A stretch of DNA of 64,000 nucleotides from Halorientalis persicus (GTDB lineage Archaea > Halobacteriota > Halobacteria > Halobacteriales > Haloarculaceae). A program made the translations under genes and the position numbers. Below are positions 1-64,000 of the stretch, piece by piece (positions within the stretch are counted from its first letter, which is position 1; the number at the start of each line of letters is the position of its first letter). The notes beneath the pieces were generated by a model, which was given only the letters and a program-made list of their open reading frames with translations, was not told the origin of the DNA and ran no database searches. The stretch is taken from positions 1 to 64,000 of the forward strand of contig NZ_FOCX01000009.1 of assembly GCF_900110215.1 (NCBI RefSeq), given 5' to 3'.

Positions 1-20
1 TGGTTGAGAGTGATACTAGC

Positions 21-100
21 AGGAGAGCAATTCATTTCGATGGTGGTGTTCTCATTTCTACACACCCCCCTTCATTTAGATTCACCCCCTTTCATTTCGA
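21..100. repeat. Four phased 20-bp repeats upstream of orc1/cdc6 (ORB-like)
   Basis: Four consecutive 20-bp units each end in a variant of TCATTTCGA, starting at 32, 52, 72 and 92. The last two units also carry a C-run (CACCCCCC, CACCCCC) before the motif. Read on the minus strand this is GAAATGAAGGGGG-like, which resembles the G-rich part of haloarchaeal origin recognition boxes. The exact 20-bp phasing places the sites on one face of the helix. They sit just upstream of an Orc1/Cdc6 gene, so an origin or an autoregulatory site is likely. The array begins at the window edge and may extend further. Confidence 0.6.
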
Positions 101-138
101 CAAAGGTTATTAGGGAATGGTACACAAGGTTGGATATA

Positions 139-1479
139 ATGGATAACAGTTCCGAGTCATCTCATGCCCAAGAGGATGATACCGGATCAACTGAAGCAGA
201 TTCCTCAGTCGTCGACAACATTCTAGATGGTGATGCTAAGACTGTCTTCAAGAACAAGGATCTCATTGATCCAAATACTATCGTTGATCAGGATCGGATC
301 TACGGTCGAGACGAACAGCTAGCCGCAGAAGCCCGTGCCTTTCGCGATACACTTGATGGAGAGCGTCCGCCTGATCTTCTACTCTATGGACCCAGTGGAA
401 CTGGGAAAACGCTGACCGTGAAAGCCGTCGCGAACAAAGTCAAAGAACGCGCAAAGCAGAAGGGCATCAACTTCGACTTTGTCGCGGTCAATTTCAAGAC
501 GATGGAATCGCACACGCTCGATCGTGCTGTCTGGAAACTTGGCTACCAGACTGCACAGAAAGCAGGTGTCGTGTGGGACATCCCCCGAAAGGGTGTCTCA
601 ACAGACGCTAAATACGTTCGTCTTTACGAGATTGTTGACCAACACTTCGACTCGCTTGTGTTTATCCTCGACGAGATTGACGCTCTGACTGGTAACAAAA
701 GAGAAGATGAACCGGCGTACTCGCGGCTCTTATATAGTCTCAGTCGAGCCATGGCTGAGCAGCACGTTGACACATTGATTTCTACTGTAATCGTCACAAA
801 CTACCCCAAGTTTCGGGAGAATCTGGGCAGTCGAACGGACAGTTCGTACAATCCAAATGGGGTTCACTTCTCAGATTACGATGCGAACGAGTTAGTCGAA
901 ATTCTTGATCGGCGTCGAGACGCATTCAAGGAGGATAGCCTGAGTGATGGGGTCATAGAACTCGTCGCTGCATATGGGGCTCAAAATGAAGGGGACGCAC
1001 GACGCGCAATTGACCTACTACGAGACGCTGGAGAAATTGCGAACCGAAACGGTGATACAGAGGTTCGGGAAGAACACGTCCAGGCTGCAAATGACTCAGT
1101 TGTGAAAAACCGAGTCCTTGAGATCGTTGGGGGAATGTCCCTGCAAAAGAAACTAGCACTGTACGCAGCTGCGCTAGTAGCAGATGTGAACGAGGGGACT
1201 GCACCGAGTCCCGTAGTATATCGTGCATACAAGAGAATCTGTAAGATGTCCGATCGAGAAATCTACACTCAAGAAACAGTCAATAGTCACATCAACAAAG
1301 CAGCTACCTATGGTGTCTTGGAAAGTGAACGAACCAGCAGCGGCTACAAGTCCGGCGTCCATCTTCTATTCCAGTTTAACGAACCAGTTGAAGCCGTACT
1401 TGAGACCATTGAAGAAGATAGCTCGTTTGATGAGATCCAGCCAGATGATGTCCGGTCGATGGCCGCGAAGCGTATCTGA
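139..1479 (+). CDS. cdc6: Orc1/Cdc6-type replication initiator
   Basis: This is a 446-residue AAA+ protein of the archaeal Orc1/Cdc6 family, which binds origin recognition boxes and loads the MCM helicase. The Walker A motif GPSGTGKT lies near residues 84-91 and Walker B (FILDEIDAL) near 175-183. A C-terminal winged-helix region follows (about residues 330-440). The frame is open further upstream, but the ATG at 139 starts a normal acidic N-terminus, while the upstream part would translate the phased repeats. Codon use is less GC-rich than in the conjugation genes. Its position beside ORB-like repeats suggests that it serves a plasmid origin at the left edge of the window. Confidence 0.92.
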   Translation: MDNSSESSHAQEDDTGSTEADSSVVDNILDGDAKTVFKNKDLIDPNTIVDQDRIYGRDEQLAAEARAFRDTLDGERPPDLLLYGPSGTGKTLTVKAVANKVKERAKQKGINFDFVAVNFKTMESHTLDRAVWKLGYQTAQKAGVVWDIPRKGVSTDAKYVRLYEIVDQHFDSLVFILDEIDALTGNKREDEPAYSRLLYSLSRAMAEQHVDTLISTVIVTNYPKFRENLGSRTDSSYNPNGVHFSDYDANELVEILDRRRDAFKEDSLSDGVIELVAAYGAQNEGDARRAIDLLRDAGEIANRNGDTEVREEHVQAANDSVVKNRVLEIVGGMSLQKKLALYAAALVADVNEGTAPSPVVYRAYKRICKMSDREIYTQETVNSHINKAATYGVLESERTSSGYKSGVHLLFQFNEPVEAVLETIEEDSSFDEIQPDDVRSMAAKRI

Positions 1480-1622
1480 AAATAAGAGCTGGGGTGGAGT
1501 AACAGAGTTCACGACACCAATCAAAGATTTCTGGTAACCAGTACCAACCCCCCAGATCGGTCGTTTTTCAGAAAGTGGTGGATGTGAACCCTGGATTCCG
1601 GATGTGTTGAGGACCAGCAGCC

Positions 1623-2900
1623 GTGGTAGGAATGCAACCGCAATACCACTCTCCAAAATCTGTCTTTAAGAAGGCATCATCGCAATCGTATGACCAAGTC
1701 TTCGCACTCGTCTCCGGTGGATCTGATATCGATACGGGTATTGGTATCCCTCAAAGTCGGCAATGGGTCCGAAACTGGGCCAACGAGATCGGCCTGCCGT
1801 GCCATGTCGTCGGCAGCCAGTATCGCCTCAAAAAGGAAGAGTACCACAACCTGGTCTACAATTTCGGAATGCCGGGTCCAGCTGTTCACAACCAGATGTT
1901 CCGGAATCTCAAATCGAAACCCCTCCAGCGGTTCCTTTCGGATATCGTCGACGGCGATCCGCTCCTGATCTCCGGCGTTCGCGAACACGAAAGTCAGCGC
2001 CGGATGGAGAACATCGACGGGAAGGGAATCCAGGAAGACGACCTCGGGATCTGGATATCCCCAATCGTCTCGTTCACCGACGCCGAGGTCGCCGAGTACC
2101 AGGACGAACACGAGATTCCGACGAATCCGGTCAACGAGAAACTCCACGTCAGCGGCGATTGTCTCTGTGGGGCCTTCTCGCGTTCTCGCGAAGAACTCCG
2201 TGAGATCAAGCTGTTCTTCCCCGAGGTATTCCGCTACTTCGAGTGGCTCGAATCCCACACGGTCGAGGCCGCCCGCCGTGGCCGGTTCCCCAAAGAGTAC
2301 GCCCTCTGGGGACACGGGAATAGCGGCACCGCCGGCTACGAAGCCCGGCTCGACGACGAGCAGACCGGGTTCAATCTCTGCGCGAACTGTGAGCAGTCCT
2401 GCGAGCGGTCCCACAATCTAGAAGGCACGAGCCTCACCGATGCCTAAGCGGATCTGAAGCAAAGCCAAAACAACGACTGTTCGCCGGCGCAGTTCTGCAC
2501 GCACTGCCACTCGATGATCGACGATCCGGTCGCCCACCGCGAAGAGTGTCCGGCGACCGCCCAAGGGACCCGTCGCGACTACCGGGAACTCGATATGCTT
2601 GAGTCCCAGTTCCGCGGCACGTGGATCACCGAAGGCGATCCGAAGGAGACCGAGTTCTGTTCGGTAGGAGACGGCCACGACTGGGATGCAGGCGCCGTCG
2701 ACGTCGCCGGCGTCAAGCAATGCGACCACTGTGGAGCATTCCATCTCGGAGACGGCGACGAACCAACTGTCCCCTCATTCGAAGACCAGAGCCATGATTC
2801 CCAAGCAGAGGACAGCATCACTTCAGAAGCGGGTCAAGAGGCTCCAGAACCGTTGGCCGAAGACAAAACTCAGCTCACACTGTCCTCAATCTCGGATTGA
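1623..2900 (+). pseudogene. Decayed PAPS-reductase-family (CysH/DndC-like) gene
   Basis: The first part (1623-2447) reads as an adenine-nucleotide alpha-hydrolase/PAPS reductase-like protein. It has the PP-loop start ALVSGG, then DTGIGIPQSRQWVR, and Cys-containing motifs (GDCLCGAFSR, CANCEQSC). Between SGG and DTGIG there are only a few residues. Family members normally have about 20 more there, covering the rest of the PP-loop helix, so an internal deletion is likely. A TAA at 2445 stops the frame, yet the same frame stays open to 2900 and encodes a Cys-rich tail (CTHCHS, CDHCGAF). I read this as one gene inactivated by a deletion plus a nonsense change. A translated shorter product cannot be excluded. 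The likely start is the ATG at 1632. Confidence 0.6.
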
Positions 2901-2946
2901 GAGAGAAGATGGCTCCAAGTTGGAGTGTAATGGACTCTGGCAAAAA

Positions 2947-2954
2947 GGTATAAT
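2947..2954 (+). promoter_or_regulatory. TATA box of the 2979 gene
   Basis: The sequence AAAGGTATAATAG places a TATA-like element about 27-30 bases before the ATG at 2979. This spacing is typical of leaderless haloarchaeal transcripts and supports 2979 over the in-frame GTG at 2961. Confidence 0.5.
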
Positions 2955-2978
2955 AGCACAGTGTATCTGTTAGATATC

Positions 2979-3770
2979 ATGAGATCTTCTAAAGATGGGA
3001 AGCCAACTGCAGTAGATGGTGGGCCTACGGAAGAAACACAGTCTGAGCCCGAAGACCTCCCTGATGGTGTTGACCGGGTCGAGATACTCCGCGAACCAGG
3101 AGTGAAAGTAGTTGATCGAGAAGACAATAGCCAGGACCCAGATACAGCTGTCGTCATCAACTCGCCGCCGGCAACGTGCGAAGAATGGAACGCATACTAC
3201 GACGAAGACAACGACAGGTGGGTATCGATCGCCGAAGACAACCCTGACTACGACCCTGAATCACCGGTTGTAGTTGTCGCATTTCTTCCTGCAATCGAGG
3301 AAAGCGATACCAATATCCGCCCGGTCGAAAGCCCAGTTCAACTTAAGTCACTGGACATTAACCACTACAGTTTCCCGCCGAATCGCCTCAAAATCGTCGA
3401 AACACCCGACCACGTAGACGTTGAACCGGTATCAAGCAAGGGCGAATCGACCGAAAGTGGCGGCAGGGGCAGTGCCAACAGAGAAAATACCAACGGGGAA
3501 AGTCAAGACAACGGAGAAGACACGGTGAAGGGGGATGCAGAGGACATAGCTGAAAAGGAACCTCAGAAGTGGGATCTGACAAATGGGTTTAAAGCACTCC
3601 GGGATCGGCTGGCAGAATCGGCAACTGTCGAGGTCGAACACACTCAAGCCGGTCCAGTTTTGGCAGTCGAAAAGCTGGGGACATCGTACCGGATCCAAGA
3701 GGACGGGACGGTCAGTGGGGACGGCGCGCTTCGAGACCGTCTCGACAGCCTCGTAGAAGAGTATCTCTAG
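2979..3770 (+). CDS. Acidic hypothetical protein
   Basis: This is a 263-residue protein of unknown function. The middle (about residues 140-190) is low-complexity, rich in Ser, Gly, Glu and Asn, and probably disordered. The flanking parts look folded. The C-terminus (about 195-263) has alternating strands and helices: KALRDRLAESATVEVEH, then SYRIQEDGTVSGD. No catalytic motif or membrane segment is visible. The start was chosen from the TATA spacing. The reading frame stays open past the TAG at 3768, through a further stretch ending at 4094, which may be an unrelated remnant. No neighbour gives a functional clue. Confidence 0.6.
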   Translation: MRSSKDGKPTAVDGGPTEETQSEPEDLPDGVDRVEILREPGVKVVDREDNSQDPDTAVVINSPPATCEEWNAYYDEDNDRWVSIAEDNPDYDPESPVVVVAFLPAIEESDTNIRPVESPVQLKSLDINHYSFPPNRLKIVETPDHVDVEPVSSKGESTESGGRGSANRENTNGESQDNGEDTVKGDAEDIAEKEPQKWDLTNGFKALRDRLAESATVEVEHTQAGPVLAVEKLGTSYRIQEDGTVSGDGALRDRLDSLVEEYL

Positions 3771-4094
3771 TCCCACTCGCCGGCCCCGTCCAGAAAACTC
3801 GATAGTCTGCTTAGGTATCTTTCTCAAATCGAATCCAAGCCCCTGTTCTGCCAGTTGAGGGCCTGCCGGAGAGTTGATGGTATTCCGTCGCAGGATTACG
3901 CCGACCCAGAACAATTCCTCACAGACATCGCGCCGTACCTCCAGAAGCGGTGTGTGTTCCAGACCGTCAGCCACGACAAGGCTCGATTCCCACTACTGGC
4001 CCAGCAGGAAGCAGTAATAGCCGACGGCGAGGACTACGAAGGTTCTCTCAATTGGGGAGATGTAGGTCAAAATTGCGACGAACACGAAAACTAA
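3771..4094 (+). other. Possible gene remnant in frame with the preceding gene
   Basis: After the TAG at 3768-3770 the same frame is open to 4094. It encodes a protein-like stretch (PEQFLTDIAPYLQKR, NWGDVGQNCDEHEN). The only internal start is a TTG at 3855. It could be a degraded C-terminus of the upstream gene or a fragment of another gene. No family is recognised. Confidence 0.25.
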
Positions 4095-4375
4095 CCGGTT
4101 GTGGCCAGTTCCTCGGACTCAATCTCTTCCCAAACCTGTTCACCCTGTTCTGTGATTCCGTAAACGCGCCCCTTCCGTCGATCCTCTGAAACTAATAATT
4201 CGACTAGTCCCCGCTCACGGAGCCCCTGGAGGGCTCGGGAGATATGGGCGATCCCTTTGTCCGTATCAGCCGCTATCCGAGACGGTGTCGTTGGTCCCTC
4301 CGACAGCCGTTCTAACGCACCGATTCGATACTGCGAACTGATAACGTAGCTGACGTCGTCCCAATCAACTGGCAT
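4091..4375 (-). CDS. Winged-helix (MarR/ArsR-like) regulator
   Basis: This 94-residue protein has the standard small haloarchaeal winged-helix layout: helix (SSQYRIGALERLSEG), helix-turn-helix (TPSRIAADTDKGIAHISRALQGLRERGL), then a wing (VSEDRRKGRVYGITEQG). It is probably a dimeric DNA-binding regulator. The ATG at 4375 gives the usual MPVDWDDVSY start. An in-frame ATG at 4390 is the alternative. The 3' end touches the plus-strand remnant ending at 4094. Its target is unknown; the divergent or downstream lipoprotein region is a candidate. Confidence 0.75.
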   Translation of the reverse strand: MPVDWDDVSYVISSQYRIGALERLSEGPTTPSRIAADTDKGIAHISRALQGLRERGLVELLVSEDRRKGRVYGITEQGEQVWEEIESEELATTG

Positions 4376-4529
4376 TGTTTCACGCTCCATGTACAGGGGA
4401 TATCGCCCAGGAACAGGGCACAAATCCACGGAAAACCGGAAAAAAGTATGTCCCGACTGGTTGCGATATCTGATTTGAGATACCTTCTCATATTGGCACT
4501 ATGCGCTAACTTGTGGAAGATGCTGTGAC

Positions 4530-5402
4530 TCACTCGGAAAGTGGAATCGTGTAGGTTTCGTCAATGGCGTTCAGCCGGAACTCCAGGTCGCCACCAACTT
4601 GGTAGGATACGTCGTTGAAATGGGCTGTTCGTTCGGTCTGTGCAGGGATATTAAGCCGCAACAAGAAATCGTTCAACTGTATCCAGTCGCCACCTGCTTG
4701 CCGGACATCGAGAGTCGAAAGGACCGAACTCGACCGGTCAGATGTGTTTCGAAGGGTGAGTGAGTAGTCAAACTGCTCTTGGGGTTTCACTGAGTCCGGA
4801 ATATCGGCATTCACAAGCGTTGCGTCATCCCCTTCCAGCGGGGCGACCATATTGAAAGACGTCGTCGCTTGGCGCATCTCTCCGGTTTTCCCTTTCTCGA
4901 AGACCACATCAGCGCTGTAAGTCCCCCGTTTCCAAGAGCCAGTATTGGGGAACCGGACCGCAGTTTGGACGGGGACGGATCCATTCTGTGACGTATTCTT
5001 AGACGAAGCTGCTGATGAAATCTCCCGGACTTTTGCACTCCCCACTTGGGATCCATTCCGGGAAAGCTCTACGCGTGTGCGTGCGAGGAGTCCATCATCA
5101 CGATCTGGGACCGTTCCAGAGACGCCAACATACACGGGACCGCCGACGCCGAACCCCCCGACAGCATACGACCGCACGGTCTCGTCCCCGTCCAACGGAC
5201 CAAGTACAGCCGAGATCGTGTCGAGCGCGAATGGATCAATCTGGCTAGGAGATTTAGCAGTCCCTTCTTCTGTCGGTGCGGCGAATGTCGGTGTTGCTGT
5301 TTGCGTCGGGTCTTGATTCGGCGTCTGGTCAGAACCGCTTGATGAGGAACAACCAGCAATAGCGACCGTCCCGAGAGTAACGAGGAAATGCCGTCTGTCC
5401 AT
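4530..5402 (-). CDS. Tat-exported lipoprotein, function unknown
   Basis: This 290-residue protein starts MDRRHFLVTLGTVAIAGC. It has a twin-arginine motif (RRHFL), a hydrophobic stretch and a lipobox ending in Cys18, so it is probably exported by Tat and anchored by lipid on the outer face of the membrane. A Ser/Thr/Gln-rich linker (residues 19-55) leads to a domain predicted as mostly beta, with repeated immunoglobulin-like patterns. It lies between the wHTH gene and the AAA+ gene, all on the minus strand. Its role, perhaps in the same surface system as the neighbouring transfer operon, is not known. Confidence 0.75.
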   Translation of the reverse strand: MDRRHFLVTLGTVAIAGCSSSSGSDQTPNQDPTQTATPTFAAPTEEGTAKSPSQIDPFALDTISAVLGPLDGDETVRSYAVGGFGVGGPVYVGVSGTVPDRDDGLLARTRVELSRNGSQVGSAKVREISSAASSKNTSQNGSVPVQTAVRFPNTGSWKRGTYSADVVFEKGKTGEMRQATTSFNMVAPLEGDDATLVNADIPDSVKPQEQFDYSLTLRNTSDRSSSVLSTLDVRQAGGDWIQLNDFLLRLNIPAQTERTAHFNDVSYQVGGDLEFRLNAIDETYTIPLSE

Positions 5403-5522
5403 CGTACTGGCCGCATTTTGAAACGGGGATACAAAAACGCAATGGAGAATTCACCGCTACTGGGCCTTGAAACCAGCAATTTACAGTTCTCGGAGAGCCA
5501 CAACCAAGACAGGCAGACACGC

Positions 5523-7217
5523 TCAATCGTTAACAGTGTCGTCGATGGCAGCCCAGAGATGCTTCGCCTCGATCTGCTCATAGCCGTTGTTGGCAGCGGA
5601 AAGCGCGGCATCCTCCACAATTCTCGTCAGGTCTGCTGCTGTCGCGCCATCGAGGTACTCAGCCATCGTCGCCAGTTCCTTCGCCGGGATATCTGCATAC
5701 GCCCGACTCTCTAACTGAGCCCGAAGCACCTTCGTTCGAGCTTCCTTCTCGGGGAGGGGCACTTCCAGCTGCAGGTCCATCCGACCAGACCGTATCGCCG
5801 CATCGTCGAGATCATCCCGGTAGTTCGTCGTTCCGATCACGACGATGTTCTTGTCCGTGCAATCATCGAGGTGCTTTAGGAACTCGTCGACGACCTTCTT
5901 GTCCTCCTGGTGTTGATTGCCCCCCTGCGTGTTCCGACGATCGGGCAAAACGGCGTCAATCTCATCGATGAACACAACTGCCATGCCGTATTCTTTAGCG
6001 AGCAATTCAGCCTCGTTAAACAGTGACGAAACACGCGAGGAGGATGCGTTGACCCACCTACTAGTGATATCACCGCCAGAGGTGAGCAGATACGGCGTTT
6101 CCAACTCTCCAATGACTGCTTCAGCGAGGTAGGACTTCCCAGTTCCAGGCGGGCCGTAAAGCAGTATATTCGGTAACGTCACGCCCAGTTTCTCGTACCG
6201 TTCACGGTCACTCTCTGCCGGTCGGATTAGCTGCCGCTCCAGTTCCTCAATCTTGCTCTCCATCCCACCAATGTCATCAAACGTGACATCAACATTGTTC
6301 CCCGCCCGCCACTGGAACTCCAACTGGCTCCAGACGCCCCCCTGATCCGATGCCGAGTTATCACTCTCGTCAGCAGAACCAGCATCAGCATCAGTATCGT
6401 CATCAGAGGAGCGAGAACTCTCTTCTCCTTCCTGGGCTTGCTCGAGGATTTCCTCCTTAACTGACTCTGGAACCTGATCGATCAGGTCTTCTTCACTACC
6501 ATCGTTCTCATCGTCTGAGTTGCGGTCTCTCCGCCGCCCCCCCTCGCTCGGGTCCTTATGGGAGCCTGCATCATCTTGTGACGAATTGCCGCCCCTCGCC
6601 CGCCGAAGTCGACTCTCTTTGACGCGGTTTCCGTCCGCGATGTGGAGGTCCCACACAGAATTGTAATTGAACCTCTCGAAAAACGACGACCCGCTGACAG
6701 CCATGGGATCTTCTCGCCATGCCTTCAGCATGGGAACGCCGAGTAGCAACAGACCTGCCAGTGGGTCGGTCGCTCGCGACTCAATCGGGGCAAACATGAA
6801 CTGAGTTAACACGCTTGGGACCGAGAGCAGCGGCTGGACAAACCACGGCATCAGAACGAGCCCGCCCAGTAGGACGCCAGCCCTGAAACGGTAGCCAGAC
6901 CTCGCATCTCCCGTAGCCCAATACCAGGGTTTGCGCGCGTACATCACTCCCAACCAAGTCAGCGACAGCACCATCCCCACAACCAGAGATCCGATATACG
7001 CAATACCGGGGTAGGGAACACCCATCATCCCTGGGGCGACCCGTGCCCCCCAGACGAGCCCAACGGAGAACACGGCAAACGCAATTGCAGACAAAAGAGC
7101 AACTCGCACCCGGATAAGGAAGTGATGAACGCACGAGAGAGCAGTGTCAAAGACCGGGTGCTGTGGGTGGCCGGTGAGGACTCTGCGCTCATGATCGCTC
7201 GAATCTGAATCCGACAT
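5523..7217 (-). CDS. Membrane-anchored AAA+ ATPase (Cdc48/FtsH-like module)
   Basis: The 564-residue protein has about three hydrophobic segments in its first 130 residues and an acidic Asp/Glu/Ser-rich linker (about 190-290). A single AAA+ domain of the Cdc48/FtsH/proteasome-ATPase class follows. Walker A GPPGTGKS is near 355-362, Walker B VVFIDEIDA near 414-422, and an arginine-finger-like segment is RSGRMD. No HExxH protease motif follows, so it is not FtsH itself. The start at 7217 (MSDSDSSDHERR) is chosen over 7262 because the upstream part is basic and atypical. It is divergent from the DNA-transfer operon that starts at 7523 and may remodel or energise a membrane complex there. This last point is inference. 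Confidence 0.8.
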   Translation of the reverse strand: MSDSDSSDHERRVLTGHPQHPVFDTALSCVHHFLIRVRVALLSAIAFAVFSVGLVWGARVAPGMMGVPYPGIAYIGSLVVGMVLSLTWLGVMYARKPWYWATGDARSGYRFRAGVLLGGLVLMPWFVQPLLSVPSVLTQFMFAPIESRATDPLAGLLLLGVPMLKAWREDPMAVSGSSFFERFNYNSVWDLHIADGNRVKESRLRRARGGNSSQDDAGSHKDPSEGGRRRDRNSDDENDGSEEDLIDQVPESVKEEILEQAQEGEESSRSSDDDTDADAGSADESDNSASDQGGVWSQLEFQWRAGNNVDVTFDDIGGMESKIEELERQLIRPAESDRERYEKLGVTLPNILLYGPPGTGKSYLAEAVIGELETPYLLTSGGDITSRWVNASSSRVSSLFNEAELLAKEYGMAVVFIDEIDAVLPDRRNTQGGNQHQEDKKVVDEFLKHLDDCTDKNIVVIGTTNYRDDLDDAAIRSGRMDLQLEVPLPEKEARTKVLRAQLESRAYADIPAKELATMAEYLDGATAADLTRIVEDAALSAANNGYEQIEAKHLWAAIDDTVND

Positions 7218-7487
7218 TGTGCGAATACTTCGGCAGAAGGTCCTATTTAAACTGTCCGGCATATCAAGAACCGTATGCTACAAAATATGCCAAACCATGG
7301 CAAACCGCGCGCGAGATTCGGCCACAAGATACTAGTATTACATTTGCCGGTTTCCGTTATTTGTCTAGTAACTTTCGTGGTATTATGGATCTACAAATGT
7401 GAATTCAATCGGCCTGTGACAGCTCATAATCTTTTACCGGCAAATACTATACCGACTGAATGTAAACTCTGATAATCAAGGACAACA

Positions 7488-7495
7488 TTTAATAG
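7488..7495 (+). promoter_or_regulatory. TATA box of the DNA-transfer operon
   Basis: TTTAATAG lies 28-35 bases before the ATG at 7523, the expected spacing for a leaderless archaeal transcript. It is the best candidate promoter for the long operon 7523-25871. The intergenic region 7218-7522 is AT-rich and would also hold the divergent promoter of the AAA+ gene. Confidence 0.5.
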
Positions 7496-7522
7496 GGATT
7501 AGTTGGACCGGCTGGTTGTCGG

Positions 7523-7612
7523 ATGTCGAAGAATCGCCATACAGCAGACCTCTTCAGTAATGAACGATTCTCAACTCCAAGAGGCCGGTTCGATTATCAA
7601 TGGCAACAATAG
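7523..7612 (+). CDS. 29-residue leader ORF of the transfer operon
   Basis: A short frame MSKNRHTADLFSNERF... of 29 residues begins 28 bases after a TATA box. Its stop overlaps the ATG of the next gene (7600) by 13 bases. The position suggests either a real small protein or a translated leader that couples ribosomes to the next gene. It has no recognisable motif. Confidence 0.4.
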   Translation: MSKNRHTADLFSNERFSTPRGRFDYQWQQ

Positions 7613-7893
7613 AGCGACGAAACATTCGCTCGCAGATCCCGACACATCTGTGGGTGTATGTCCACAGTTGTGAACGGCTAACGATTGCTGGATTGTTAAC
7701 TGAGATGATTCGACGCGAGATGCGGCGTGATGGGATCAATCCCAAACGCGCACGCACTGCCTTCCAAGATCCGCCCGCCCCGTTCGATAACATTTCTCTA
7801 GATGTTGTCAACGAGGAGCTGATGGGCATCAACGATTACCGCGAATTCGTCAACTCTCAAATCACCCATGAAAATGCACAACCAAGCGATTGA
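7600..7893 (+). CDS. Small basic hypothetical protein, first large ORF of transfer operon
   Basis: This is a 97-residue protein, basic in its N-terminal half (ERRNIRSQIP, MIRREMRRDGINPKRAR) and acidic at the C-terminus. No membrane helix is visible. The N-terminal pattern is compatible with a small DNA-binding fold, but I do not recognise the family. It overlaps the leader ORF by 13 bases and the next gene by 26 bases, so the three are probably translationally coupled. Its place ahead of the VirB2-like gene suggests a regulatory or accessory role in DNA transfer. Confidence 0.6.
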   Translation: MATIERRNIRSQIPTHLWVYVHSCERLTIAGLLTEMIRREMRRDGINPKRARTAFQDPPAPFDNISLDVVNEELMGINDYREFVNSQITHENAQPSD

Positions 7894-8350
7894 GCGTATC
7901 GCCCCTGAATCACCTTTCCGCCTTCGCTCGCTAATGGCGATCCTCCGCGCAAAGGCCGATCGGCTAACTGTGGCGTTCGGTGAGAAGATCATAGCTGGGA
8001 TCCTGCTGGTGCACCTCTATGCAGGCCCCGCTCTTGCCCAGAGTGGTGGTGGGCCACTGTGTAGTGGCGCTGAGAACAGTGGTGGTGGGCAAGCACTAGC
8101 GGGACTCATGAATACGTTCTTCCAACTCGCGTTTTCAATCGGCGCCCTCGGCGTGGCGGTGACATTCTTCGGCACGACGTTGGGGATGTCGTTCTCGTTC
8201 CTCTCACAGGATCAGGAAGAGAACCTCAAGCGCGCACGGAAGAAAGCATTCGGCAGCTTTGGGATGCTCTTCATCGGTGCGATTGCCATTTCGGTTGGGA
8301 TCAACCAGCTAAACATCCTCGGCTGCATTAACCCGGTCCCGTTCAGCTGA
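7868..8350 (+). CDS. VirB2/TrbC-like two-helix membrane protein
   Basis: The 160-residue protein has an N-terminal hydrophobic signal-like segment ending in PALAQ (about residues 43-58). A Gly-rich segment with two Cys follows, then two hydrophobic helices (about 75-105 and 125-148) separated by a charged loop (SQDQEENLKRARKKA). This signal, helix, short charged loop, helix layout is that of VirB2/TrbC pilin-like subunits. Cys82 or Cys64-type residues might form a disulfide outside the cell. Start codons at 7868, 7874 and 7934 are possible. It opens the membrane part of the transfer operon and may form the pilus or pore subunit. Confidence 0.6.
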   Translation: MKMHNQAIERIAPESPFRLRSLMAILRAKADRLTVAFGEKIIAGILLVHLYAGPALAQSGGGPLCSGAENSGGGQALAGLMNTFFQLAFSIGALGVAVTFFGTTLGMSFSFLSQDQEENLKRARKKAFGSFGMLFIGAIAISVGINQLNILGCINPVPFS

Positions 8351-8423
8351 GGCTGACCCCCAAAACAATCTAATCGGTCTTCACTCCAGTTCCACCACAC
8401 CCCACAGTGCCCCTCCGCCCTCC

Positions 8424-10310
8424 ATGAACGAGAGAGCCCTCCGAGACGCCAGTAGGTTGCTGCTGTTCGTGAGTTGCATCTCTCTCATCGTGGTTGGGCC
8501 CGTGGTTGGACACCCCGATCCGGACGACCACGAGGAAGAGGGTAACGGGCTTACCGACAACGAAACCGCCCGACTGTGGTCGCTAGACAGTGACCAATTC
8601 GTCTCGGAAAGCACGCTGAACAACATTTCAGACGGAGGTAGCAATCGAACATTAGAACAGGCACTCTGGAACGGGACAGATTACATTCACCAACTGCCCC
8701 CACGAACCCCGATCACGTGGAATCGACACGATCACCATGATTTCCCGGCAAACTTGACGACCTCATACTGGCACCCTCTGCCCGAGGAAGCGGATATAAC
8801 TGCAGTCAAGAACGTCCCGCTTCTCAATGCGAAAGAGAAGGACCGATCTGTCGGAATCCCGGGTTCGGAGTTCGAGGAAGGCGACCGTGGATGGATCCAG
8901 GACGCCCACGCCACGATGTTCGCACTCCAACCCTCGACGCACCTGCTGAAGGGGCCAGATGAAACGGTCCAGTATATCGATCCCGAAGGCGAAGTCCTCG
9001 GAACGGTCGATTACCGGGTGCGCGTGCCCGGTCCCGACAGTCTTGGATCAGACCGCCGGGCCATCTTCAAACTCCAGCGCCACGAGATCGAATCCACCTG
9101 TGTCGTACAGGGCGGTGACCCAGACCGTGAAGATATCTGTTCCAGTGAGTACGTCATCGGAACGGGCGACGGGTCGCACACGCCCACGATCAACTTCAGC
9201 GCGTCAGGGCGAGCGGGATCCCAGCAGCGGATTTCATTCGCCGCTGAGGTTCGAGTGACGATGCTGAAGGAGATCCAAGAGTGGCAGGAGCAAGAGAATG
9301 GTCCCGGCTTCTGGGAGACCGTTCAGGAGAACCACATCGATTCAGAGAAAGTCGTGTCTGATACTGAAGAAGTGACGGTCTACAACACGCCACGAGCAAC
9401 CGCGTATGCGTTTGAATTTCCATCCCAACGGCAGAAGATGGGCGTCAGCTTCGCTGCCCAAATGCCGTGGGCAGGTATCGATCTGCCGGGTGAAACCCGA
9501 ATCAACACCCTGTATCGGTTCTACACCGCACGGGACGACACATGGGACACGCTTCGGATCAAGGGGCAGGGCAACGAGAACATCATCAATTCGAGCCTGC
9601 ACCCCGCCCGAACCTACGCATTCCCCTACAAGGGCGGACCAGACGTTGATCCAAGCCCGATCAACGTCTCCATCATAGACACGATCGGGCGGGCAGAGTA
9701 CCAGTCTCCGAGCCCGGCAATCCCGGAGAACGTGAGTGTCTCGCCGGTCCCGAAGGACACCAACTACACACAGCCCCAGACTGTCGTCGCCCGTGTCAAC
9801 AGCTACGATCCGAGTGAAATCCGGGCACTCGGACTCGTCCACGGGATAAACCTCTCAAACGACGACCTGCCGGTTGAGCGGAAAGCGAACGTGACACGCC
9901 CCGAGATAGAGACAGAACTACTGGAGTTCAACAATTCCCACGCACTGTTTGCGGTGACAGTGACGGACGCGAGTGGCGATCCCATTCGGACAGCTGGGAC
10001 GGACGCCTATCTCGAGTACATGGGCGAGCAGTACGACACCAACGCGAGCGGGCAGGCGGTAATCCGAACCCCGAGTTCGACAAACCCCCGAATCACGTAC
10101 GTCCCCGCTGACTGGTGGGCGACCGACGATCCACAACTCTCAGCCAGTACCGACGCACCGGCACGGTCATCGATTAGCACAGCTGACGGAATTGCTGGCA
10201 TTATCTCACGGGTGATCATGCTAGCCATCCCGTTCCTCCTGACGTTTTGGCTGATGGACAAAGTGCCGGGGATCAGCACCTGGCCACCCCGTGAAATCCT
10301 CAAACGATAG
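8424..10310 (+). CDS. Large secreted protein with C-terminal membrane anchor
   Basis: This 628-residue protein has an N-terminal signal (LLLFVSCISLIVVGPVVGH). A long extracellular part of mostly beta character contains many N-glycosylation sequons (NET, NRT, NGT, NLT). A C-terminal hydrophobic helix (VIMLAIPFLLTFWLMD, about 590-610) ends in a short basic tail. No catalytic motif is visible. The region near 500-580 resembles Ig-like or carboxypeptidase-regulatory-like repeats (VTDASGDPIRTAG). In the operon it lies between the VirB2-like and VirB6-like genes. It may therefore be a surface component contacting recipient cells or the S-layer, an inference from context only. Confidence 0.65.
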   Translation: MNERALRDASRLLLFVSCISLIVVGPVVGHPDPDDHEEEGNGLTDNETARLWSLDSDQFVSESTLNNISDGGSNRTLEQALWNGTDYIHQLPPRTPITWNRHDHHDFPANLTTSYWHPLPEEADITAVKNVPLLNAKEKDRSVGIPGSEFEEGDRGWIQDAHATMFALQPSTHLLKGPDETVQYIDPEGEVLGTVDYRVRVPGPDSLGSDRRAIFKLQRHEIESTCVVQGGDPDREDICSSEYVIGTGDGSHTPTINFSASGRAGSQQRISFAAEVRVTMLKEIQEWQEQENGPGFWETVQENHIDSEKVVSDTEEVTVYNTPRATAYAFEFPSQRQKMGVSFAAQMPWAGIDLPGETRINTLYRFYTARDDTWDTLRIKGQGNENIINSSLHPARTYAFPYKGGPDVDPSPINVSIIDTIGRAEYQSPSPAIPENVSVSPVPKDTNYTQPQTVVARVNSYDPSEIRALGLVHGINLSNDDLPVERKANVTRPEIETELLEFNNSHALFAVTVTDASGDPIRTAGTDAYLEYMGEQYDTNASGQAVIRTPSSTNPRITYVPADWWATDDPQLSASTDAPARSSISTADGIAGIISRVIMLAIPFLLTFWLMDKVPGISTWPPREILKR

Positions 10311-10315
10311 CAACC

Positions 10316-11329
10316 ATGCACGATACCAACCCCCCATCGCAGAACGGCGCTGAAACGGACGAGAAGACGGCATCACAGACGACAGCGGAATTGCGGACGA
10401 GCAACCACAGCGAATCCATGACCGAAGAACAGTCGATGCTGACCCGACGTAACGCTCTGCTCACGATCGCCGCTGGTGCAACGACTGCTCTCGCCGGCTG
10501 TAGCGACACTGGCCCGGGTGGGAACAGTACCGGAGACAACGGATCCAACGGACTGGTGGACGGAAACGCCATCAACACCCTCGAAACCAACGGGTACGAT
10601 CTCGTTGTCTCGCTCAACACCAGTGCAGAAACCAACCGAGTACGGTTGGTTGACCAGGAGGACTCGGAACTATCGAGTACCAGCGTTGGTGCTGGCGTCG
10701 GGCAAGTGTCTCTCTCATACGAAGGCTACGAGCCCGGCGAATATTCAGTCCTGGCGGTGAGCGGTGGGAACGTCATCGATGAGGAGACGATTACCTTCTA
10801 CCCCGAGCTCACGATTACAGAAGTTGGCGCAATTAGCCAGGACTCGCCTGATCCGTCCGAATTCAAACGTATTCCAGAGTCCAAGAAAGATGCGGCTATC
10901 GAAAACAACCGTCAGATCTGGGTGACAATCGAGAATACCGGAAATACTGCAGTGACAGTTACAAATATGACCTTTATTGGCAGTGAAGTTAGAGATGATT
11001 TTCAAGTAGACGCCCCCGCAGACAGGAGTTCTTCTAACCTAATGTCGCACATGCATAATGATGTGACAGCAGACGATGAGACTACTATTAATCCAGGGGG
11101 GACTTTCAACGCGCTCTCTAATGGAGACCCCTACGGATTTGAGACTTGTATTAACACTAGTGGAACTGTCGAAATTACGGTAATGTCGAAAGAACTCCCC
11201 GATCTTTCGGTGGAAACCGAGTATACCCGAAGTGCAGAGGCGGGCGATTGGCAGGATGAAGATATCGCTGAAAGGTACAAAGAGTGCCCAGGTTCGCTTG
11301 AAGAAATTGATCCCGTGACCAGTGAGTGA
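10316..11329 (+). CDS. Tat lipoprotein of the transfer operon
   Basis: After 41 polar residues the protein has a twin-arginine signal (TRRNALLTIAAG) and a lipobox (TALAGC). Processing would leave an acidic lipoprotein of about 275 residues. An ATG at 10418 (MTEEQSM) would give a shorter, more usual pre-sequence and may be the real start; 10316 follows the previous stop by five bases. The mature part is beta-rich, without catalytic motifs. Base composition changes inside the gene near 10930: the 3' third is clearly more AT-rich, and this continues into the next gene. It may act like a VirB7-type outer-face lipoprotein. Confidence 0.7.
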   Translation: MHDTNPPSQNGAETDEKTASQTTAELRTSNHSESMTEEQSMLTRRNALLTIAAGATTALAGCSDTGPGGNSTGDNGSNGLVDGNAINTLETNGYDLVVSLNTSAETNRVRLVDQEDSELSSTSVGAGVGQVSLSYEGYEPGEYSVLAVSGGNVIDEETITFYPELTITEVGAISQDSPDPSEFKRIPESKKDAAIENNRQIWVTIENTGNTAVTVTNMTFIGSEVRDDFQVDAPADRSSSNLMSHMHNDVTADDETTINPGGTFNALSNGDPYGFETCINTSGTVEITVMSKELPDLSVETEYTRSAEAGDWQDEDIAERYKECPGSLEEIDPVTSE

Positions 11330-11334
11330 TTTGG

Positions 11335-13119
11335 ATGGGGCTGCTAGACGTCGTTACTAAGGGTATCACTGGGGCCATTGAAGCGATAGTCAATGGCATA
11401 GGTACAGTCCTTGGTAATGCGATTAGCACTGTAATTGATTTTGTCACCTACGTCCCCAAGCCTCAAGTCGATAATGGGTATGTCATTGGCGAACCTACAA
11501 ACGGTGTCTGGCAAGTCATCTATCAGTCACGGTGGGGGCAAGATCCCCACCTGATTCCACTAGGTCTGCTGATTCTAGTGGGCTCATGGTACGCGCGGAA
11601 AGCTGGCGAACCATGGGGTCTATTCAGTAATTACGACAAGAAGAAAGCTGCAAATGGGCTTATCACTGGAGTCATCGCTATGTGGGCAAGCTGGTGGGCA
11701 TTTGGTTATTTGCTCCATTTCAGTAGCGAAATAACATCTTATTTGCTCATAAGTTCTGCCGAGTGGTCTAATCTATTTAGTAACAACTTTGGGCAAGTAG
11801 TCAGCGGGAGCGCGTTTGCTGGATTGATTGTTGGAGTTGTCGGCGTTGGTCTCCTATTGCTTGTTGTCATACTCCATGTTCTTCGAATCTTCGGGGTCTA
11901 CTTCCTGATGTATGCCCTGCCAATCCTTGTTGCGTGCTATTTCGGTGGGGTTCCGGTCGCAAAGGGGATCTCAAAGAAAGCCTTCAAGTATCTCTTTATT
12001 TTTGCTACAATTCCGATCCCAACCGCTCTAGGAGTTTCTCTTACTGCCACGTTTCTCAGCAGTGATAGTTATAGCATTGGTGAATCAGCTGTGACTTCGA
12101 CAATCGTTGAGCCAATGGTACTCACGCTCCCCCTTCTAGTTGGGTTTGTTGTCCCTATCTTCATGATGAGTAGTATCTCTTCAATCGCCAGTATCGGCGC
12201 ATTGAATCAGGCTGCTTCAACGGTGTCTGACCCGCAACATAACCGGGTAGCTGCGAAAGCCTCTGCAGCGAAAGGCGCGGCCGCGTCGAAAGCAAAAGGC
12301 ACGGCAGTGGGCGCTGGGAGCGCCGCAAAAGGAGCCGTTGGGAAGTCAGCCAACGTCGCCGCCCGGCCCGAAGACAACTTCGACGCCGCCAAAGAACGGA
12401 TGGACAACGTCGACGTCGGCGGCGCTGTCAAAGGCAAAGCCACAGATGTAGCAGATAAGGCCCACTGGAAGGCGAGTCAGAAAGCAGGGAGCATCAAAGA
12501 GACAGGCAGCCAATACAAGAGTCTCGCCAGTAGGGGAAAATCATACGGTGAAGAAGCGATCGATAATGACCCGTTCGAGAGCGTTCCTCCGGAGAACAGT
12601 CTCCCCGAAGGTGAAGGTAGAAAACAACTGCCCAGTGCCGATTACCCCGCGTCGGATGGGCCAGAATGGAACGAAGCGAGCGTTCGCGATCGGATCACCA
12701 AAGGCAACGCACAAGACACGCTTAGTCGGACTGGCACGCACGACGTTCCCGACGCAGGCCGGTCGACGCCCGACGAAACTCTTGACACTGGCGAATACCA
12801 GGCCACGGAGAACGAGATCCGCCAGCCCGACGACATGGGCAGGGATGGTCCTGCCCGATTAGACGACGGCGACGATCCGGATGGACCACCGCCGGGTGGC
12901 GGAGGAGCGATGAAAGATTCCGACACCGGCAGTCCCAACACTGCAGATGGGTCACCGGACACGTCGGGGGGCAGCCACCCGCTCCAGGACTTCTCACCCA
13001 ACAACTCCAGCCCGCCGTCGAAGGACGGGTCCAGTTCCAACGACGGCGACGGCGGCGGCACAGAGTGGCTCACGGACATCGCTGATCCGAACGACTCCAC
13101 CGACAACGAGGGATCCTGA
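11335..13119 (+). CDS. VirB6/TrbL-like polytopic membrane protein
   Basis: This is a 594-residue protein. An N-terminal amphipathic part is followed by about five to six hydrophobic helices between residues 75 and 285 (for example LLILVGSWYA, GLLLLVVILHVL, PLLVGFVVPIFM). Ala/Lys-rich coiled-coil repeats come next (about 300-420), then a long acidic disordered tail rich in Asp, Gly, Ser and Pro. This is the layout of TrbL/VirB6 channel proteins with a soluble tail. A GTG at 11326 overlaps the previous stop (GTGA) and is an alternative start. The membrane part is AT-richer than the tail; the change occurs near 12230, suggesting recombination. Confidence 0.65.
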   Translation: MGLLDVVTKGITGAIEAIVNGIGTVLGNAISTVIDFVTYVPKPQVDNGYVIGEPTNGVWQVIYQSRWGQDPHLIPLGLLILVGSWYARKAGEPWGLFSNYDKKKAANGLITGVIAMWASWWAFGYLLHFSSEITSYLLISSAEWSNLFSNNFGQVVSGSAFAGLIVGVVGVGLLLLVVILHVLRIFGVYFLMYALPILVACYFGGVPVAKGISKKAFKYLFIFATIPIPTALGVSLTATFLSSDSYSIGESAVTSTIVEPMVLTLPLLVGFVVPIFMMSSISSIASIGALNQAASTVSDPQHNRVAAKASAAKGAAASKAKGTAVGAGSAAKGAVGKSANVAARPEDNFDAAKERMDNVDVGGAVKGKATDVADKAHWKASQKAGSIKETGSQYKSLASRGKSYGEEAIDNDPFESVPPENSLPEGEGRKQLPSADYPASDGPEWNEASVRDRITKGNAQDTLSRTGTHDVPDAGRSTPDETLDTGEYQATENEIRQPDDMGRDGPARLDDGDDPDGPPPGGGGAMKDSDTGSPNTADGSPDTSGGSHPLQDFSPNNSSPPSKDGSSSNDGDGGGTEWLTDIADPNDSTDNEGS

Positions 13120-13238
13120 ATCGATGCACAGTCACCCAGTTTCCCGTCACCAGAATCGGCCGGTGCCCCCGTTTCAGCGGGTGTCGGCGTCTATCGCAGT
13201 CTCAACTCGACAAGTGATCCACCCACCCACTACAACTA

Positions 13239-14351
13239 ATGCCCGCGAATAGCCCCCACTCACGATTTGTCGTCGAGACGCTCGAACGCCCAGACACGCT
13301 CGCGTACATCAACGTCGATCGCCAAGACGGGTACATCGTCGGCGGTCCAGCATTTGCCCTGCTGTTACTGGGGACGATGCTGGGACTCGGTGTCGGTGGG
13401 TTCCTCCTCGCCTTTGTCGGGATGTTCATCGGCGGGACGATCGTCTGGGCCAGCCCCGATCAGATGAACGGCTTCCAGTGGGTCAAGACTCTCTGGTATT
13501 ACAAGACCCAACCGGAGCAGGTTGACTCAGAGGAAGAAGCCGCCGTCGAAGCCAACGACGGGCTCATGGGCTATTTCGTCACTGACGAGGATACCCAGGA
13601 GTTCACCAATATCGAGCGGTGGTATCCCGACTTCCACGTCATCAAGCGGACTGACGGCGCGCTCGTCGGCGGGTACAAACTCGAGCCCGGCAACATGGGC
13701 TTTGTCTCTCCCCGCAAGCGCGCCCGAATCCGACAAACGATTGCGGAATGGGCCAACAACAACGGCCGGTTCCCCTTCCAGCTGTACGTGACTTCGACCT
13801 CCTACCCGGTCGAGGACTACGGCGAAAACCTCAAAGACCGGCTCCAGAGCGAAGACCTCGAAAACGCCCCTGTCCAGCAAGCAGTCCTGCAGTCTGAAAT
13901 CGAGAACCGCCCCCGTGGGCTGAACGAGACCGGACAGGGGATGCGAGAGTACTATCTCATCACCCACGTCGACACGTCCGACATTATCAAGTCCCAGACC
14001 GGGGAGAAGACCCCGCTGGAAAAGCTCACTGAGGTCCCCTTCATCGGCATCTTCTTCCAGGGAATCGCCCACCAGAAGGAGGTTTCTGACACGCTCGAAC
14101 GCGACCGAAAGATGATGCAAACACTACGGGAACGCCTCGAAACCATCGACACGCAGTTGATCGACCAAGTTCCGTCTTGGAGTGGCGAGCCGTTAGAAGT
14201 CGAGGAATGGGTCGAACTACAGCACCGTTTCTGGACGGGACAGGAGCCCCAGTACGCGGATGTTTCGGATCACATCTCGGAGCAGGCCCACGTCGAAGCC
14301 CGACCGCATGAAGAGGGTGAACTTGACCCTGACATGGAGGAAGTAGCATGA
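13239..14351 (+). CDS. VirB3/PrgI-like membrane protein with VirB4-type N-domain
   Basis: The 370-residue protein has two adjacent hydrophobic helices near residues 35-72, as in VirB3/PrgI-type proteins. A soluble domain of about 290 residues follows and resembles the non-ATPase N-domain of VirB4/TraC (DFHVIKRTDGALVGGYKLEP, REYYLITHVDTSD). The ATPase domain itself is in the next gene, which overlaps by four bases (ATGA). The pair probably forms one functional VirB3/VirB4 unit at the cytoplasmic face of the channel. Family assignment is by layout and context, not by a diagnostic motif. Confidence 0.6.
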   Translation: MPANSPHSRFVVETLERPDTLAYINVDRQDGYIVGGPAFALLLLGTMLGLGVGGFLLAFVGMFIGGTIVWASPDQMNGFQWVKTLWYYKTQPEQVDSEEEAAVEANDGLMGYFVTDEDTQEFTNIERWYPDFHVIKRTDGALVGGYKLEPGNMGFVSPRKRARIRQTIAEWANNNGRFPFQLYVTSTSYPVEDYGENLKDRLQSEDLENAPVQQAVLQSEIENRPRGLNETGQGMREYYLITHVDTSDIIKSQTGEKTPLEKLTEVPFIGIFFQGIAHQKEVSDTLERDRKMMQTLRERLETIDTQLIDQVPSWSGEPLEVEEWVELQHRFWTGQEPQYADVSDHISEQAHVEARPHEEGELDPDMEEVA

Positions 14352-16933
14352 CACTGCTCCAAACCCTCCCGGTCGGGGTCCCCGCAAAGGTCTGGAACAT
14401 CCTGTTTGGCTGGATTCCAGCGACGAGTGGCAGCTGTAGTAGCGGGTCGTGTGCTATCCCGATAACCGGCGCGATTGTCTACGCGGTCCTCCTTGCAGGA
14501 GTCGTCATTATCGGATTCGTGCTGTGGTCACGACGAACGACCGATGTGACTGGCCCGGACGATCTCTCCGACCTCACCAGAGACCCGGATCCGGACGACG
14601 ATGATGAAGACAGCGACGGGGAAGCAGACGACGACGCCGAAGTGGAGGAGCCGGATGATCCATTTGACGATGCCGATGCGGAGTTTGATCCCGACAGTGG
14701 CGTCAGGATCCTCGAAGACACTGAAGAACTCCACAAGACGACGATCGTCCCGCCGCCGATCCAGCGGAAGACCGACCACGTCATCGTGGGGAACAACGTC
14801 CGAAAGACGCTCCACGGGTACAACACGCCGGACGTGATTGCCGACGGTGCGTTCGATCCGGTCCTCAAGCGTCCGGATCTGCAGTTCGACATGGCGATGC
14901 ACTTCAACCCGGTGTCGAAAAAGCGAGCAGCCAAAGACGCTGAAAGGCGGGCCGAGAGCCTCCAGACCGACGCGATCCTCAACAGCGAGGGTGGCGACCA
15001 GTTCGGCGCATCTGACGATATGTCCGAAGCCGAACGGCTGGGGTCGTTCCGGGAACAGATCAACGCCGGCGAGCGCCCCTTCCGAGTGACGACCTACTTC
15101 TCGATTATCGGGGACACGCTCGACGAGGTCGAAGAGCAGGAACAGCAACTCCGCCACTCGCTCGAAGACAAACCGGCAAATCTGAACCTCCGCACCTGTT
15201 ACGGACAACAGGTCCGGGCGATGGAGTCGGTCGCGCCCCTCTCATACGACAAGTACCGCGATTCCTCTGCATACGACCCATACAAGATCTGGCTTGGGCA
15301 GGGCGTTGGGGCAGCACTCTCGTCTGCCAACCAGTCAGTGCTGATCGAAGACAGCGGCATCGAGATGGGGTATCACACGTTCAACGGCTCGCCGATCATC
15401 AAAGACCCATTCGAGTCCGAGACCAACTACAACTGGGTCGTGATTGGCGACTCCGGGTCCGGGAAGTCCTACTCGAACAAACTGTGGGCGCTCCGGTCGA
15501 AGCTGGCCCAACAGGACACGCGGGTCGTAATTCTGGATCCCATGTCCGGGTTCGACGGGCTGGCCGAAGCCCTCAACGCAGAGCGGATCGAGATCGGCGG
15601 GTCGCGTGGTCTGAACCCCCTCGAAATCAAGCCGCCATCCGGGCGGGTTGCCGCCGAGCAGACCGAGGGTGACGACCCGCTGTCGACAAAGATCAAGGAG
15701 GTGATGGAGTTCTTCGAGAGTTTCGCCCAGACGCAAGGGCAGTCACTCGGCAAACTCCGTCCGTTCCTCAACGACGCGGTCGTCGAGTCCTACTCCCGGA
15801 AAGGGATTAGCCACTCTATCGAGACCCACCACAACGATTCCCCGACGGTCAACACGGTGATCGAGGTCCTGAAGGATATGCAGCAGTCGCCCGAGGACTT
15901 CCTTATCGGGGAGACGGGCAACACAGACAAGATCAAGCGAGCAGCGGAAGACCTGCTCAACCTGCTTCGCCCGTTCCGGAAGGGTCAGTACGAGAACTTG
16001 ACCGAGGAGACGGACTTCAACTTCGACAACGACGTCATCTACCTGGACCTGAAGAACATCGAGGGCAGCCAGAACAGCGGTGGCGGCCTGATGATGAAGC
16101 TCGTGTTCTCGCTCGTGTACGAGCGCGCGAAGGAGACGCCCAAGAACGTCATCTTCCTGATCGACGAGGCACACTACCTGATGTCCGACGCCGAGAGCCT
16201 AGAGTTCCTGAAGACCAGGAACCGCCACGCCCGGCACTACGACACGTCACTGCGATACCTCACGCAGGAAGTGGCGGACTTCTTTGGCGAGGACCACGAG
16301 GAACAGCCGATCCTCAACAACACGTTCATCAAGGTGTTCCTCCGGCTGGACGAAATCCGCGACCACGCCGATCAGTTCAACCTGAATCCCCAGATGATTG
16401 ACTTCATCGACAACGCGAACACGGGGAAGAATCACGACTACTCGCAGGCACTGGCGCTGGTCAACGGCGAGCCGTACCCGATGAACATCCTCTCGGACCC
16501 GGCCGAACACGCGGTTGTCGACTTCGACAAGGCCGAAGACGAAATCGCAGACCTGCCCGGGAGAGACTCCGCAGCGGAGTCGGACCTCGTGCGGAACATC
16601 CGACGGCGGTTGCTCAAGCGCAAGTACAACGACTTCGAGCAGAACATCGACTTGAGTACTGCGGACATCATGCACGATGAGTTCGAGGATTCGGACGAAC
16701 TCGCTCTGTTGATGGAGATGATGAGTACCGAAGAGATGATCGAAATCCTCGAAGAGATCGACCAAGGCACCGACATACAGGAAGCAGTCTATCACCACTC
16801 CCAGCAGAAGATCACCGCGATTGCAGACTCACTCCCCGACGAAGCCGTTCGCCGGCTTCGCGACGGTCTCGACAAGAGCCTCGGGACGCCGGACCCGGAC
16901 AACGCACCGGCAAACGCCTACAACGACGACTGA
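14348..16933 (+). CDS. virB4: VirB4/TraC-like conjugation ATPase
   Basis: This 861-residue protein has one N-terminal membrane helix (about 37-59), an acidic linker (65-120) and a RecA-like ATPase domain of the HerA/VirB4 superfamily. Walker A GDSGSGKS is near 367-374, and Walker B NVIFLIDEAH has D606 and E607. A conserved segment DPMSGFDGL lies between. The C-terminal part contains charged helices. VirB4 proteins power assembly and substrate transfer in type IV secretion. Translation is probably coupled to the upstream gene through the ATGA overlap. It is the most secure marker that this operon encodes DNA transfer. Confidence 0.85.
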   Translation: MTLLQTLPVGVPAKVWNILFGWIPATSGSCSSGSCAIPITGAIVYAVLLAGVVIIGFVLWSRRTTDVTGPDDLSDLTRDPDPDDDDEDSDGEADDDAEVEEPDDPFDDADAEFDPDSGVRILEDTEELHKTTIVPPPIQRKTDHVIVGNNVRKTLHGYNTPDVIADGAFDPVLKRPDLQFDMAMHFNPVSKKRAAKDAERRAESLQTDAILNSEGGDQFGASDDMSEAERLGSFREQINAGERPFRVTTYFSIIGDTLDEVEEQEQQLRHSLEDKPANLNLRTCYGQQVRAMESVAPLSYDKYRDSSAYDPYKIWLGQGVGAALSSANQSVLIEDSGIEMGYHTFNGSPIIKDPFESETNYNWVVIGDSGSGKSYSNKLWALRSKLAQQDTRVVILDPMSGFDGLAEALNAERIEIGGSRGLNPLEIKPPSGRVAAEQTEGDDPLSTKIKEVMEFFESFAQTQGQSLGKLRPFLNDAVVESYSRKGISHSIETHHNDSPTVNTVIEVLKDMQQSPEDFLIGETGNTDKIKRAAEDLLNLLRPFRKGQYENLTEETDFNFDNDVIYLDLKNIEGSQNSGGGLMMKLVFSLVYERAKETPKNVIFLIDEAHYLMSDAESLEFLKTRNRHARHYDTSLRYLTQEVADFFGEDHEEQPILNNTFIKVFLRLDEIRDHADQFNLNPQMIDFIDNANTGKNHDYSQALALVNGEPYPMNILSDPAEHAVVDFDKAEDEIADLPGRDSAAESDLVRNIRRRLLKRKYNDFEQNIDLSTADIMHDEFEDSDELALLMEMMSTEEMIEILEEIDQGTDIQEAVYHHSQQKITAIADSLPDEAVRRLRDGLDKSLGTPDPDNAPANAYNDD

Positions 16934-16984
16934 CGAGCAACGGCACTCAATCTCGACCCTCTCCCACACTACGACACAGCACAC

Positions 16985-19900
16985 ATGGCCTCAAATCCAA
17001 ACACGATCAAATTCGAGCCCCACAACAGCGGCGCAGATATCGGTTTCCGGACGAAGGAATTCATTCGCGTCACTCCCTCAACTGAGGAATTTGACGAGGG
17101 GAACGCAATCACGCACCTGCGGGCCCTGTTGGACATGAAGTCCGGATCAGGGTCGTGGCACCTCCCCAAGCTATCGTCCGACTCGGATGATCCGACGATT
17201 GAATTCCTGGCACTCACGGAAGGCGAAGGGCGTCCAATCGAGATCTACTACGGTGCGGATGCCGGTATCGCAGCCCTCAAAGACCGGCTGGAAGAGATTT
17301 ACCCGAACTCCTTCGAGATCGAGCGGGTGAACATCGACGTCGAGCGCAAACTGAGCAAGCAGGTGTATCTCCCGGTCCCGAAATTCGTCGAACACCTGAA
17401 GGCAGGGAACCTTCGGCCCGACTACGACGATATCACGGTTTCGACCGGGAAGACGGATCTGCCTGTGGCAGCAGACGACGTTGACAAGCAATTCACCGAC
17501 GAGCGATCGGCCGCTGGTGGAGGGCCAGCTGACCCCGACGACCTGGGCTCTGCAACGACAGGGGACTCATTCGTCGCTGACGTTCACGCCGAGGCATCGG
17601 AACACTATCACGTCGACTATACGGTCGGTGAAGACGGTGAGGTCGAGCCAGATGAGACGGATGTCCAAGTCAAAACAGACGCTGACCAATCTGAAGCCCA
17701 ACCCGCACCCGAGTCTAAAACCCAGCCTGAAGACGAATCTACAGACACATCAGCCAACTCATCTGAAGAAGCATCTGCTAAGACGAATGGAGACCACGCC
17801 AAACCTGTAGAAACAGACGGGGATAGCACTAGCGAACCCGCAGAACCTCCGACCGAGGGCACAGCGGAGAGCAGTGACAGAGCCGAACAGACAGCCAAAA
17901 ACGGGTCTGAACCACCAGAGGACGACAGTGAAAGCGAGGATACTGAGCCAAATCCCTCAGAGTCCGTTGAAAAAGACTCCAATGACCCCGACGATCCGAA
18001 CCCGATGTTGGGGATCTTCGGAGATAAAGAGGAACTTGCCGAAGAAGAGACACCCTCTAGTGAAGACGCCACTGGTGGTACCTATCCTGTGAGTGGTGAC
18101 GACGAGGACGGCGACGACAGCACAGACGACACCGCCTCTACCGACGACACGGATTCTGACGCAGACGACGATCCAGATGTCCGGAGCGACGGCGGGAAAA
18201 TCCGGCCCAAATCCCACACTGGATCCAACGACTCCGAAGACAGGACGGACGGCAGCAAACAGGACGACGAACTCCACGGCGAGGACGTTCGCGAGATCGA
18301 ATGGCTCGGTGACGAAATCGAATACACGGAGGACGGCACGCCGCTCCGCCACATCGACAACACGATTCCGCTCCAGAACGGGGATGTCGTTCTCCTGCAC
18401 GACGAGTCCATCGCGCCTGATGAGAACGAATCAAAAGTTACCGCTCCGGGGCCTGTTGCAGTTGACGACGATCTCGTGCTAGTGCGGCCTGCCCCAGAGG
18501 GAACGTCCTCCGTCGCAGCGCGCTGGCGTGGCGAGGCCGAATGGCGCAACGACTGGATGACCACGCTCGGGTCCGACACCCGGTCCCCGGCGTCGAAGGC
18601 CAACCGTGGCACGATGATGGGGCAGGAAACCGCTGACAGCGACTTCAACCTGCCCGATCCCGATTCGATGCTGGGGCCGATCCTCAACGAACTCTCGAAA
18701 TCCAAAGAGCCGCTGGCCTTCCAGGTGACGATCAACCGCAAAGAGGACTGGAAGTCCCAAATGCACAAGCGGAAGGTCGACGTCGAGGACAACACCGAAG
18801 CGTGGCTCAACAAGTTCTGGAACATGGTCGTCCATCAGGGCGACTCAAAGTCCGCAGAAGATCGTGAACTCAAACCGAACGAGCAGCGCCGGCTGGAGCT
18901 GATGGAAGCCAAGACGCCCAAGGAAACGTGGGAGGCAAACATTCGGGCGGTGATGCCGCTCACGACGGCCGCGCCGGGTGTAATCAGCGGGAAATCCGAT
19001 ATCGCATCCGCTGACAACACGACCGATGAAGAAAAGCGGACCCAGAAGTACGCCGAAGAAACACTCCAGACGATCAGTCGAGCCCTCAACGATCTGAGCG
19101 GTGCATTCTACCGGCTCGATTCAGAAGTGCTGACCCCGGATTCATCGTGGGGTCGGAACAACACGGACTCGATTACCGAGTACAAGAGCCTTCTAGAACG
19201 GAGAGTGAACACTGGCCGCGGTGAGGAGGGGATGGTCAAGAAGCTCATCACCGGGAAGCGATACTATCCCCACTTTGTGGTTGGCCCGGCAGAACTCCTG
19301 CCGCTGTTCACAATCCCACCAGAAGAATCACTTGCAGCGGAAGTCTACCGCAACACAATCGAGCGGCAGAAATCGGAAAACCCGCTTCCACGGCCGAACC
19401 CACAGCTGTTGGACGAGTATCGCGAGGGCCTCCCGGTCGGCTATCCGATCGACCAGCAGGGATACCCCGAAGAAGAGACCGCTCGCCTTCCCCCCGGAAA
19501 ACTCACCCAGCACATCGCCCGGTTTGCCCGGACGGGGGCCGGGAAGTCGATTGCCGTGGAGAACGATATGCTCCACCTCGACGAAAACGTGGCTGGGCCG
19601 ACGATCTTGATCGACCCCAAAGGCGACGGTCTCGCCGGCGAGTTCCTCCAGGCCTACTACAAGAAACACGAGAACCTGGACTCGGTGTACCACTTCAAAG
19701 CGCCCGATCTGATTCCGGCAATCTCCTTCTTCGATATTCGGCCACAGCTGGCGGCCGGGCGCGCTCGCGAGGACGCAATCCAGAGCAAGGTCCGGCAGTT
19801 CCACGAAGTAATGGCGATGGTCATGGGTCGCGAGGAGTACGAAGCGGCCTACGCAGCGAAAGACATCATTGCCTTCCTGATCACCGCGCTGTTCGACAAG

Positions 19901-22900
19901 GACAATAATCTGAACGGCGAGGACGAGGAGGGCAACCCGATGCCGGATCCGACCGACGACGCGTTCACACTCAAAGAATTGTACCTGGTAGCCAAGCGGA
20001 TGACCGAACACAAGGAGGTTCCTAAAGCCCCCAACAGCGACCGTGACATCGAAAAGGTGCTCACTCGCCAGTTTGCCAAGACCGACCAGTCCTTCCAGAA
20101 CTCCATGTCGGCGGTGTTGAATCGATTCGAGAAGGTCATGCAGGACCCCCAGCTCTGGCGGGCGATGAACCACGTCGCCGAGTGGGACCACGACAAAGGC
20201 GATTACGCAGATGACGCTGCTATCTTCGATTTCAGGAAAGTCATCGAGGACGACGACGCCGTGGTGCTGTTCGACCTCGGGCGGCTCGAAGAAGGCAAGC
20301 ACGCCTTCTCGTCGCTCCTGCTATCTGTTCTCTGGGATGCCGTCCAGAAGCGGAACATGGAACAGCAAAACGAGTACGACAAGATTGTCAACCTCATCAT
20401 CGAAGAGGCTGCGCCTATCACAGCAACCCGGCTGGTCCGGGAAGACTTGATCCCCGAATCCCGGTCGTTCGGGATGAGCCTCGAGTTCGTGATGCAGTAT
20501 CCGGGACAGGTCAAAGAAGAATCCGAACGGGCCTACGAGGAACTGTTCAACGACATCCACACCAAGATTTTCGGCAACATCGAGAAGGAGATCAACGTCT
20601 CCGAGATCCTCGCGACGGACACAAAACCGCCCGAGGAGATGCAGAACAAACTCCAACAACTGCCGCCGGGTGAATGGATTGCATCCCTGCCGGCCTCGAA
20701 GTTCCACGGGCAAGTGCCCACGCCGTTCAGTGTCCGGGCGCTTGATATTCCGAGCGGGCATCCCGAATCGTCTGCGCCGCTCACGGAACGAGAACGCGAC
20801 CGCTTCGAGGACGACTACGACAACCGATACGAGGCAACGCTCAAACAACACGCCGTTGACCGCCCGGAAGTCGTCGACACCGCCTACTACGACGGCGAAG
20901 TTCGATATCAGTCCAAACAAGACGGTTCACAGCAGGAGGATACCGGTGCGTCTGTAGACGGAGAGAGCCGAGCATCGGGAGCCCAACAGCAGGGCACAGA
21001 GGATAGCGACAACCTCAACGGACATATTGACGATCTTGAAAGCTTCTCTGATCGAGGCAGCCACAATACGACCGAAAGCGTTGGAGACAGTGTCTTTAAC
21101 GACAGCAAGTCCGACGCAGAAGACGATCAAAACACAGGCCCAGTGGCGGCAGGTCCAACTACTGAAGGAACGCAAGACGACAGCAACTCCGACAACGGTG
21201 CAAAAACCATTCCTGGCAGTGTCGGTCTCGCCACAGAGTCGGAAACAGACACGGGTGAGGATGAAAAACCTCCCAACGACGGAAACGGGTCTAAGACCGA
21301 TCTTACCGAAAATGGAGCGTCACAGCCAACGGGTGCCTCCGGAGCAGCCACTGTAGACCCTCCCAACGAGTCAAACTCTGACGCAGAATCCCAACACGAA
21401 GCAAAAGCAGCCGCGGAGGGCGCTGCCGAAGGGTCAGAACCAGACCCGGAAGAACCCGCACAGGAATCAGAGATCGAATCCGGCAAGAACGACACCGATG
21501 CGGACGAAGAGCAGGCTGATGAGCAGGGATTAAATTCAGTCACCGATCTCCCGGCCCACATCACACTCACCGACGACGAATTCTATGAGTGTACGATCTG
21601 TGGATCGCGGTTCGCTCCAAGCAAACCAACATTAGCAGCCCAGTGTTGCCAGTTCGACTCGCAGATGGCGGCAATCCACGTCGGCGGGTACATCAACGCC
21701 AAGTACGACGATAAATACGAGTTTGCTCAACACGTCCAGAAGTTGAACGACCAACGGCGACGGATCGGCCTCGATCCGATTGAAGAGGAATTCGTCGCTG
21801 AAGATGATTTCCCCGACCACCAGGACCACAACGTCGATGAGCTCCCGAACCGGGTCACATACCACGAGCCCGGAGAGTATCGGTGTGAAATCTGCCATTC
21901 CTACCACACAGCAGGGCGCTGGAAGCGTGCATTCGGTTGCTGCGATATCGAAGACGTAGAAGAAGCCCAGACGATCCTGAGCGGCATCTTCTACGAACAC
22001 GACGTCAAATCAGTCAGGGAAATCCCCAGTGAACAATGGGCAGAAATCACACGCCAACTCACCACAGCAGCGAGTGATATCCCACTGTCAGAGCTTCAAC
22101 GCGCACCAAAACCCACGGGTATCAATGCCGGTCCGTGGTGGGAAACCGCGTCGGTTGATCCCGACGATATGCCTGTTGAACCCCAGGATGGATATGGAAC
22201 CACCGAAGACGAAAGTAGCGCCGAGACTGCCGACGAAGAGCATGAGTTGAGCGAAGACGAAGACCGCGAGATAGGTGAGGGGCTCGATTACGAAAGAGAC
22301 ACTGGGGCTGCCGAGACCGACAGTGACGATGGGCAGAGCGAATCTGTCTCTTTCACCGACACAGAGTCGGTGTTTGAAGAGTACACAAGAGAGAGGATCA
22401 AAGAAGCAGAAGCTGCGAAAGGATTGAACGAAGACGATAGGGAGTTTCTCGAAGCGGTTGCCCATGCGTTAGCAGATAAAGACCATCCGAAACTAGAGGG
22501 ATACCATCTCCTTGACAGTATGAACAATCTCGTACAGAGGTTCACTAACCCACAGATTGAGGCCTTCAAGAAGATGGGGTATCTGCGTGAAGATGATACC
22601 TACCGTGCAAAGTACTACGATCTCACTGACGATGGGTGGCAGAGAGTCGAGTCGGTAACAAAGCCCACAAATACAGAAGGTGACGTTGGAGAGAACGTTG
22701 CCCACCGAGTCGGCGTTAAGCGTGTGAAATACTACCTCTTGGAGGAGAAAGATGCTGTTGAGTCTGTGGAAACATACCATCAGCCAGAAGGGGCCGACGA
22801 GGTCATTGACGTCGTTGGATACGGTGAGAACGGGAACGTCAAACACGTGGCTGAGGTGGAAACGGATTCAAACGATTATCAATCGATCCGTGACGACTGG

Positions 22901-23170
22901 AATACAATGGTTACACAGAACGTGCCCGCCCTGTGGGCCGTTCCTGACAAAGATGCAGCAGAGACAGTCCTCCGAGCGCTCAAATCCAAGGTTCCAGAGT
23001 TCAGAGAGAAAGACTACGGCGAATTGGAGTCGGTTGACCATATTTATCAAATTCGCGATTGGGCGCTTTTCGACGACGACGAGAATCGGATTCACGCTGC
23101 TGGAATCACTGATATCAAGTCTCTCAAATCAAACGCGTTCAAGGGCTTCGACCTGGAGGACTACGAATGA
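16985..23170 (+). CDS. Giant VirD4/TraG-like coupling protein with zinc knuckles and nuclease-like tail
   Basis: This 2061-residue protein is about three times the usual coupling-protein length. An N-terminal domain (1-170) is followed by a long acidic disordered stretch (about 180-460). A VirD4/TraG-like ATPase core comes next: Walker A RTGAGKS near 849-855, DPKGDG about 30 residues later, and Walker B LIIEEA near 1137-1142. A second acidic stretch (1310-1525) precedes two tandem CxxC-x14-CC modules (C1536/1539/1554/1555 and C1634/1637/1652/1653). The C-terminus has a winged-helix-like part and a segment with D1942 and E1957-V-E1959, compatible with a PD-(D/E)xK-like nuclease fold. The tail region after about 22370 is AT-richer. 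The last bases overlap the primase gene (ATGA). Coupling role: likely; nuclease role: inference. Confidence 0.8.
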   Translation: MASNPNTIKFEPHNSGADIGFRTKEFIRVTPSTEEFDEGNAITHLRALLDMKSGSGSWHLPKLSSDSDDPTIEFLALTEGEGRPIEIYYGADAGIAALKDRLEEIYPNSFEIERVNIDVERKLSKQVYLPVPKFVEHLKAGNLRPDYDDITVSTGKTDLPVAADDVDKQFTDERSAAGGGPADPDDLGSATTGDSFVADVHAEASEHYHVDYTVGEDGEVEPDETDVQVKTDADQSEAQPAPESKTQPEDESTDTSANSSEEASAKTNGDHAKPVETDGDSTSEPAEPPTEGTAESSDRAEQTAKNGSEPPEDDSESEDTEPNPSESVEKDSNDPDDPNPMLGIFGDKEELAEEETPSSEDATGGTYPVSGDDEDGDDSTDDTASTDDTDSDADDDPDVRSDGGKIRPKSHTGSNDSEDRTDGSKQDDELHGEDVREIEWLGDEIEYTEDGTPLRHIDNTIPLQNGDVVLLHDESIAPDENESKVTAPGPVAVDDDLVLVRPAPEGTSSVAARWRGEAEWRNDWMTTLGSDTRSPASKANRGTMMGQETADSDFNLPDPDSMLGPILNELSKSKEPLAFQVTINRKEDWKSQMHKRKVDVEDNTEAWLNKFWNMVVHQGDSKSAEDRELKPNEQRRLELMEAKTPKETWEANIRAVMPLTTAAPGVISGKSDIASADNTTDEEKRTQKYAEETLQTISRALNDLSGAFYRLDSEVLTPDSSWGRNNTDSITEYKSLLERRVNTGRGEEGMVKKLITGKRYYPHFVVGPAELLPLFTIPPEESLAAEVYRNTIERQKSENPLPRPNPQLLDEYREGLPVGYPIDQQGYPEEETARLPPGKLTQHIARFARTGAGKSIAVENDMLHLDENVAGPTILIDPKGDGLAGEFLQAYYKKHENLDSVYHFKAPDLIPAISFFDIRPQLAAGRAREDAIQSKVRQFHEVMAMVMGREEYEAAYAAKDIIAFLITALFDKDNNLNGEDEEGNPMPDPTDDAFTLKELYLVAKRMTEHKEVPKAPNSDRDIEKVLTRQFAKTDQSFQNSMSAVLNRFEKVMQDPQLWRAMNHVAEWDHDKGDYADDAAIFDFRKVIEDDDAVVLFDLGRLEEGKHAFSSLLLSVLWDAVQKRNMEQQNEYDKIVNLIIEEAAPITATRLVREDLIPESRSFGMSLEFVMQYPGQVKEESERAYEELFNDIHTKIFGNIEKEINVSEILATDTKPPEEMQNKLQQLPPGEWIASLPASKFHGQVPTPFSVRALDIPSGHPESSAPLTERERDRFEDDYDNRYEATLKQHAVDRPEVVDTAYYDGEVRYQSKQDGSQQEDTGASVDGESRASGAQQQGTEDSDNLNGHIDDLESFSDRGSHNTTESVGDSVFNDSKSDAEDDQNTGPVAAGPTTEGTQDDSNSDNGAKTIPGSVGLATESETDTGEDEKPPNDGNGSKTDLTENGASQPTGASGAATVDPPNESNSDAESQHEAKAAAEGAAEGSEPDPEEPAQESEIESGKNDTDADEEQADEQGLNSVTDLPAHITLTDDEFYECTICGSRFAPSKPTLAAQCCQFDSQMAAIHVGGYINAKYDDKYEFAQHVQKLNDQRRRIGLDPIEEEFVAEDDFPDHQDHNVDELPNRVTYHEPGEYRCEICHSYHTAGRWKRAFGCCDIEDVEEAQTILSGIFYEHDVKSVREIPSEQWAEITRQLTTAASDIPLSELQRAPKPTGINAGPWWETASVDPDDMPVEPQDGYGTTEDESSAETADEEHELSEDEDREIGEGLDYERDTGAAETDSDDGQSESVSFTDTESVFEEYTRERIKEAEAAKGLNEDDREFLEAVAHALADKDHPKLEGYHLLDSMNNLVQRFTNPQIEAFKKMGYLREDDTYRAKYYDLTDDGWQRVESVTKPTNTEGDVGENVAHRVGVKRVKYYLLEEKDAVESVETYHQPEGADEVIDVVGYGENGNVKHVAEVETDSNDYQSIRDDWNTMVTQNVPALWAVPDKDAAETVLRALKSKVPEFREKDYGELESVDHIYQIRDWALFDDDENRIHAAGITDIKSLKSNAFKGFDLEDYE

Positions 23171-24255
23171 CGTGGGAGTCGAGCGACCCTGCTGACATCC
23201 GGTCATATTATATCGACGAGTTCCCGGAATATCGCGAAAAACTGCCCAATTACATTGGACCACACACACCGACTGAATACGCGATTGCGTTCAGAGACGA
23301 ACATCCAGTCTCGGGGAGTGGAATGCCCGATCGGGACTTCATCCGCCGGAGTACCTGGGCCACAGATGAGGACGGCTCACTCCAGCATAAACATTTCCCG
23401 TTGTTCTCCGAGCTACTGAATTTCATCCAGTACCCGGCCAGATATGATCCGCTTCAACGGATAGATGCCGACGCGCAGCTGGTTGATCCCGCTGTCCCGG
23501 GTATTGATAGTGACCCTGTTTCAGCGGCAGTCTACTACAGCGCGACACTCCACGAGGGGCCGTGGCAGTTGTTCATCGATATCGACGCCAAAGATGTCGC
23601 AGCCGAGCGTGCAGCGGACGCATACGGCGAGAAGGCTACCAGCCTTCGCGATGATGAGCTTCGTCGGAAGGCGGGTATCGTCGACGAACCACCCGCCGGC
23701 AAGCACTACGCGTTTCAGGATATTCGCCAGTCGCTAGAGTATGGATTCACGGTCAAAGGCATCCTTGAGACTCAATTCAACGCCAGTGTCGTGGAAGTGC
23801 GGTACTCTGGGCAGGGGTGTCACGTCGTCGGTCTCGATGCAGATAGCGCCCACCAATACGACACAAAAGCCCGCACTGTGATCGCGACGCTCATCGAAGA
23901 AGAGTTCGGGATCCCGATTGACGCGGAAGTGACGCCAGATCGTTCGCGTGTCATGCGGCTGCCTTACTCCCTCCATTCGGAGGTATCGCGGATTGTAACT
24001 CCCATTTCATCACCGGATTTTGACTTCCGGGAAGAGGCGACTCCAGAGTTCCTGGACACAACTCATCGGGGTGGACACGGTGGTGGGGGTGACAGCACCA
24101 AGTCCACAGAAAGCGATGGGGCAGACCCCGACGCGGACGGGTCGGGTGCAATGACACCAGACGGGGCTGATGAGGTACTTCAGGAGTCCAATAGCGGGGG
24201 GAGCGATAGTAGCAGCACCGCTCACACCAAAGACAACACGACTACGAACTCATGA
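23167..24255 (+). CDS. PriS-like archaeo-eukaryotic primase small subunit
   Basis: The 362-residue protein shows the three hallmarks of archaeo-eukaryotic primases. A DxD metal-binding pair lies in LFIDIDAKD (D138, D140), a nucleotide-binding SGQGCHVV has His219, and a third motif RSRVMRLPYSLH spans about 259-270. The C-terminus (about 290-362) is low-complexity. It probably synthesises primers, either for plasmid replication or on the transferred single strand in the recipient, as primases of conjugative elements do. It overlaps the coupling protein gene and the next gene by four bases each, so all three are translationally linked. Confidence 0.8.
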   Translation: MTWESSDPADIRSYYIDEFPEYREKLPNYIGPHTPTEYAIAFRDEHPVSGSGMPDRDFIRRSTWATDEDGSLQHKHFPLFSELLNFIQYPARYDPLQRIDADAQLVDPAVPGIDSDPVSAAVYYSATLHEGPWQLFIDIDAKDVAAERAADAYGEKATSLRDDELRRKAGIVDEPPAGKHYAFQDIRQSLEYGFTVKGILETQFNASVVEVRYSGQGCHVVGLDADSAHQYDTKARTVIATLIEEEFGIPIDAEVTPDRSRVMRLPYSLHSEVSRIVTPISSPDFDFREEATPEFLDTTHRGGHGGGGDSTKSTESDGADPDADGSGAMTPDGADEVLQESNSGGSDSSSTAHTKDNTTTNS

Positions 24256-25871
24256 GCTCGGAGCAATCCAAACACGACGTCGGAGAGAAATATACGATGG
24301 ACGCAACGGAGAGCCTATTAGCTGCATACCGAACGGCTGCTCTCCCAGTCGAATACACGGGATCTGCCCATCGGACGCTCTATGATCGAGGGCTTGACGT
24401 TCTACAAGAGCGTCACAGTATCTCTCAAATCGATCAACCTCAATCAGAATCCGGCAGTGGTGATTCTGATGGGGCCTCATTGGACCTGCATGGGCTGATT
24501 GATCGGTTTGGGACGATTGCGATTGATCGCGGGCTTGATCGGAAAGTAACGGGAGAGCCCCCATTCCGGGATCCTGCCGTCCTCGCCACTACAGCCACAC
24601 TCGCGAGCTATATCATCACGAACCAGGAGAAGTACAAGGGCGTCCCGGAGAAGAACAGCAAACTGCTCACGGATATTCGTGATTACTACATCACACGCCT
24701 GACGCGGATGATCCGGGAACACAACGACCAGGACATCATTCTACAGGAACTCGCAGAGGTTCTCTACAGTAAACCAGAGCCAGAAGACGGACCGATCCCA
24801 AGTCGGATTTGCACGGACGTACGGGAAATGGATGAGTTTGGAGGCCGATTATACCTCGAAATACCCGTGGCCTCTGCCTCCCCACAGTGTCTCGTCTACC
24901 GAAGTGATGGCAGTGTCGGGGCCCGATACAACGCCGACACAGGAGAGAAAGAAGGCGATCTGCTGACCCACACCAAAGATAACCACCTGTACGTCCCGGC
25001 GGTACACGCAGAATACAAGCTTCGCGAACGGCTCAAAGACGACTTCTTTGCCCTGTTGTTCTCGATAGAAGACACGCTCGGCGACGAACAACAAGAATGG
25101 TTCCTCAATGGCGAGTACGGGATGGTCAAGGAACTTGAAAAGTGGGTCCGGACCGGACAAAACCAGCGGATCTACAACGACTGGGACCCCGACACGCAGT
25201 TCGCGCGCACCATTGAAAACGCAATCGGAGACGCTGACAGCTATCAGACCGGGCAAACCTTCACCCTCTCCGCGCTGTACGAGATCCTTTCAGAGTACGA
25301 GCCTGAACGTGACTGGGAGAAGAAACGGCTCCGCCGGATAACAAGCCCTGAAGCACTCCATGAGAGCCTTGACGCTGTGATTGAGTCTATGCCGACCTGG
25401 GAACGGGTCACGACAGGCACCGAGACAGACGCCTACTACATCGACGAGACATCCAGTCAGTACAAAGAGGTCCACGTCGACGAAATCAGCGATCTCTTTG
25501 AACTTCCCTGCTTTCAGAACCTGCGAGACAAACTTCACCAGCAGCCTCCAGTCCGCAAGTGGCTGTTCAGTTTCGTCCGTCTTTGCAGCTGGCTACCACA
25601 ATATTACGACGCCGATGACGAGAAGCTCGTCCAAGACATCAAAGACATCTTCTCACAGTTCCCGTGGTACGACGAAGCCACGACAGAATACCAAACTCGG
25701 TACGAACTCTCCAACACGATCGCCGGCAACACCCCGCTCCCAATGCACTGTGACAACGACACGATGCAGCTATTTTGCATCGGCCAAGAGACGTGTGACT
25801 ACAATATCTACAGTTCTATCGACTTCGATAAAGAACTGTACCAAGAGATTGACGAGCGAAATTCGTCGTAG
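24252..25871 (+). CDS. PriL-like partner with C-terminal Cys (Fe-S-like) motif
   Basis: This 539-residue protein follows the PriS-like gene with an ATGA overlap. Its C-terminal 60 residues match the pattern of the PriL iron-sulfur domain: a W..Y..A...YQ segment, NTIAGNTPLPMHC with Cys500, then CIGQETC with Cys509 and Cys515, followed by an aromatic stretch. The rest (helical N-terminal domain, then DFFALLFSIEDTLGDEQQEWF and so on) is not recognisable to me. A fourth Cys ligand would have to come from upstream, such as LPCFQN or RLCSW. Together with the preceding gene it probably forms a two-subunit element-encoded primase. Confidence 0.65.
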   Translation: MSSEQSKHDVGEKYTMDATESLLAAYRTAALPVEYTGSAHRTLYDRGLDVLQERHSISQIDQPQSESGSGDSDGASLDLHGLIDRFGTIAIDRGLDRKVTGEPPFRDPAVLATTATLASYIITNQEKYKGVPEKNSKLLTDIRDYYITRLTRMIREHNDQDIILQELAEVLYSKPEPEDGPIPSRICTDVREMDEFGGRLYLEIPVASASPQCLVYRSDGSVGARYNADTGEKEGDLLTHTKDNHLYVPAVHAEYKLRERLKDDFFALLFSIEDTLGDEQQEWFLNGEYGMVKELEKWVRTGQNQRIYNDWDPDTQFARTIENAIGDADSYQTGQTFTLSALYEILSEYEPERDWEKKRLRRITSPEALHESLDAVIESMPTWERVTTGTETDAYYIDETSSQYKEVHVDEISDLFELPCFQNLRDKLHQQPPVRKWLFSFVRLCSWLPQYYDADDEKLVQDIKDIFSQFPWYDEATTEYQTRYELSNTIAGNTPLPMHCDNDTMQLFCIGQETCDYNIYSSIDFDKELYQEIDERNSS

Positions 25872-28110
25872 TCCGGCGTTAATTTTCCCGGAATAGCGCA
25901 CCTTCTCCATTGGGTTTCCCGGTAAAAATAGCCCCTGTCTTCCGCCAATAATCACCACAACCCACGCAATCAGTAACAAACTTAGCCACGCGGAGTGGGT
26001 ACGATCATAGCTGGATCATCGATAATTTATCCATATATCTCTGACAGAGAAGTAAAAATATTATAATCGATATTGTCTGAGTGAATAGTTGGAACTAGCG
26101 TATCAAATAGAGAAAGCACCCGTGGCACAAACATAGATTATCAGATACATGGGCCACTCAGCCATTCACGGCGGTGGGTCTCTCAGCGTTCGTCCCAGCA
26201 CAATCAGACAAGTCCAACTGTCGATCATGCTCACAAATCAGACTCCTATCCGCTCTCACGCCGGTCAGGTTCATAGATACATACACAAAAGAAATAGCAA
26301 AATGATTCTACTATACAAGTCGATTACACTGCGAATACGCAATTCAATGTATTGAGTTATAGTATAAGATATAGGCAGAATAGTGGTGGACTATTTCACC
26401 GGGTTTGCACAGTTGCTCGCACACCCCATCAGAACGTGTGTAGATCTCGGGATTAATTTCTCAGCGGCGGTTCTCGCACACAACCGCTTATTCATACTGC
26501 CTACTCCCTAAATTCTACTTTAGCTGATGATATCCATATTACCGATACCAACTAAGAACAATTAGAAATTGTAATGAATATAGTCTGCACCTCATATCAA
26601 CAGTGTGGTAGGCAGACACAGCTGAAGAGAGTGGTGCAGGGATCGCCCGAATCAAGATATTAATTTGTCTTACTGCCAATTTGTTAATGTTAGAAATGAT
26701 CTTTATTTATTTTATACTTATTTGAGCAGGGCAGATATCGCCATGCTACCGGAAACTGATCTTATATCAACTCTCTTACTATGCTTTCACCGTCGCGCTC
26801 AAAGAGCCAGTGTGGTCAGGCCCGGTGGTATGGCGTCGCACTGAGCGCCAATTCAGACTCAATTACCGACTATTATTCTAGTATAACGATTTTATATTAA
26901 CGCTGTCGCCATAGTTCACATTATGTCTTTAATTAGAACAATGATTCTATGGACCGTCCTAATTTTTCGTCTTTTGTGCGCTTCTATTATGCCCGCATTC
27001 AGAGAACAGTATGGGCGTATCTCTCCATTCGATTATCCAGTTTAGCTCCAGAACCGAATGGAACTGAGATATCTGCTGGCGACGATCTTATGTTCCGAAG
27101 TTGTCTCGACGTGACTAAACTCTTGGTTAAATCAAACCAACGGCTTTCATCTAATCAGAACAGGCAGTATATTATGTGTTCTAACAACAGATTATAGGTG
27201 GAAATAACCCTTCTACGAGTACGGAACAACTACCACAGATTCTGTCGAAAATGTGATTATAACACAGAGGATTCCTAACTCTCACTTCACCCTCCCATTC
27301 GGTCACAGCTATAACAGACATACTGCTACGAGGGAGTTCCAGCCACCCGATCGTCACAAGACCCAGATCTCACATCCACTGACACAGAATGTTAGACCCA
27401 GCGTCGTCAGAATATCTCGAAAATCTGAAACCCGAATCTGAGACCGACTCTCTTTAGCCGGAGACCGGATAAACACCCGTTTCAGAACTGTAAAAAACAT
27501 ATTTCCTCTCAAAAATGCTCTTGTAGGAAGTGTAGGTAATGAATCCATCGGTGTGGAGGTGAAATATTGATACAGACGGTCCATGTCGGCTATAGAATCC
27601 ATTTTCACCATTATTTCACTTGTGGCAGGTAGAAATATCTTTGTTTGTGCCGCCCAGACACGCAAAAACACGCAGTGCAGGTGTTCAAATCCAAATACTA
27701 ACACAGTTCTCCACGCTCAGCACGCTTACGTTCCCGAAAACAGCCGAATTACGAGTGGGATTACACGACAGTCCCCCAAATCGCCACTTTCAGCACGCTT
27801 ACGTTCCCGAAAACAGCCGAATTACGAGTGAAATTACACGACAGTTCCCCAAATCACCACTTTCAGCACGCTTACGTTCCCGAAAACAGCCATATTAGTG
27901 GTATTTCACCCCGGAACAGACAGATATATTATTATAATAATCTGACTTCGGGGCGAAAACGGGTATATTACACCGGCAAGATCCAAGAAAAACGCAATTT
28001 TGCGTTTTGAGAAAACAGGATAATATTACCTCCAGACGCAAATAACAGTCTTAGATTGCGTCTAAGGAAAGCTAACGGTTTTAGGTCCGGTTAAACTCTC
28101 AAACACCCCC
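25872..28110. other. 2.2-kb AT-rich gene-poor region
   Basis: This stretch is much more AT-rich than the flanking genes. It holds only short frames without haloarchaeal coding character. It contains scattered TATA-like runs, a 73-bp tandem repeat (27718-27892) and an ACGCAA/TTGCGT motif cluster (27989-28119). Length, composition and repeats fit a replication origin, a transfer origin or a partition region downstream of the transfer and primase operon. Confidence 0.5.
27718..27892. repeat. 73-bp tandem repeat, 2.4 copies
   Basis: Units begin with CAGCACGCTTACGTTCCCG at 27718, 27791 and 27864, an exact 73-bp period. The first two units are nearly identical (differences such as GTGGGATT against GTGAAATT). 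The third breaks off after about 29 bases. No coding frame is conserved through the units, so a protein-binding or structural role is more likely than a coding one. Confidence 0.85.
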
Positions 28111-28119
28111 CGATTTGCG
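27989..28119. repeat. Cluster of ACGCAA/TTGCGT inverted motifs
   Basis: An inverted repeat AAAACGCAA (27989) and TTGCGTTTT (28000) is followed by a second, AGACGCAA (28034) and TTGCGTCT (28056). A fifth TTTGCGTC stands near 28113. Five copies of one hexamer in 130 bases, in both orientations, look like binding sites for a replication, partition or transfer protein. Confidence 0.6.
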
Positions 28120-29346
28120 TCCGAAAGAAAGGGTCCGGATGCGGGTAGAAGGAGGGGGTGACAAGACAGGCGGTGACAGGCGGGTGTGCAACCGGCCGAG
28201 AAGAGCGGGGGGTGTGAGGGGGAGATCGTACTGGTGGATACTCAGGATGCTGACACAGGCGCGTGGCAGCCAGCACGCTCAGACAGGCAGGGGTTGCAGG
28301 AGGTCGTCGAGGGTGGTCACCCATCGCTCGGTAGGGTGGGGACCCAGGCCGGGCGCGACAGCAGACTGGCTCGAGGATGGGTGGTGGCACTGGGGACAGA
28401 GCCAGTCTCAGAAACGTGAGAAAAAACGGGGACTCGTGTGTGCGGGACAGAGTGTGGAGACAAACAGCAGCGGATCACTCACAGGCGCGGTCGGACCGAG
28501 ACGCTGGGCATGGAGATGGGACTACACTGGGACGGACCGCCAGGACGATCACGACGAGACTCCCCAGTGGTAGGAGCAACACTGGGACCGACACTACGAT
28601 CGGGGCGGCCCCCAGGGGGACAGGCTTCGGTATCACTCCGAGTTCGACGACCGCGTCGAGGGCGGTGGTGATGGAGACCGCCCACGCCCTCGCGCCGACG
28701 GGTCGCCGCGGCTCGCTGCGCGCCGCGGTCTGGACTCGGTCGCAGGCTCCCTCGCCAGCTCCGCGGTGCTTTCGTCGCCGGGGCAACGCCCTCGGCGCTC
28801 GCCCGTGTGTCCACCAGGTGATAGTCTTGGCCAGCCGAAACAAACGGGTGGTCCCCGCCTACGCTTCCGAGTGGGGACCAGCCAGTCGCGACATCCCGCA
28901 ACACGGGACCGCCAACAGTGGACTGTTCGGCCAGTTGAAACCCTCTGAGATGTGAGAGAAACGCGCCGTTCGAGTGGCCCCCGGCTTCGGCACCCGATCG
29001 GCTCTCGCTCTCCACGGCCCGAGCGCTCGCGTCCTCCTTGGCGCCGTCGCTCGCACCCTCCCGGTGCGCCATCGGGTAAGCCCGTCGGTTGCGCCCCTCG
29101 GCGGCTTTCGCGTTCCAGTGCTTGGTGCCGGCGAGTGTGCCGCGCTGACGCGCGTTTGCCTCACCGACAGTCGCACTGGACACGGGCCGCCAGTCCGGGC
29201 CGGACACGAGCGGGCTTATCCCGATGGTCGCTCGGCGCCGGCGTCGTTTGGCGCGCGCTCTGGTTGGGACCCATCCCGACGGCGCGTCACCTCGCCCCCA
29301 AGGGGGCTCGGTGCGGCGCGAGGCGACGCGCCTACAGGTGTGAACT
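28120..29346. other. 1.2-kb GC-rich stretch without a convincing gene
   Basis: Several long overlapping frames exist on both strands, but their products are Arg/Pro/Ser-rich rather than acidic and none is clearly coding. One minus-strand frame near 28475-28690 encodes a hydrophobic stretch (VPVLLLPLGSLVVIVLAV) and could be a small membrane protein. The DNA has many imperfect GC-rich palindromes. I see no recognised element. Confidence 0.4.
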
Positions 29347-29517
29347 ATGAACGGAGACAGACAGGTTAGCGTTCCGAGTACTGACAGTGAAACGGAAGCG
29401 ACGACCGACACGGCGGATGCGGTGGCTCGCCAACTCGCCCACCAACGGAAGCGGCGGGCGAAAGAGCAGGAAATCGAATCAGCCGTCAGCCAAATTGAGT
29501 CCGGGCGAGGTGCGTAG
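29347..29517 (+). CDS. 56-residue small protein, paralogue of the one at 33246
   Basis: The frame begins MNGDRQVSVPSTDSETEA and continues TTDTADAVARQLAHQRKRR, ending in a predicted charged helix (56 residues). The protein at 33246 has the same plan: a GDR.vSV.S start, a Ser/Thr/Asp-rich segment, TTDTAD.VA.Q, then a Gln/Arg-rich helix and an Asp/Glu-Ile end. Conservation between two distant loci supports real coding despite the small size. Both genes are followed directly by a small Cys-rich gene, so the pair is probably a conserved two-gene unit. Function unknown. Confidence 0.6.
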   Translation: MNGDRQVSVPSTDSETEATTDTADAVARQLAHQRKRRAKEQEIESAVSQIESGRGA

Positions 29518-29521
29518 ACCC

Positions 29522-29653
29522 ATGAACGAAAACAAGACTTGCTGTGACAATCCAGATATCGTGGAGTTGCCCAAGCGCCGGTTCAAACTTCCCGACGCCA
29601 AAACTCGAGACACGTGCCGGGAATGCATGAACTGCGGTCAAATCCTCGACTAA
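29522..29653 (+). CDS. 43-residue zinc-ribbon-like protein
   Basis: This short protein has CC near the N-terminus and a CRECMNC pattern near the C-terminus, giving up to five Cys for one zinc site. The ATG at 29522 follows the previous stop by four bases. The frame extends upstream, but that part is basic and overlaps the 56-residue gene. Small single-zinc proteins of this kind are common in haloarchaeal plasmids; the role is unknown. Confidence 0.55.
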   Translation: MNENKTCCDNPDIVELPKRRFKLPDAKTRDTCRECMNCGQILD

Positions 29654-29654
29654 C

Positions 29655-30092
29655 ATGAACGAACCCTGCGAAACGGAAGGTTGCGAGAAGAGCGCGAAAT
29701 TCACCGTCGTCTGTCCCGCCGACTTCGAAGGCTCGGCGGTCGATGGCGAACTGGGATTCTGTTCGGAAGCACACAAGGACGAGACCTGCAGCAACGACGA
29801 GCGGTTCCCAATCTTCGCCGACGAGAAAGACTACCTGCGGTACCAACCAGAGGATCCGACGATCGTTCGTCACCTCGATCTCCAGCCAGTGACAGTGACT
29901 GGTCGGGAACGGTGTCCCTCCTGTCGGGCAGTCGGGACGCTGGAACAGACGTCGAAGGCAGACGCGCCGGACGATGGCCACTCCCCCGAGCTGGAGTGCA
30001 CGGACTGCGAGTGGGTCGGAACGGCGGATGCCGAGCAGGCAGACCTGGGCGGGATCCGATGCGTCCATCCCTCCCAACTCGCCGAAGCGTAG
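29655..30092 (+). CDS. Zinc-binding hypothetical protein (145 aa)
   Basis: The protein has an N-terminal Cys cluster (PCETEGCEKSAKFTVVC ... FCSEAHKDETC) and a second zinc-ribbon-like pair (CPSCRAVG ... CTDCEWVG). It is acidic and has no membrane segment. It starts one base after the previous stop and so belongs to the same small operon as the two genes before it. The two zinc sites suggest a nucleic-acid or protein adaptor. I recognise no named family. Confidence 0.65.
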   Translation: MNEPCETEGCEKSAKFTVVCPADFEGSAVDGELGFCSEAHKDETCSNDERFPIFADEKDYLRYQPEDPTIVRHLDLQPVTVTGRERCPSCRAVGTLEQTSKADAPDDGHSPELECTDCEWVGTADAEQADLGGIRCVHPSQLAEA

Positions 30093-30109
30093 CCCTCTCG
30101 CCACCTCGT

Positions 30110-30245
30110 CTCTTTTTTGCTGGGAGGCCAGCCATCGACTGGAGCGGTGGCAGCCACGCGCTTCGTCCCTCGCTCTCAGGTTCGCTCGGTCGAGCGCGGA
30201 CTGCGCTCCATCGTGCTCACTCCCTCCGGTCGTTGCGCGCGATCC
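30110..30245. repeat. Dispersed intergenic repeat, copy A
   Basis: A T-run (TCTTTTTTGC, a likely terminator for the gene ending at 30092) is followed by GGAGCGGTGGCAGCCACGCG and a further stretch containing TTCGCTCGGTCGAGCGCGG. The same order of segments recurs at 33015 and 34131. The distal part (TCCATCGTGCTC, then GTTGCGCGCGATCC) recurs at about 32620-32660. Confidence 0.75.
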
Positions 30246-30832
30246 CCTCTCTGTCTTGGCCGGCTACAGCAGGGCCCCCAGCCAGACGCGTCTCGGACAC
30301 GTGGACCGCGACGGCTGACTGGCCCGATGGCGGACGGGGCGCGGGGGCATAGGCCCATGAGCCTGATCTCCCGGGAGCGGATGGTCTCGCGATGCGACGG
30401 GCCTGGAGTTGCGCGGCGCTGGCGCGCCGCGCGCCGCCCCGCTCCGCCCCGCCCTGCGGTGGATGCCTCTGGCGCGAAGCTGGCCGTTCCCTGCGTCTCT
30501 CTCCCTCGCCACACGAGACTCCCCGAGGCCGTCGGCCTGCCCCACAGGAACCCCATTTGTTGCACACGTCGGCTGTCCCAAAGCATCCCATAGTGGGACA
30601 CTGAACCGTTAGCATGATCTGACGCTGGGACAGCCATCCAGCGCTCACGACCCAACCCTGTGCCGCGGCGCGGATCGCCATTCGGGAGTCGGCCCTGCCG
30701 GATCAGGCCGGCTGGCGGCTTCTCTCGCCCGTCATAGTCCATCCTACAGGCTAAAATGGAATTCTGTCCAGAGATGAAGCGCGTAGTTGAGGTTGAGGCG
30801 ATTGGAGTGACGGAATTCCAGAGTTGACTACT
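30246..30832. other. Intergenic region with nested inverted repeats
   Basis: No convincing gene lies here. GGCTGTCCCA (30571-30580) pairs with TGGGACAGCC (30626-30635). Nested inside, TCCCA (30586) pairs with TGGGA (30594) across TAG. Two GGAATTC sites (about 30754 and 30812) flank the start region of the OB-fold gene. These may be operator or transcript-folding elements upstream of 30833. Confidence 0.4.
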
Positions 30833-32272
30833 ATGAACCGCAAACAGCTTACCGGCCCAGACGGCAAGACGCAGAAAGTTACGGATACCAACCCGAATGC
30901 GATCACGGATCGGGAAATCTACGAGGAACTTAACTACGCACCGATCCAGGTCATGCACGAGTCTCCGGGCAGCATGTCGGTGCTGGGCGAACTCCACATG
31001 GACAACATGATCGAGGGCGCTGAAGACGACGGTGAAGTCTTCGTGGCGACGTGGCTGCAGGAGGCCAAAGCCGACGATGACTTCCGAGCCACCTCACCCA
31101 GCGAAGTCGATGCGTTCGGTCGTCGCCCCGGCGAGACGCGCGAGCAGTGGGAAGCGCGGGTCAACGGTGTCCAGTCCACGGTCGGCCAGGAGTCGGAACT
31201 CCCCGAGGAGCGCGAACGGGCTCGCGACTTCGAGGACCGGCAGGGCAATCGCGCCGAGCAGAACCGGGAAGCGATGAGCGCCTACGCGGATGCCTGGCAG
31301 GAGGACTTCGAGGGGCGAGCGAAGGCTGGTGGCTCCTTCGAGTACTCTGGTCTCCACGACCGGGACGGCCAAGAGGCTGACTCGGACCCGCGCCGGACGC
31401 TCTCTCAGGAGGAACTCGCGCAGGTCAACGAGGCCATCGAGAAAGCGTGCGACGACATCGGCATGGCGGCTGACAAGAAGACGGTCGGTCGCGCGGTCGC
31501 TCGGGCGTTCCAGCGTGGCCATCACATCACCACCGCCATCGAGATCGTCGTCGGGCGCTACCGGGAAGGCGAGTACGGCATTCGCCCCATCGACTCGATC
31601 GAACCGTGGATGGCCCGGTACGACACGATGGCCGTCACGGTCCAGGGCGAGGTCGTGGACGCGTACGAACCCTTCCAGAACAATCAGTACCAGGTCCTGA
31701 AAATCGACGACGGCACGCAGACGATCAAGTGCACGGTCTGGAAGCAGGCCGTCCACGGGCGCAACCACCGGCAGGACGACCCCGAGTACACGCCGCCGCG
31801 GGTCGGCGCGGAGGTCATCGTCGAGGACGCTCGGGTGAACGCCTTCGGCGGTGGGAAGGTCGCACTCGGGTTCATCAAGAACCAGGACCTCTGGACGGAA
31901 AGCCGGATGCACATCCTCGAACAGGGTGACGGTGAACTGGTGACGAACACGCCGGACGTGGAGGCCAGCAACGGGCCGGCTGACGGCTGTGCCGTCACCG
32001 ACGAGGACGCCCTGAAGGCGCAGGTCGAAAAGCGCGAACGTGGCTACCACAACGCGCCCCAGGAGTTCATCGGCATCGAGGCAGACCCGGACGAAATCGG
32101 TGACTTCAGCGGTGGCGAACACAGCGGGCCTGAGACCTACCGGTTCGACGCGGCGTCGTGCCCGGACTGGTTCCTCGAACAGGACGAGGTCGAAGTGCGC
32201 GAACGCGACGGTGACACGGACGAGACGGCCGCACCGAAGGCGGAGTCGCCATCGCCCGGAACGGCTGACTGA
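30833..32272 (+). CDS. OB-fold (RPA-like) single-strand DNA-binding-type protein
   Basis: This 479-residue acidic protein has a charged helical middle (about 100-215). A likely OB-fold covers about 265-360: VTVQGEVVDAYEPF, then YQVLKIDDGTQTIKCTVW, then VIVEDARVNAFGGGKVAL. This strand pattern is that of RPA/SSB OB-folds. The C-terminal tail is acidic and Cys-poor. It may bind single-stranded DNA during plasmid replication or transfer, separately from the RPA at 50708. The ATG at 30833 (MNRKQLTGPDG) is preferred over a TTG nine bases upstream. A T-run (GGTCTTTTTTTATG) just after the stop looks like a terminator. Confidence 0.65.
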   Translation: MNRKQLTGPDGKTQKVTDTNPNAITDREIYEELNYAPIQVMHESPGSMSVLGELHMDNMIEGAEDDGEVFVATWLQEAKADDDFRATSPSEVDAFGRRPGETREQWEARVNGVQSTVGQESELPEERERARDFEDRQGNRAEQNREAMSAYADAWQEDFEGRAKAGGSFEYSGLHDRDGQEADSDPRRTLSQEELAQVNEAIEKACDDIGMAADKKTVGRAVARAFQRGHHITTAIEIVVGRYREGEYGIRPIDSIEPWMARYDTMAVTVQGEVVDAYEPFQNNQYQVLKIDDGTQTIKCTVWKQAVHGRNHRQDDPEYTPPRVGAEVIVEDARVNAFGGGKVALGFIKNQDLWTESRMHILEQGDGELVTNTPDVEASNGPADGCAVTDEDALKAQVEKRERGYHNAPQEFIGIEADPDEIGDFSGGEHSGPETYRFDAASCPDWFLEQDEVEVRERDGDTDETAAPKAESPSPGTAD

Positions 32273-32738
32273 CGACGCCGGCACTCCCGGCGGTCTTTTT
32301 TTATGCTACACTCGGAAGGCACTGGGCGACAGCGATGGAGTGCCATGTTCCGTAACGGTCCCGCCGGGGGGTCACCCCCCAAGGGGGCTTCGGGGGAGCG
32401 CAGCAGCGCTCCCCTTCCCCCCTTCGCGGATCTAAGATCCGCTCACCCCTGACAGTCCCGGGGCTCTGGGGCACGCTCCACTTCGGCCTGCTCGCTCGCT
32501 CAGCCCGCAAGCGAGCGAGCTTTCCCTCAGTCCAAGTCGGCTGTCCGCTCTCTCGCTATCACAATCGTTCGCCACTGGGGCGTGACCGGAGCGCTGCGCT
32601 CACGTTCGTTCGCGAGCGGTCCATCGTGCTCGCTCCCCCCGGTCGCTGCGCGCGATCCCGCCTCACGGAGCTGTCGCCATCGCTCACTCCGAGGGAAGGG
32701 ACTCGCAGCCAGTTGCGGTACTGCGATGGGGGTGAGCC
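32273..32738. other. Intergenic region rich in perfect hairpins, with partial repeat copy
   Basis: After a poly-T terminator the region holds GGGGGG/CCCCCC (32366-32380), a GGGGAGCGC/GCGCTCCCC stem (about 32393-32414) and GCGGATCT/AGATCCGC (32426-32442). From about 32588 to 32666 it matches the distal part of dispersed repeat copy A. No gene was found. Confidence 0.5.
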
Positions 32739-32996
32739 ATGTTCGACACGTTGGCGAGTTGTCTGGAAACGGAAGACGAACAACCGGATGAGATCGAGTA
32801 CACGCCTTCGCAACGGGAACGTAACGTGCCGACACAAGCACTCCTAGCCGAGCGAACTGGCCCCAAACCGCCGTACTGTCGGCCAGACGACTCGGACGTG
32901 TCCACCAAGCCTTCGAGTGTCCGGCTGTGGCACTCGCTGGTCGCTACGATCCAAGATCGGCTCTCCCTCGGAATCTCCTCTTCAGGCAGCAACTAA
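32739..32996 (+). CDS. 85-residue hypothetical protein
   Basis: The frame starts with ATG (MFDTLASCLETEDEQPDEIEY). It is acidic in its first half and has a predicted amphipathic helix near the end (RLWHSLVATIQDRLSLG). There is no Cys motif and no membrane segment. The composition is acceptable for haloarchaeal coding sequence, but the protein has no recognised relatives. It is followed within 20 bases by a T-run and dispersed repeat copy B. Confidence 0.4.
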   Translation: MFDTLASCLETEDEQPDEIEYTPSQRERNVPTQALLAERTGPKPPYCRPDDSDVSTKPSSVRLWHSLVATIQDRLSLGISSSGSN

Positions 32997-33014
32997 CGTC
33001 CCGGGCCGGTGTGT

Positions 33015-33113
33015 CTTTTTTCGCCCTGATCCTCGCCATCGGCTGGAGCGGTGGCAGCCACGCGCTTCGTCCCTCGCTCACGAGTTCGCTCGGTCGAGCG
33101 CGGGCTGCGCTCC
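33015..33113. repeat. Dispersed intergenic repeat, copy B
   Basis: CTTTTTTCGCCCTGATCCTCG is followed by GGAGCGGTGGCAGCCACGCG, TTCGTCCCTCGCTCACGAG and TTCGCTCGGTCGAGCGCGGG. It is closest to copy C (34131), sharing the T-run and the CTGATCCTCG segment, and slightly more distant from copy A. Confidence 0.8.
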
Positions 33114-33202
33114 ACTCCCCTCCGCGCCACAGGCGCTCCGGGGAGTCCCAGACCACCGCCACCATGTTAGCGCTTTGTGCTATCCTGCGAGTCTGCTCTC
33201 GC

Positions 33203-33245
33203 CAAGCGCGTTGAGGCTCCGCGAAGGGAGTGAGGCAATCCGGAC
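33203..33245 (+). promoter_or_regulatory. Conserved 43-nt leader before the 33246 gene
   Basis: The 43 bases directly before the ATG match 38 of 43 bases, without gaps, with the leader at 34310-34352. They include GGGAGTGAGGCAAT, which contains a Shine-Dalgarno-like GGAGTGAG about 13 bases from the ATG. The genes downstream of the two leaders are unrelated. Confidence 0.6.
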
Positions 33246-33401
33246 ATGACTGGCGATCGTTCCATCTCCGTTAGCAGTGCCGACAGTACCGACAGCACCA
33301 CCACCGACACGGCCGACCGCGTCGCCCAGCAGCGGTACGTCCAGCAGTCTCAGCGGCAGGTTGAACTGGCGGTCGCAGACATCGACCTGGAGGGGATCTA
33401 G
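33246..33401 (+). CDS. 51-residue small protein, paralogue of the one at 29347
   Basis: The frame begins MTGDRSISVSSADSTDS and continues TTTDTADRVAQQRYVQQSQR, ending AVADIDLEGI. It shares its layout and several identities with the 56-residue protein at 29347, which supports coding. It is Ser/Thr/Asp-rich in the first half and probably helical in the second. Its stop TAG is directly followed by the ATG of the next small gene, so the two are co-translated. The conserved leader just upstream suggests shared translational control. Function unknown. Confidence 0.6.
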   Translation: MTGDRSISVSSADSTDSTTTDTADRVAQQRYVQQSQRQVELAVADIDLEGI

Positions 33402-33527
33402 ATGGCGAAGTACGAGTGCAGCAACGGGCACGTCCGTCGCGACTACGACAACGGCGACGGCTGTCCGCCCGATCGGCGCTGTGTCGACTGCGGTGCGCCC
33501 TGCAGCCGCGCTTGGGGACGAGCCTGA
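33402..33527 (+). CDS. 41-residue zinc-ribbon-like protein
   Basis: The sequence MAKYECSNGHVRRDYDNG then CPPDRRCVDCGAPC has five Cys and one His in 41 residues, typical of a miniature zinc ribbon. The ATG follows the previous stop with no spacing. It occupies the same place relative to its neighbour as the 43-residue Cys-rich gene at 29522 does, so the pair seems to be a repeated gene arrangement. Confidence 0.55.
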   Translation: MAKYECSNGHVRRDYDNGDGCPPDRRCVDCGAPCSRAWGRA

Positions 33528-33603
33528 GCCACTGTTCTCGTCATCGCCCCCCGTGAAACGTCTCGTTCGCTCGGTGACCACCAGCCAAGACTCACTCATA
33601 GCA

Positions 33604-34113
33604 ATGTCCAGACATCAGCAGCAGCTTGACCCAGCAGTCGAAGAACGCATCGCGGAGATCGACCGGACTACCGAGGGCCCACACCTAGATCCCCTCGGAC
33701 AACTCGGCCCGGTTCCCGTCCCGAACAACAAAGACACGGCAGCGGTCGAACAGCTCGTGGACGCGTGGTTGGTCGAGATGACCGCTCGCGACGACGTCGT
33801 CATCCAGTACACGTCGCCCAGAGCCAACGGCAACGTACTCATCCAGTATCTCGATATCACGCTGTTCAGCGACGAAGTGCCGCCAGGAACCCAGTACGTC
33901 CGCTTTTCCCGACTCGCTTCTGGCCATAGCTCGTGGACTCGCCGGCAACTCCACCGGCACGAGCTGGTCCAGGAACTCACCGATCGGCTGACCAGCTGGA
34001 CGCCGATGAACACAACGCCAGTCTCCTACGACGGGACGTTCGACTGGCTGGAAATCGGCACCCGTGACGAACTCGGATCGCCGATCACAGACGATCCCGA
34101 TCCGAGTCGGTAG
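33604..34113 (+). CDS. Hypothetical protein, paralogue of the one at 62051
   Basis: This 169-residue protein is nearly identical over its last 125 residues to the one at 62051. Shared blocks include DAWLVEMTARDDVVIQYTSP, LQYLDITLFSDEVPPGTQYV (one difference) and RDELGSPI.DDPDPSR. The fold looks alpha/beta with no catalytic motif. The frame extends far upstream, but the ATG at 33604 (MSRHQQQLDP) matches where similarity to the paralogue begins. Two closely similar copies on one element suggest recent duplication or separate acquisition with a shared cassette. It precedes repeat copy C. Confidence 0.7.
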   Translation: MSRHQQQLDPAVEERIAEIDRTTEGPHLDPLGQLGPVPVPNNKDTAAVEQLVDAWLVEMTARDDVVIQYTSPRANGNVLIQYLDITLFSDEVPPGTQYVRFSRLASGHSSWTRRQLHRHELVQELTDRLTSWTPMNTTPVSYDGTFDWLEIGTRDELGSPITDDPDPSR

Positions 34114-34130
34114 CGACTACCGCCGCTCGC

Positions 34131-34233
34131 TTTTTTCGCTCTGATCCTCGGCACCGACTGGAACGGTGGCAGCCACGCGCTACGTCCCTCGCTCACGAGT
34201 TCGCTCGGTCGAGCGCGGGCTGCGCTCCACTGC
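34131..34233. repeat. Dispersed intergenic repeat, copy C
   Basis: TTTTTTCGCTCTGATCCTCG is followed by GGAACGGTGGCAGCCACGCG, TACGTCCCTCGCTCACGAG and TTCGCTCGGTCGAGCGCGGG. It differs from copy B at only a few positions over about 100 bases. It follows a stop codon by 17 bases, like copies A and B. Confidence 0.8.
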
Positions 34234-34309
34234 CCTCGCTGTCGCTCGGGCAGTCCCAGACCGCGTCGGCTCGCCAATCGTCTGCGCTTCCCGGAAGAGG
34301 GGCCCCTCT

Positions 34310-34352
34310 CAAGCGCGTTGTGGCGCGGCGAGGGGAGTGAGGCAATACGGAC
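34310..34352 (+). promoter_or_regulatory. Conserved 43-nt leader before the 34353 gene
   Basis: This sequence runs from CAAGCGCGTTG to GGCAATACGGAC immediately before the ATG and is 38/43 identical to the leader at 33203. It contains the same GGGAGTGAG Shine-Dalgarno-like element. Confidence 0.6.
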
Positions 34353-35009
34353 ATGTCTGGCACGCAGACTCCCGACGGACAGCATCGCACCGCTGACTAC
34401 CGAGACGCACTGCAGCGCGCTCCGGACCGACTCGACGACGTTCCAGTGGGCGCACTCGTGGACCTCGGAACGTTCACCCACCGCGGGAAGGAGGTCCGGC
34501 CCGCTCGCGTCGTGGACTACCTCGCGGCGGCGCTGATGAACAGAGCGTACGACGACGACGGTACCGAGCGCACCGAGAGCATGTCGGAGTTGGAGGCAGT
34601 GGACGCGCTGATCCACGACCTCCGGATGAAGTTCCCGACGTGGTTCGGCAACTTCGAGTCCGCTCACGCGGCCATCACGCCGGGCGAAGCGGACATCTCC
34701 GAACACACGCTGTGCAGTTCGGAGATTCGTGACCGCTACTTCGGCGAGTCGATCAACCCGGAAACGCACGATATCGACCCGACGGACCGTGAGTCCGTCC
34801 GTAGGGTGGTCGTGCCGTTCGCTGCAATCGCGCTGGACGAACTGCGAAGCCAGATGGCGGCTGATTCTGCGGCCCAGACAGACGCCGCTCAGCGGCGCGT
34901 GAAACGGACGGTGATGGAGACGGTCCACGAGGGGACCCTCTCCGAACGCGAGGTGCTGGACGCCGTCTCGGCTGGCCTGCAGGCTCTCGAAGACGGGGGG
35001 CAGCGATGA
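34353..35009 (+). CDS. Hypothetical acidic protein (218 aa)
   Basis: This is an acidic, mostly helical soluble protein. Recognisable segments are GALVDLGTFTHRGKEVRPARVVDYLAAAL near residues 28-60 and a C-terminal helical region (RRVKRTVMETVHEG ... VLDAVSAGLQAL). No Cys cluster, membrane helix or catalytic motif is visible. It starts directly after a conserved leader and overlaps the next small zinc protein gene by four bases (ATGA), so the two are probably co-translated. Family unknown. Confidence 0.65.
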   Translation: MSGTQTPDGQHRTADYRDALQRAPDRLDDVPVGALVDLGTFTHRGKEVRPARVVDYLAAALMNRAYDDDGTERTESMSELEAVDALIHDLRMKFPTWFGNFESAHAAITPGEADISEHTLCSSEIRDRYFGESINPETHDIDPTDRESVRRVVVPFAAIALDELRSQMAADSAAQTDAAQRRVKRTVMETVHEGTLSEREVLDAVSAGLQALEDGGQR

Positions 35010-35194
35010 GCGACCGCGCACCGCAGACTGTCGGCCGCTTCGACCACCCGCTTCGAGCCGACGGGTCGGGCGCAGTCGACGGCGTCACCGAATGCGAAGT
35101 GTGTGGCGGCCCGGTCGAAGAGGCCGAAACCGACGTGAACGGCCGGCCGACGACGGCCGCCCAGTGCGAGGCCTGCGGCTACTTGCACGTGTAA
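35006..35194 (+). CDS. 62-residue zinc-ribbon protein
   Basis: The protein has two CxxC pairs, CEVCGG and CEACGY, separated by about 22 residues, forming a classic four-Cys zinc ribbon. Its ATG overlaps the stop of the preceding gene. Such proteins often act as nucleic-acid or protein adaptors. The TnpB element begins only a few bases downstream, so the operon may have been cut by that insertion. Confidence 0.65.
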   Translation: MSDRAPQTVGRFDHPLRADGSGAVDGVTECEVCGGPVEEAETDVNGRPTTAAQCEACGYLHV

Positions 35195-35197
35195 ACT

Positions 35198-35420
35198 ACC
35201 CCACCCTACTTCGCTCACCCGCAGGGGGTTCGCTCGTGGAGGGTGGGGCTTTGACGTGGACTCCCGTTCAGGCCACCGAGGGGTGGCACGGAGAGGCCCG
35301 TCTCCCCGTCGAAGGGGCTTTCGGTGCTTACACGTTCACGGTCATCGTCCCGCCATTCAGCGCTATGTTTACAGATGCGCCTCCGTCGCCGCCAGTCTGG
35401 TTACGACGGAGTAGCCGCCG
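35198..35420 (-). ncRNA. Probable omega (reRNA) guide region of the TnpB element
   Basis: TnpB proteins use an RNA made from the 3' end of tnpB and the element's right end, with the guide lying just outside. Here the 3' end of the gene, a GC-rich hairpin (CCCCTTCGACGGGG on the minus strand) and the terminal long hairpin are in the right order. The extent is inferred; the RNA itself is not visible in sequence. Confidence 0.4.
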
Positions 35421-36572
35421 GCAGCAGCGCACTGCCACGTTCTTCGCAGCGTTGTAGTCGGCGTGATTCTCGTAGCCACACTTCTGGCACTCGAAGTGTT
35501 CTTGCGTAGGGCGGTTATCCTTGTGGGTGAACCCACAACTGCTGCATCGTTGTGAGGTGTAGTAGGCTGGCACCGTCGTCGCCTGCGGACTGCGCTCTAG
35601 TTCTTCAACCCCGATTCCGTAGGCGCTGGCCTTGTACTCAACGTACTCGTAGAGACGGTTGAACCTCCAGCGGTGGTGCCACGTTGCTCCTTTTGCCCGC
35701 TTACGGATATCCGTCAAGTCCTCGAAGGCGATCACCGAACAGTCGTGTTCGACCGCCTCCTCGACGATCTCGTTGGCGACGATGTGGAGATACTGCTTGT
35801 AGTACGCCGTTTCTTTCCTGCTGACGCGCTGGAGCGTGCGGTGGGCTTCCTGCGTGCCAGTTTGCTGGAGATCAGCCCGGCGCTGTTGGAATTCGCGGTG
35901 CCAGTGGTCGAGTTCGTCACCCGTCCAGAACCGCCCTGTTGACGCGACAGCGAGAGTTTCGACGCCGAGGTCGATCCCGAGGACTGTTCTGTTCTCGGGG
36001 ACATCAGCGTTGGCTTGCTCGCTGTCGCTGTCGTCTTCGATTCGCTTGAAGCCGATGTGGAGCCAGAACTCGCCCTCGAACGGCTTATAGTGAAGTGTAC
36101 TGGTACGAAACTCCCAGTCGTCACCGTTGAGGTACTCCTCGAACGGCGTATCTGTCCCGTCTTCAGGCAGCACGTAGTCAGCCTCGATGCGTCCATCCAC
36201 GGTGGACAGGGAGACGTGGTCGTCGTGGAAGGTGGCGGCGCGTTTGTCGTACCGCGCAGTGTCGGCAGTGAACTCGGGTTGGCTGGTGTCCTCGTTCTTT
36301 TTGAGGCGTTCGACACCAGACTTGATGGCTTCGACGGCCTGGAAGATGGCTTGCTGGACGAGATTCGCGGTAAGGTCGTGGTCTGCTTTCAGGTCGTGGT
36401 ACAGCTCGTCTTTGACAGCGTACTTCGCTGTTTGCTTGTAATCGTTCTCGTTCCAGCAGTGGTCGCTGGTCTCGTTGGCGATGTGTTTGTATTGGGAGAT
36501 CGTGTCGAGAAGTGCGTCTCTGTCGCTGTCGGCCACGTCGAGTTTGACCGGCAGTGTGCGACGCACCTCCAT
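35328..36572 (-). CDS. tnpB: TnpB RNA-guided nuclease
   Basis: This 414-residue protein has the TnpB layout: an N-terminal helical/WED-like part, then a RuvC nuclease split into motif I (LGIDLGVE), motif II (IAFEDL) and motif III (HADYNAAKNV). A four-Cys zinc ribbon (CSSCGF ... CQKCGY) sits between motifs II and III. All three acidic residues are present and the length is normal, so it is likely functional. TnpB cuts DNA at targets set by its element-derived RNA and keeps the element from being lost. It lies on the minus strand within an otherwise plus-strand region, consistent with insertion. Confidence 0.92.
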   Translation of the reverse strand: MEVRRTLPVKLDVADSDRDALLDTISQYKHIANETSDHCWNENDYKQTAKYAVKDELYHDLKADHDLTANLVQQAIFQAVEAIKSGVERLKKNEDTSQPEFTADTARYDKRAATFHDDHVSLSTVDGRIEADYVLPEDGTDTPFEEYLNGDDWEFRTSTLHYKPFEGEFWLHIGFKRIEDDSDSEQANADVPENRTVLGIDLGVETLAVASTGRFWTGDELDHWHREFQQRRADLQQTGTQEAHRTLQRVSRKETAYYKQYLHIVANEIVEEAVEHDCSVIAFEDLTDIRKRAKGATWHHRWRFNRLYEYVEYKASAYGIGVEELERSPQATTVPAYYTSQRCSSCGFTHKDNRPTQEHFECQKCGYENHADYNAAKNVAVRCCRRLLRRNQTGGDGGASVNIALNGGTMTVNV

Positions 36573-36751
36573 ACTCGTTTCAACGATTTCTATGTAATTA
36601 AATTCTTTTATTACGTAGTGGGGAGTTGGCCGAGTGCAGAGAACTGTGATTGTCGAGGGATGTGACGCGCTCCTCCCCTCCCTACTGCGCTGCTTGAGAG
36701 ACTGCGGTCTCTCTGCGCTGCTCGTTGAGGAAGGGGGCTCCGCGCTGTTTT

Positions 36752-36880
36752 ATGCTGAACGACTCGCGCGACAACCACCTCGACGACCGTGCCGTCGACG
36801 CCGAGCAACGCGACGATCTCGCGCTCGACACGGCCCACGACGACGCTGGCTACGCGACGCCCGATGCAAAGCTCCGGTGA
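36752..36880 (+). CDS. 42-residue acidic small ORF
   Basis: MLNDSRDNHLDDRAVDAEQR continues with an Asp/Ala-rich helix and ends PDAKLR. The composition is strongly acidic, as expected of haloarchaeal proteins. A GC-rich hairpin region and GTTTT precede the ATG. No family is recognised, so confidence is limited. Confidence 0.35.
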   Translation: MLNDSRDNHLDDRAVDAEQRDDLALDTAHDDAGYATPDAKLR

Positions 36881-37384
36881 GCAGGCACTTCGCTCGTAGC
36901 TACTCCCCCTCAAACGCGTAGACAACTCGGTCCTGTTTCCATGCACTCCATGTTCCCTCGTGCCAAACGCGATTCGAGTTGGGGAGCTGCGGGGGAAGTG
37001 GAGGATCGAGAGGAGATGTCGCAGTCAGCTGCCCGACTGACTCACCGACAGTCCTCGTCTCGATCTTCCGATCCCGCTGGCACCGGCCGCGTCGGGAGCT
37101 TTCCTCTCCCGATGTCGCCTTCGCTAGCACTCACACCTCTCCGATCTGGAGAGCGAAGCGATGCCAACGCCTGTCTGCGCCGGACAGTCCGCCACACCGA
37201 ACGCCTGACGCGACGGCTACGTGGAGGTTCTCGCTCACAGCCCGGCGGGGCAACCGCCGCCTGTGGGCGCTTCACTGGGCCTGCCGCGTCCCTCACCCAC
37301 TTTCCGTACCCTTCGCTAGACAGCCATCCAGCCGTTCGGTGGCCGGAACACGCCAGGAGCGCAGGCGAGGGCACTGCAACGCGA
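36881..37384. other. Intergenic GC-rich region
   Basis: No clear gene is seen. A minus-strand frame ending at 36900 has a protein-like C-terminus (VWHEGTWSAWKQDRVVYAFE) and may be a gene remnant. The rest has Arg/Pro/Ser-rich frames only. Confidence 0.3.
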
Positions 37385-37732
37385 CCGCACCGCAAAGTAC
37401 GCTACGGCGCGCTGGCGCGCGCCGGACGCGGTCCATCCCCCCTCACCAACGGCACAGCCGGGTTCGGGGGGATCCGTGACCGCACCGCAACAGCACCGCA
37501 ACCGCACCACACAGCCCCGCACGGCCCCACGACAGCACCGATAGGAGTCTGAGTGTGTTGTCTCTGGGAGTTGTGAGTGGCCGGTAAGGAGCCACTGCAG
37601 TCCCGCAGTGCCAACTCCGGACACGGTGGTGGGTCCTCTGTCCTCCAACCGCGGTACAGCGACCCAATCTGCCGCTACCCAATTTGCCGCTACCCAACTT
37701 GCGGCGACCCAGTGTGCTGCGACCTACTCTGT
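37385..37732 (+). repeat. Long repeat copy 1 with five 15-bp iteron-like units
   Basis: This copy starts with CCGCACCGCAAAGTACGCTA, passes GCGCGCTGGCGCGCGCCGG and a GGTTCGGGGGGATCC segment, then ACGGCCCCACGACAG. It ends in five tandem 15-bp units at 37658, 37673, 37688, 37703 and 37718, for example CGCTACCCAATTTGC. The same order of blocks occurs at 53181 and 60280 in the same orientation. It lacks the upstream GGGGAAAC hairpin of the other two copies. A winged-helix toxin-antitoxin pair follows. Confidence 0.85.
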
Positions 37733-37855
37733 ACCATTAGGCCCAGACAACCTCCCTACCTAGTTGAGGTGGTGTAATTGGATTTGCCAGCCAACAAGCG
37801 TGCAGAATGGCCACTCACCAAACGACTTATTACATCTTACAACAGTCTATTACAC

Positions 37856-38179
37856 ATGCCAATCAACATTGATCGATTTGAGAACGGGGCCGGAGATGCC
37901 CTTGATATCCAAGAGGGAACACAGCCCCACACGATTCTCACCTTTTTGGCGACCAATGACGATCAGGCGTTTACCCAGACCGAAATACACGACGCAACGG
38001 ATATCCCCCGGGGAAGCGTCGGTGTTGTTCTGTCTCGGTTAGAAGAACGCGGACTGGTGCGACATCGAGGGCGCTACTGGGCAATCGCAGCAGACGACCG
38101 ACTTGCCTCATACGCGGCACAGGGGGCTGCGAGTTCCACGTCAACGACGGATGATTATTACGGTGAGACCGACGGATGA
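37856..38179 (+). CDS. Winged-helix antitoxin-like regulator
   Basis: This 107-residue protein starts MPINIDRFENG. It has a helix-turn-helix (TQTEIHDATDIPRGSVGVVLSRLEERGL) and a wing (VRHRGRYWAIA). It is related to the proteins at 58621 and 62716 by its MPI/MPV start, the DIPRGSV-type recognition helix and the LxRL segment. It overlaps the PemK-like gene by four bases (ATGA), the usual arrangement of an antitoxin ahead of its toxin. It probably represses its own promoter and neutralises the toxin. An in-frame ATG at 37778 exists, but the shorter start matches the paralogues. Confidence 0.75.
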   Translation: MPINIDRFENGAGDALDIQEGTQPHTILTFLATNDDQAFTQTEIHDATDIPRGSVGVVLSRLEERGLVRHRGRYWAIAADDRLASYAAQGAASSTSTTDDYYGETDG

Positions 38180-38517
38180 CCGACCAGTCGTATGCCAGAG
38201 GGACTGTCGTAAAGGGGCCAGATCTTCTGGGCCCACACGACTATCGCCCGTATGTCTGCCTGAGCACCTCTGATCCCCCATTTCGTGAGGAAGAAGCCGT
38301 CTATGCAGTTGTAACGACGACACGTCGGTCTGATGCAATCCCACTCGGATCTGCAGATTTCACGAGTGGTGGGCTCCCCCGTGCCAGTTACGTCAACCCG
38401 TGGGTCCTCGTTACAATCAAACACGCCGATATCCAAGAGAAAGAAGGGCATCTTGCGGCCGATACCGTTGACAAGATTGCACGTGAGGCAGCAACCCATC
38501 TCGGCGCACTGGATTGA
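38176..38517 (+). CDS. PemK/MazF-like toxin
   Basis: The 113-residue protein has the small beta-barrel pattern of the PemK/MazF family: an N-terminal RGTVVKGPDLL strand pair, RPYVCLSTSDPPF, then VYAVVTTTRRSDAIPL, and a C-terminal helix (DTVDKIAREAATHLG). MazF-type proteins are sequence-specific mRNA endonucleases. Translational coupling to the winged-helix gene supports a type II toxin-antitoxin module that would stabilise the element. It shows only weak visible likeness to the toxin at 59101, so the two modules are not recent duplicates. Confidence 0.7.
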   Translation: MTDQSYARGTVVKGPDLLGPHDYRPYVCLSTSDPPFREEEAVYAVVTTTRRSDAIPLGSADFTSGGLPRASYVNPWVLVTIKHADIQEKEGHLAADTVDKIAREAATHLGALD

Positions 38518-38729
38518 GACTCAGCACTACGCTAGTAGTGTTCCGCAGTAGTGTTTGGATGTTTACACTGCAGTTAAGGGCGTGAGAGAACAGTCTCTAG
38601 AGTAGTTCATTTCAAGACTGCTGGAATGAATAGCCTGCTCAGTGTAGATGCATATTTACCTTCAGTGTGCAGAGAGGAGAACCAGTAGCGGCCAAATATA
38701 TACATATACAAAGTTATAGTTACCAATAA

Positions 38730-39233
38730 ATGGTAGATTGGCCAGCACTACGGACGAGACTTAGTGGGGCGAAAATACTCGTAGGAATGGGTGCCTGTCT
38801 GGTTCTGGTCGTCACCGCGTCAGTCACTACTGGTGCCTTTCCAGGACCGTGTAGTGACGGTTTATCATAGAACGGCCCCGTCGCCGAATTCAACACCACA
38901 TATAATGAGACAACGGAGTCGGCATCAGTGCACTACATCGAGGGAGATACTCTAACCACGAAATGGACAGATTCTCTTATGCTACTCGCTTCAGCAGACA
39001 CTGGTGATACTACCGAAACATATCCGCTCGCAACTACCGCTGGTGCGTTCCCGGTCACACCTAGCGATGAGTTTACAGTCAGTGATGTTACCGTTGCAGA
39101 TCGTCCGCTCACTGAGGGAGATATTTTACGTATCGTATGGCGTGGCTCTGAGGAACCACTACCAGTTTACTGCCTAAATAGCCGGGACGACACAACCCTA
39201 GAGACAACACTCGCGAAATACGTGGTGGAGTGA
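38730..39233 (+). pseudogene. Pilin-like (type IV pilin N-terminal domain) gene with in-frame stop
   Basis: A leaderless-looking ATG (TATA-rich 38693-38715) starts a frame with a hydrophobic helix (AKILVGMGACLVLVVTASVT). A TAG interrupts at 38868. The same frame then continues with VHYIEGDTLTTKWTDSLMLL and ILRIVWRGSEEPLPVYCLN, the beta-rich pattern of haloarchaeal pilin-like or archaellin-N-like secreted proteins. With the stop the N-terminal membrane helix is separated from the extracellular domain, so the gene is probably inactive. Confidence 0.6.
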
Positions 39234-39355
39234 CCCACGGATTATCGAGTGTCTCTTGTGAGAGGCGCTCAACATCTGTGAAGCGCAGTCTCTGCACTGA
39301 CCGACTGTCAAGCAGTAACCACACGCGATCTCTAACCGCTCAGTGCGTATGCGGA

Positions 39356-39772
39356 CTAATCAGTATGGCAACTCGAGCTATCAATCGGACACTCAGCGTT
39401 ATGCGCGTAAAATGATGTTTCCTGGTCCCCTACTTCAGCTATGACACTTACACAGCCGTCTTTATCTTCTGTATTGAAACTATTCCACTCCCCATCTTCA
39501 TGACGGGCCATTACTGTTACTGGTGCATCTGGCCAGACACAATCGACCATAATCCAATCAGGGTCAACCGTCAATTCGCGGGTCTCCGTATGGACTACTT
39601 CATCGGTATCAGTGCGTTCTATTCGTAATTCTACTGTGACCTCTGTAGATTCTGTGTTTACGAAGCTGAATTCCTGCATTGTCGCATACTCCTTACTGTC
39701 CGTAGAGGAACAGCCCGCCAGAATGCCGATTCCCCCACCCGCAGTAATACGAAGGAACTGCCGCCGCTTCAT
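39356..39772 (-). CDS. Small Tat lipoprotein (138 aa)
   Basis: The signal is MKRRQFLRITAGGGIGILAGC, cut into twin-arginine, hydrophobic and lipobox parts; Cys21 would be lipid-modified. The mature domain of about 118 residues is beta-rich with a DPDWIMVDCVWPDAPV segment and four Cys that may form two disulfides (CVWP, GCVSV, AECP, SSC). The layout suggests a single Ig-like domain exposed outside the membrane. It faces the pilin-like pseudogene. Function unknown. Confidence 0.7.
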   Translation of the reverse strand: MKRRQFLRITAGGGIGILAGCSSTDSKEYATMQEFSFVNTESTEVTVELRIERTDTDEVVHTETRELTVDPDWIMVDCVWPDAPVTVMARHEDGEWNSFNTEDKDGCVSVIAEVGDQETSFYAHNAECPIDSSSCHTD

Positions 39773-39831
39773 GATTAAGATCTCCGGCGGTTCCGGTAAG
39801 TGCTTTGTCTGTATTTAGCAGACCACTCCTA

Positions 39832-40449
39832 TCAGCCGATTGATGTTAAAATAGAGTCAATTCTATCCAAGCCGAGACGGGGATCTGGCGTACAAATCAG
39901 CGAATCCACAGGTGTTCCGAACAGACGAATCGACGCAAAGCCGTGCTGGAGGGTCGTCTCCCGGTCGCGGTCGGGACAAGCCACACCGTCGTAACCACAG
40001 TGGACGCGCCGCTTGTCGCCCCGCTCTCGATCAGCCATGTGGATGTTCAGCGACGACCAGCGAACACCAGAGTGGAAGCCGACGACGGGCTCTATGTCGT
40101 CGCATACCGTTGTGATCGCGTCCCAGGCCGCTTCCACCGCTTCGCGGAGCTGTGCATCCGAGGCGGCGACTTCGCTCGGGGCGTCTTGGAACTCGGCGTT
40201 GGCATTGTACCAGAGGTACACGCCCGGTGTGAGCGGCTCTTCGCGAGGGCAGCTCTTGTCGTAGTGGCTTGGATCGAGGACGACGTGGAAGCGTCCGGAC
40301 GGAATCGGCGAGCCACACAGGGTCGCTGACGTATCAGGATCCGCATCGTAGGCGTGGGCGTCGTCGACGCGATAATCTGCGACTGCACGGATGCTGTCGT
40401 TGGATTCTGCCTCGGTCGAGAAGGCAGTTAGGTCGGTCTGTTGGGTCAT
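39832..40449 (-). CDS. Hypothetical protein coupled to the Mom/GNAT-like gene
   Basis: This 205-residue protein begins MTQQTDLTAFSTEAESND. It contains segments such as GRFHVVLDPSHYDKSC, TPGVYLWYNANAEF and VGFHSGVRWSSLNIHMADRE. It has several Cys (CGYDGVAC) but no recognised zinc pattern. The ATG overlaps the stop of the upstream Mom-like gene (ATGA), so the two are translated together and may act in one pathway. The frame extends upstream of 40449, but that part overlaps the neighbour and is basic. I do not recognise the family. Confidence 0.6.
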   Translation of the reverse strand: MTQQTDLTAFSTEAESNDSIRAVADYRVDDAHAYDADPDTSATLCGSPIPSGRFHVVLDPSHYDKSCPREEPLTPGVYLWYNANAEFQDAPSEVAASDAQLREAVEAAWDAITTVCDDIEPVVGFHSGVRWSSLNIHMADRERGDKRRVHCGYDGVACPDRDRETTLQHGFASIRLFGTPVDSLICTPDPRLGLDRIDSILTSIG

Positions 40450-41021
40450 GTCCAGGAGTCGAGCGTGGATTGCTCTTTCACCTGTTCGATGGGACAGAGA
40501 AACCGCCACTTCCAGCGCTTCCTTATCGCCTTGTCCTCGCGGTTGCTGGCCTCGCTCGGTTCGGCGAACCCAGTACAGGTCCAGCCCTTGTCTCGGAGGG
40601 CTCGGATCATGGCGCCGTCGTAGTCGGCACGTACCCACGTCAGAAGGAACCGCGTCCCCTCCCGGTCAGCGGTGTCAGCGACGAACCGTTCCTGGGACCG
40701 CGCGAGCGCCGCCGAGGCGAGGTTGGGCATCCGAACACCGAGACAGATCCGGGCGGCCTCGACGAGCGTGTCGCCGGCGACGACCTCGTCGTCGACGATC
40801 TGGTTGGGGTCGATCTCGTCGAGGATCCGCCGGGCAGTCGGTCGGAGTTCCCGAGGGAGGTCCTCCTCGATGGTCACAGGTTGGGGTGCCAGCTGGCCGC
40901 CAGTCCGGTAGCGAATCCGCTTTTTCGAGATCAGGGGGTATCGGTAGGTGATTGCCCCGACGAGATTCCCCTGGAAGCGGACGCTGTGGTGAACGATATT
41001 CACCGACGGCAACGAATCCAT
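40446..41021 (-). CDS. Mom/GNAT-like protein, possibly missing its 5' end
   Basis: Segments VHHSVRFQGNLVGAITYRYP, EAARICLGVRMPNLASAALA and LLTWVRADYDGAMIRALRDK follow the acetyltransferase-like fold of the phage Mom and XF1762-type families. Mom modifies adenine in DNA to evade restriction. Translation from the ATG at 41021 gives 191 residues. However, 48 more codons (to 41165) remain open and look coding (CGCPIHADGEPFTAPLGLRF, IYKAHHSYM), with no ATG, GTG or TTG before a TGA at 41166-41168. The 5' end therefore seems to be lost or replaced. The family call is moderate and based on pattern only. Confidence 0.5.
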   Translation of the reverse strand: MDSLPSVNIVHHSVRFQGNLVGAITYRYPLISKKRIRYRTGGQLAPQPVTIEEDLPRELRPTARRILDEIDPNQIVDDEVVAGDTLVEAARICLGVRMPNLASAALARSQERFVADTADREGTRFLLTWVRADYDGAMIRALRDKGWTCTGFAEPSEASNREDKAIRKRWKWRFLCPIEQVKEQSTLDSWT

Positions 41022-41165
41022 GTAGGAGTGGTGTGCCTTGTAGATCGCCGCAGCCGTCTCGCGAGGAACCGGATCGACAGTGACGTGCTCGGCGAACCGG
41101 AGGCCGAGGGGGGCAGTGAAGGGCTCGCCGTCAGCGTGGATTGGGCACCCGCAGGTGGGACGATG

Positions 41166-41559
41166 TCAGTGCTGGAACGATGCTGTCTGTGCCGGAACCG
41201 AGCGTGTCTGGTGGGTCATCCCTCGCCCGACTGGGAAGAGACAAACGACCGGGTGTCTCCGCTGATAGAAGTTGTCGCTTTCTACGTGAGCAAGAGGCTA
41301 CCAGTACCGGCACCCTCGATGAACAGTCCTCGTTTCACACGGAAGCGGATCGTGTTCCGGCCCGGAGTAGTCTGGCCCCGAGTTCGGGATGGACGTTTCT
41401 GTGTCTGGCATTATTCTCACCTGCGATTAGCTAACTCAGATCATTGACCGAGCCCCAAGCTCGAGGCGCGTTCTTCAGGGATGAAAAGTCCAATACCGTT
41501 TTTGCCCTTCTAAAAAACACAGAAGTAGGCGCCGTCGAACTATTCATGCTATATTGCCA
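41166..41559. other. Intergenic region
   Basis: A plus-strand frame from 41163 to 41447 exists (MSVLERCCLCRN...), but its product is basic and unlike haloarchaeal proteins, so I do not call it. Near 41450 the composition changes from GC-rich to AT-rich, marking the edge of the AT-richer island. Confidence 0.3.
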
Positions 41560-42071
41560 ATGCTAACGGTTGGCTGTATTGGTAACTTTGGGTCTGATGA
41601 TTCCACGAATCAAGACTCAGATCCTTCAGCGGATGATACCGGTGAACAGGATCAGATAACTGAATCATAGGATTTCCCGCTTGAACTCGAAGCTACTGTC
41701 TCCTTATTGAAGTTCGATATTTCTCCAACAAAGGTCAAGCGCCATCCGGATGCTGAGTACCTTCCGGAGACCCGACCTTTTGTGGCAATCCTCTTTACTG
41801 CGACGAACACTACGACGTACGAGCGATATCTCACTAACAACGATTGGCGAATCTAAATTTCGGGCGAGTCCTACGATGACGGGGGTATGGAGACTCTGCA
41901 GTCCAGTACCCTGACCGCGTTAAACCAGATTACTCCCCCGAAAGTCCTCCAAGAAAAACGCGTGGTGCTTGGCTTGAGAGATATGTACCTACTGGGTTCG
42001 AAGGAGAAGAAGCGACTATTGCCTTAGACTGGAGGGGGACGCCTGAGGCTAATGCTCTGTGGTCATTCTAA
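41560..42071 (+). pseudogene. Decayed lipoprotein gene with two stops and a frameshift
   Basis: From the ATG at 41560 a short lipobox-like start (LTVGC) and an Asp-rich linker are read until a TAG at 41668. The same frame continues (PLELEATVSLLKFDISPTKV, FVAILFTATNTTTYERYLT) to a TAA at 41854, and on through ISGESYDDGGMETLQ. Around 41890-41904 the coding frame shifts, and the second frame (QYPDRVKPDYSPESPP ... ALDWRGTPEANALWSF) runs to a stop at 42069. The parts form one continuous protein of about 165 residues, so the gene is clearly inactive. Confidence 0.75.
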
Positions 42072-42217
42072 CTCCCAACGGTATCTCTCAATTTATACCT
42101 TTTTAGGTGAGATCTCACAACCAATGGGTAGATGAAGAAATTCATCCTTCTTGGAAACTTTATTAGAGGGAAAATGCTAGCACAAAATTTTTAACATTAA
42201 TAATAGAAAAGACAACC

Positions 42218-42709
42218 ATGGGAAAGTTAGAACTTTCGTTAATCACCCTTGTCATCATTTCAGGGTGTATTTTTCTGCCAGCAAACGATGGCCAATCAAG
42301 TAAGCAATTTGACGGAAACTATAGTGTGAATACTTCTGACGGTATTAGGTGTGGGGTGGAAGGTGTTTCGTTTGTTAGACCTGAATCAGCAAATGCATGG
42401 GATAATGACGAAATATTAGTTGGGTATGTGGCAAATAGTTCCAACTCAACACTATTTGTCGCCATGATCAACGGATCGATTCTTGGTGTTGGGATACAGA
42501 ATAGCTCTGGTAACGAGGAAATTAACCAAGATGGTTTGAAGATTAAACTAGATAAAGAATTAAATTCGGAGTATAATATTCGGGTGGTAGCGTTCAGAGA
42601 TTCGAATCAAAACTATAAATTTGATCAAAATAAGGATCTGCCGTGTATTAAGGAGAATGGTGAGTTGGTTCAGGCAGATATGAAGGTTGACTTTTCCAAA
42701 TATAATTAG
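42218..42709 (+). CDS. Small secreted lipoprotein-like protein
   Basis: The 163-residue protein has a hydrophobic N-terminus ending in a lipobox-like IISGC (Cys17). It is followed by a beta-rich domain with NNSS-type glycosylation sites. Internal segments include DNDEILVGYVANSSNSTLFV, IRVVAFRDSNQNYKFD and a late CIKENGELV. There is no twin-arginine pair, so export could be by Sec. The gene is AT-rich and isolated between a decayed lipoprotein gene and the Tat/HExxH pair. Function unknown. Confidence 0.6.
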   Translation: MGKLELSLITLVIISGCIFLPANDGQSSKQFDGNYSVNTSDGIRCGVEGVSFVRPESANAWDNDEILVGYVANSSNSTLFVAMINGSILGVGIQNSSGNEEINQDGLKIKLDKELNSEYNIRVVAFRDSNQNYKFDQNKDLPCIKENGELVQADMKVDFSKYN

Positions 42710-42866
42710 AACAGGTGCTACCGAATCTGATAGATTAGGATAACATGGTAATCTAACCTTGCGGACAATCACTCAAATAATTCATTCATTGTATTAATCT
42801 GATCAAACCACAGATATGTGGGGGAGTAGCAATGTTTATTAGGGACCCGCATTTTGAATTACCTGT

Positions 42867-43673
42867 ATGCCAAGCAGAAATACTAAAAGAAAAGGGGGAG
42901 CAGATGACAATAATTCATCGCGGTCTCGCAGGCAAATACTAAAGGATGCTTCCTGTCTCGGTACGGGAGCTGTTTTGATGTCCGGTGCTGGTTCAGCAGC
43001 TCCGGCAAAAGAAGCCATTAAGAATCAACAGGAAACCGGGAGAGGAAAATTTCAGGATTTCGGAGTGGATTTTACTATTAATTCGGCGGACGGTGAGCCC
43101 AAAATCATCAATGAGTGTACCCCACCGAAATATGAGGTCAATGAAGACAGGGTAATTCTGTATTCTGACCGGGTACAAGATAAATCGCTAGGTGATCTCC
43201 AGATGGCCAACGGATGGGTTCCTAGTCATGAACTACATGAAAAGATGTTCTCCGGAATCAAGAATCGAAGCGTAGTGTCCAATGCTGAGTTTCTCCCTAC
43301 CACCTTAGGGAATTCTCTACACCCAAGACAGGGGGTGAAGTTGGGACAGGCTGATTTCGGAAATATTAATCATGGTGATATCATGAAAGAGCTAGCCCAG
43401 GAACCACCAGAAGGAGATAAGATCGAAGTGGAACTTAATCCCCTGACTGTGGAAATATCAGTTCGCCAAAAGGAAAAAACCGATGCAAATGTCGAAGAGC
43501 TACGGAAGGAACTTTCTATCCCTCCAGAAAAGGTACCAGAAAATACTGACAAGAAACCTGTCGTATATAATTATGAGTCGGTTGAGGCAACAGTCACACC
43601 GAGGATCATTATAAGAAATCATGGTCAGGTTACCGCTCACAAAGCAGCTAATAGAATGGAGGTATCACAATGA
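42867..43673 (+). CDS. Tat-exported protein paired with the HExxH gene
   Basis: The 268-residue protein has a twin-arginine-type signal (SRSRRQILKDASCLGTGAVL, then SGAGSAAPA). It is not a lipoprotein signal, so the protein is probably released. The mature part has few hydrophobic segments and ends in a beta-like stretch (YNYESVEATVTPRIIIRNHG). Its stop overlaps the ATG of the next gene (ATGA), so both are made together. It may act as a chaperone, inhibitor or partner of the downstream metalloprotease-like protein. No family is recognised. The start is preceded by a TATA-like stretch near 42835. Confidence 0.6.
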   Translation: MPSRNTKRKGGADDNNSSRSRRQILKDASCLGTGAVLMSGAGSAAPAKEAIKNQQETGRGKFQDFGVDFTINSADGEPKIINECTPPKYEVNEDRVILYSDRVQDKSLGDLQMANGWVPSHELHEKMFSGIKNRSVVSNAEFLPTTLGNSLHPRQGVKLGQADFGNINHGDIMKELAQEPPEGDKIEVELNPLTVEISVRQKEKTDANVEELRKELSIPPEKVPENTDKKPVVYNYESVEATVTPRIIIRNHGQVTAHKAANRMEVSQ

Positions 43674-44374
43674 GTTGGGATTATGTCACGTACGAAAGGT
43701 TCCAAGACGGAATTGGTCCTGCAGATTTAGTTGTCAACGTCATGAAGGAGAACGGGACCGACAAGGAAAGATGGGACGCAGCATATAATGCTGTCCGTGA
43801 TGCTCTAGAAAAAGTATACCAAAACACTGGTATATCGACCGGAGTTTGGAAAATTGACTCAAACACAAACATCTCCTGTAATAATAAGGAAGAAGACGCC
43901 AACGAAACAATTGATGAAGAAACCATATACGGGCACGAACAATATCTGTGGGTCCTGAGCTGTTCAGACTGGGTTGCCTATTCAACGGGGAGCGCATGGA
44001 CCGATAGAGCTAACGCGTTTATATCTGAAGATAACTTCCGTTACTCTGATGCGAGTTACGGGTTCGGCCACAACGCAGTTCATGAGGCCCTGCATGGCTA
44101 TTTATCAGCAGACGTATGCGACGAGATACAATCTCAAATTCTAAATAATTCGGGCCACGACGGCAATTCCAAGGATCACGCCCTTGGAAAAGTTTGGAGT
44201 AGAGGGGTAATTGAAGGTGCTCCGTCACCGATGTTGGGTACTTACGGACAAGATACAGCAGAACATGGCGATTGTAATCATTTTGAACATCATAGTGACT
44301 ATTCTAAAAAGATTACTGATTGCACCTATGATGCTCTCCAACTATCAAAAGAGCACGAAAATAATAACCATTAG
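43670..44374 (+). CDS. HExxH metalloprotease-like protein
   Basis: This 234-residue protein carries HEALH at residues 138-142 in the context GHNAVHEALHGYL, the zinc-binding signature of zincin metallopeptidases. A third ligand could be one of the later acidic or His residues (DHALGK, EHGDCNHFEHHSDY). It has no signal peptide of its own. It might be co-exported with the Tat-dependent protein encoded just upstream, or act inside the cell. The middle holds aromatic and Ser-rich segments (WVLSCSDWVAYSTGSAWTDR). The gene is AT-rich, like the rest of this island. The protease role is inferred from one motif. Confidence 0.6.
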   Translation: MSWDYVTYERFQDGIGPADLVVNVMKENGTDKERWDAAYNAVRDALEKVYQNTGISTGVWKIDSNTNISCNNKEEDANETIDEETIYGHEQYLWVLSCSDWVAYSTGSAWTDRANAFISEDNFRYSDASYGFGHNAVHEALHGYLSADVCDEIQSQILNNSGHDGNSKDHALGKVWSRGVIEGAPSPMLGTYGQDTAEHGDCNHFEHHSDYSKKITDCTYDALQLSKEHENNNH

Positions 44375-44711
44375 CCGTTAACAAGATTGCTGGCCTGAAG
44401 TGTAATCAATTTATATTTTCGTAACTGTATAGGTTTCTGATTATATTTAGCCTTTTTCGTCAACATTGGTCTTATAAGTAGTAAAGAAGGAAACGATGAG
44501 CATCTTGGTCCGCACAAACTACTGATCTCTGAATCATATTTTGTACGGTATTGCAGCCAGCCGATGCTTGATTGTGATAGTGACAGATAAAGCCGATACA
44601 GACTTTGATCAGTCCAACGAGACGCGCTTTATACGGCCGGAAAAGTTTGCATTTGCCCGATTGGGAGCACTATTTTTTTGCTATTGTCACGAATATAGTA
44701 ACCGAGGATAA
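44375..44711. other. AT-rich intergenic region
   Basis: No gene is evident. The stretch is AT-rich until about 44700, with a T-run (ACTATTTTTTTGCTATTG near 44670) that may terminate the minus-strand operon ending at 44712 or the plus-strand gene ending at 44374. The composition returns to GC-rich at 44710, marking the right edge of the island. Confidence 0.35.
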
Positions 44712-45173
44712 CTACAAGAGACGCGCGTCGACGTAGTCGCCCCCAGCGAGGACGACCCGCTCCCGGCAGGGCGACTCTTCTTGATCGGCACGGAACGGTC
44801 GACGAAGCCAGTCGGCCAACCCAGAGTGGACCCGGCGGGCCCACCGATCCAGTTTCGTCGTGATGGCATCGCCTGATGGTAATTCGATTCGCGGCTCGCC
44901 GTCGATGGGCACGTCGCGAAGGTCGTCGATCGTCGTGTCGTACGGTGCTGTCTCCATCCGGGCGGGCAAAATCCCGTGTTCGGCGGAGAGAACAGCCCAG
45001 GTGTTCGCCCGCCTGTCGGCTGTTCTGGACCACGGGACGGCAGCCTCGGCGTAGCGACGTTTGAGTACAAAGTATGACGATGTATACAGGTCGCGAGCTT
45101 CAGCAGGCTCGTCAGTTTTCGCATCGCCACAGCCCACGAGGACGAACCGGCCACGCGTACGCTCACGCGCCAT
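44712..45173 (-). CDS. DUF6884-like hypothetical protein
   Basis: This 153-residue protein starts MARERTRGRFVLVGCGDAKT. It has the features of DUF6884-type proteins: a strand followed by GCGDAK, then DLYTSSYFVLKRRYAE, WAVLSAEHGILP, and PYDTTIDDL. This pattern is frequent in haloarchaeal and phage accessory genes and is of unknown biochemistry. It is the last gene of the minus-strand group 46318-44712 and overlaps the preceding gene by 11 bases. The ATG at 45173 fits the family start; the long upstream extension does not. Confidence 0.65.
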   Translation of the reverse strand: MARERTRGRFVLVGCGDAKTDEPAEARDLYTSSYFVLKRRYAEAAVPWSRTADRRANTWAVLSAEHGILPARMETAPYDTTIDDLRDVPIDGEPRIELPSGDAITTKLDRWARRVHSGLADWLRRPFRADQEESPCRERVVLAGGDYVDARLL

Positions 45174-45411
45174 CGGCTTCCCACCGCTCGGCGGGGTCGA
45201 GCTTTCGAACCTCGGCGACGTGGCGATTCCGCTCGGGAGCGAGGAACTCTGCAGTACAGCCGGGACACGCCCGGACCTGCGTGACGCCGACTTCGAAAAC
45301 GAGTGCCTCGAACTCGTACTGGGCCGGTTCCGTACAGGCCCGGTAGAACTCACACTCAACTGGATTGATCTCGATCTGTTCGTCGGTCGCCTCTGCTGAG
45401 TCGGTGGCCAT
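45163..45411 (-). CDS. 82-residue zinc-binding protein
   Basis: The protein MATDSAEATDEQIEINPVEC continues EFYRAC and later ACPGCTAEF, giving four Cys arranged for one zinc ion. It is acidic and otherwise featureless. It lies in the middle of the minus-strand group, with its 3' end overlapping the next gene by 11 bases, so coupling is likely. Function unknown. Confidence 0.6.
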   Translation of the reverse strand: MATDSAEATDEQIEINPVECEFYRACTEPAQYEFEALVFEVGVTQVRACPGCTAEFLAPERNRHVAEVRKLDPAERWEADGA

Positions 45412-45464
45412 GAACGAAATCCTCCACCCAACCGGGGGAGAACAAACAGATGGCGGCAGAATTG

Positions 45465-46157
45465 TCAGACCCAATCGAGTGTGACAGTGAACGGCCCCTC
45501 CCAGTCTCTGGCCTGCTCGGGCGCGTTGTCGTGTGCCCAGAGCTGTTTGGCTTTGCAGGACCCGTCGTCGTACAGACTTCCGCTTTCGTCAGTCGCATCC
45601 TCGGCTGGGACGACGAAATGTTCGCGCTTCTCGGCCGGAACGAGACGGCCCTTGTGCCAGGTCTGTGGGATGAAGGTCACGCGTACCCGGCTGGACCCGT
45701 CACACTCTGGCGGATCTGGAACCAGATCGAGCAGGTCCAACCGCCCGGCGATGTCGGTGTGCTGGCTGAGCCACTGGCGGGCCTCGGTGACGGCCTCGTC
45801 GATATGCTCTTGATCGAGCGAATCGCTCCGGCCCCACTCGGCGCCGTCTTCGATCACGGTCGCGCAGGCTTGCGCGATGATCTCGCTGATCCGGGAGTCT
45901 TCGGCGTAGCCGGTAACTCCGTTCTGGGCGGTCTCCAGTTCACGGTACAGCATTGACTCGGTGCCGGTCTCCTGCTCACGCTCGTGGACAGCACACCGCA
46001 GGTGAGCGACGGCGTCCAACAGATGGCCCAGCTGGGGGTCGTCCTGGATGTCGTCCCGGACCTGCTTCCGAAGGGGGATCGAATCGAACTCACGGGCGGC
46101 GCGACGGGCGAGATCTGCCTGCTTCTCGGCCCTGAACGTTGTCTCGGCAGCGGTCAT
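45465..46157 (-). CDS. Hypothetical acidic protein (230 aa)
   Basis: The N-terminal half is helical and charged (FRAEKQADLARRAAREFDS, QLGHLLDAVAHLRCAVHERE). The C-terminal half is beta-rich (SRVRVTFIPQTWHKGRLVPA ... WEGPFTVTLDWV). The ATG at 46157 is preceded by a strong Shine-Dalgarno-like GGAGGGGGAACAGCG, which decides this start over one 14 codons upstream. It lies 14 bases after the 48-residue gene and is probably in one operon with it. I recognise no family. Confidence 0.65.
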   Translation of the reverse strand: MTAAETTFRAEKQADLARRAAREFDSIPLRKQVRDDIQDDPQLGHLLDAVAHLRCAVHEREQETGTESMLYRELETAQNGVTGYAEDSRISEIIAQACATVIEDGAEWGRSDSLDQEHIDEAVTEARQWLSQHTDIAGRLDLLDLVPDPPECDGSSRVRVTFIPQTWHKGRLVPAEKREHFVVPAEDATDESGSLYDDGSCKAKQLWAHDNAPEQARDWEGPFTVTLDWV

Positions 46158-46171
46158 CGCTGTTCCCCCTC

Positions 46172-46318
46172 CTACATGACTGGGCGGGTTTCGAGCCACT
46201 GCTGTCCGGCGAAAATCGCGCCGGACTGTTGGGCGTTTCGATGTTCACATTTAATGTCATTATCTGGGTAGTCAGAACGTTTTGGCGATGGGTCGCCGCG
46301 TTGCTCGTCGGTACTCAT
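46172..46318 (-). CDS. 48-residue small protein, first gene of the operon
   Basis: MSTDEQRGDPSPKRSDYPDN continues DIKCEHRNAQQSGAIFAGQQ and ends RPVM. It has one Cys and a C-terminal hydrophobic patch. It precedes the 230-residue gene by 14 bases containing a clear Shine-Dalgarno sequence, which suggests real translation. Function unknown. Confidence 0.45.
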   Translation of the reverse strand: MSTDEQRGDPSPKRSDYPDNDIKCEHRNAQQSGAIFAGQQWLETRPVM

Positions 46319-46388
46319 GGTGATCAGCCTCCAGCCAGCAGGGGAGACAAACTCAGGCTGTTCTGGGGCTCAGCCGGGAATTTGTGCC

Positions 46389-46607
46389 CTGTGCTGACTC
46401 GATGGAAACGCTGCTATCCCTGGAGAACGTGAAGTAAGCATGGGACGCAAGAGACCGACCTGTATTCCGTGCCATAGAGCACGTCGTGCTGACTGGTCCA
46501 TGCGCGAAAGAAGCCGAGTCATGGGCGCTACAGCTCGGATGCCGCGCGGCGCGGCATCCGAGAAAGCCCGAATAGGTGAAGCTCTGCTTCACGTGCTGGC
46601 GTCCCGA
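46389..46607 (+). ncRNA. Solo IS110-type bridge-RNA-like sequence
   Basis: About 220 bases are clearly related to the 5' non-coding end of the IS110 element at 49250-49469, but no transposase follows. Shared blocks are ACTCGATGGAAA, AAGAGACCGAC, TGACTGGTCCA, GAAAGCCCG.ATAGGTGA and TGGCGTCCCG. The central hairpin CGGATGCCGCG/CGCGGCATCCG (46536-46560) keeps pairing. One A-T pair here is a G-C pair in the other copy, a compensatory change. This supports a structured RNA of the bridge/seek type. Confidence 0.6.
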
Positions 46608-46666
46608 GTCACAAGATCGTCTCCCCCGGCAGTGATGACCGTTGAGTGATCGCAGAGACGAGGGAA

Positions 46667-46695
46667 CTGAGGGTCGCCGACCGGGCGACCCTCAG
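46667..46695. other. Perfect 12-bp stem-loop
   Basis: CTGAGGGTCGCC (46667-46678) pairs perfectly with GGCGACCCTCAG (46684-46695) across a 5-base loop. No T-run follows, so it is not an obvious terminator. It lies between the solo bridge-RNA-like sequence and the deoxyribosyltransferase-like gene. The remaining bases up to 46982 hold no gene. Confidence 0.7.
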
Positions 46696-46982
46696 TGGCC
46701 GGCCGAGGCCCACCGTTAGCAGCTGCTATTGCCAGACAGCAACCGCACCGCATGACGATTTGGGCCGCCTATCGGCTGGGAAAGAAGCAGATCCCGGGAC
46801 GGCAGAACTATTTTATTTCAAACGGTGGTTTGTGTAGGTAGCAGCGTTTCCATAGGTGAATACAGGGCACGATTCCGGCACGTAGGGGTGGAATCCGTGC
46901 TGCTAGAATCGGTCGATACAGATCTTTTACTACCGGTCTGGCGTTGAGATTCGATACACAGAGATGTTATGTCACTCCGGAT

Positions 46983-47630
46983 TTAATTTAGTGAGGAGGC
47001 AGCGTCAACGCCAAATTCCGATTCGATCCAGTTATACACCGCTCTCTGAAGGTCCTCTTCATCGGGAATCGCCATCACCGTCGCTTCGCGAACGCCAGGC
47101 CATCGCTGAATCTCGCCGGGTAGATGTCCCTCCACTTCGCCTGGTTGTGTACTCTGGGGCTTGCTATCGCCCACGAGGTAGTTCACGAGGAACCAGTGGT
47201 CAGTGGCGTGCCCTCTCACCTGAATCGGGTCCACTTCAGTCGGATATCTGAGCTCCTGAAACTCGTAATCGTCATCGTCTGAGGAGATTTTCCCATCAAT
47301 TAACCCCGACTCGTCCGTATCGTAATTGAAGAGGACCAGTGTTGGTGTGCCAGTATGGACGGCGTGGAGAACTTCGGTTGTTGTTCCGACTTGCGGTGTC
47401 TCTGTAATGTAGGCCACAAGGCCATCAGCGGCGCGAATTGCTGCTATATCTTCTGATACCGCACCACCGACTCGGAACCCGCTATGCTCGTGACTGAACC
47501 CTTCCGGATGGTAGAATGTAATGTCGTCGAACTGTCCCTGTACGCTACGCCGCCATTCCGCATGTTCACCATCTTCACGCATCGCCCCCGCAGTGTATAT
47601 CCGAGGGGAGGGCTGGTTAGTGTCGGTCAT
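46983..47630 (-). CDS. Nucleoside 2-deoxyribosyltransferase-like protein
   Basis: The 215-residue protein opens with PRIYTAGAMREDGEHAEWRR, where the strand and GAM motif are those of the nucleoside deoxyribosyltransferase family. VSEDIAAIRAADGLVAYITE and PQVGTTTEVLHAVHTGTPTL follow, carrying the conserved Asp and the Gly-Thr-Glu segment with the likely catalytic Glu. Such enzymes exchange or hydrolyse bases of (deoxy)nucleosides, and distant members act on nucleotides in defence or modification systems. A C-terminal extension (about 110-215) is not recognisable. It stands alone on the minus strand, next to decayed sequence. Confidence 0.7.
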   Translation of the reverse strand: MTDTNQPSPRIYTAGAMREDGEHAEWRRSVQGQFDDITFYHPEGFSHEHSGFRVGGAVSEDIAAIRAADGLVAYITETPQVGTTTEVLHAVHTGTPTLVLFNYDTDESGLIDGKISSDDDDYEFQELRYPTEVDPIQVRGHATDHWFLVNYLVGDSKPQSTQPGEVEGHLPGEIQRWPGVREATVMAIPDEEDLQRAVYNWIESEFGVDAASSLN

Positions 47631-47684
47631 ACCCCCTGACTAATGATTGAATTCACATCAAGTCTTCCACCTAGGTACCATCCG

Positions 47685-47915
47685 ATGGCTGACGGGACCG
47701 ACCTCGACATCATTGAGACATAGCTGGCCCAGTTATACATGCTGGCGCTGGAGTCAGCCGCCTGCGCACACATCAACCTGGCACTGGTGGAACTCGACAC
47801 TGAAGTCACGCAAGAGTTGGCCGTGTGTCCTTTTTGCGGGCGTCTGGGTCTGCCGAGAGGGTGCGAGAATACGACTGCTGAGTCCTCGCCTCAGGGTTTA
47901 TCGGTGTACCGTTCG
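47685..47915 (+). pseudogene. Remnant of a small zinc-binding protein gene
   Basis: From the ATG at 47685 the frame reads MADGTDLDIIET, then meets a TAG at 47721. The same frame continues LAQLYMLALESAACAHINLA, LVELDTEVTQELAVCPFCGR with a CxxC. Similarity to coding sequence fades by about 47915. The stop and the loss of the C-terminus, with an IS110 element nearby, suggest a decayed gene. The rest of 47916-48240 shows no gene. Confidence 0.4.
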
Positions 47916-48240
47916 CCTAGCAGTCTGTTACTAGAGGTCGTACTAGTCTACATTGATTTTCAAATTATGCTGCTGAATACAGGGAACAGATCTCGCATGG
48001 AGTTGCCTTCCGATCATGGGTGGTTGGATCGCTCACCTATGGAAATTCTGCTACCTGATCTAACCACCGTTGGTCGCATAGTGTTTTGGACTTCATAGAC
48101 GTCCGACCTATTGAACGAGAAAACCGACAGACGGTAACCGGGCACCACTTTCAACAGCTGACAGGCGGAGACATCGTGTGCGGTAGCTGTGGCTGGTGCG
48201 GTCCGCGAACCAGCCATGAGCGCCGCCTGCTCGGCGGCGC

Positions 48241-49239
48241 TCAGGCGCTCACACCTGGGGGATCATACACCTCCTTTCGGTCAAGCATATGGTAGATTGA
48301 CACCAGCAACTTCCGCGCGGTTGCGACAATCGCCTCGTTCGAACTTTTCCTTCCTGCTAACCGGTCGTAGAACCGACGTAGGTACTCATCATCACAGGTA
48401 TGGACAGCTGTTCTTGCACACTGAACGAGAATCCACCGTAACCGTCCTGACCCTTGTTTCGAGATACCACCCTCGAACCGCGAGTCGCCAGACTTGCGGA
48501 TCACCGGGTTCAGCCCAGCGTAACTCACCACTGCTTTGTCCCCATCAAACCGGCTGATATCGCCTAATTCGGCGTATATCATCAGTGCTGAGTAGTAGCT
48601 CACGCCGGGAATCGTCATCAAGCGCTGGGTCTCTGGCAGAGACCCAGCGCGGTCTTCGATCGCGGCTTCAAGTCGGTCAATCTCTTCGGTCAGCGTCTCG
48701 ATCATCGTGAGATACGAAGCCAACAATTCGTCCCATGGTGCCGGGAGCGAGAGTTCCCGCAGGAACTCTCGTCCCTCAACACTCAGCGGCTTCACCTTTC
48801 GCGTGAGGCCCTGATCGGCCAGCAACCCGTGGATCTTGTTCGCGTACTCGGTGCGGCTCTGAACCAGCTTTTGTCGCCCGCGCACGAGTGCGCGGGCTTC
48901 CCTGATTTCATCAGTCGGAACGTAGCTTTCCGGCACTGAATTCAGCCGCACCATCCGCGCTAACTCTTTTGCGTCAACGCGATCAGTCTTCGTGTCTGCA
49001 TTAGCGATCAGCTTCAGTTTGCCAGGACTGGCAACAGTCACATCCAAATGCTCCGACAGCGTATCGTGGATGTGGTAGTAATTGCTGGTCGCCTCGATCG
49101 CAGCTTCGGCTCCAGCATAGCGCTGGGCGAGGTCGTCGAGGTTCGCGTTTTCGACGCGAACCTCTTCGACGATCTCACCAGCTTCATCCATTACTGCCAC
49201 CTGTGCGTACCGCTTGTGAACGTCAATTCCAAGGAACAT
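48241..49239 (-). CDS. IS110-family transposase/recombinase
   Basis: This 332-residue protein has the IS110 layout. An N-terminal RuvC-like DEDD domain contains FLGIDVHKRYAQVAV, the Glu of AAIEATSNY, and KTDRVDAKELARM with two Asp. A helical linker follows, then a C-terminal Tnp domain with GVSYYSALMIYAELGD and the conserved serine region (GLNPVIRKSGDSRFEGGISK). All key residues are present and the length is normal, so it is probably active. IS110 recombinases are guided by a bridge RNA made from the element's non-coding end, which here lies upstream of the gene. Confidence 0.93.
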   Translation of the reverse strand: MFLGIDVHKRYAQVAVMDEAGEIVEEVRVENANLDDLAQRYAGAEAAIEATSNYYHIHDTLSEHLDVTVASPGKLKLIANADTKTDRVDAKELARMVRLNSVPESYVPTDEIREARALVRGRQKLVQSRTEYANKIHGLLADQGLTRKVKPLSVEGREFLRELSLPAPWDELLASYLTMIETLTEEIDRLEAAIEDRAGSLPETQRLMTIPGVSYYSALMIYAELGDISRFDGDKAVVSYAGLNPVIRKSGDSRFEGGISKQGSGRLRWILVQCARTAVHTCDDEYLRRFYDRLAGRKSSNEAIVATARKLLVSIYHMLDRKEVYDPPGVSA

Positions 49240-49249
49240 GGATTGTCGC

Positions 49250-49469
49250 TCCGGGACGCCAGTGCGTGAAACAGAGACTCACCTATACGGGCTTTCCCGG
49301 GTGCCGCGACGCGCGGCACCCGGGCTGTCACGCCCAGTTCTCGGCTTCTTACGCACGTGGACCAGTCAGTACAACGTGCTCTGAGGCACGGAGCGAATGT
49401 CGGTCTCTTGCGCCCCATACTTGTTTCACGCTCTCATGGGATAGCAGAATTTCCATCGAGTCAGTACAG
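49250..49469 (-). ncRNA. Probable bridge (seek) RNA of the IS110 element
   Basis: The region lies directly upstream of the transposase start and contains a 13-bp hairpin, CCCGGGTGCCGCG with CGCGGCACCCGGG (49296-49324), plus smaller stems such as GTGAG...TTTCAC. IS110-group elements carry their bridge RNA here. The related solo copy at 46389 keeps the hairpins with a compensating base-pair change, which supports RNA structure. Confidence 0.6.
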
Positions 49470-49719
49470 CCTCTGTACTGAACGATTCGGGAAGTCAGAA
49501 GATGAGTGTGGCAACCGTTCTATAACACCCTGTAGTACTGCTTAGTAGTGGTTCAACCCTCACCGTGCGAGTACTGAAGTGGGTCCGTCTATCGGTTTGA
49601 GGCCATAGCTTTGCGCTTGAATCTACACTTAGACACTCGACTAGTGCTAGTGATCTAGTAGCGGTACTGTCGCGGTCTCTCGCCCGATTGAGGCTCCCGT
49701 TCTGGCCGAGGTATTCAGA

Positions 49720-50268
49720 ATGACAACGCACATCCCACGATCTAGGAGTACTGGCTGCACTGTCGGCGTCGTCGGCTCGCAGTACATCAACAACACGATG
49801 CTGGCGTCGGTCGAGCCGCCGACGCTCGGGGTTCGAGACTGTCCCGAGACCGACTGCAAGAACTACGACAAGCTGTTCGCGACCGTCGACAGCCACTTGG
49901 TACGGCTCAATCCCGACGAGATCCTCGTGCCCGGTGGCTCTGGCCCGGAGAATGCCGCCCACCACTGGGGCGACATCCACAACGTCGACGTCTCGGTCAC
50001 GACAGAACACGGTGGAGAGATGCCCCACTGGCTACGCCAACGGGCGGTGATGCAGCGGGCGGACAAACTACTGGCGTTGGTCGCAACTACGAAGCGTCTT
50101 TGCACCAACAGTTCTGGCTTTGTCGTCCCAGAGAATCCCGACGAGCGCGGACTCGCTATCGTCAACGAGGCCCAGGATCGGTTCGCCGACGGCGATCGGA
50201 TCGCCGTCGTGGTAACGAGCAGTCGGCCGTCTTCTCCATCGTCTAGTGGGAGCGCACAGCCCCGTTGA
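49720..50268 (+). CDS. SLOG/DUF2493-like nucleotide-binding protein
   Basis: This 182-residue Rossmann-like protein has an N-terminal strand-loop (CTVGVVGSQYINNTML) and a central Gly-rich segment (DEILVPGGSGPENAAHHWGD). HWLRQRAVMQRADKLLALVA follows, in the order seen in DUF2493/SLOG proteins, which bind nucleotides or NAD-like ligands. The C-terminus runs into the 84-bp tandem repeat region, and the last 10 residues (SSPSSSGSAQPR) are low-complexity. The ATG at 49720 starts a basic stretch, and similarity to the fold begins about residue 13. Possible roles are nucleotide sensing or defence. Confidence 0.55.
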   Translation: MTTHIPRSRSTGCTVGVVGSQYINNTMLASVEPPTLGVRDCPETDCKNYDKLFATVDSHLVRLNPDEILVPGGSGPENAAHHWGDIHNVDVSVTTEHGGEMPHWLRQRAVMQRADKLLALVATTKRLCTNSSGFVVPENPDERGLAIVNEAQDRFADGDRIAVVVTSSRPSSPSSSGSAQPR

Positions 50269-50560
50269 GGAGATGCGAGGGAACCAGACGATCATGTCGG
50301 GAATCGTCGCTTCCGTGAGCGGTCAGCAGGGCCGCGCCCGCAGCCCCGTTGAGGGGATGCGAGGGAACCAGACGATCATGTCGGGAATCGTCGCTTCCGC
50401 GAGCGGTCAGCAGGACCGCGCCACAGCCCCATTGGGGGTATGCGGGAGAACCAGACGACTATGTCGGGAATCGTCGCTTCCGCGAGCGGTCAGCATGGCC
50501 GCGCCCGCAGCCCCGTTGTGGGGATGCGAACGGAGCAGACGATCATGTCGGGCAGTCCTC
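50257..50560 (+). repeat. 84-bp tandem repeat, about 3.6 copies
   Basis: Units start CAGCCCCGTTGAGG at 50257, 50341, 50424 and 50508, with period 84 (once 83). Each contains GATGCGAGGGAACCAGACGA followed by TCATGTCGGGAATCGTCGCTTCCG and GAGCGGTCAGCA. The 83-base step breaks any common frame, so a long coding repeat is unlikely. The GCGAGGGAACCAGA part resembles leaders of nearby genes (52620-52640). The array lies upstream of the RPA gene; the stretch 50561-50707 holds nothing clear. Confidence 0.85.
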
Positions 50561-50707
50561 GCAGCGCCGTCGGTCGCACTCCCCGCGACCGCACGGATTG
50601 TGAGGTTGCCATGGAAGCGAGAGATACAGTCGGATTCGGTAGGCAGGCTCGGAAAGTCGCATCGCTCGCAAACCAGCAGTCACGCGGTTCCATCGATTCA
50701 ACTACCC

Positions 50708-51706
50708 ATGAGTGAAGTTACCATCGACGACGTTCGCGAACAGTTCAGTGACAACGACCAGGACGCCCTCACCGACGAGGCGATTCAGGACAAGATCGAC
50801 GAGTTCAACGGCTTCAAACTCCCCGCCGACGAGGTTATCCGCGGCGTCGTGGGAGCGCTCGAAGACAAGTTCGGCATCGAGCAGGACGATTCGGCACCCA
50901 GTCCCAGCGCCGGCAGCGAAAGCGACGGTAGTAGTTCCGACGAAGTCGAGATCGATACCATCGCCGAGATCAACACCGGCGAGTGGCGCGATGTCGAAAA
51001 TGGCGAGTGGCACGACATCGAAGGCGTCGTTCTCCAGCTCTGGGACGCCAACTCCGATGCCATCGCCCAGACCGGGCTCATCGGGGACGAAAGCGGTGTC
51101 ATCAAGTTCTCCACCTGGGCGAAGGCCGCTGACTCTGTCCCGGAACTGGAGAAAGGTGAGGTGTACGAGATCCAGAACGTCGCCGCTGACTACTACGAGC
51201 CCGCTGACCGGTTCAGCGTCAAGCTCAACTCCTACACCGAGGTCACGCATCAGCCCGACACCAACATCGACGTGGACGACACGACCGTCCAGTCGGGCAT
51301 CGTCACGCGGGTCCAGGAAGGCCTGATCAAGCGCTGTCCCCGCGAGGACTGCTCGCACAAGGTCCGGAACGGCCGGTGCAATGAACACGGCGAAGTGAAC
51401 GGTGAGTTCGAGCTCCGACTCAAGGCCATCCTCTCGCTCAACGGCGACGAAGCCGTCGAACTGCTGTTCAACGACGAGCAGACGGCCGAACTCATCGGGC
51501 TCTCGCTCGATGAGGCCATCGAAATGGCTTCGGACGCATTCGACATCGGCGCTGTCGAGGACTACGCCAAAGACCAGGTCGTCGGTCGCTACCTCGAAGT
51601 GGAGACGTCCTCGCTCGGAGACTACGAACTCGTCGAGAGCTGGATGTCCATCGAATCGGTCGACGCCAGCGCCGTTGCGGAGACGCGAGAGAGACTGAGC
51701 GCCTAA
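50708..51706 (+). CDS. rpa: Replication protein A (single-strand DNA-binding)
   Basis: The 332-residue protein is a haloarchaeal RPA-type protein. An N-terminal helical region with VEDKFG-like motifs is followed by an Asp/Ser-rich linker (about 65-85). One or more OB-folds come next (DIEGVVLQLWDANSDAIAQT, GLIGDESGVIKFSTW, YEIQNVAADYYEPADRFSVK). A zinc finger lies near residue 210 (CPREDC ... RCNEHG). The C-terminal domain continues the OB-type pattern. RPA protects single-stranded DNA during replication and repair. The partner protein gene follows 80 bases later, the usual haloarchaeal arrangement. The tandem 84-bp repeats upstream may be its control region or an origin. Confidence 0.88.
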   Translation: MSEVTIDDVREQFSDNDQDALTDEAIQDKIDEFNGFKLPADEVIRGVVGALEDKFGIEQDDSAPSPSAGSESDGSSSDEVEIDTIAEINTGEWRDVENGEWHDIEGVVLQLWDANSDAIAQTGLIGDESGVIKFSTWAKAADSVPELEKGEVYEIQNVAADYYEPADRFSVKLNSYTEVTHQPDTNIDVDDTTVQSGIVTRVQEGLIKRCPREDCSHKVRNGRCNEHGEVNGEFELRLKAILSLNGDEAVELLFNDEQTAELIGLSLDEAIEMASDAFDIGAVEDYAKDQVVGRYLEVETSSLGDYELVESWMSIESVDASAVAETRERLSA

Positions 51707-51786
51707 ACAGAGAGCGTTCTGGCATCCACGGTATCGTTCGCAAAGCAGTCGCGGTGCGGTCGCGGTTCCAACATTCAATTCCAACA

Positions 51787-52554
51787 ATGACGAACAACCA
51801 GCAGCAGCGGCAGGTTTCCAAGCGCGTGTTCGCCAGCGAACTGAACGAATCGTTCCTCGTCGAAAAGCGCGGTGACGGTGACTACGATCCCCGCCTGCAG
51901 ACGCTCGTCTCAGGCAAGTACGCAGGTCGCGTCGTCGTCGTCGGCACGCTCACTGACGTTCAAGAGATCAACGACGACGGCTACCTGCAGGCTAAAGTCC
52001 ACACGGGCGACGACAGCCTCTACGCCTACGCGGGGCAGTACCAGGAAGAGGCGCAGTCGGCCCTGCAGGATCTCGACGCTCCGGCCTACGTCGCGATGGT
52101 CGGCAAGCCCAGTGCGTACGAACTCGACAACGGAGGGATGAACGTCTCCATCAAGCCCGAGACCGTTCAGGAAGTCTCCAAAGCCGAGCGTGAGCAGTGG
52201 GTCCTCGAAGCAGCCAACGCAAGCCTCGATCGTCTCGAAGCGTTCGATCCTCACGACGGTGAGGCCGGCGAGGAAGCCATGGCCACCTACGAGGACATCG
52301 AACAGCTCCACGAGCAGATCCGCAACGGCGTCGAGCAGGCCGTCGAGAGCGTCTTCGGTGAGGCCGAAACCGAAGAAGCCAGTGTCGAAGACAGTGCCGA
52401 CGAGGAGCAGGACGAGATCGCCGAGATGGACATCAACGAACTCCGGATGTACGTCTCCAAAGAGACCGAGTACAAGGCGTCGGGCGACTACCACGAACTC
52501 GAACAGAAGGCTCGCGGCACCTTCAACGACTCCGGACAGGCTGCCGAAGCCTGA
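51787..52554 (+). CDS. RPA-associated protein (COG3390-like)
   Basis: This 255-residue protein starts MTNNQQQRQVSKRVFASELN. Its RVFASELNESFLVEK and SGKYAGRVVVVGTLTDVQEI segments are those of the RPA-associated proteins encoded next to RPA in haloarchaea, which are thought to form a complex with it on single-stranded DNA. An OB-fold-like N-terminal domain (about 1-130) is followed by an acidic helical C-terminus. Placement directly after rpa supports the call. A CGGTCTTTTTTTGC run after the stop is a likely terminator. Confidence 0.8.
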   Translation: MTNNQQQRQVSKRVFASELNESFLVEKRGDGDYDPRLQTLVSGKYAGRVVVVGTLTDVQEINDDGYLQAKVHTGDDSLYAYAGQYQEEAQSALQDLDAPAYVAMVGKPSAYELDNGGMNVSIKPETVQEVSKAEREQWVLEAANASLDRLEAFDPHDGEAGEEAMATYEDIEQLHEQIRNGVEQAVESVFGEAETEEASVEDSADEEQDEIAEMDINELRMYVSKETEYKASGDYHELEQKARGTFNDSGQAAEA

Positions 52555-52639
52555 TCTGGGTCTCGCCCCCGCGGTCTTTTTTTGCTGACTGGTTCGCCGG
52601 GCCGCCCACACATTGTGGAGTGGCGAAGGAACCAGAACC

Positions 52640-53053
52640 ATGGGCGCAGACCGAGGCAGGACGAAGTGGGGACACCTGGTCGAATCGCCAGACAACCACC
52701 CTGAAGAGAGTACTACAGCGAACAGCGAGACCGACGAAAGCGAACCCGACGGCGACATCCCAATCACGCTGGACAAGCAGATCGTCGTCGTCACTGACAG
52801 TAGTGACGATCGCGAAGACCGCTATCGCGTTCGCGTCGTCCACAGCGATGCCGAGTGGTCGCCTGTCGTCTCCCACGCGACGCACGACCACCGACTCGCC
52901 CCCAGCCGCACCTGGGATCGAGTCGGGATGTGCGACTGGGACGAGCTGCCACTCTTGGTTCGCCATCGAGTCGCGGCAGCCGTCGCCGGCGTCGATGAAC
53001 CAGCCGATCTGGACCCGACTAAATACGGCTTCTCGCGGGTGAGCGGCGAGTGA
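52640..53053 (+). CDS. Hypothetical acidic protein (137 aa)
   Basis: After an acidic disordered start (to about residue 50) the protein has a compact domain: DKQIVVVTDSSDDREDRYRV, EWSPVVSHATHDHRLAPSRT, then a helix (LPLLVRHRVAAAVAGVDEPA). It has no Cys cluster or membrane segment. The ATG at 52640 is preceded by GGCGAAGGAACCAGAACC, a leader resembling those in the 84-bp repeats and before the gene at 62051. Downstream lies long repeat copy 2. Family unknown. Confidence 0.55.
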   Translation: MGADRGRTKWGHLVESPDNHPEESTTANSETDESEPDGDIPITLDKQIVVVTDSSDDREDRYRVRVVHSDAEWSPVVSHATHDHRLAPSRTWDRVGMCDWDELPLLVRHRVAAAVAGVDEPADLDPTKYGFSRVSGE

Positions 53054-53180
53054 GCAGCCAGCCCAGCAGGGGGACAGGACCGCAGTACGGCACCCGCACA
53101 GCGACAGCAACAGCCGGCGCGCGCGGTAGTTCGCCCCCTCGCGCGCGCCTCCGCCACAGCATCCGGCAACAGCCGCCAAC

Positions 53181-53690
53181 AACCAGCACGCGCGTTCGCT
53201 GGCGCTCTCACACGCGGATATCACCCACTCGGGGAAACGCACCTCCGTTTTCGTTTCCCCCCGAGTTTGGACCGCACAGGGCCCGCACCGCAAAAGTACG
53301 CTACGGCGCGCTGGCGCGCGCCGGGAGCGGTCCATCCCCCCGAACCAACCGCACAGCAAGGTTCGGGGGGATCCGGGGCCGCACCGCAACCGCAACAGCA
53401 CCGCGACCACACCGCACTGCACGGCCCCACGACAGTACCAATGAATGGAGCCCGAATAGTGAGTGTGGAAAGTTGGGAGTAGCCACTGGGGACGGGTGTA
53501 GCCGACAGCTGCCAATTCCAGACACGGTGGTGTGTCCTCCGTCCCCCAGCCACCGTACAGCGACCCACTCCGCAGCGACCCATTTTGCCGCTACCCATTT
53601 TGCCGCTACCCACCTTGCCGCTACCCACTTTGCCGCTACCCACTCCACACCACTAGAGCTAGCTAGACAACTTCCCCGATAGTTGAGTGG
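53181..53690 (+). repeat. Long repeat copy 2 with hairpin and six 15-bp iteron-like units
   Basis: The copy begins AACCAGCACGCGCG and has a hairpin ACTCGGGGAAAC (53227) with GTTTCCCCCCGAGT (53253). It then has the CCGCACCGCAAAAGTACGCT, GCGCGCTGGCGCGCGCC and GGTTCGGGGGGATCC blocks. It ends in six 15-bp units at 53559, 53574, 53589, 53604, 53619 and 53634, such as CGCTACCCATTTTGC. After the units CTAGACAACTTCCC and AGTTGAG also match copy 1. The remaining intergenic bases to 53819 show no gene. Confidence 0.88.
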
Positions 53691-53819
53691 TCCGTCAATC
53701 GTGGATTGATGAGTTCGATAGGCTGTTCGCCCAGTTCATGGAACTCGAACGAACTGCTATCTGTCAGAACCGAAGTGATGGATACAACGCGCGTATCTTG
53801 TATAGAGGGAATCCCGCGT

Positions 53820-54515
53820 CTAAGTAATTCCTAATGCAATTTTAAATTCATTCAGCGTTCCAATATCATAATTTTCCGCTCTTGTTTGCAGATCTTCTAC
53901 TCTCTGTCGATGCTCGTCAACCTCGTCACTATTTTCCCCATATTTTTTTGCATCTCTTGACCATTTAGCAGACTCAGAAGCAATTTGGCTTGCTAACTCT
54001 GACCTTCTGCTTGCCTCTTCTGCTAAATTCACTGCGCCTTGTTTATTTGATGTTTCGTCAGCGAAATCTGCTGCAGAAGAAAAATGATTTTTGGCGTTCA
54101 TAGCAACGTCAGCAGCTTCCTCATATTGTTCTGCTGCCGCGATATAGTCATCGCTCTCGAAGAAATTGACTGCTCTATCACCTGTTTCATCTGCCGAATT
54201 ACTGTCATTTAGTCCCTTTTCATAAGCCGCAGCAGCTTGTTCAGCAAGTTGCGTGTTGTTTGGCTTTTCTGTAGGTGTATCTACTTCCGTAGGTGTATCT
54301 GCTTCCGTAGGTGTGTTCACTTCTTGAGACGAAGATCCTCCACCGGATTGAACATCAGACTTTTTTTGTACTTCTGGGTCGCTTGGAGCATAGTCTTCAC
54401 TATCGATCACCCCGTCACCATCCGAGTCCTGAATATCATCTTCTTGAGACACATCTCCGCTACAACCAGCAACCCCAACCATTCCACTAGTTGACAGTGC
54501 TAATAAAAAGTTCAC
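53820..54515 (-). CDS. Lipoprotein with helical repeats
   Basis: The 231-residue protein starts with GTG (MNFLLALSTSGMVGVAGC), a short signal with a lipobox at Cys18. DSDGDGVIDSEDYAPSDPEV follows, a calcium-binding thrombospondin type 3-like repeat. Next comes a Thr/Pro-rich linker with a triplicated PTE(A/V)DTPTE motif. The rest is Ala/Glu-rich helical (AEQAAAAYEKGL, YIAAAEQYEEAADVAMNAKN), resembling TPR-like or coiled-coil domains. It is AT-rich compared with its neighbours. It probably sits on the cell surface; function unknown. A TATA-like stretch lies near 54565-54580 on the minus strand. Confidence 0.65.
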   Translation of the reverse strand: MNFLLALSTSGMVGVAGCSGDVSQEDDIQDSDGDGVIDSEDYAPSDPEVQKKSDVQSGGGSSSQEVNTPTEADTPTEVDTPTEKPNNTQLAEQAAAAYEKGLNDSNSADETGDRAVNFFESDDYIAAAEQYEEAADVAMNAKNHFSSAADFADETSNKQGAVNLAEEASRRSELASQIASESAKWSRDAKKYGENSDEVDEHRQRVEDLQTRAENYDIGTLNEFKIALGIT

Positions 54516-54665
54516 GACGGTTGACGCTCATTCACAAAAATATGAATAAGCCATTCACAATAAAACATATACACTCTATATCGGTCATGCCCCTTCTGTC
54601 AGTTGTTGATACTACCTTCCCTCCGTTAGAGTAGCGGACCCACAAGAACGAGTTTGGAACTCCAC

Positions 54666-55187
54666 TCAGTCGACCGTCTCGGGGTGCTGCTGGTCGCTCA
54701 CGAGTTGCCGTATTATGTCTCGCTCTCGGTTCGAGTAGGCGATAACACGAACGTGTTCGAGTGTCGTCGGTTCGTACGCCCAGATCTCGTCGCAGATGAG
54801 GGATGCGCCTTCGTTCGTGTGGAACCCGCCGGAGCCACAGCCAAGCAATGGCAGTACCAGCGATTCGCAGCCGAGTTCATCGGCCGTTTCGAGGGAATTT
54901 TGCGTGGCCTCACGGAGACTCTTGGCAGTTGCGATTGGGTGCGGGCCTGAATGGGACATCGCAGCTGCGTGGATCACGTAGTCGGCATCGAGATCGTACG
55001 CATCTGTGACAACCGTCCCCAGTTCGACTGGTCCACAAGCGACTGCGTCGCGCTCGAGTGGCCCGTTTGCTGCGTCGAGTAACGTGCCGGCAACGCCACT
55101 TCCCATCTTGAGTGAGGTCCCGGCAGCGTTCACCAGTGTGTCCGCCTCTTGTTGGGCAATGTCGCCTTGGAGGACGCAGAAGTCCAT
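54666..55187 (-). CDS. Macro-domain protein (ADP-ribose binding or hydrolase)
   Basis: This 173-residue protein is almost entirely a macro domain. GDIAQQEADTLVNAAGTSLK carries the Asn-Ala-Ala substrate loop, and GSGVAGTLLDAANGPLERD the Gly-rich loop. YVIHAAAMSHSG and LLGCGSGGFHTNEG cover the distal phosphate-binding loop. Macro domains bind ADP-ribose or remove it from proteins, DNA or small molecules. The usual substrate residues are present. It follows a 34-residue gene on the same strand. Presence on a mobile element together with deoxyribosyltransferase-like and SLOG-like genes suggests nucleotide-based signalling or conflict functions (inference). Confidence 0.85.
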   Translation of the reverse strand: MDFCVLQGDIAQQEADTLVNAAGTSLKMGSGVAGTLLDAANGPLERDAVACGPVELGTVVTDAYDLDADYVIHAAAMSHSGPHPIATAKSLREATQNSLETADELGCESLVLPLLGCGSGGFHTNEGASLICDEIWAYEPTTLEHVRVIAYSNRERDIIRQLVSDQQHPETVD

Positions 55188-55242
55188 TCTGGATCAGGGT
55201 GTATCGATCGGAGAGCTAGCGACTGCTCCGTTCGATTCTCCG

Positions 55243-55347
55243 TCACGAAGAGTCCGTCTCGAAGACATCTAATTGCCGCTGATCGTGGGTAGTCACGCCC
55301 TCTGGGGTGTGTTCGCTCATTCGCTCGATTAGCTCTGAGGCGGACAT
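55243..55347 (-). CDS. 34-residue small protein upstream of the macro-domain gene
   Basis: MSASELIERMSEHTPEGVTT continues HDQRQLDVFETDSS. It has haloarchaeal composition and the ATG is preceded by GAGGAAGAGT, a Shine-Dalgarno-like stretch. It lies 55 bases before the macro-domain gene on the same strand and could be its operon partner. No family is known. Confidence 0.4.
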   Translation of the reverse strand: MSASELIERMSEHTPEGVTTHDQRQLDVFETDSS

Positions 55348-55435
55348 ACTCTTCCTCGCTTCTCCAGGCAAATAAAATACATTATAAATTATCTGGTTTC
55401 TCTACGCTTGATAGACCGTCGGTTGAGGAATGTCA

Positions 55436-56332
55436 CTACTGCAATTCAGCTTTTATTCGAGAGATCGCAGTGTCTGTGTCGAAATCACCCGCGGATGGGC
55501 CAACGACGCCGACCTCTTCGTCTGGGAGGAACCATATTCGGGCAAAGCCCGTTGTAGCGTCGACTCCGCCGACGTTCCAAATCTCTTTCTGCCAGTAGCT
55601 GGCAGTCTTTCCCGCGTGGAGTCGATTCACGTCTTCGGGGATCGGTTCTTCCTTTAGTTCTGTATAGCCTGCTTCGGTGAGCGTTTCTCCATCCAGATCA
55701 TCGATCAGATTTGCCGTCAGTCGGGTTCGGAACTCCTCAACGGTCGCCTGATAGACGTCATCGGCGTATTGCTCGACGTCTCTCGACGGGGTTTTTTGGC
55801 TGACGTGGTCGAACACCGCGTCCGGATCGTCGACGGAGAAACTCGCGCTGTAGAGTGTCGCTTCGACCGTTTTCATTACTGTTCCATCGGGATGCGCGTA
55901 GAGAATCACGTCGACAACCGGGTAGTCACCGATCTTCGGAGCGGTCGGATCGGGGATTTCGATGAGCGCGTTCTCGGAAATAGTCGTGATAGACTTGTAG
56001 TTCTCCTGAAGATATGTGAAGAAGGCACTAACCGCCTGTTCATTCGGATTCGCATTGAGGTGCTGGAGATATCGCTGAATGTCTCGTATTGCCTCGGCGT
56101 CGTCTGGGATATCAGAGAGCATCCCGATGTGCTTCGAAAAATCACGAATAGCTCCCCAGATCACTTCTCCAGGAATGTTCCCTTCGCCGCCCTCCGCGAG
56201 AAGCATCCTGTCGAACTCATATATAGAGATACGGTCCGTCTCGACATCCTGAACGAACCGGTCGACATAGTGATCGATGAATTGTCCCGAGTCGATGTGC
56301 GCGAAGAGTTCCTCTTCGTCTAAATCCCTCAC
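55436..56332 (-). CDS. Hypothetical soluble protein (298 aa)
   Basis: The N-terminal half is helical (MRDLDEEELFAHIDSGQFID, VIWGAIRDFSKHIGMLSDIP). The C-terminal half is alpha/beta (VVDVILYAHPDGTVMKTVEA, GETLTEAGYTELKEEPIPED, FARIWFLPDEEVGVVGPSAG). No catalytic motif, Cys pair or membrane helix is visible. It starts 89 codons after a divergent wHTH gene region and lies upstream of the macro-domain gene group on the same strand. The codon use is typical. I do not recognise the family. Confidence 0.6.
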   Translation of the reverse strand: MRDLDEEELFAHIDSGQFIDHYVDRFVQDVETDRISIYEFDRMLLAEGGEGNIPGEVIWGAIRDFSKHIGMLSDIPDDAEAIRDIQRYLQHLNANPNEQAVSAFFTYLQENYKSITTISENALIEIPDPTAPKIGDYPVVDVILYAHPDGTVMKTVEATLYSASFSVDDPDAVFDHVSQKTPSRDVEQYADDVYQATVEEFRTRLTANLIDDLDGETLTEAGYTELKEEPIPEDVNRLHAGKTASYWQKEIWNVGGVDATTGFARIWFLPDEEVGVVGPSAGDFDTDTAISRIKAELQ

Positions 56333-56464
56333 AATCCAATTAGCCCTCGTTGGGGGAGGCGATAAAATCTTCTCTTAGCCATCAGTCTCTCCTCCCAATA
56401 AAACGAACTCACGTAGGGGAGGTCACGTATCGCAGACTATTTTCAAACAGGCATCCTACGCCAA

Positions 56465-56731
56465 ATGGACCTGCTCGATATGTCGACATGCGATACTGAG
56501 GGCGTGTCCGATCTGGCGCCGAGTGCCAAGCTCGTCTACAAGGTCCTCGAGTACAACGGCGAACTGACCCAGAAACAGATCGCAGAAAAATCCCTCTTGT
56601 CTCCACGGACGGTACGCTATGCATTAAACGAACTCGAATCCGCCGGCGTCGTCGAGGACGATATTTACTTCGCAGACGCGCGACAGCGGCTCTATCGGCT
56701 CACCGAGTCGGATGCTACTGGGTCGGAATAG
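56465..56731 (+). CDS. MarR/winged-helix regulator (88 aa)
   Basis: The protein has a complete winged helix: APSAKLVYKVLEYNGELTQK, QIAEKSLLSPRTVRYALNEL, ESAGVVEDDIYFADARQRLY. Recognition-helix residues SPRTVRYAL match the haloarchaeal MarR/TrmB-like small regulators. An in-frame ATG at 56480 (MSTCDTEG) is an alternative start. Its stop at 56729 lies only seven bases before the outer repeat of the IS1595 element, so the insertion may have removed its downstream partner. It is divergent from the gene at 56332 and may control it. Confidence 0.7.
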   Translation: MDLLDMSTCDTEGVSDLAPSAKLVYKVLEYNGELTQKQIAEKSLLSPRTVRYALNELESAGVVEDDIYFADARQRLYRLTESDATGSE

Positions 56732-56737
56732 ATTCCT

Positions 56738-57741
56738 CGCTCTTGTGACATAGATTGTTGGTGAGTCACAGTGCAGTTTCGAGGATGGTTTTGAGCGCTT
56801 CTTCACCCGGTTTTCGAAGCACTTCACGGTGAAGCTGAAACGCTCGGAGATACGGTGTGAGTCTGTCTTTGGAGACGCCTCGATGCGGCGAGAGCCACCG
56901 TCGCGCCAGCGACGCGTGGCTCTCGCAGGTGTTCACATGAACGTCTCCATCGGCGTACTCGCCGTCGCCGTGGACGACGTATTCACGAGTGAATGCGTCG
57001 TCCTCGTCTAGCGGTTCATACGCCCGAAAGCCGTCGGTATAGACGGTGAGCGACTCCTGCTGGCGGTCGGCCAGCAGGAGTCGAATCGTCGATTCGGTAG
57101 CGGCTTTCGCCGGGATCACGTACCGATCACCGCTGCCACGATCCGCGAGAATGAACACGGGTGGCTTGTCCTCGGTGTACGTTCCACATCCACGCGTGGA
57201 CAGCGCACGCGAGCGCGACGGGCCGTCGCGCTCGCGGCCTTTGTGTCCTGCCTTCACGTAGAACTCGTCGATCTCAACCGGCCCTTCGAGATCGAACTGA
57301 GGCGCGTCCAGCGCTCGCAGGAAGCGCTGGACGCGCCGGTAGATCGTCTTGTACGAAACATCGAGTTCTACGTCTAACTGCCGAAGACTCGTGTTGAAGC
57401 GGATATAGGTGTAGACCGCGAGGAACCATTTTCTGAGTGCCACCGCTGAGTGTTCGAAGACGGTGCCGGTCTGATCATTGAACGTGCGGTCGCAATCCTT
57501 ACACAGATACCGCTGAAACACGCGATAGCTGCCGTACCGAATCACAGATTCGGCACGGCAGCGTGGGCAATAGACGCCGTTACGCCAGCGAACCTGCTGT
57601 AACAGGTTCGCGGCTCGACGCTCCGAGACGAACGTCTTGATTGGGAACATCGTTCGTCGGGTGACGCGGTCGCGTCACCCTTGCCCGCTGTGACTTCCAG
57701 CTACCGCTGGACTCTCACCAACAATCCTCTACCCAAGAGCG
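56738..57741 (-). mobile_element. IS1595-family (ISH4-like) insertion sequence
   Basis: The ends carry inverted repeats GATTGTTGGTGAG (56753-56765) and CTCACCAACAATC (57714-57726). Seven bases outside them a second pair, CGCTCTTG (56738-56745) and CAAGAGCG (57734-57741), is also inverted. I see no 8-bp target duplication beyond either boundary. The right side lies against the remnant of another transposase gene. Confidence 0.75.
56766..57650 (-). CDS. IS1595-family transposase
   Basis: The 294-residue protein has an N-terminal zinc ribbon (CPRCRAES ... CKDCDRTF) and the segment FNDQTGTVFEHSAVALRKWF typical of IS1595. The catalytic core follows: VEIDEFYVKAGHKG with the first Asp, SLTVYTDGFRAYEPL with the second Asp, and VHVNTCESHASLARRWLS with Asn/Glu candidates for the third position. 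It is full-length for the ISH4 group. The gene lies on the minus strand inside its inverted repeats and looks intact. Confidence 0.88.
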   Translation of the reverse strand: MFPIKTFVSERRAANLLQQVRWRNGVYCPRCRAESVIRYGSYRVFQRYLCKDCDRTFNDQTGTVFEHSAVALRKWFLAVYTYIRFNTSLRQLDVELDVSYKTIYRRVQRFLRALDAPQFDLEGPVEIDEFYVKAGHKGRERDGPSRSRALSTRGCGTYTEDKPPVFILADRGSGDRYVIPAKAATESTIRLLLADRQQESLTVYTDGFRAYEPLDEDDAFTREYVVHGDGEYADGDVHVNTCESHASLARRWLSPHRGVSKDRLTPYLRAFQLHREVLRKPGEEALKTILETAL

Positions 57742-57872
57742 TTCTTGATCGTGTCCGCACTCTCGCAGTGCGGACACGTCACCTCATCCGGCCATCGCTG
57801 CTCACGGAGATACTCCAGACAATCCTCCTTGTCAGGCAGAAAGACCTCGTCCACGCTCTCTCTGCTGACCAT
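57729..57872 (-). pseudogene. N-terminal fragment of another IS1595-like transposase
   Basis: MVSRESVDEVFLPDKEDCLE continues YLREQRWPDEVTCPHCESAD and ends TIKNALG at a stop. This matches the start and first zinc-ribbon half of IS1595-type transposases. The frame breaks exactly at the outer repeat of the neighbouring element, so that element probably inserted into an older one, whose remainder is not present on the other side. Confidence 0.6.
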
Positions 57873-57974
57873 CTTGGAGCCAGTTACGAACTCCACTCAC
57901 AAGGAAGTATTCACTGCTACAGATGAGCGTCTCACAATACATCCAAGACAGTGGGCTGGCTATTCTGGGCTGAT

Positions 57975-58250
57975 ATGCACGATCTGACTGGGTTTCAGCG
58001 CGATCTCCTGTACGTGATCGCCGGCATGGACGATCCCCACGGCCTCGCGCTCAAAGACGAGATGGACGACTACTACGAGTCAGAGATCCACCACGGCCGC
58101 CTCTACCCCAATCTCGATACGCTCGTCGACAAAGGACTGGTCAAGAAGGGCTCGAAAGACCGCCGCACCAACGTCTATACGCTCACCCAGCGCGGCCGCC
58201 GCGAGATCGAGGTCCGGCGCGAGTGGGAACAGGACTACCTCGACTGGTAG
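57975..58250 (+). CDS. PadR-family regulator (91 aa)
   Basis: The sequence MHDLTGFQRDLLYVIAGMDD, PHGLALKDEMDDYYESEIHH, GRLYPNLDTLVDKGLVKKGS and YTLTQRGRREIEVRREWEQD is a standard haloarchaeal PadR winged helix. The GRLYPNLDTL segment is the recognition region and the last helix is for dimerisation. PadR proteins repress transcription in response to small ligands. The ATG at 57975 matches the family N-terminus. Upstream lies IS debris and downstream an unassigned region, so its target is not evident. Confidence 0.88.
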   Translation: MHDLTGFQRDLLYVIAGMDDPHGLALKDEMDDYYESEIHHGRLYPNLDTLVDKGLVKKGSKDRRTNVYTLTQRGRREIEVRREWEQDYLDW

Positions 58251-58580
58251 GCGTCCAGCCAGCCACCGCCTGGCCGCGATCCGACCGCCGTAGTGGCGAC
58301 GGGCGCTCTCACGCGACTGCCTGTTACTCACCGGGCTTGCGGACGATCAAGAAGTCGCTGAGATCGTCAATGCAGCGGGCCGGCACGCGGAGCCGGCCGT
58401 TGTCAATTGTCTCGAACCCGGAGACCGACGAATCCGCAGGCGCAACGAGTACCGCCTCGAGTGCGCCCTGACAAAAATCGTCGGGATGGGGCTGCAGCGA
58501 CGGGTGTTCTGGGCTGGTTCGCAAACGCCCGTTCGGGCTGCTCGGTGAACGGTCAGTACAGGGGAGTAGTTGACCAGTAT
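58251..58580. other. Intergenic region with a possible minus-strand gene fragment
   Basis: On the minus strand, bases 58480-58324 read GALEAVLVAPADSSVSGFET, IDNGRLRVPARCIDDLSDFL and IVRKPGE. This is protein-like, but the only in-frame ATG is at 58644, inside the next gene. It may be the C-terminus of a truncated gene. Nothing else is visible. Confidence 0.3.
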
Positions 58581-58620
58581 GCTTATCCGCTACAAATGCG
58601 TACAAACGCGTACACTCAAA
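58581..58620 (+). promoter_or_regulatory. TATA box and 10-bp-phased direct repeats before the 58621 gene
   Basis: A TATA-like TTATCCG near 58582 lies about 35 bases before the ATG. Between them TACAAATGCG (58591), TACAAACGCG (58601) and TACACTCAAA (58611) form direct repeats with a 10-bp step. Such an array over the start site fits an operator for autorepression by the winged-helix protein. Confidence 0.45.
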
Positions 58621-59070
58621 ATGCCGATCGATCTTCGCAAACACGACCCCGACGACCCAATCACGATCCGACCAGAGACGAACAAAGCCAAAATCATCAA
58701 ACTACTGTACCTGAACACGAATCTCGGCTTCACACCCGCAGAGATCCAAGACGAACTCGACCTGCCGCGCGGAACCGTGTCGGGGACACTCTCCCGACTC
58801 CATGGCGAGGGGCTCATCGGGAAAACGAGCGACGGGCTCTACCACGGCCTCGACCACCGTGAGGACCTCCGCCGGTTCGCGCAAAGCCTCGTCTCACTCG
58901 ACACGATGCTGTCTCGGTACCCTGAAGCTGGGATCGATCCGGACGACGTCGAGCAAACCGGTGCGAGTGCGAAAACGGAAATCCCGACCGACCGCCTGCA
59001 GGAACGGGATACACCACGCGAAGAACCCACACCGGAGGAATGGGTCGCAGCTGAAAACGACGAGGCGTAA
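58621..59070 (+). CDS. Winged-helix antitoxin-like regulator
   Basis: This 149-residue protein begins MPIDLRKHDPDDPITIRPET. It has a winged-helix domain (KAKIIKLLYLNTNLGFTPAE, IQDELDLPRGTVSGTLSRLH, GLIGKTSDGLYHGLDH) and an acidic C-terminal tail of about 60 residues that could bind the toxin. It is clearly related to the proteins at 37856 and 62716. The PemK-like gene follows after 30 bases. The frame extends 17 codons upstream, but the start at 58621 matches the paralogues and the promoter spacing. It probably represses its own operon. Confidence 0.78.
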   Translation: MPIDLRKHDPDDPITIRPETNKAKIIKLLYLNTNLGFTPAEIQDELDLPRGTVSGTLSRLHGEGLIGKTSDGLYHGLDHREDLRRFAQSLVSLDTMLSRYPEAGIDPDDVEQTGASAKTEIPTDRLQERDTPREEPTPEEWVAAENDEA

Positions 59071-59100
59071 CACTCGACCACTTGTTCACGAGCTACCTTT

Positions 59101-59448
59101 ATGTCATATTACTATCCGCAAGGCAGTCTGGTATTTGCTCAAGACCCGACCGGCGCGCACACGAATCCGCGCCCGGTGATCGTGATTTCTGATGTTGACC
59201 GGCCGTACGTCGAACAGGAAGCGACGGTTGTGTGTCTCAGTACACAGAACGATTATTCGCACGACGTGACGCGGCTTCCGCACGAGTTCGTTGACGGCGT
59301 CGAGTTACGGAAGACGAGTTACATGATGCCGTGGGCGATTTACACAATCCCGCTCTCATCGATTCGAGATAATCTCCCGTCTGGAGAACTGACGCGTGAG
59401 GGGTTGGAACTCGTTGCGGATACGATCGACGGAATGATTCGCCCTTGA
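59101..59448 (+). CDS. PemK/MazF-like toxin
   Basis: The 115-residue protein has the PemK/MazF pattern. SYYYPQGSLVFAQDPTG is the first strand-loop, and NPRPVIVISDVDRPYVEQEA carries the RP(V/Y)hhhhS core. ATVVCLSTQNDYSHDVTRLP and RKTSYMMPWAIYTIPLSSI follow, then a C-terminal helix ending AEDTIDGMI-like (ELVADTIDGMIR). Placement after a winged-helix gene matches the pair at 37856-38517. It probably acts as an mRNA interferase held in check by the upstream protein. Confidence 0.72.
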   Translation: MSYYYPQGSLVFAQDPTGAHTNPRPVIVISDVDRPYVEQEATVVCLSTQNDYSHDVTRLPHEFVDGVELRKTSYMMPWAIYTIPLSSIRDNLPSGELTREGLELVADTIDGMIRP

Positions 59449-59540
59449 CTCAACCATGACATGGGGGACGAAACCACTGTCCACGCGGGCTGACTCCCTC
59501 GTCCTCGGCCAGTTGTGGATACGCCACTGAAGTGAGCAGT

Positions 59541-60197
59541 ATGAGTAGATCAGCACCGACGTGGACGTTCTCGGCATCGCGAACTCCCAACGCTCCTGTC
59601 CCCAGTGGAGTCCTCGGCCAACAACTCACTGCCATCGACGCCTACACTCCGATCGACCAGTATTCGGTCGATCCTGTCGCGTTCAGTTTGCTCGACGAGA
59701 CACTCGAAGGGCGCTCGTTTGATCTGGACCAGGCCCGCGAGTATATGTTCAACGAACTCGCCGACGAGTTCCTCTCGACCGCTCGCGATGCGTGCTCTCC
59801 AGAGCAAATCGTCGAGGTCAACGGGCTCCCGATGGCTACCGAACTGCCGTGGGAGAAAGCGCTGTCGGCCCTGACGCGTGGGTTTTTCAACTGTTATCAG
59901 GCGTGGGAGTCGTTCGTTTTTGACGCCACAGCGGTCGGGCACCCAAAGCTGTTCGCGGCTCTCGATCGTGATGCACTCCCGGAAACGATCCAGCCAACAG
60001 ACGAGCACACCTGGAACCGCCTGTTCAAGACTGCGGTCACGCACTGCCTCTCGCTCGTCATCAACGGCGCGCTCACCGTGCAGATGCTGGACCAACGCGA
60101 CCAGAGCGCCGATGAAAGCGAGACTCAGACAGAAACGCCGGTCGAAACCACGCCGGCAGACGAGCCGGCAGAGCTGGACGCCCACTCTGGAATCTGA
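59541..60197 (+). CDS. Hypothetical protein (218 aa)
   Basis: This is a soluble, helix-rich protein with segments FDLDQAREYMFNELADEFLS, EVNGLPMATELPWEKALSAL, FFNCYQAWESFVFDATAVGH and FKTAVTHCLSLVINGALTVQ. It ends in a Thr/Glu/Pro-rich acidic tail. No catalytic motif is visible. A GTG at 59532 is an alternative start. It lies after the toxin-antitoxin pair and before long repeat copy 3. Family not recognised. Confidence 0.6.
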   Translation: MSRSAPTWTFSASRTPNAPVPSGVLGQQLTAIDAYTPIDQYSVDPVAFSLLDETLEGRSFDLDQAREYMFNELADEFLSTARDACSPEQIVEVNGLPMATELPWEKALSALTRGFFNCYQAWESFVFDATAVGHPKLFAALDRDALPETIQPTDEHTWNRLFKTAVTHCLSLVINGALTVQMLDQRDQSADESETQTETPVETTPADEPAELDAHSGI

Positions 60198-60279
60198 CCA
60201 CTGCCCCATCTCCAATGAATCACCGAATCCAGCGCGCGTTTGTTCGCTCCCTCGCGCGCTGGATCAAGCGGCCGACAGC

Positions 60280-60702
60280 AACCAGCACGCGTGTCCGCTA
60301 TCGCTCTCACGCGCGGATTGTCCCCCACTCGGGGAAACACACCTCCGTTTTCGTTTCCCCCGAGTTGGACCGCACAGGAGCCGCACCGCAAAAGTACGCT
60401 ACGGCGCGCTGGCGCGCGCCGGACGCGGTCCATCCCCCTCACCGACGGCACAGCCTGGTTCGGGGGATCCAGGGGCCGCACCGCGGCCGCCCAGCAACCA
60501 CACCACGACCACAATACCGGTGACGACAAGATTAGGTGTTCTGAGGTTTGAGAATTGAATATGGCCACGTGTCATGGGAGCACGCAGTCGTCTCTGGCCC
60601 CCTCCGTCCAAAGGCGAACCCCTTACTCTCCAGCCACCGTACAGCGACCCAATTTGCAGCGACCTAATCTGCCACGACCCACATCGCAGCGACCCACTCC
60701 AC
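60280..60702 (+). repeat. Long repeat copy 3 with hairpin and four 15-bp iteron-like units
   Basis: The copy begins AACCAGCACGCGTG and has the hairpin ACTCGGGGAAAC (60327) with GTTTCCCCCGAGT (60353). CCGCACCGCAAAAGTACGCT, GCGCGCTGGCGCGCGCC and GGTTCGGGGGATCC follow. It ends with four 15-bp units at 60643, 60658, 60673 and 60688, for example AGCGACCCAATTTGC. The middle part diverges more from the other copies. All three copies have the same orientation. Confidence 0.85.
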
Positions 60703-60738
60703 ACCCTAGAACACACCCCGTCTTCGATATGAAAACCA

Positions 60739-60888
60739 ATGCCTAGAGAGCGTATTATGGTCGAATGTGGCGAATGCGGCACAGAGAAAGAAACAGATCC
60801 GATCCACGAAGGCGAGATTCGTCGGGTGACCTCCTGCGCCAATGTCGACTGCGACAACTGGATCGTCGTCCACGACGAAAAAGGCTGA
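60739..60888 (+). CDS. 49-residue zinc-finger protein
   Basis: MPRERIMVECGECGTEKETD is followed by RRVTSCANVDCDNWIVVHDE. The CGEC and SCANVDC pairs form one four-Cys zinc site, in a DksA/ribosomal-zinc-ribbon-like small fold common in haloarchaea. The ATG at 60739 lies shortly after the iteron block of long repeat copy 3, which may therefore act on its expression. Confidence 0.6.
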   Translation: MPRERIMVECGECGTEKETDPIHEGEIRRVTSCANVDCDNWIVVHDEKG

Positions 60889-61075
60889 TTGGTCGCGTGG
60901 CCCTGTTTGACCAAGAGCTGTGCTGGTAACATACAATACCCGGCTGGGTTTCACCGATCTTTTTTACATGGTTGTGTGAGGTCTGCGAACACCACTGTTT
61001 ATCGGCTGAACAGACCCAACATCAAACCTCAACCCGACGATGTGTTTGTGGCTATGCGGGAGAGGCGACTTCTCC

Positions 61076-62005
61076 ATGTCTGACTTTCTCCCAGATTCGC
61101 CCACTGACCACCAGCCCGCGACTGAGGCCTGTCCTGACTGCGGCGGCCCTGTCCACACCGACGGATCGGAACAGTACTGTCGAGTCTGTGGTCTCATCAT
61201 CGAGGACCAACCCATCACGACAGAGATCCGCGCACTATATGACCACAGTGGGCCCCAGTCCAGCACAACACAGCGAGCCAAACAGCCGACGGCTGCCCAC
61301 CGAGAGCAAACACTCACCGAGATCGGGGACAACTTCGACGCCACAGGATCGCCACTCGACAGCCGCAAGCGAAAGCGGCTGGTTCGGCTCCGTCGGGAAC
61401 AACGCCGCGCCTACTATCAGTCCGAACAGGAGCGGTCGCGAACAATCGCCACTCGGGAAATCGACCGTTTGATCGGCGCTCTTGGCCTCACGACGGAAAC
61501 CCGGGACCAAGCAATTGACCTCTTCGACAGGGCACAGTCCGAACAGTTCGTCAACGGGCGGTCTGTAGAATCTGTCGCTGCCGCCTGTGTCTACGCTACC
61601 TGCCGGCTCAACAAAATCTCCCGGCTCTTCGATGAAGTTGCCCGGGCAACATCCGTCCCAAAGCAGGACGCCCAGACTGTCTACTCACGTCTCGTGCGAG
61701 ACCTCTCACTGCCGATTCCGCCACGACACCCGCAAAATCTCATTCCGCGACTGGCAACGGGACTCGGCATCTCGATGGAAACCGAATCTGCGGCGACAGA
61801 ACTCGCCGCCCAACTCGACAACTCGTCTGCATTCACCGATCCCGCCGCCTCGCTTGCTGCTAGCTGCATCTCTCTCGCTACAAGTCCGTCAGCCGACGAT
61901 ACAGAAATCGCCGCGCTCGCTTCGATCTCGGCACGGACGATCCGCCGAGTCCGGTCACAAATCGACGAGAGCGATCAAATCCACCATCCCGCACTCGATG
62001 AGTGA
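61076..62005 (+). CDS. tfb: TFB-type transcription initiation factor
   Basis: The 309-residue protein has the TFB layout. An N-terminal zinc ribbon has C19, C22, C35 and C38 (ACPDCGG ... YCRVCGL). A B-finger/linker follows, then two cyclin folds (about 120-215: TREIDRLIGALGLTTETRDQ, SVESVAAACVYATCRLNKIS; about 220-300: LIPRLATGLGISMETESAAT, ASLAASCISLATSPSADDTE). Haloarchaea carry several TFBs with different promoter preference, and plasmid copies are common. An in-frame ATG at 61040 is possible, but 61076 matches the normal N-terminus. It may direct transcription of the element's own genes. Confidence 0.88.
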   Translation: MSDFLPDSPTDHQPATEACPDCGGPVHTDGSEQYCRVCGLIIEDQPITTEIRALYDHSGPQSSTTQRAKQPTAAHREQTLTEIGDNFDATGSPLDSRKRKRLVRLRREQRRAYYQSEQERSRTIATREIDRLIGALGLTTETRDQAIDLFDRAQSEQFVNGRSVESVAAACVYATCRLNKISRLFDEVARATSVPKQDAQTVYSRLVRDLSLPIPPRHPQNLIPRLATGLGISMETESAATELAAQLDNSSAFTDPAASLAASCISLATSPSADDTEIAALASISARTIRRVRSQIDESDQIHHPALDE

Positions 62006-62050
62006 CGCAGATCAAATTGTGGATCTGCGAGGGGAGTGAGCGACAGAACC

Positions 62051-62668
62051 ATGTTCTCACCAAACAATACTCGCCCCGGTCAGGTCATCAAGTCGGTCCT
62101 CTCCAGTTCGCGAACGGACACGGGAGGGGGAGAGGACACAGCCAGTGGCGACGCGGCGAAGGTCAGGCCCCACCAGCATCTCGCGCCGGCCATAGACAAG
62201 CACATCGAGACGCTGACCGGCAGCCGCCCCGTCCCTCCCCACGACCCTCTTGCCCAACTCGAACCGCTCTGCGTGCCGAACCTGCGCGACGATGATGCAA
62301 TTGAACGGCTGATCGATGCATGGCTTGTCGAGATGACCGCTCGCGACGACGTCGTCATCCAGTACACCTCGCCAGAAGCGAACGCAAATCTGGTCCTCCA
62401 GTATCTCGATATCACGCTGTTCAGCGACGAAGTGCCGCCAGGAACCCAGTACGTTCGCTTTTCGACACTCGCGTCTGGGCACGGTTCCTGGTCACGCCGG
62501 CAACTCCACCGGGACGAGCTGGTCCAGGAACTCACCGATCGGCTCACCAGCAGGACGCCGATGGACACCACGCCAATCGGCTTCGATGGGACTGTGGACT
62601 GGATCCGAATCGGCACTCGCGACGAACTCGGCTCGCCGATCAACGACGACCCCGATCCGAGTCGGTAG
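62051..62668 (+). CDS. Hypothetical protein, paralogue of the one at 33604
   Basis: This 205-residue protein shares a nearly identical C-terminal 125 residues with the protein at 33604 (DAWLVEMTARDDVVIQYTSP, SRRQLHRDELVQELTDRLTS, RDELGSPINDDPDPSR). Its N-terminus is longer and different, with a Gly/Asp-rich stretch. The nucleotide sequence is also very similar over that part, so duplication is recent. The leader GGGGAGTGAGCGACAGAACC before the ATG resembles other leaders in the window. It precedes a winged-helix gene. Confidence 0.68.
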   Translation: MFSPNNTRPGQVIKSVLSSSRTDTGGGEDTASGDAAKVRPHQHLAPAIDKHIETLTGSRPVPPHDPLAQLEPLCVPNLRDDDAIERLIDAWLVEMTARDDVVIQYTSPEANANLVLQYLDITLFSDEVPPGTQYVRFSTLASGHGSWSRRQLHRDELVQELTDRLTSRTPMDTTPIGFDGTVDWIRIGTRDELGSPINDDPDPSR

Positions 62669-62677
62669 CGACTGCCC

Positions 62678-62688
62678 GATATATTTAA
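62678..62688 (+). promoter_or_regulatory. TATA box of the 62716 gene
   Basis: GATATATTTAA lies about 28-38 bases before the ATG at 62716, as in a leaderless haloarchaeal promoter. Confidence 0.55.
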
Positions 62689-62715
62689 CAGTTTCAACCG
62701 GTTACTCGGGGTTAC

Positions 62716-63048
62716 ATGCCCGTCCATCTCGAATCACACGACCCGGACGTAGACTTGACACCGGGAACGACAAAATCCGACATCGTCGGCTTCCTCTATC
62801 GCAATGACGAGTATGGATACAGTCCCCAGGAAATCCGCGATGAACTCGATATCCCACACAGCACAGCGAAAGTGACGCTCAAGCGTCTCTTCGACACCGA
62901 CTATATTGACAAAACGCCAGACGGGTACTACCATGCACGCTCGGAGCGTGAGGATCTCTACCGATATACCGCCGCTCTTGACGGTCTTGACCGGATGTTC
63001 ACTGACCATGAAGAAGGTGCAAGCACTGACGACAGCGAACAAACCTGA
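62716..63048 (+). CDS. Winged-helix regulator of the antitoxin-like family
   Basis: The 110-residue protein begins MPVHLESHDPDVDLTPGTTK and has the winged helix KSDIVGFLYRNDEYGYSPQE, IRDELDIPHSTAKVTLKRLF, DKTPDGYYHARSERED. It is related to the proteins at 58621 and 37856, which stand beside PemK-like toxins. Here the next gene is not PemK-like but a 286-residue protein 76 bases away. It may be an orphan antitoxin, or may regulate that neighbour. Confidence 0.75.
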   Translation: MPVHLESHDPDVDLTPGTTKSDIVGFLYRNDEYGYSPQEIRDELDIPHSTAKVTLKRLFDTDYIDKTPDGYYHARSEREDLYRYTAALDGLDRMFTDHEEGASTDDSEQT

Positions 63049-63124
63049 ATCGTATTTTCCGCTGGTAGAACGTCTGTAACGCGGGGTTTCTTTTAATACG
63101 CTAGTGTCTCAACTCCGATACTAG

Positions 63125-63985
63125 ATGGCTCCTCCCCTGACTGGTCCCGTAGCGCGCGTCGAACCGCAGTGGTCCCATCACGAGTTCGTCGATGCAGTTC
63201 AGCCGACAGCAGTAATGTGTACGCTCAACGACGCCGAAACACTCGTCAAGCGGGGGGAGACAGCAGACACGTACTTCGGTTCCAAGCCGATCGTCATTAC
63301 AACGACGACCATGGCTGATCGGAAACTCACGCTCACGTCGTGGCAGTCCGAATTCGAGACGGTCGAAGCCTTCCAACCCGATTACCACATTCCCACGGAC
63401 GTTTCTGACTACGAGGACCTGCCAGCCGAGGAACGGGCCGAACGAATCCTCGAGTGCATGGACGGCACTCTCTGGATGGCGAACCGGATCACCGACGCCG
63501 GGCTGGACATCGACATTATCCCGTTGGTCAAAGGAAAAACAGCCCCAGAACGGCGGATTTGCTACAAAGCATTTGACCGCCTCGATGCCTCAATGGCTGC
63601 CTTCTACGCGGTTCGGTATTTCACGTCCGGCAACGGGAACCAGATTGCCGATCTCTACGAACACACCGAGGAAATCGCAGACGAGTATCCGATCAATCTC
63701 TTCTTGATCGGCTGTCTCAAGCCAAAGTACCTCTCGGACTGTGCCGATACCGTCACAGCGGCCGCCGGACAGAACCAGTGGCGAAACGTCGTCAAACCCC
63801 GCAAACAAGACGCCGAAACGATGCAAGCAACCTACAATGACTTGGCCAGCTCTGTTCGCGATGGACTCGATGTTAGCCGGCTTCGGCCAGAGAACGATCC
63901 GTTCTCCGACGCCGAAGTGACGCCCGACAGCGATGCACCAGTTGCAGCTGACCGCGATCCCGCCGCAACGGAGGTTGGTGACTAA
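63125..63985 (+). CDS. TIM-barrel-like hypothetical protein (TGT/DpdA-like?)
   Basis: The 286-residue protein shows repeated strand-helix units: SKPIVITTTTMADRKLTLTS, FQPDYHIPTDVSDYEDLPAE, LDIDIIPLVKG, MAAFYAVRYFTSGNGNQIAD and NLFLIGCLKPKYLSDCADTV, followed by TAAAGQNQW. This order resembles tRNA-guanine transglycosylase-like barrels, including the DpdA proteins that place 7-deazaguanines in DNA. The Asp in PTDVSDYED could be a catalytic candidate. I cannot confirm the family by eye. The stop overlaps the ATG of the next gene (TAATG), so an operon continues beyond the window. Confidence 0.5.
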   Translation: MAPPLTGPVARVEPQWSHHEFVDAVQPTAVMCTLNDAETLVKRGETADTYFGSKPIVITTTTMADRKLTLTSWQSEFETVEAFQPDYHIPTDVSDYEDLPAEERAERILECMDGTLWMANRITDAGLDIDIIPLVKGKTAPERRICYKAFDRLDASMAAFYAVRYFTSGNGNQIADLYEHTEEIADEYPINLFLIGCLKPKYLSDCADTVTAAAGQNQWRNVVKPRKQDAETMQATYNDLASSVRDGLDVSRLRPENDPFSDAEVTPDSDAPVAADRDPAATEVGD

Positions 63986-64000
63986 TGGGAACCCCTCTAT
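63985..64000 (+). CDS. Start of a further gene, cut by the window edge
   Basis: An ATG overlaps the previous stop as TAATG and begins MGTPL. Only five codons are visible, so nothing can be said about its product except that it is probably co-translated with the gene before it. Confidence 0.4.

Follow-up and report, generated by a model that had tools for sequence, protein, structure and literature searches.

A haloarchaeal conjugation-type secretion operon in which part of the coupling protein and a linked primase behave as an exchangeable cassette

Archaeal conjugative elements have no recognisable relaxase, which raises the question of how their DNA is cut and copied (PMC9905601, PMC12857230). 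We addressed it through a plasmid-borne operon of the haloarchaeon Halorientalis persicus. Within the window (the whole stretch of 64,000 nucleotides analysed, positions 1 to 64,000 of contig NZ_FOCX01000009.1), ten plus-strand genes at 7600-25871 form a type IV secretion system (T4SS) operon that ends in a coupling protein (CP) and two primase subunits. An earlier sequence-only reading had described this gene run and proposed that complementary-strand synthesis is part of transfer. Its end of the run, at 25871, is correct; the run begins one gene earlier than proposed, with a 97-aa open reading frame (7600-7893) that had not been listed. In operon order, the genes and the two C-terminal parts of the CP are:

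7600..7893, + strand: first operon gene, conserved small protein (97 aa), with a homologue at the same place in related operons
7868..8350, + strand: pilin-like (VirB2-like) protein (160 aa), conserved in position, two hydrophobic segments
8424..10310, + strand: surface protein (628 aa), hydrophobic segments N- and C-terminal, conserved in related operons
10316..11329, + strand: lipoprotein, lipobox-like LAGC, conserved in related operons
11326..13119, + strand: VirB6/TrbL-like polytopic membrane protein, six hydrophobic segments, TrbL_3 match at 7.6e-19
13239..14351, + strand: VirB3/PrgI-like protein, two hydrophobic segments at the N-terminus
14348..16933, + strand: VirB4 ATPase, P-loop_TraG match at 1e-10, NCBIfam VirB4 match at 3e-43
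16985..23170, + strand: CP (VirD4/TraD-like, 2061 aa), by conserved position, motifs and family matches
22430..22648, + strand: winged helix within the C-terminal domain of the CP, from an AlphaFold2 model, with winged-helix proteins among the fold matches
22664..23017, + strand: restriction-endonuclease-like part of the same domain, from model topology and invariant D1942, E1957 and E1959
23167..24255, + strand: PriS-like primase catalytic subunit, from the profile match to PriS 1g71 and alignment
24252..25871, + strand: PriL-type subunit (NF038197, NCBI 'primase-associated protein'), from profile, fold matches and invariant cysteines

Profile and structure matches indicate a conjugative-type T4SS. 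The VirB4 family profile matches the solved VirB4 4ag5 at 1e-34, and the TrbL_3 match identifies the VirB6/TrbL channel protein. We labelled the VirB3-like protein on the basis of its two hydrophobic segments and because its gene is naturally fused to VirB4 in loci L161 (1070 aa) and L034 (1102 aa). The earlier VirB2-like label is right as to conserved position but weak as to family, since the match to T4SS_pilin (0.0058) falls below cut-off; the product of the first gene matched no Pfam family. A search for the gene order in other haloarchaea, which the sequence-only reading had advised, found it again on many plasmids, and the related operons keep the membrane genes whose loss would have spoken against a transfer function.

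The CP of the window itself matches profiles weakly (DUF87/HerA at 0.0019, TraG-D_C at 0.16), and its VirD4/TraD identity comes through members of its family: the relative in L032 matches T4SS-DNA_transf above cut-off and that in L096 matches TraD at 6.5e-6. The protein has a Walker A motif near residue 850 and two CxxC...CC motifs (residues 1536-1555 and 1634-1653); no hydrophobic TM-like segment was found in its 2061 residues, and no close relatives were found among named genomes. That the ATPases might be non-transfer HerA/FtsK proteins is rejected for VirB4 by the 4ag5 match and is unlikely for the CP, given the T4SS-DNA_transf and TraD matches. A defence system was also considered and dismissed, as the sole PADLOC hit was mad8, an ATPase match.

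Such a machine might import DNA or export proteins rather than act as a conjugative exporter. The Ced/Ted systems of archaea are homologues of conjugation machines, and Ced serves to import DNA (PMC9905601); in addition, VirB4 and a type-B CP show weak similarity to CedB (6e-4 and 5.7e-4, respectively). We nevertheless consider this reading very improbable, because the operon is located on many plasmids, has a VirD4/TraD-type CP, and is linked to a primase, which better fits an element exporting its own DNA.

The last two genes encode the primase pair. The PriS family profile matches the solved archaeal PriS 1g71 at 8.9e-10, and in the alignment the catalytic acidic residues D138, D140 and D252 are invariant, as is H219. 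The second subunit matches NF038197 at 1e-215 (NCBIfam), and we tested whether PriL was a mere database name for it. Its best fold matches are PriL/Prim2 structures (1zt2_B, 5of3_E, 5ofn_B, 9f26_B and 2dla; E 0.05-0.2 each), the family member in L080 matches the NCBI PriL family PRK02249 at 9.8e-6 and PF04104 at 2.3e-4, and C420, C500, C509 and C515 are invariant, which on sequence corresponds to the four cysteines of the PriL Fe-S domain. A direct hhalign comparison with the host PriL gave E 7e-4 at a probability of only 26%, and searching PDB sequences with the family profile returned no PriL. The fold matches, the L080 link and the four cysteines together indicate that the 'primase-associated protein' of NCBI is a divergent PriL. 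The VirB6-, VirB4-, PriS- and PriL-like identities first proposed from the letters of the sequence are thus borne out. PriL is described as nearly exclusive to chromosomal primases (PMC5862659); in contrast, the haloarchaeal PriL-type subunit is carried by transfer plasmids.

Primase and transfer genes are physically joined. Overlaps of 4 nt link lipoprotein and VirB6 (11326-11329), VirB3 and VirB4 (14348-14351), CP and PriS (23167-23170), and PriS and the PriL-like gene (24252-24255); the last three had already been noticed. The CP/PriS overlap recurs in 40 of the 53 PriS/PriL-type loci examined and the PriS/PriL overlap in 41 of the 53, which shows that they are not due to chance. A primase was present in all 81 haloarchaeal CP-bearing T4SS loci examined, four of them by weaker assignment. 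PriS/PriL occurs at 49 of these loci and a PrimPol-type primase at 32 (28 NrS-1-like, 4 divergent). The NrS-1-type primase matches the solved NrS-1 primase at 3.5e-38; the four divergent assignments concern a protein of 671-677 aa and were made from a homologue of 52% identity that bears the annotation 'DNA primase family protein', together with motifs identified by eye. NrS-1-like PrimPols and archaeal PriS/PriL are thus the homologues of the two primase types. Four chromosomal T4SS-like loci carry a PrimPol directly after VirB4, with no neighbouring CP.

The primase does not change alone. The VirB4 tree shows about 12 changes of primase type, and among eight supported independent pairs, PriS and the C-terminal domain of the CP change in the same way in seven to eight and in no case in opposite directions (p about 0.008 by sign test). 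Near relatives are mostly 81-93% identical in DNA along the operon, up to and into the motor region of the CP; across the primase, homology is no longer detectable. Between the CPs of L061 and L094, for example, identity is 86-100% up to residue 450 and declines to about 25% at the C-terminus; in several near-relative pairs, homologous DNA reappears kilobases later. This break inside the CP, taken with the joint change of its C-terminus and the primase, suggests that the rear half of the CP and the primase behave as an exchangeable DNA-processing cassette. The pairing is not absolute: in L153 and L166, the C-terminal domain of the CP is of the PriS/PriL type, yet the primase is a PrimPol in place of PriS/PriL. 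A strict rule that this C-terminus always accompanies PriS/PriL held in our first sample (53 vs 20) and failed for two loci in the second.

The pair could alternatively be the plasmid's vegetative replication primase, which simply happens to sit at the end of the transfer genes. Orc1/Cdc6 is encoded on the same contig (window 4-1479), AEP primases are often carried by mobile elements for replication (PMC5862659), and a PriS/PriL-like pair occurs in L149, from another archaeon, with no T4SS in the stretch read. We judge this unlikely, since operons that are otherwise alike exchange primase and CP C-terminus together, every CP-bearing locus examined has a primase, 4-nt overlaps join CP to PriS/PriL, and some pairs whose primases differ have flanking DNA in common. 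Shared regulation could also account for the linkage. Taken together, the linkage at all CP-bearing loci examined and the repeated joint swapping suggest, from comparison of sequences, that priming of DNA synthesis is part of transfer, which strengthens the earlier proposal.

We therefore consider it probable that the operon is a conjugation-type T4SS composed of an export channel and a DNA-processing cassette whose primase acts in transfer. The channel would comprise the pilin-like, surface, lipoprotein, VirB6, VirB3 and VirB4 proteins and the N-terminal half of the CP; the cassette would join the co-translated PriS/PriL to the rear CP half, which holds the motor, winged helix and endonuclease-like domain. 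In this model, the CP would pick plasmid DNA, presumably single-stranded, and pass it to the channel for export, and the primase, sitting on the CP or close to it, would prime the complementary strand. Depending on the cell in which it acts, priming may replace the donor strand or convert the transferred strand.

A repeat region at 27.5-27.9 kb is a possible origin of transfer or replication. The sequence-only reading saw no obvious relaxase, and this holds for the families tested: PF03432, PF08751 and PF02486 had no member above cut-off in 20 PriS/PriL-type T4SS-bearing genomes, and the MOBC-type PF13814 had none in 391 haloarchaeal genomes, the latter arguing against a stand-alone MOBC relaxase. 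In PriS/PriL-type loci, the CP C-terminus is predicted to consist of a winged helix and a restriction-endonuclease-like domain with an invariant D...E-x-E. The AlphaFold2 model predicts an a-b-b-b-a-b-a topology that puts the D on its second strand and E-x-E at its third; D1942, E1957 and E1959 are invariant across 24-26 aligned family members. Fold matches of the C-terminal domain (Hjc, Cas4, tRNA splicing endonuclease and DrdV) are weak, all at E > 0.05 and those to nucleases at E about 0.1, and the endonuclease-like domain matched no sequence family, Pfam and hence PF13814 included. We initially regarded this domain as unique to the PriS/PriL type and dropped that view, as the PrimPol-type CP has its own invariant PD...E-x-E module. 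The two modules show no detectable sequence homology (hhalign E 0.5), and the PrimPol-type CP also ends in a D5/P4-primase-type winged helix (Pox_D5 above cut-off in L032).

On the predicted fold, the endonuclease-like domain is a candidate for the missing relaxase. Within the conjugation-type model, however, the chances are evenly balanced that it is instead a catalytically dead DNA-binding module and that the plasmid encodes an unrecognised relaxase at another site. The domain has E rather than K at the third catalytic position, no Pfam match and weak fold matches, and two CPs carry it without PriS/PriL; on the other side, D and both E are kept in all aligned members, the unrelated PrimPol-type C-terminus likewise keeps its PD...E-x-E, and no relaxase of any tested family was found. 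The fuller proposal, that the haloarchaeal CP carries a strand-nicking nuclease replacing the relaxase and forms with its matching primase a modular cassette exchanged independently of the export channel, is one that we put forward tentatively and consider rather unlikely.

Like bacterial conjugative T4SSs (VirB/VirD4, including the monoderm FATA type), the haloarchaeal operon unites VirB3-, VirB4-, VirB6- and VirD4/TraD-like proteins with a putative pilin-like one. It differs from them in having no recognisable relaxase, a CP extended by a predicted winged helix and endonuclease-like domain, and an AEP primase co-translated with the CP. The primases TraC of RP4 and Sog of ColIb are encoded with transfer genes and are thought to prime the transferred strand. 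Some MOBQ relaxases carry a primase domain (PMC12857230). The haloarchaeal primase is likewise encoded with transfer genes; unlike these bacterial primases, it is a replicative-type PriS/PriL heterodimer or an NrS-1-type PrimPol, and is swapped with part of the CP. A restriction-endonuclease-type nuclease has been proposed for MOBC relaxases (pAD1 TraX, CloDF13 MobC; PMC12857230), which the CP domain resembles in proposed nuclease type and from which it differs in being fused to the CP and lacking a PF13814 match. Among archaeal systems, the conjugative plasmids of the Sulfolobus pNOB8 type and Thermococcus pT33-3, together with Ced/Ted, likewise have VirB4-/VirD4-like ATPases and no recognisable relaxase, and the parts of their descriptions compared here mention no dedicated PriS/PriL or CP-primase cassette (PMC9905601, PMC12857230).

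For haloarchaea, these findings give a rule across all loci examined, that the T4SS coupling protein is accompanied by a primase, and they name a candidate nuclease site (CP D1942/E1957/E1959) together with a primase partner. That the rear half of the CP and the primase are exchanged jointly further indicates which parts of these machines work together.

The plus-strand gene run at 7600–25871 comprises ten genes, which encode a 97-aa protein, pilin-like, surface and lipoprotein products, VirB6/TrbL, a VirB3-like protein, VirB4, the coupling protein (CP), PriS and a PriL-type protein. The sequence-only reading had listed all of these but the opening 97-aa ORF, for which relatives have a conserved counterpart. 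VirB6 was assigned to TrbL_3 (7.6e-19), VirB4 matched the NCBIfam VirB4 families (3e-43), and the VirB4 family profile matched the solved VirB4 4ag5 (1e-34). The CP of the window itself gave weak matches only (DUF87, 0.0019; TraG-D_C, 0.16); among its relatives, that of locus L032 matched T4SS-DNA_transf above the cut-off and that of L096 matched TraD at 6.5e-6. The CP (16985–23170) also contains two repeated, zinc-finger-like CxxC...CC motifs (residues 1536–1555 and 1634–1653), and a similar motif lies ahead of the C-terminal domain in the CPs of the exceptional loci L153 and L166. A membrane-anchored, FtsH-like AAA ATPase is encoded divergently to the operon (5523–7262, minus strand); a T4SS-like locus of the same genome likewise has a membrane AAA protein inside it (L035, 4332–5921).

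The operon ends in a primase pair. The PriS family profile matched solved archaeal PriS (8.9e-10), and the catalytic acids are invariant in the family alignment. The product of the last gene, which matches the NCBI family NF038197 ('primase-associated protein'; 1e-215), is a PriL. The five best fold matches of its AlphaFold2 model (pLDDT 73) are PriL and Prim2 structures, each singly weak (E 0.05–0.13), and a divergent family member from locus L080 matched NCBI PriL at 9.8e-6 and Pfam PriL at 2.3e-4, the latter slightly below the family cut-off. Profile comparison with the host PriL aligned the region of the first Fe-S cysteine (E 7e-4 for a single pair, probability 26%), and four cysteines are invariant across the family. 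According to an earlier account, PriL is almost wholly confined to chromosomal primases (PMC5862659).

The same gene order occurs on plasmids of many haloarchaeal genera, with a partial copy on pNRC200. NF038197 is present in 104 and VirB4 in 270 of 391 haloarchaeal genomes; outside the haloarchaeal order, NF038197 was matched, weakly, in only one of 295 genomes drawn from the phylum:

Locus L149, 1125–3456, minus strand, from a genome of the phylum that is not haloarchaeal: a PriS-like gene and, after it, an NF038197-like one (8.5e-8)

The large ORFs read around this pair included no T4SS gene.

All 81 loci with a CP carry a primase, namely PriS/PriL in 48, a PrimPol-type enzyme in 32 and both types in one; PriS/PriL loci were selected by the presence of NF038197 and the comparison T4SS loci drawn from genomes without it, and the share of each type is therefore no census. 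The assignment is weaker for four of the 32 (C32, L159, L171 and L172), which encode a divergent protein of 671–677 aa with a homologue annotated as DNA primase; the copy in C32 is cut by the locus boundary and was recognised from its tail only. In a second sample of 20 loci, chosen from the VirB4 hit list irrespective of primase, a primase was present in all 12 loci with a CP. Four others, the T4SS-like, chromosomally integrated loci L158, L160, L164 and L165, have a PrimPol right after VirB4 and no neighbouring CP. The remaining four, whose stretch lacks a CP as well as a primase, look like remnants. Four further VirB4-bearing loci lie on other contigs of the window's own genome (C117, C32, C82 and C71); C32 is a PrimPol-type system, and thus both kinds of primase may be present in a single cell.

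Sequence comparisons indicate that the primase is exchanged together with the rear half of the CP. Primase type is scattered on the VirB4 tree of 42 representative loci and changes about 12 times, a number that is approximate given quickly built trees with several long branches; an earlier tree of 36 rows showed the same scatter. Eight pairs were independent and supported; in seven to eight of them PriS changed in step with the CP C-terminal domain, and in none did the two change in opposite ways (sign test, p about 0.008). Close relatives that carry opposite primase types mostly share 81–93% DNA identity through the operon (72–85% in the weakest pairs); this identity breaks off within the CP gene, in the motor domain or close to it. 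DNA comparison detected no further homology across the primase in these pairs, and in several of them homology returns kilobases further on. In the clearest pair, L061 and L094, the CPs are 86–100% identical up to residue 450, just ahead of Walker A at residue 516; at the C-terminus, identity is about 25%. The one locus with both primase types has the following feature:

Locus L058, 200–1564: NrS-1-type PrimPol 4.8 kb beyond the CP, in a PriS/PriL-carrying locus

This double primase could possibly be a trace or an intermediate of cassette exchange.

Two reports have already noted that archaeal conjugation can lack a recognisable relaxase (PMC9905601, PMC12857230). In agreement with the earlier remark that no relaxase is obvious here, the families PF03432, PF08751 and PF02486 were absent from 20 T4SS-bearing genomes, and no PF13814 match reached the family cut-off in a set of 391. 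The endonuclease-like domain at the CP C-terminus is a candidate for the nuclease that seems to be lacking. In PriS/PriL-type CPs, a winged helix precedes a domain modelled as helix-strand-strand-strand-helix-strand-helix (pLDDT 72). D1942, on the second strand of this domain, and E1957-x-E1959, at its third strand, are invariant. This predicted layout, with its D...E-x-E, fits that of restriction-endonuclease-like enzymes and would provide a putative catalytic site. Fold searches placed Hjc, Cas4, tRNA splicing endonuclease and DrdV among the best matches, individually not significant. The last active-site residue is a glutamate, where many enzymes of this fold have lysine; E-x-E is found in some active members, such as BamHI. 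PrimPol-type CPs carry a different module, with an invariant PD...E-x-E and a D5-type winged helix.

Beyond the operon, GC content is 43% between 26 and 28 kb, and the contig carries these features:

27708–27926: three tandem 73-nt repeats (100, 92 and 66%), in an AT-rich stretch 3' of the PriL-like gene
27537–27566 and 27902–27931: imperfect inverted arms accompanying the repeats
30824–32272, plus strand: protein of 482 aa that weakly matches an OB fold (1.6e-4, below cut-off)
35328–36572, minus strand: TnpB-like (Cas12f1-like TNB) gene
56766–57650, minus strand: IS1595-type transposase

The repeat region is a candidate origin of transfer or replication, and the 482-aa protein is possibly an RPA-like single-strand binding protein carried on the operon's contig.

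In bacteria, conjugation systems whose plasmid encodes a primase are known. Our literature search, which barely covered subscription literature and may have missed earlier notice, returned no account of the operon, the primase rule or the cassette exchange. We propose that the channel genes and the CP front half would export DNA, and that the CP rear half and the primase would process it, with the primase acting in either donor or recipient. From linkage, co-exchange and gene overlap, we infer that priming probably belongs to transfer.

Follow-up and report, generated by a model that had tools for sequence, protein, structure and literature searches.

A 161-kb plasmid-like contig (C67) carries three direct copies of a non-coding element with identical block order and orientation, all within the window, the stretch of 64,000 nucleotides that was analysed. 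Each copy runs from a GC-rich hairpin module through a nearly T-free, C/A-rich linker to a terminal array of 15-bp units, and this plan recurs with another unit on a second contig of the same genome (C34). The explanation that we tentatively prefer is a replicon-specific, two-module cis-element of a conjugation-type plasmid, whose plus strand may work single-stranded and whose array may serve as a protein platform.

The original prediction of three direct copies was confirmed by direct reading, BLAST and TRF, and that of 5, 6 and 4 exactly phased terminal units by direct reading (37657–37731, 53558–53647 and 60642–60701, respectively, all on the plus strand) and TRF (37659–37724, 53563–53644 and 60642–60696). 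The 15 units follow one another head to tail with a 15-bp period and give the non-palindromic consensus C-N-G-C-(G/T)-A-C-C-C-A-N-T-(T/C)-(T/C)-G; they are contiguous, lacking unique spacers of the CRISPR type. Searching the own genome with copy 2 (E cut-off up to 0.01) returned only copy 2 itself and 37385–37731, 60280–60513 and 60630–60697, the matches in the other copies having E values of 1e-72, 4e-68 and 5e-11. Copies 2 and 3 begin earlier than first assigned, at hairpins 53116–53149 and 60227–60264. The best-conserved part is not the units but the hairpin core, with 91–98% identity among copies (92–98% for copy 1 against the other two) as compared with 72–82% in the units and 69–77% in the linker and spacer. 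The distance from core to array is nevertheless near-constant (184, 186 and 174 bp) despite this low spacer identity. No open frame (ORFs of at least 90 aa, both strands) passes through the array in all copies: plus-strand ORF 53050–53682 crosses that of copy 2, those of copies 1 and 3 ending earlier (37552 and 60558), and minus-strand ORFs cross the arrays of copies 2 and 3 (53221–53643 and 60399–60932) but not that of copy 1 (37316–37648).

In copy 2 the plus-strand hairpin module comprises H1 (53116–53149; 10-bp stem, loop GTAGTTCGCCCCCT; RNA z −2.8), H3 (53227–53266; ACTCGGGGAAAC / GTTTCCCCCCGAGT; RNA z −3.9), H4 (TGGACCGC/GCGGTCCA) around H5 (CGGCGCGC-TGGC-GCGCGCCG) at 53268–53334, which fold little above shuffles (RNA z −1.8), and H6 (53327–53385; a 13-bp perfect inner stem plus an outer stem; RNA z −6.4). 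Copy 3 has H1 (60227–60264; 12-bp stem, loop TTTGTTCGCTCCCT; RNA z −5.3), H3 (60324–60368) and a core containing H5 and H6 (60381–60471), all on the plus strand. In copy 1 the left hairpins are absent or unrecognisable; its plus-strand core (37385–37475) retains H5 (arms 37405–37412/37417–37424) and H6 (arms 37435–37447/37461–37473), with a single simple hairpin that lies within chance expectation. Folded as DNA, 53114–53385 has a z of −4.4, equalled by 0/200 shuffles, and 53386–53647, from the linker to the array end of copy 2, has a z of +0.87. The plus-strand linkers contain 3–4% T in all three copies: 37474–37547 in copy 1 (3% over 37474–37545), 53373–53441 in copy 2, which is unstructured (4% T and fold z 0.09 over 53386–53441), and 60476–60525 in copy 3 (4%), which shares an identical 18-bp string with a linker on C34. 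The C67 arrays themselves are not T-poor (13–21%), and T-poor tracts are also found inside annotated genes of related plasmids. Downstream of its array, copy 2 has a tail (53648–53690, plus strand) sharing 33 of 40 aligned columns with copy 1; an IS-like remnant starts at 53686.

Several differences between copies fall in pairs. H1 of copies 2 and 3 differs by three double changes in 12 pairs, and by 0–1 when the alignment is slid 1–3 columns; this value was reached by 64/500 shuffles. H6 of copy 3 has lost one C and one G together relative to that of copy 2, and H6 also contains a single plus-strand G-U/A-U exchange. Over the core, RNAalifold found a double change in 0/35 pairs and an unfavourable covariation term. 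A stem on C34 has two double changes in 10 pairs with no broken cell, a value reached by 50/500 shuffles. With so few sequences, the paired changes in H1 and H6 are suggestive.

C34 carries three elements (A, B and C) that follow the plan of the C67 copies and are almost unrelated to them in sequence. All three have hairpins, two have a T-free linker with tandem units of ∼26 bp, and element C is without tandem units. Linker and array together contain 3–4% T in A and B, and the 179-nt tract of B is the longest among 53 T-poor tracts in 18 sequences. The original prediction captured the arrays and missed the hairpin module, the T-free linker and the C34 elements. Additional intergenic repeat families lie near the copies and on C34; a second such family had no match in plasmids.

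The suggestion of an undescribed haloarchaeal repeat family is upheld as far as the searches reach (72,556 plasmids, IMG/VR core patterns and 392 genomes). The element gave no blastn match in the 72,556 plasmids, and neither the two core patterns nor one further pattern search matched IMG/VR. A looser two-unit pattern matched 106 IMG/VR stretches, with a single match each among the 80 listed. In 392 genomes of the order, the two-unit pattern matched only the own one. Of 145 related genomes, 14 gave matches, one being the own; in 12 of the remaining 13 these are confined to the surroundings of the low-complexity linker (query 184–259), and in one the match is to query 10–43 (E 9e-4). A single unit with two mismatches allowed had seven genome matches, six of them within the copies, and is non-specific because a reversed control pattern gives five. 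The array sequence model and the core structure model, run over 24 sources, retrieved nothing but the three copies at E values under 0.5. In 116 genomes the array model matched six, own included; the other five look like coding repeats and have no hairpin module (by eye, with TRF on two). One Bordetella match in a scan of genome contigs was taken as chance. The hairpin loop TTTGTTCGC is common to the own element and a Natronomonas plasmid, and its pattern occurs in 22/195 genomes, own included, with two IMG/VR matches; judged from the flanks by eye, a clear stem accompanies only the own copy among the 24 matches and the two from IMG/VR, so that the shared loop is probably chance. Absence of the unit from all related plasmids, combined with a lack of protein binding, had been named as what would overturn the prediction: neither the unit nor the hairpin–linker–array plan was found in the related-plasmid stretches (mostly 20–40 kb each), but the plan does recur with another unit on C34. 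Related plasmids hold other direct repeats, mostly of 30–120 bp and some within duplicated RPA genes; in 18 sequences (780,371 bases) TRF found six arrays (period 9–40, at least 2.4 copies), two of them without an open frame (L065 12451–12557 and L070 13956–13981).

The region of the copies contains IS genes. Non-autonomous mobile-element remnants or recombination cassettes (MITE or attC-like), spread by duplication, would be in keeping with this, with the several intergenic copies and with the other repeat families nearby and on C34. The original prediction had named an IS/MITE with terminal repeats as the finding that would overturn it. No terminal inverted repeats were found at the chosen ends, where scores were reached by 147–191/200 shuffles, nor any target-site duplication beyond a shared 6-mer in copy 1, and the uneven divergence between core and spacer, together with the paired stem changes, is unlike neutral decay. 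We regard a mobile origin as quite improbable, and IS/MITE identity is unlikely because no terminal inverted repeats were found.

C67 encodes an Orc1 homologue, T4SS-like proteins (TraG-P-loop and TrbL), RPA/RPAP and OB-fold proteins, TFB and PCNA. The Orc1 homologue (4–1479) shares 44.8% identity with the annotated Orc1/Cdc6 of NZ_CP101168.1 and has its own 20-bp repeats at 52–102, detected by TRF; the nearest 15-bp array on this contig is 36 kb away, although a further initiator may lie elsewhere. The contig start (window 1–1479) is a separate candidate origin. The flanking genes, described at first as non-homologous, include related pairs: the HTH and PemK-like genes 3′ of copy 1 (37778–38517) are homologous to the pair preceding copy 3 (58570–59448). 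The gene preceding copy 3 is an orphan, present in 1/145 genomes, its own, and the neighbouring protein at 63125–63985 had no relative in IMG/VR. The RPA-associated genes are not plasmid-specific, being present in 145/145 genomes.

A strong rival, which we nonetheless hold to be rather doubtful, is that a plasmid protein binds the three 15-bp arrays as double-stranded iterons and pairs or spreads them in partition, copy-number control or handcuffing, the hairpins being incidental or architectural. The exact phasing of 4–6 direct units at each of three sites, with no further array found in the genome, fits such binding, as does the non-palindromic consensus, head-to-tail iterons being usually non-palindromic. 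Binding of the units by a plasmid protein is possible; no candidate binding protein stood out. None of the 24 genome matches to the ParA-type ATPase family PF13614, the one type searched for, fell on C67, which is possibly incomplete. Together with the separate candidate origin and its other repeats beside orc1, this leaves the proposed partition or replication control unsupported. The double-stranded reading does not account for the hairpins with their paired changes or for the T-free linkers, and the partition idea does not explain the C34 elements either. Overall, the original interpretation is partly supported.

Copies 2 and 3 and C34 elements A and C start ∼30–65 nt past the stop codon of a co-directional predicted gene. 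An upstream transcript might thus enter the element and acquire a structured, U-poor 3′ region, or the element might yield a separate ncRNA, with the units binding an RNA-binding protein (as terminator, insulator or stabiliser). Action as a transcript rather than as entering DNA is a close alternative, in itself an unlikely one. The plus-strand G-U/A-U exchange in H6 speaks for it, as does a Haloferax reporter in which a hairpin terminated transcription at 59% (PMC7237163). According to the same study, intergenic terminators in Haloferax are T stretches, and a second study gives FttA a preference for U-rich RNA (PMC11616081); both are the opposite of a T-free tract. Rfam 15 gave 0 matches above the gathering score in the 64-kb window and L054. 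The idea that the element substitutes for a U-tract terminator fitted selected neighbours and failed a systematic control: a run of T5 or more occurs within 70 nt of only 4/89 C67 genes with a long gap (heuristic gene calls), so its lack after the neighbouring genes is uninformative.

Action of the plus strand in single-stranded form, most likely as entering plasmid DNA, is the reading that we infer. Once single, the strand would fold in its hairpin module, while the T-free linker and phased array would stay open and offer 4–6 like sites to a plasmid protein. Within an RPA-centred establishment region, RPA would not coat the hairpins of the entering strand, and the array would load a replicon-specific factor from which priming or early expression starts. 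The structured-then-open fold, the paired changes, the near-constant spacing, the T-free linkers, the C34 elements and the gene setting are consistent with this. Against it, no relaxase was found among 40 C67 proteins scanned against Pfam, the genes separating the copies are encoded on both strands, and no TATA-like box or archaeal promoter was seen by eye in the GC-rich stems; the weak paired-change statistics, the poor folding of H4/H5, the chance-level hairpin of copy 1, the T content of the C67 arrays and the unit-less C34 element C also count against it, as do the T-poor tracts in genes, the ubiquity of RPA-associated genes and the absence of the plan from the related-plasmid stretches. 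Transport of ssDNA by the T4SS of C67 is an assumption of the single-strand reading.

The C67 copies resemble MITEs and IS ends as multi-copy intergenic repeats with hairpins, and differ in lacking terminal inverted repeats and target duplication. Iteron origins and par centromeres share with them short direct repeats that are phased and lie outside coding sequence; the C67 sites are set apart by their dispersal to three places, their upstream hairpins, the lack of a ParA-type match and an orc1 with its own repeats. Haloarchaeal Orc1/Cdc6 origins carry ORB repeats, and the C67 repeats likewise sit on an orc1-bearing replicon, but by layout they are distinct, being 15-bp tandem units at least 36 kb from orc1. 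The likeness to Frpo/ssi of the F plasmid and its relatives lies in structured intergenic elements, several per region, near genes for ssDNA-binding protein and toxin–antitoxin; SSB and toxin–antitoxin genes and ssDNA promoters co-occur in bacterial leading regions (PMC11541004). Unlike Frpo/ssi, the C67 elements add a phased array, belong to an archaeal host and show no promoter in their stems, and unlike those leading regions, C67 has genes on both strands between the copies and no recognised oriT or relaxase. A literature search found no archaeal analogue of leading-region ssDNA elements, for which the C67 elements would be a candidate if the single-strand reading is true. More generally, though this is doubtful, haloarchaeal conjugative plasmids may own single-strand-acting establishment elements that combine a hairpin landmark that RPA cannot cover with a replicon-specific array, each family (15-bp on C67, ∼26-bp on C34) recruiting only its own factor; such elements would correspond, in archaea, to Frpo/ssi with an address tag added. 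For large haloarchaeal plasmids, transfer, start-up and the preservation of identity are little understood; MOB-suite classes as ‘non-mobilizable’ all 44 plasmid records that have a relative of the C67 RPA-associated gene. A compact element of two modules, whose plan but not whose sequence recurs on two contigs of one genome, offers a handle on plasmid transfer, stability and transcription.

The presence of three direct repeats in the window, at 37385–37732 (copy 1), 53181–53690 (copy 2) and 60280–60702 (copy 3), was confirmed by direct reading, a tandem-repeat search and BLAST against the own genome. The predicted numbers of units also held: the arrays contain five (37657–37731), six (53558–53647) and four (60642–60701) units of 15 bp, respectively, arranged head to tail in a 15 bp phase. 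Positions 1, 4, 6, 7, 8 and 10 are invariant among the 15 units and positions 2, 5, 11 and 13 are the most variable; pairwise identity of the units is 72–82% across the three copies. With a T content of 13–21%, the arrays are not T-free.

In all three copies, a GC-rich hairpin module lies upstream of the array. In copies 2 and 3 it comprises H1 (53116–53149 and 60227–60264), H3, H4/H5 and H6, and the left block is 89% identical between the two; in copy 1 it is reduced to the H5–H6 core. Identity among the three copies is 91–98% in this core as compared with only 69–77% in the linker and spacer. The H6 arm ends at 37473, 53372 and 60468, leaving 184, 186 and 174 bp to the first unit in copies 1, 2 and 3, and the linker following H6 has a T content of 3–4% over 72, 56 and 50 nt. 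Folded as plus-strand DNA, the copy 2 hairpin module was more stable than shuffled sequences (z −4.4). RNA folding of copy 2 gave z-scores of −6.4 for H6, −3.9 for H3, −2.8 for H1 and only −1.8 for H4/H5; H1 of copy 3 gave −5.3. The copy 2 linker, spacer and array together folded no better than shuffles (z +0.87), and the array alone gave z −1.4. A simple hairpin count found three each in copies 2 and 3, against at most two in all 30 shuffles, and one in copy 1 (at most two in 30 shuffles), which is no excess.

Between copies 2 and 3, three H1 positions are changed on both sides with pairing kept, as compared with 0–1 in slid controls, and two outer pairs are present in copy 3 only. As only two sequences are compared and 64 of 500 shuffles reached three double changes, this pattern is suggestive of selection on H1 pairing. 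In copy 3, the left arm of H6 is one C shorter and the right arm one G shorter. RNAalifold scored no double change in 35 pairs of an automatic core alignment that misplaces this C/G loss.

Through a paralogue of the RPA-associated gene we reached C34, a 13 645 bp contig of the same genome with three minus-strand sister elements: A (about 2030–1740), B (790–480) and C (11840–11660). A and C start after a stop codon, and all three have a GC hairpin block. In A and B this is followed by a T-free linker and about four units of ∼26 bp (CAACAGGCGAAAACCAGCAGACCGGC and variants; TRF copy number 3.7 and about 3); C lacks tandem units. The central stem is changed on both sides at 2 of 10 pairs between A/B and C with none broken, a value reached by 50 of 500 shuffles. 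An identical 18 bp string occurs in the copy 3 linker and element A (local score 36, against a maximum of 30 among 100 shuffles); of the nine copy-by-element comparisons, three scored above every shuffle and the other six did not. C34 also carries a third intergenic repeat family, of about 66 bp, with four copies in one orientation (7553–7626, 7648–7716, 11351–11419 and 11573–11638), two of them after the RPA-associated gene.

T-poor tracts, defined as having no more than one T per 60 nt, numbered 53 in 18 sequences totalling 914 903 bases. The longest (179 nt) lies at element B and the third longest at A. Of the eight on C67, the contig whose bases 1–64 000 form the window, the linkers of copies 1 and 2 account for two, and another borders H1 of copy 2. 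Among the tracts checked, several others fall inside annotated genes.

A search of plasmids for the repeat, suggested as a check in the original prediction, gave no match, and its core patterns were absent from IMG/VR. Two adjacent 15 bp units were not found beyond the own genome in 392 genomes of the order, and models of the repeat matched only the three copies in 24 sequence sources. The array model gave five weak, coding-like matches besides the own genome in 116 genomes; among 145 relatives, matches were confined to the low-complexity linker (12 genomes) and one 34 bp stretch (one genome). The C34 elements occurred in the own genome alone among 195, and had no match in a plasmid search. 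No description of such an element was found in titles and abstract openings of the literature searched, in which subscription journals were thinly covered.

C67 is 160 887 bp long in an assembly of 121 contigs, and no overlap of its ends was found. Protein comparison and Pfam revealed genes shared with haloarchaeal plasmids such as NZ_CP101168.1, which has two RPA-like loci, and NZ_CP101155.1: Orc1, large HerA/TraG-like proteins, an OB-fold protein, RPA, RPA-associated protein, TFB, PCNA, AAA and VWA proteins. A 2061-residue protein (16985–23170) is related to a large protein of NZ_CP101168.1; its HerA/DUF87 match is weak and does not reach the Pfam cut-off. The copies are grouped around the RPA operon: copy 2 is downstream of it with one gene in between, copy 1 upstream of an HTH/PemK-like pair, and copy 3 after another such pair and an orphan gene, before TFB. 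The ORF called for the RPA-like gene begins with an 84 bp tandem repeat (3.5 copies, 50257–50552), and its true start may lie downstream. A 112 bp stretch from the end of copy 2 (53686–53797), repeated inverted at C67 140816–140705 (88%), is probably an IS remnant. Downstream of the T4SS-like operon, an AT-rich, apparently non-coding 2 kb (25871–28100) with a 73 bp tandem repeat (27717–27891) is a candidate oriT or origin. A second intergenic direct-repeat family (30109–30210, 33015–33254, 34130–34361; C34 11471–11550, minus strand; 78–90% identity to the copy at 34110–34361) stands on C67 always at a T6 tract directly after a stop codon, and resembles small genes in a cassette-like array. Related plasmids carry 30–56 bp direct repeats in one orientation (L063 6533–6588, where the repeat end is a gene start, 7007–7062, 7191–7222 and 16510–16544; L055 106–137, 804–842 and 949–992), which may represent promoter or operator boxes that these plasmids have in common. 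On the Natronomonas marina plasmid, L054 6500–8330 (NZ_CP101155.1 about 109500–111340), part of a 3.1 kb non-coding region, holds many hairpins with common CTACCC/GGGTCCCTTC-like strands and differing outer stems, and a hairpin count gave 10 (at most seven in 30 shuffles); it could be a structured RNA or origin.

The original reading of the arrays as partition or replication-control sites is unsupported rather than excluded, since, in a search limited to ParA-type ATPases, none of the 24 matches in the genome lies on C67, and orc1 has repeats of its own. These 20 bp tandem repeats (52–102), at the start of the orc1-homologue ORF, are a candidate plasmid replication origin. Binding of a plasmid protein to the arrays as double-stranded DNA is the strongest rival explanation; such a site would not require T depletion, which would benefit an open single strand. 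A terminator role would be unusual because Haloferax intergenic terminators are described as T stretches (PMC7237163) and FttA as preferring U-rich RNA (PMC11616081). An argument from missing T runs after the upstream genes failed a systematic control and was dropped.

We judge that the plus strand would act single-stranded, with the hairpins as its landmarks and the array as a putative platform for a replicon-specific protein. By analogy, this strand would most likely be DNA entering by conjugation, because the neighbours include RPA, TFB, toxin–antitoxin-like pairs and T4SS-like genes, and bacterial leading regions are described as uniting SSB genes, toxin–antitoxin genes and structured ssDNA promoters (PMC11541004). 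Against this reading, no relaxase was found among the 40 C67 proteins scanned, nor any oriT, no promoter was seen in the stems, genes between the copies lie on both strands, and RPA-associated genes occurred in 145 of 145 genomes searched.
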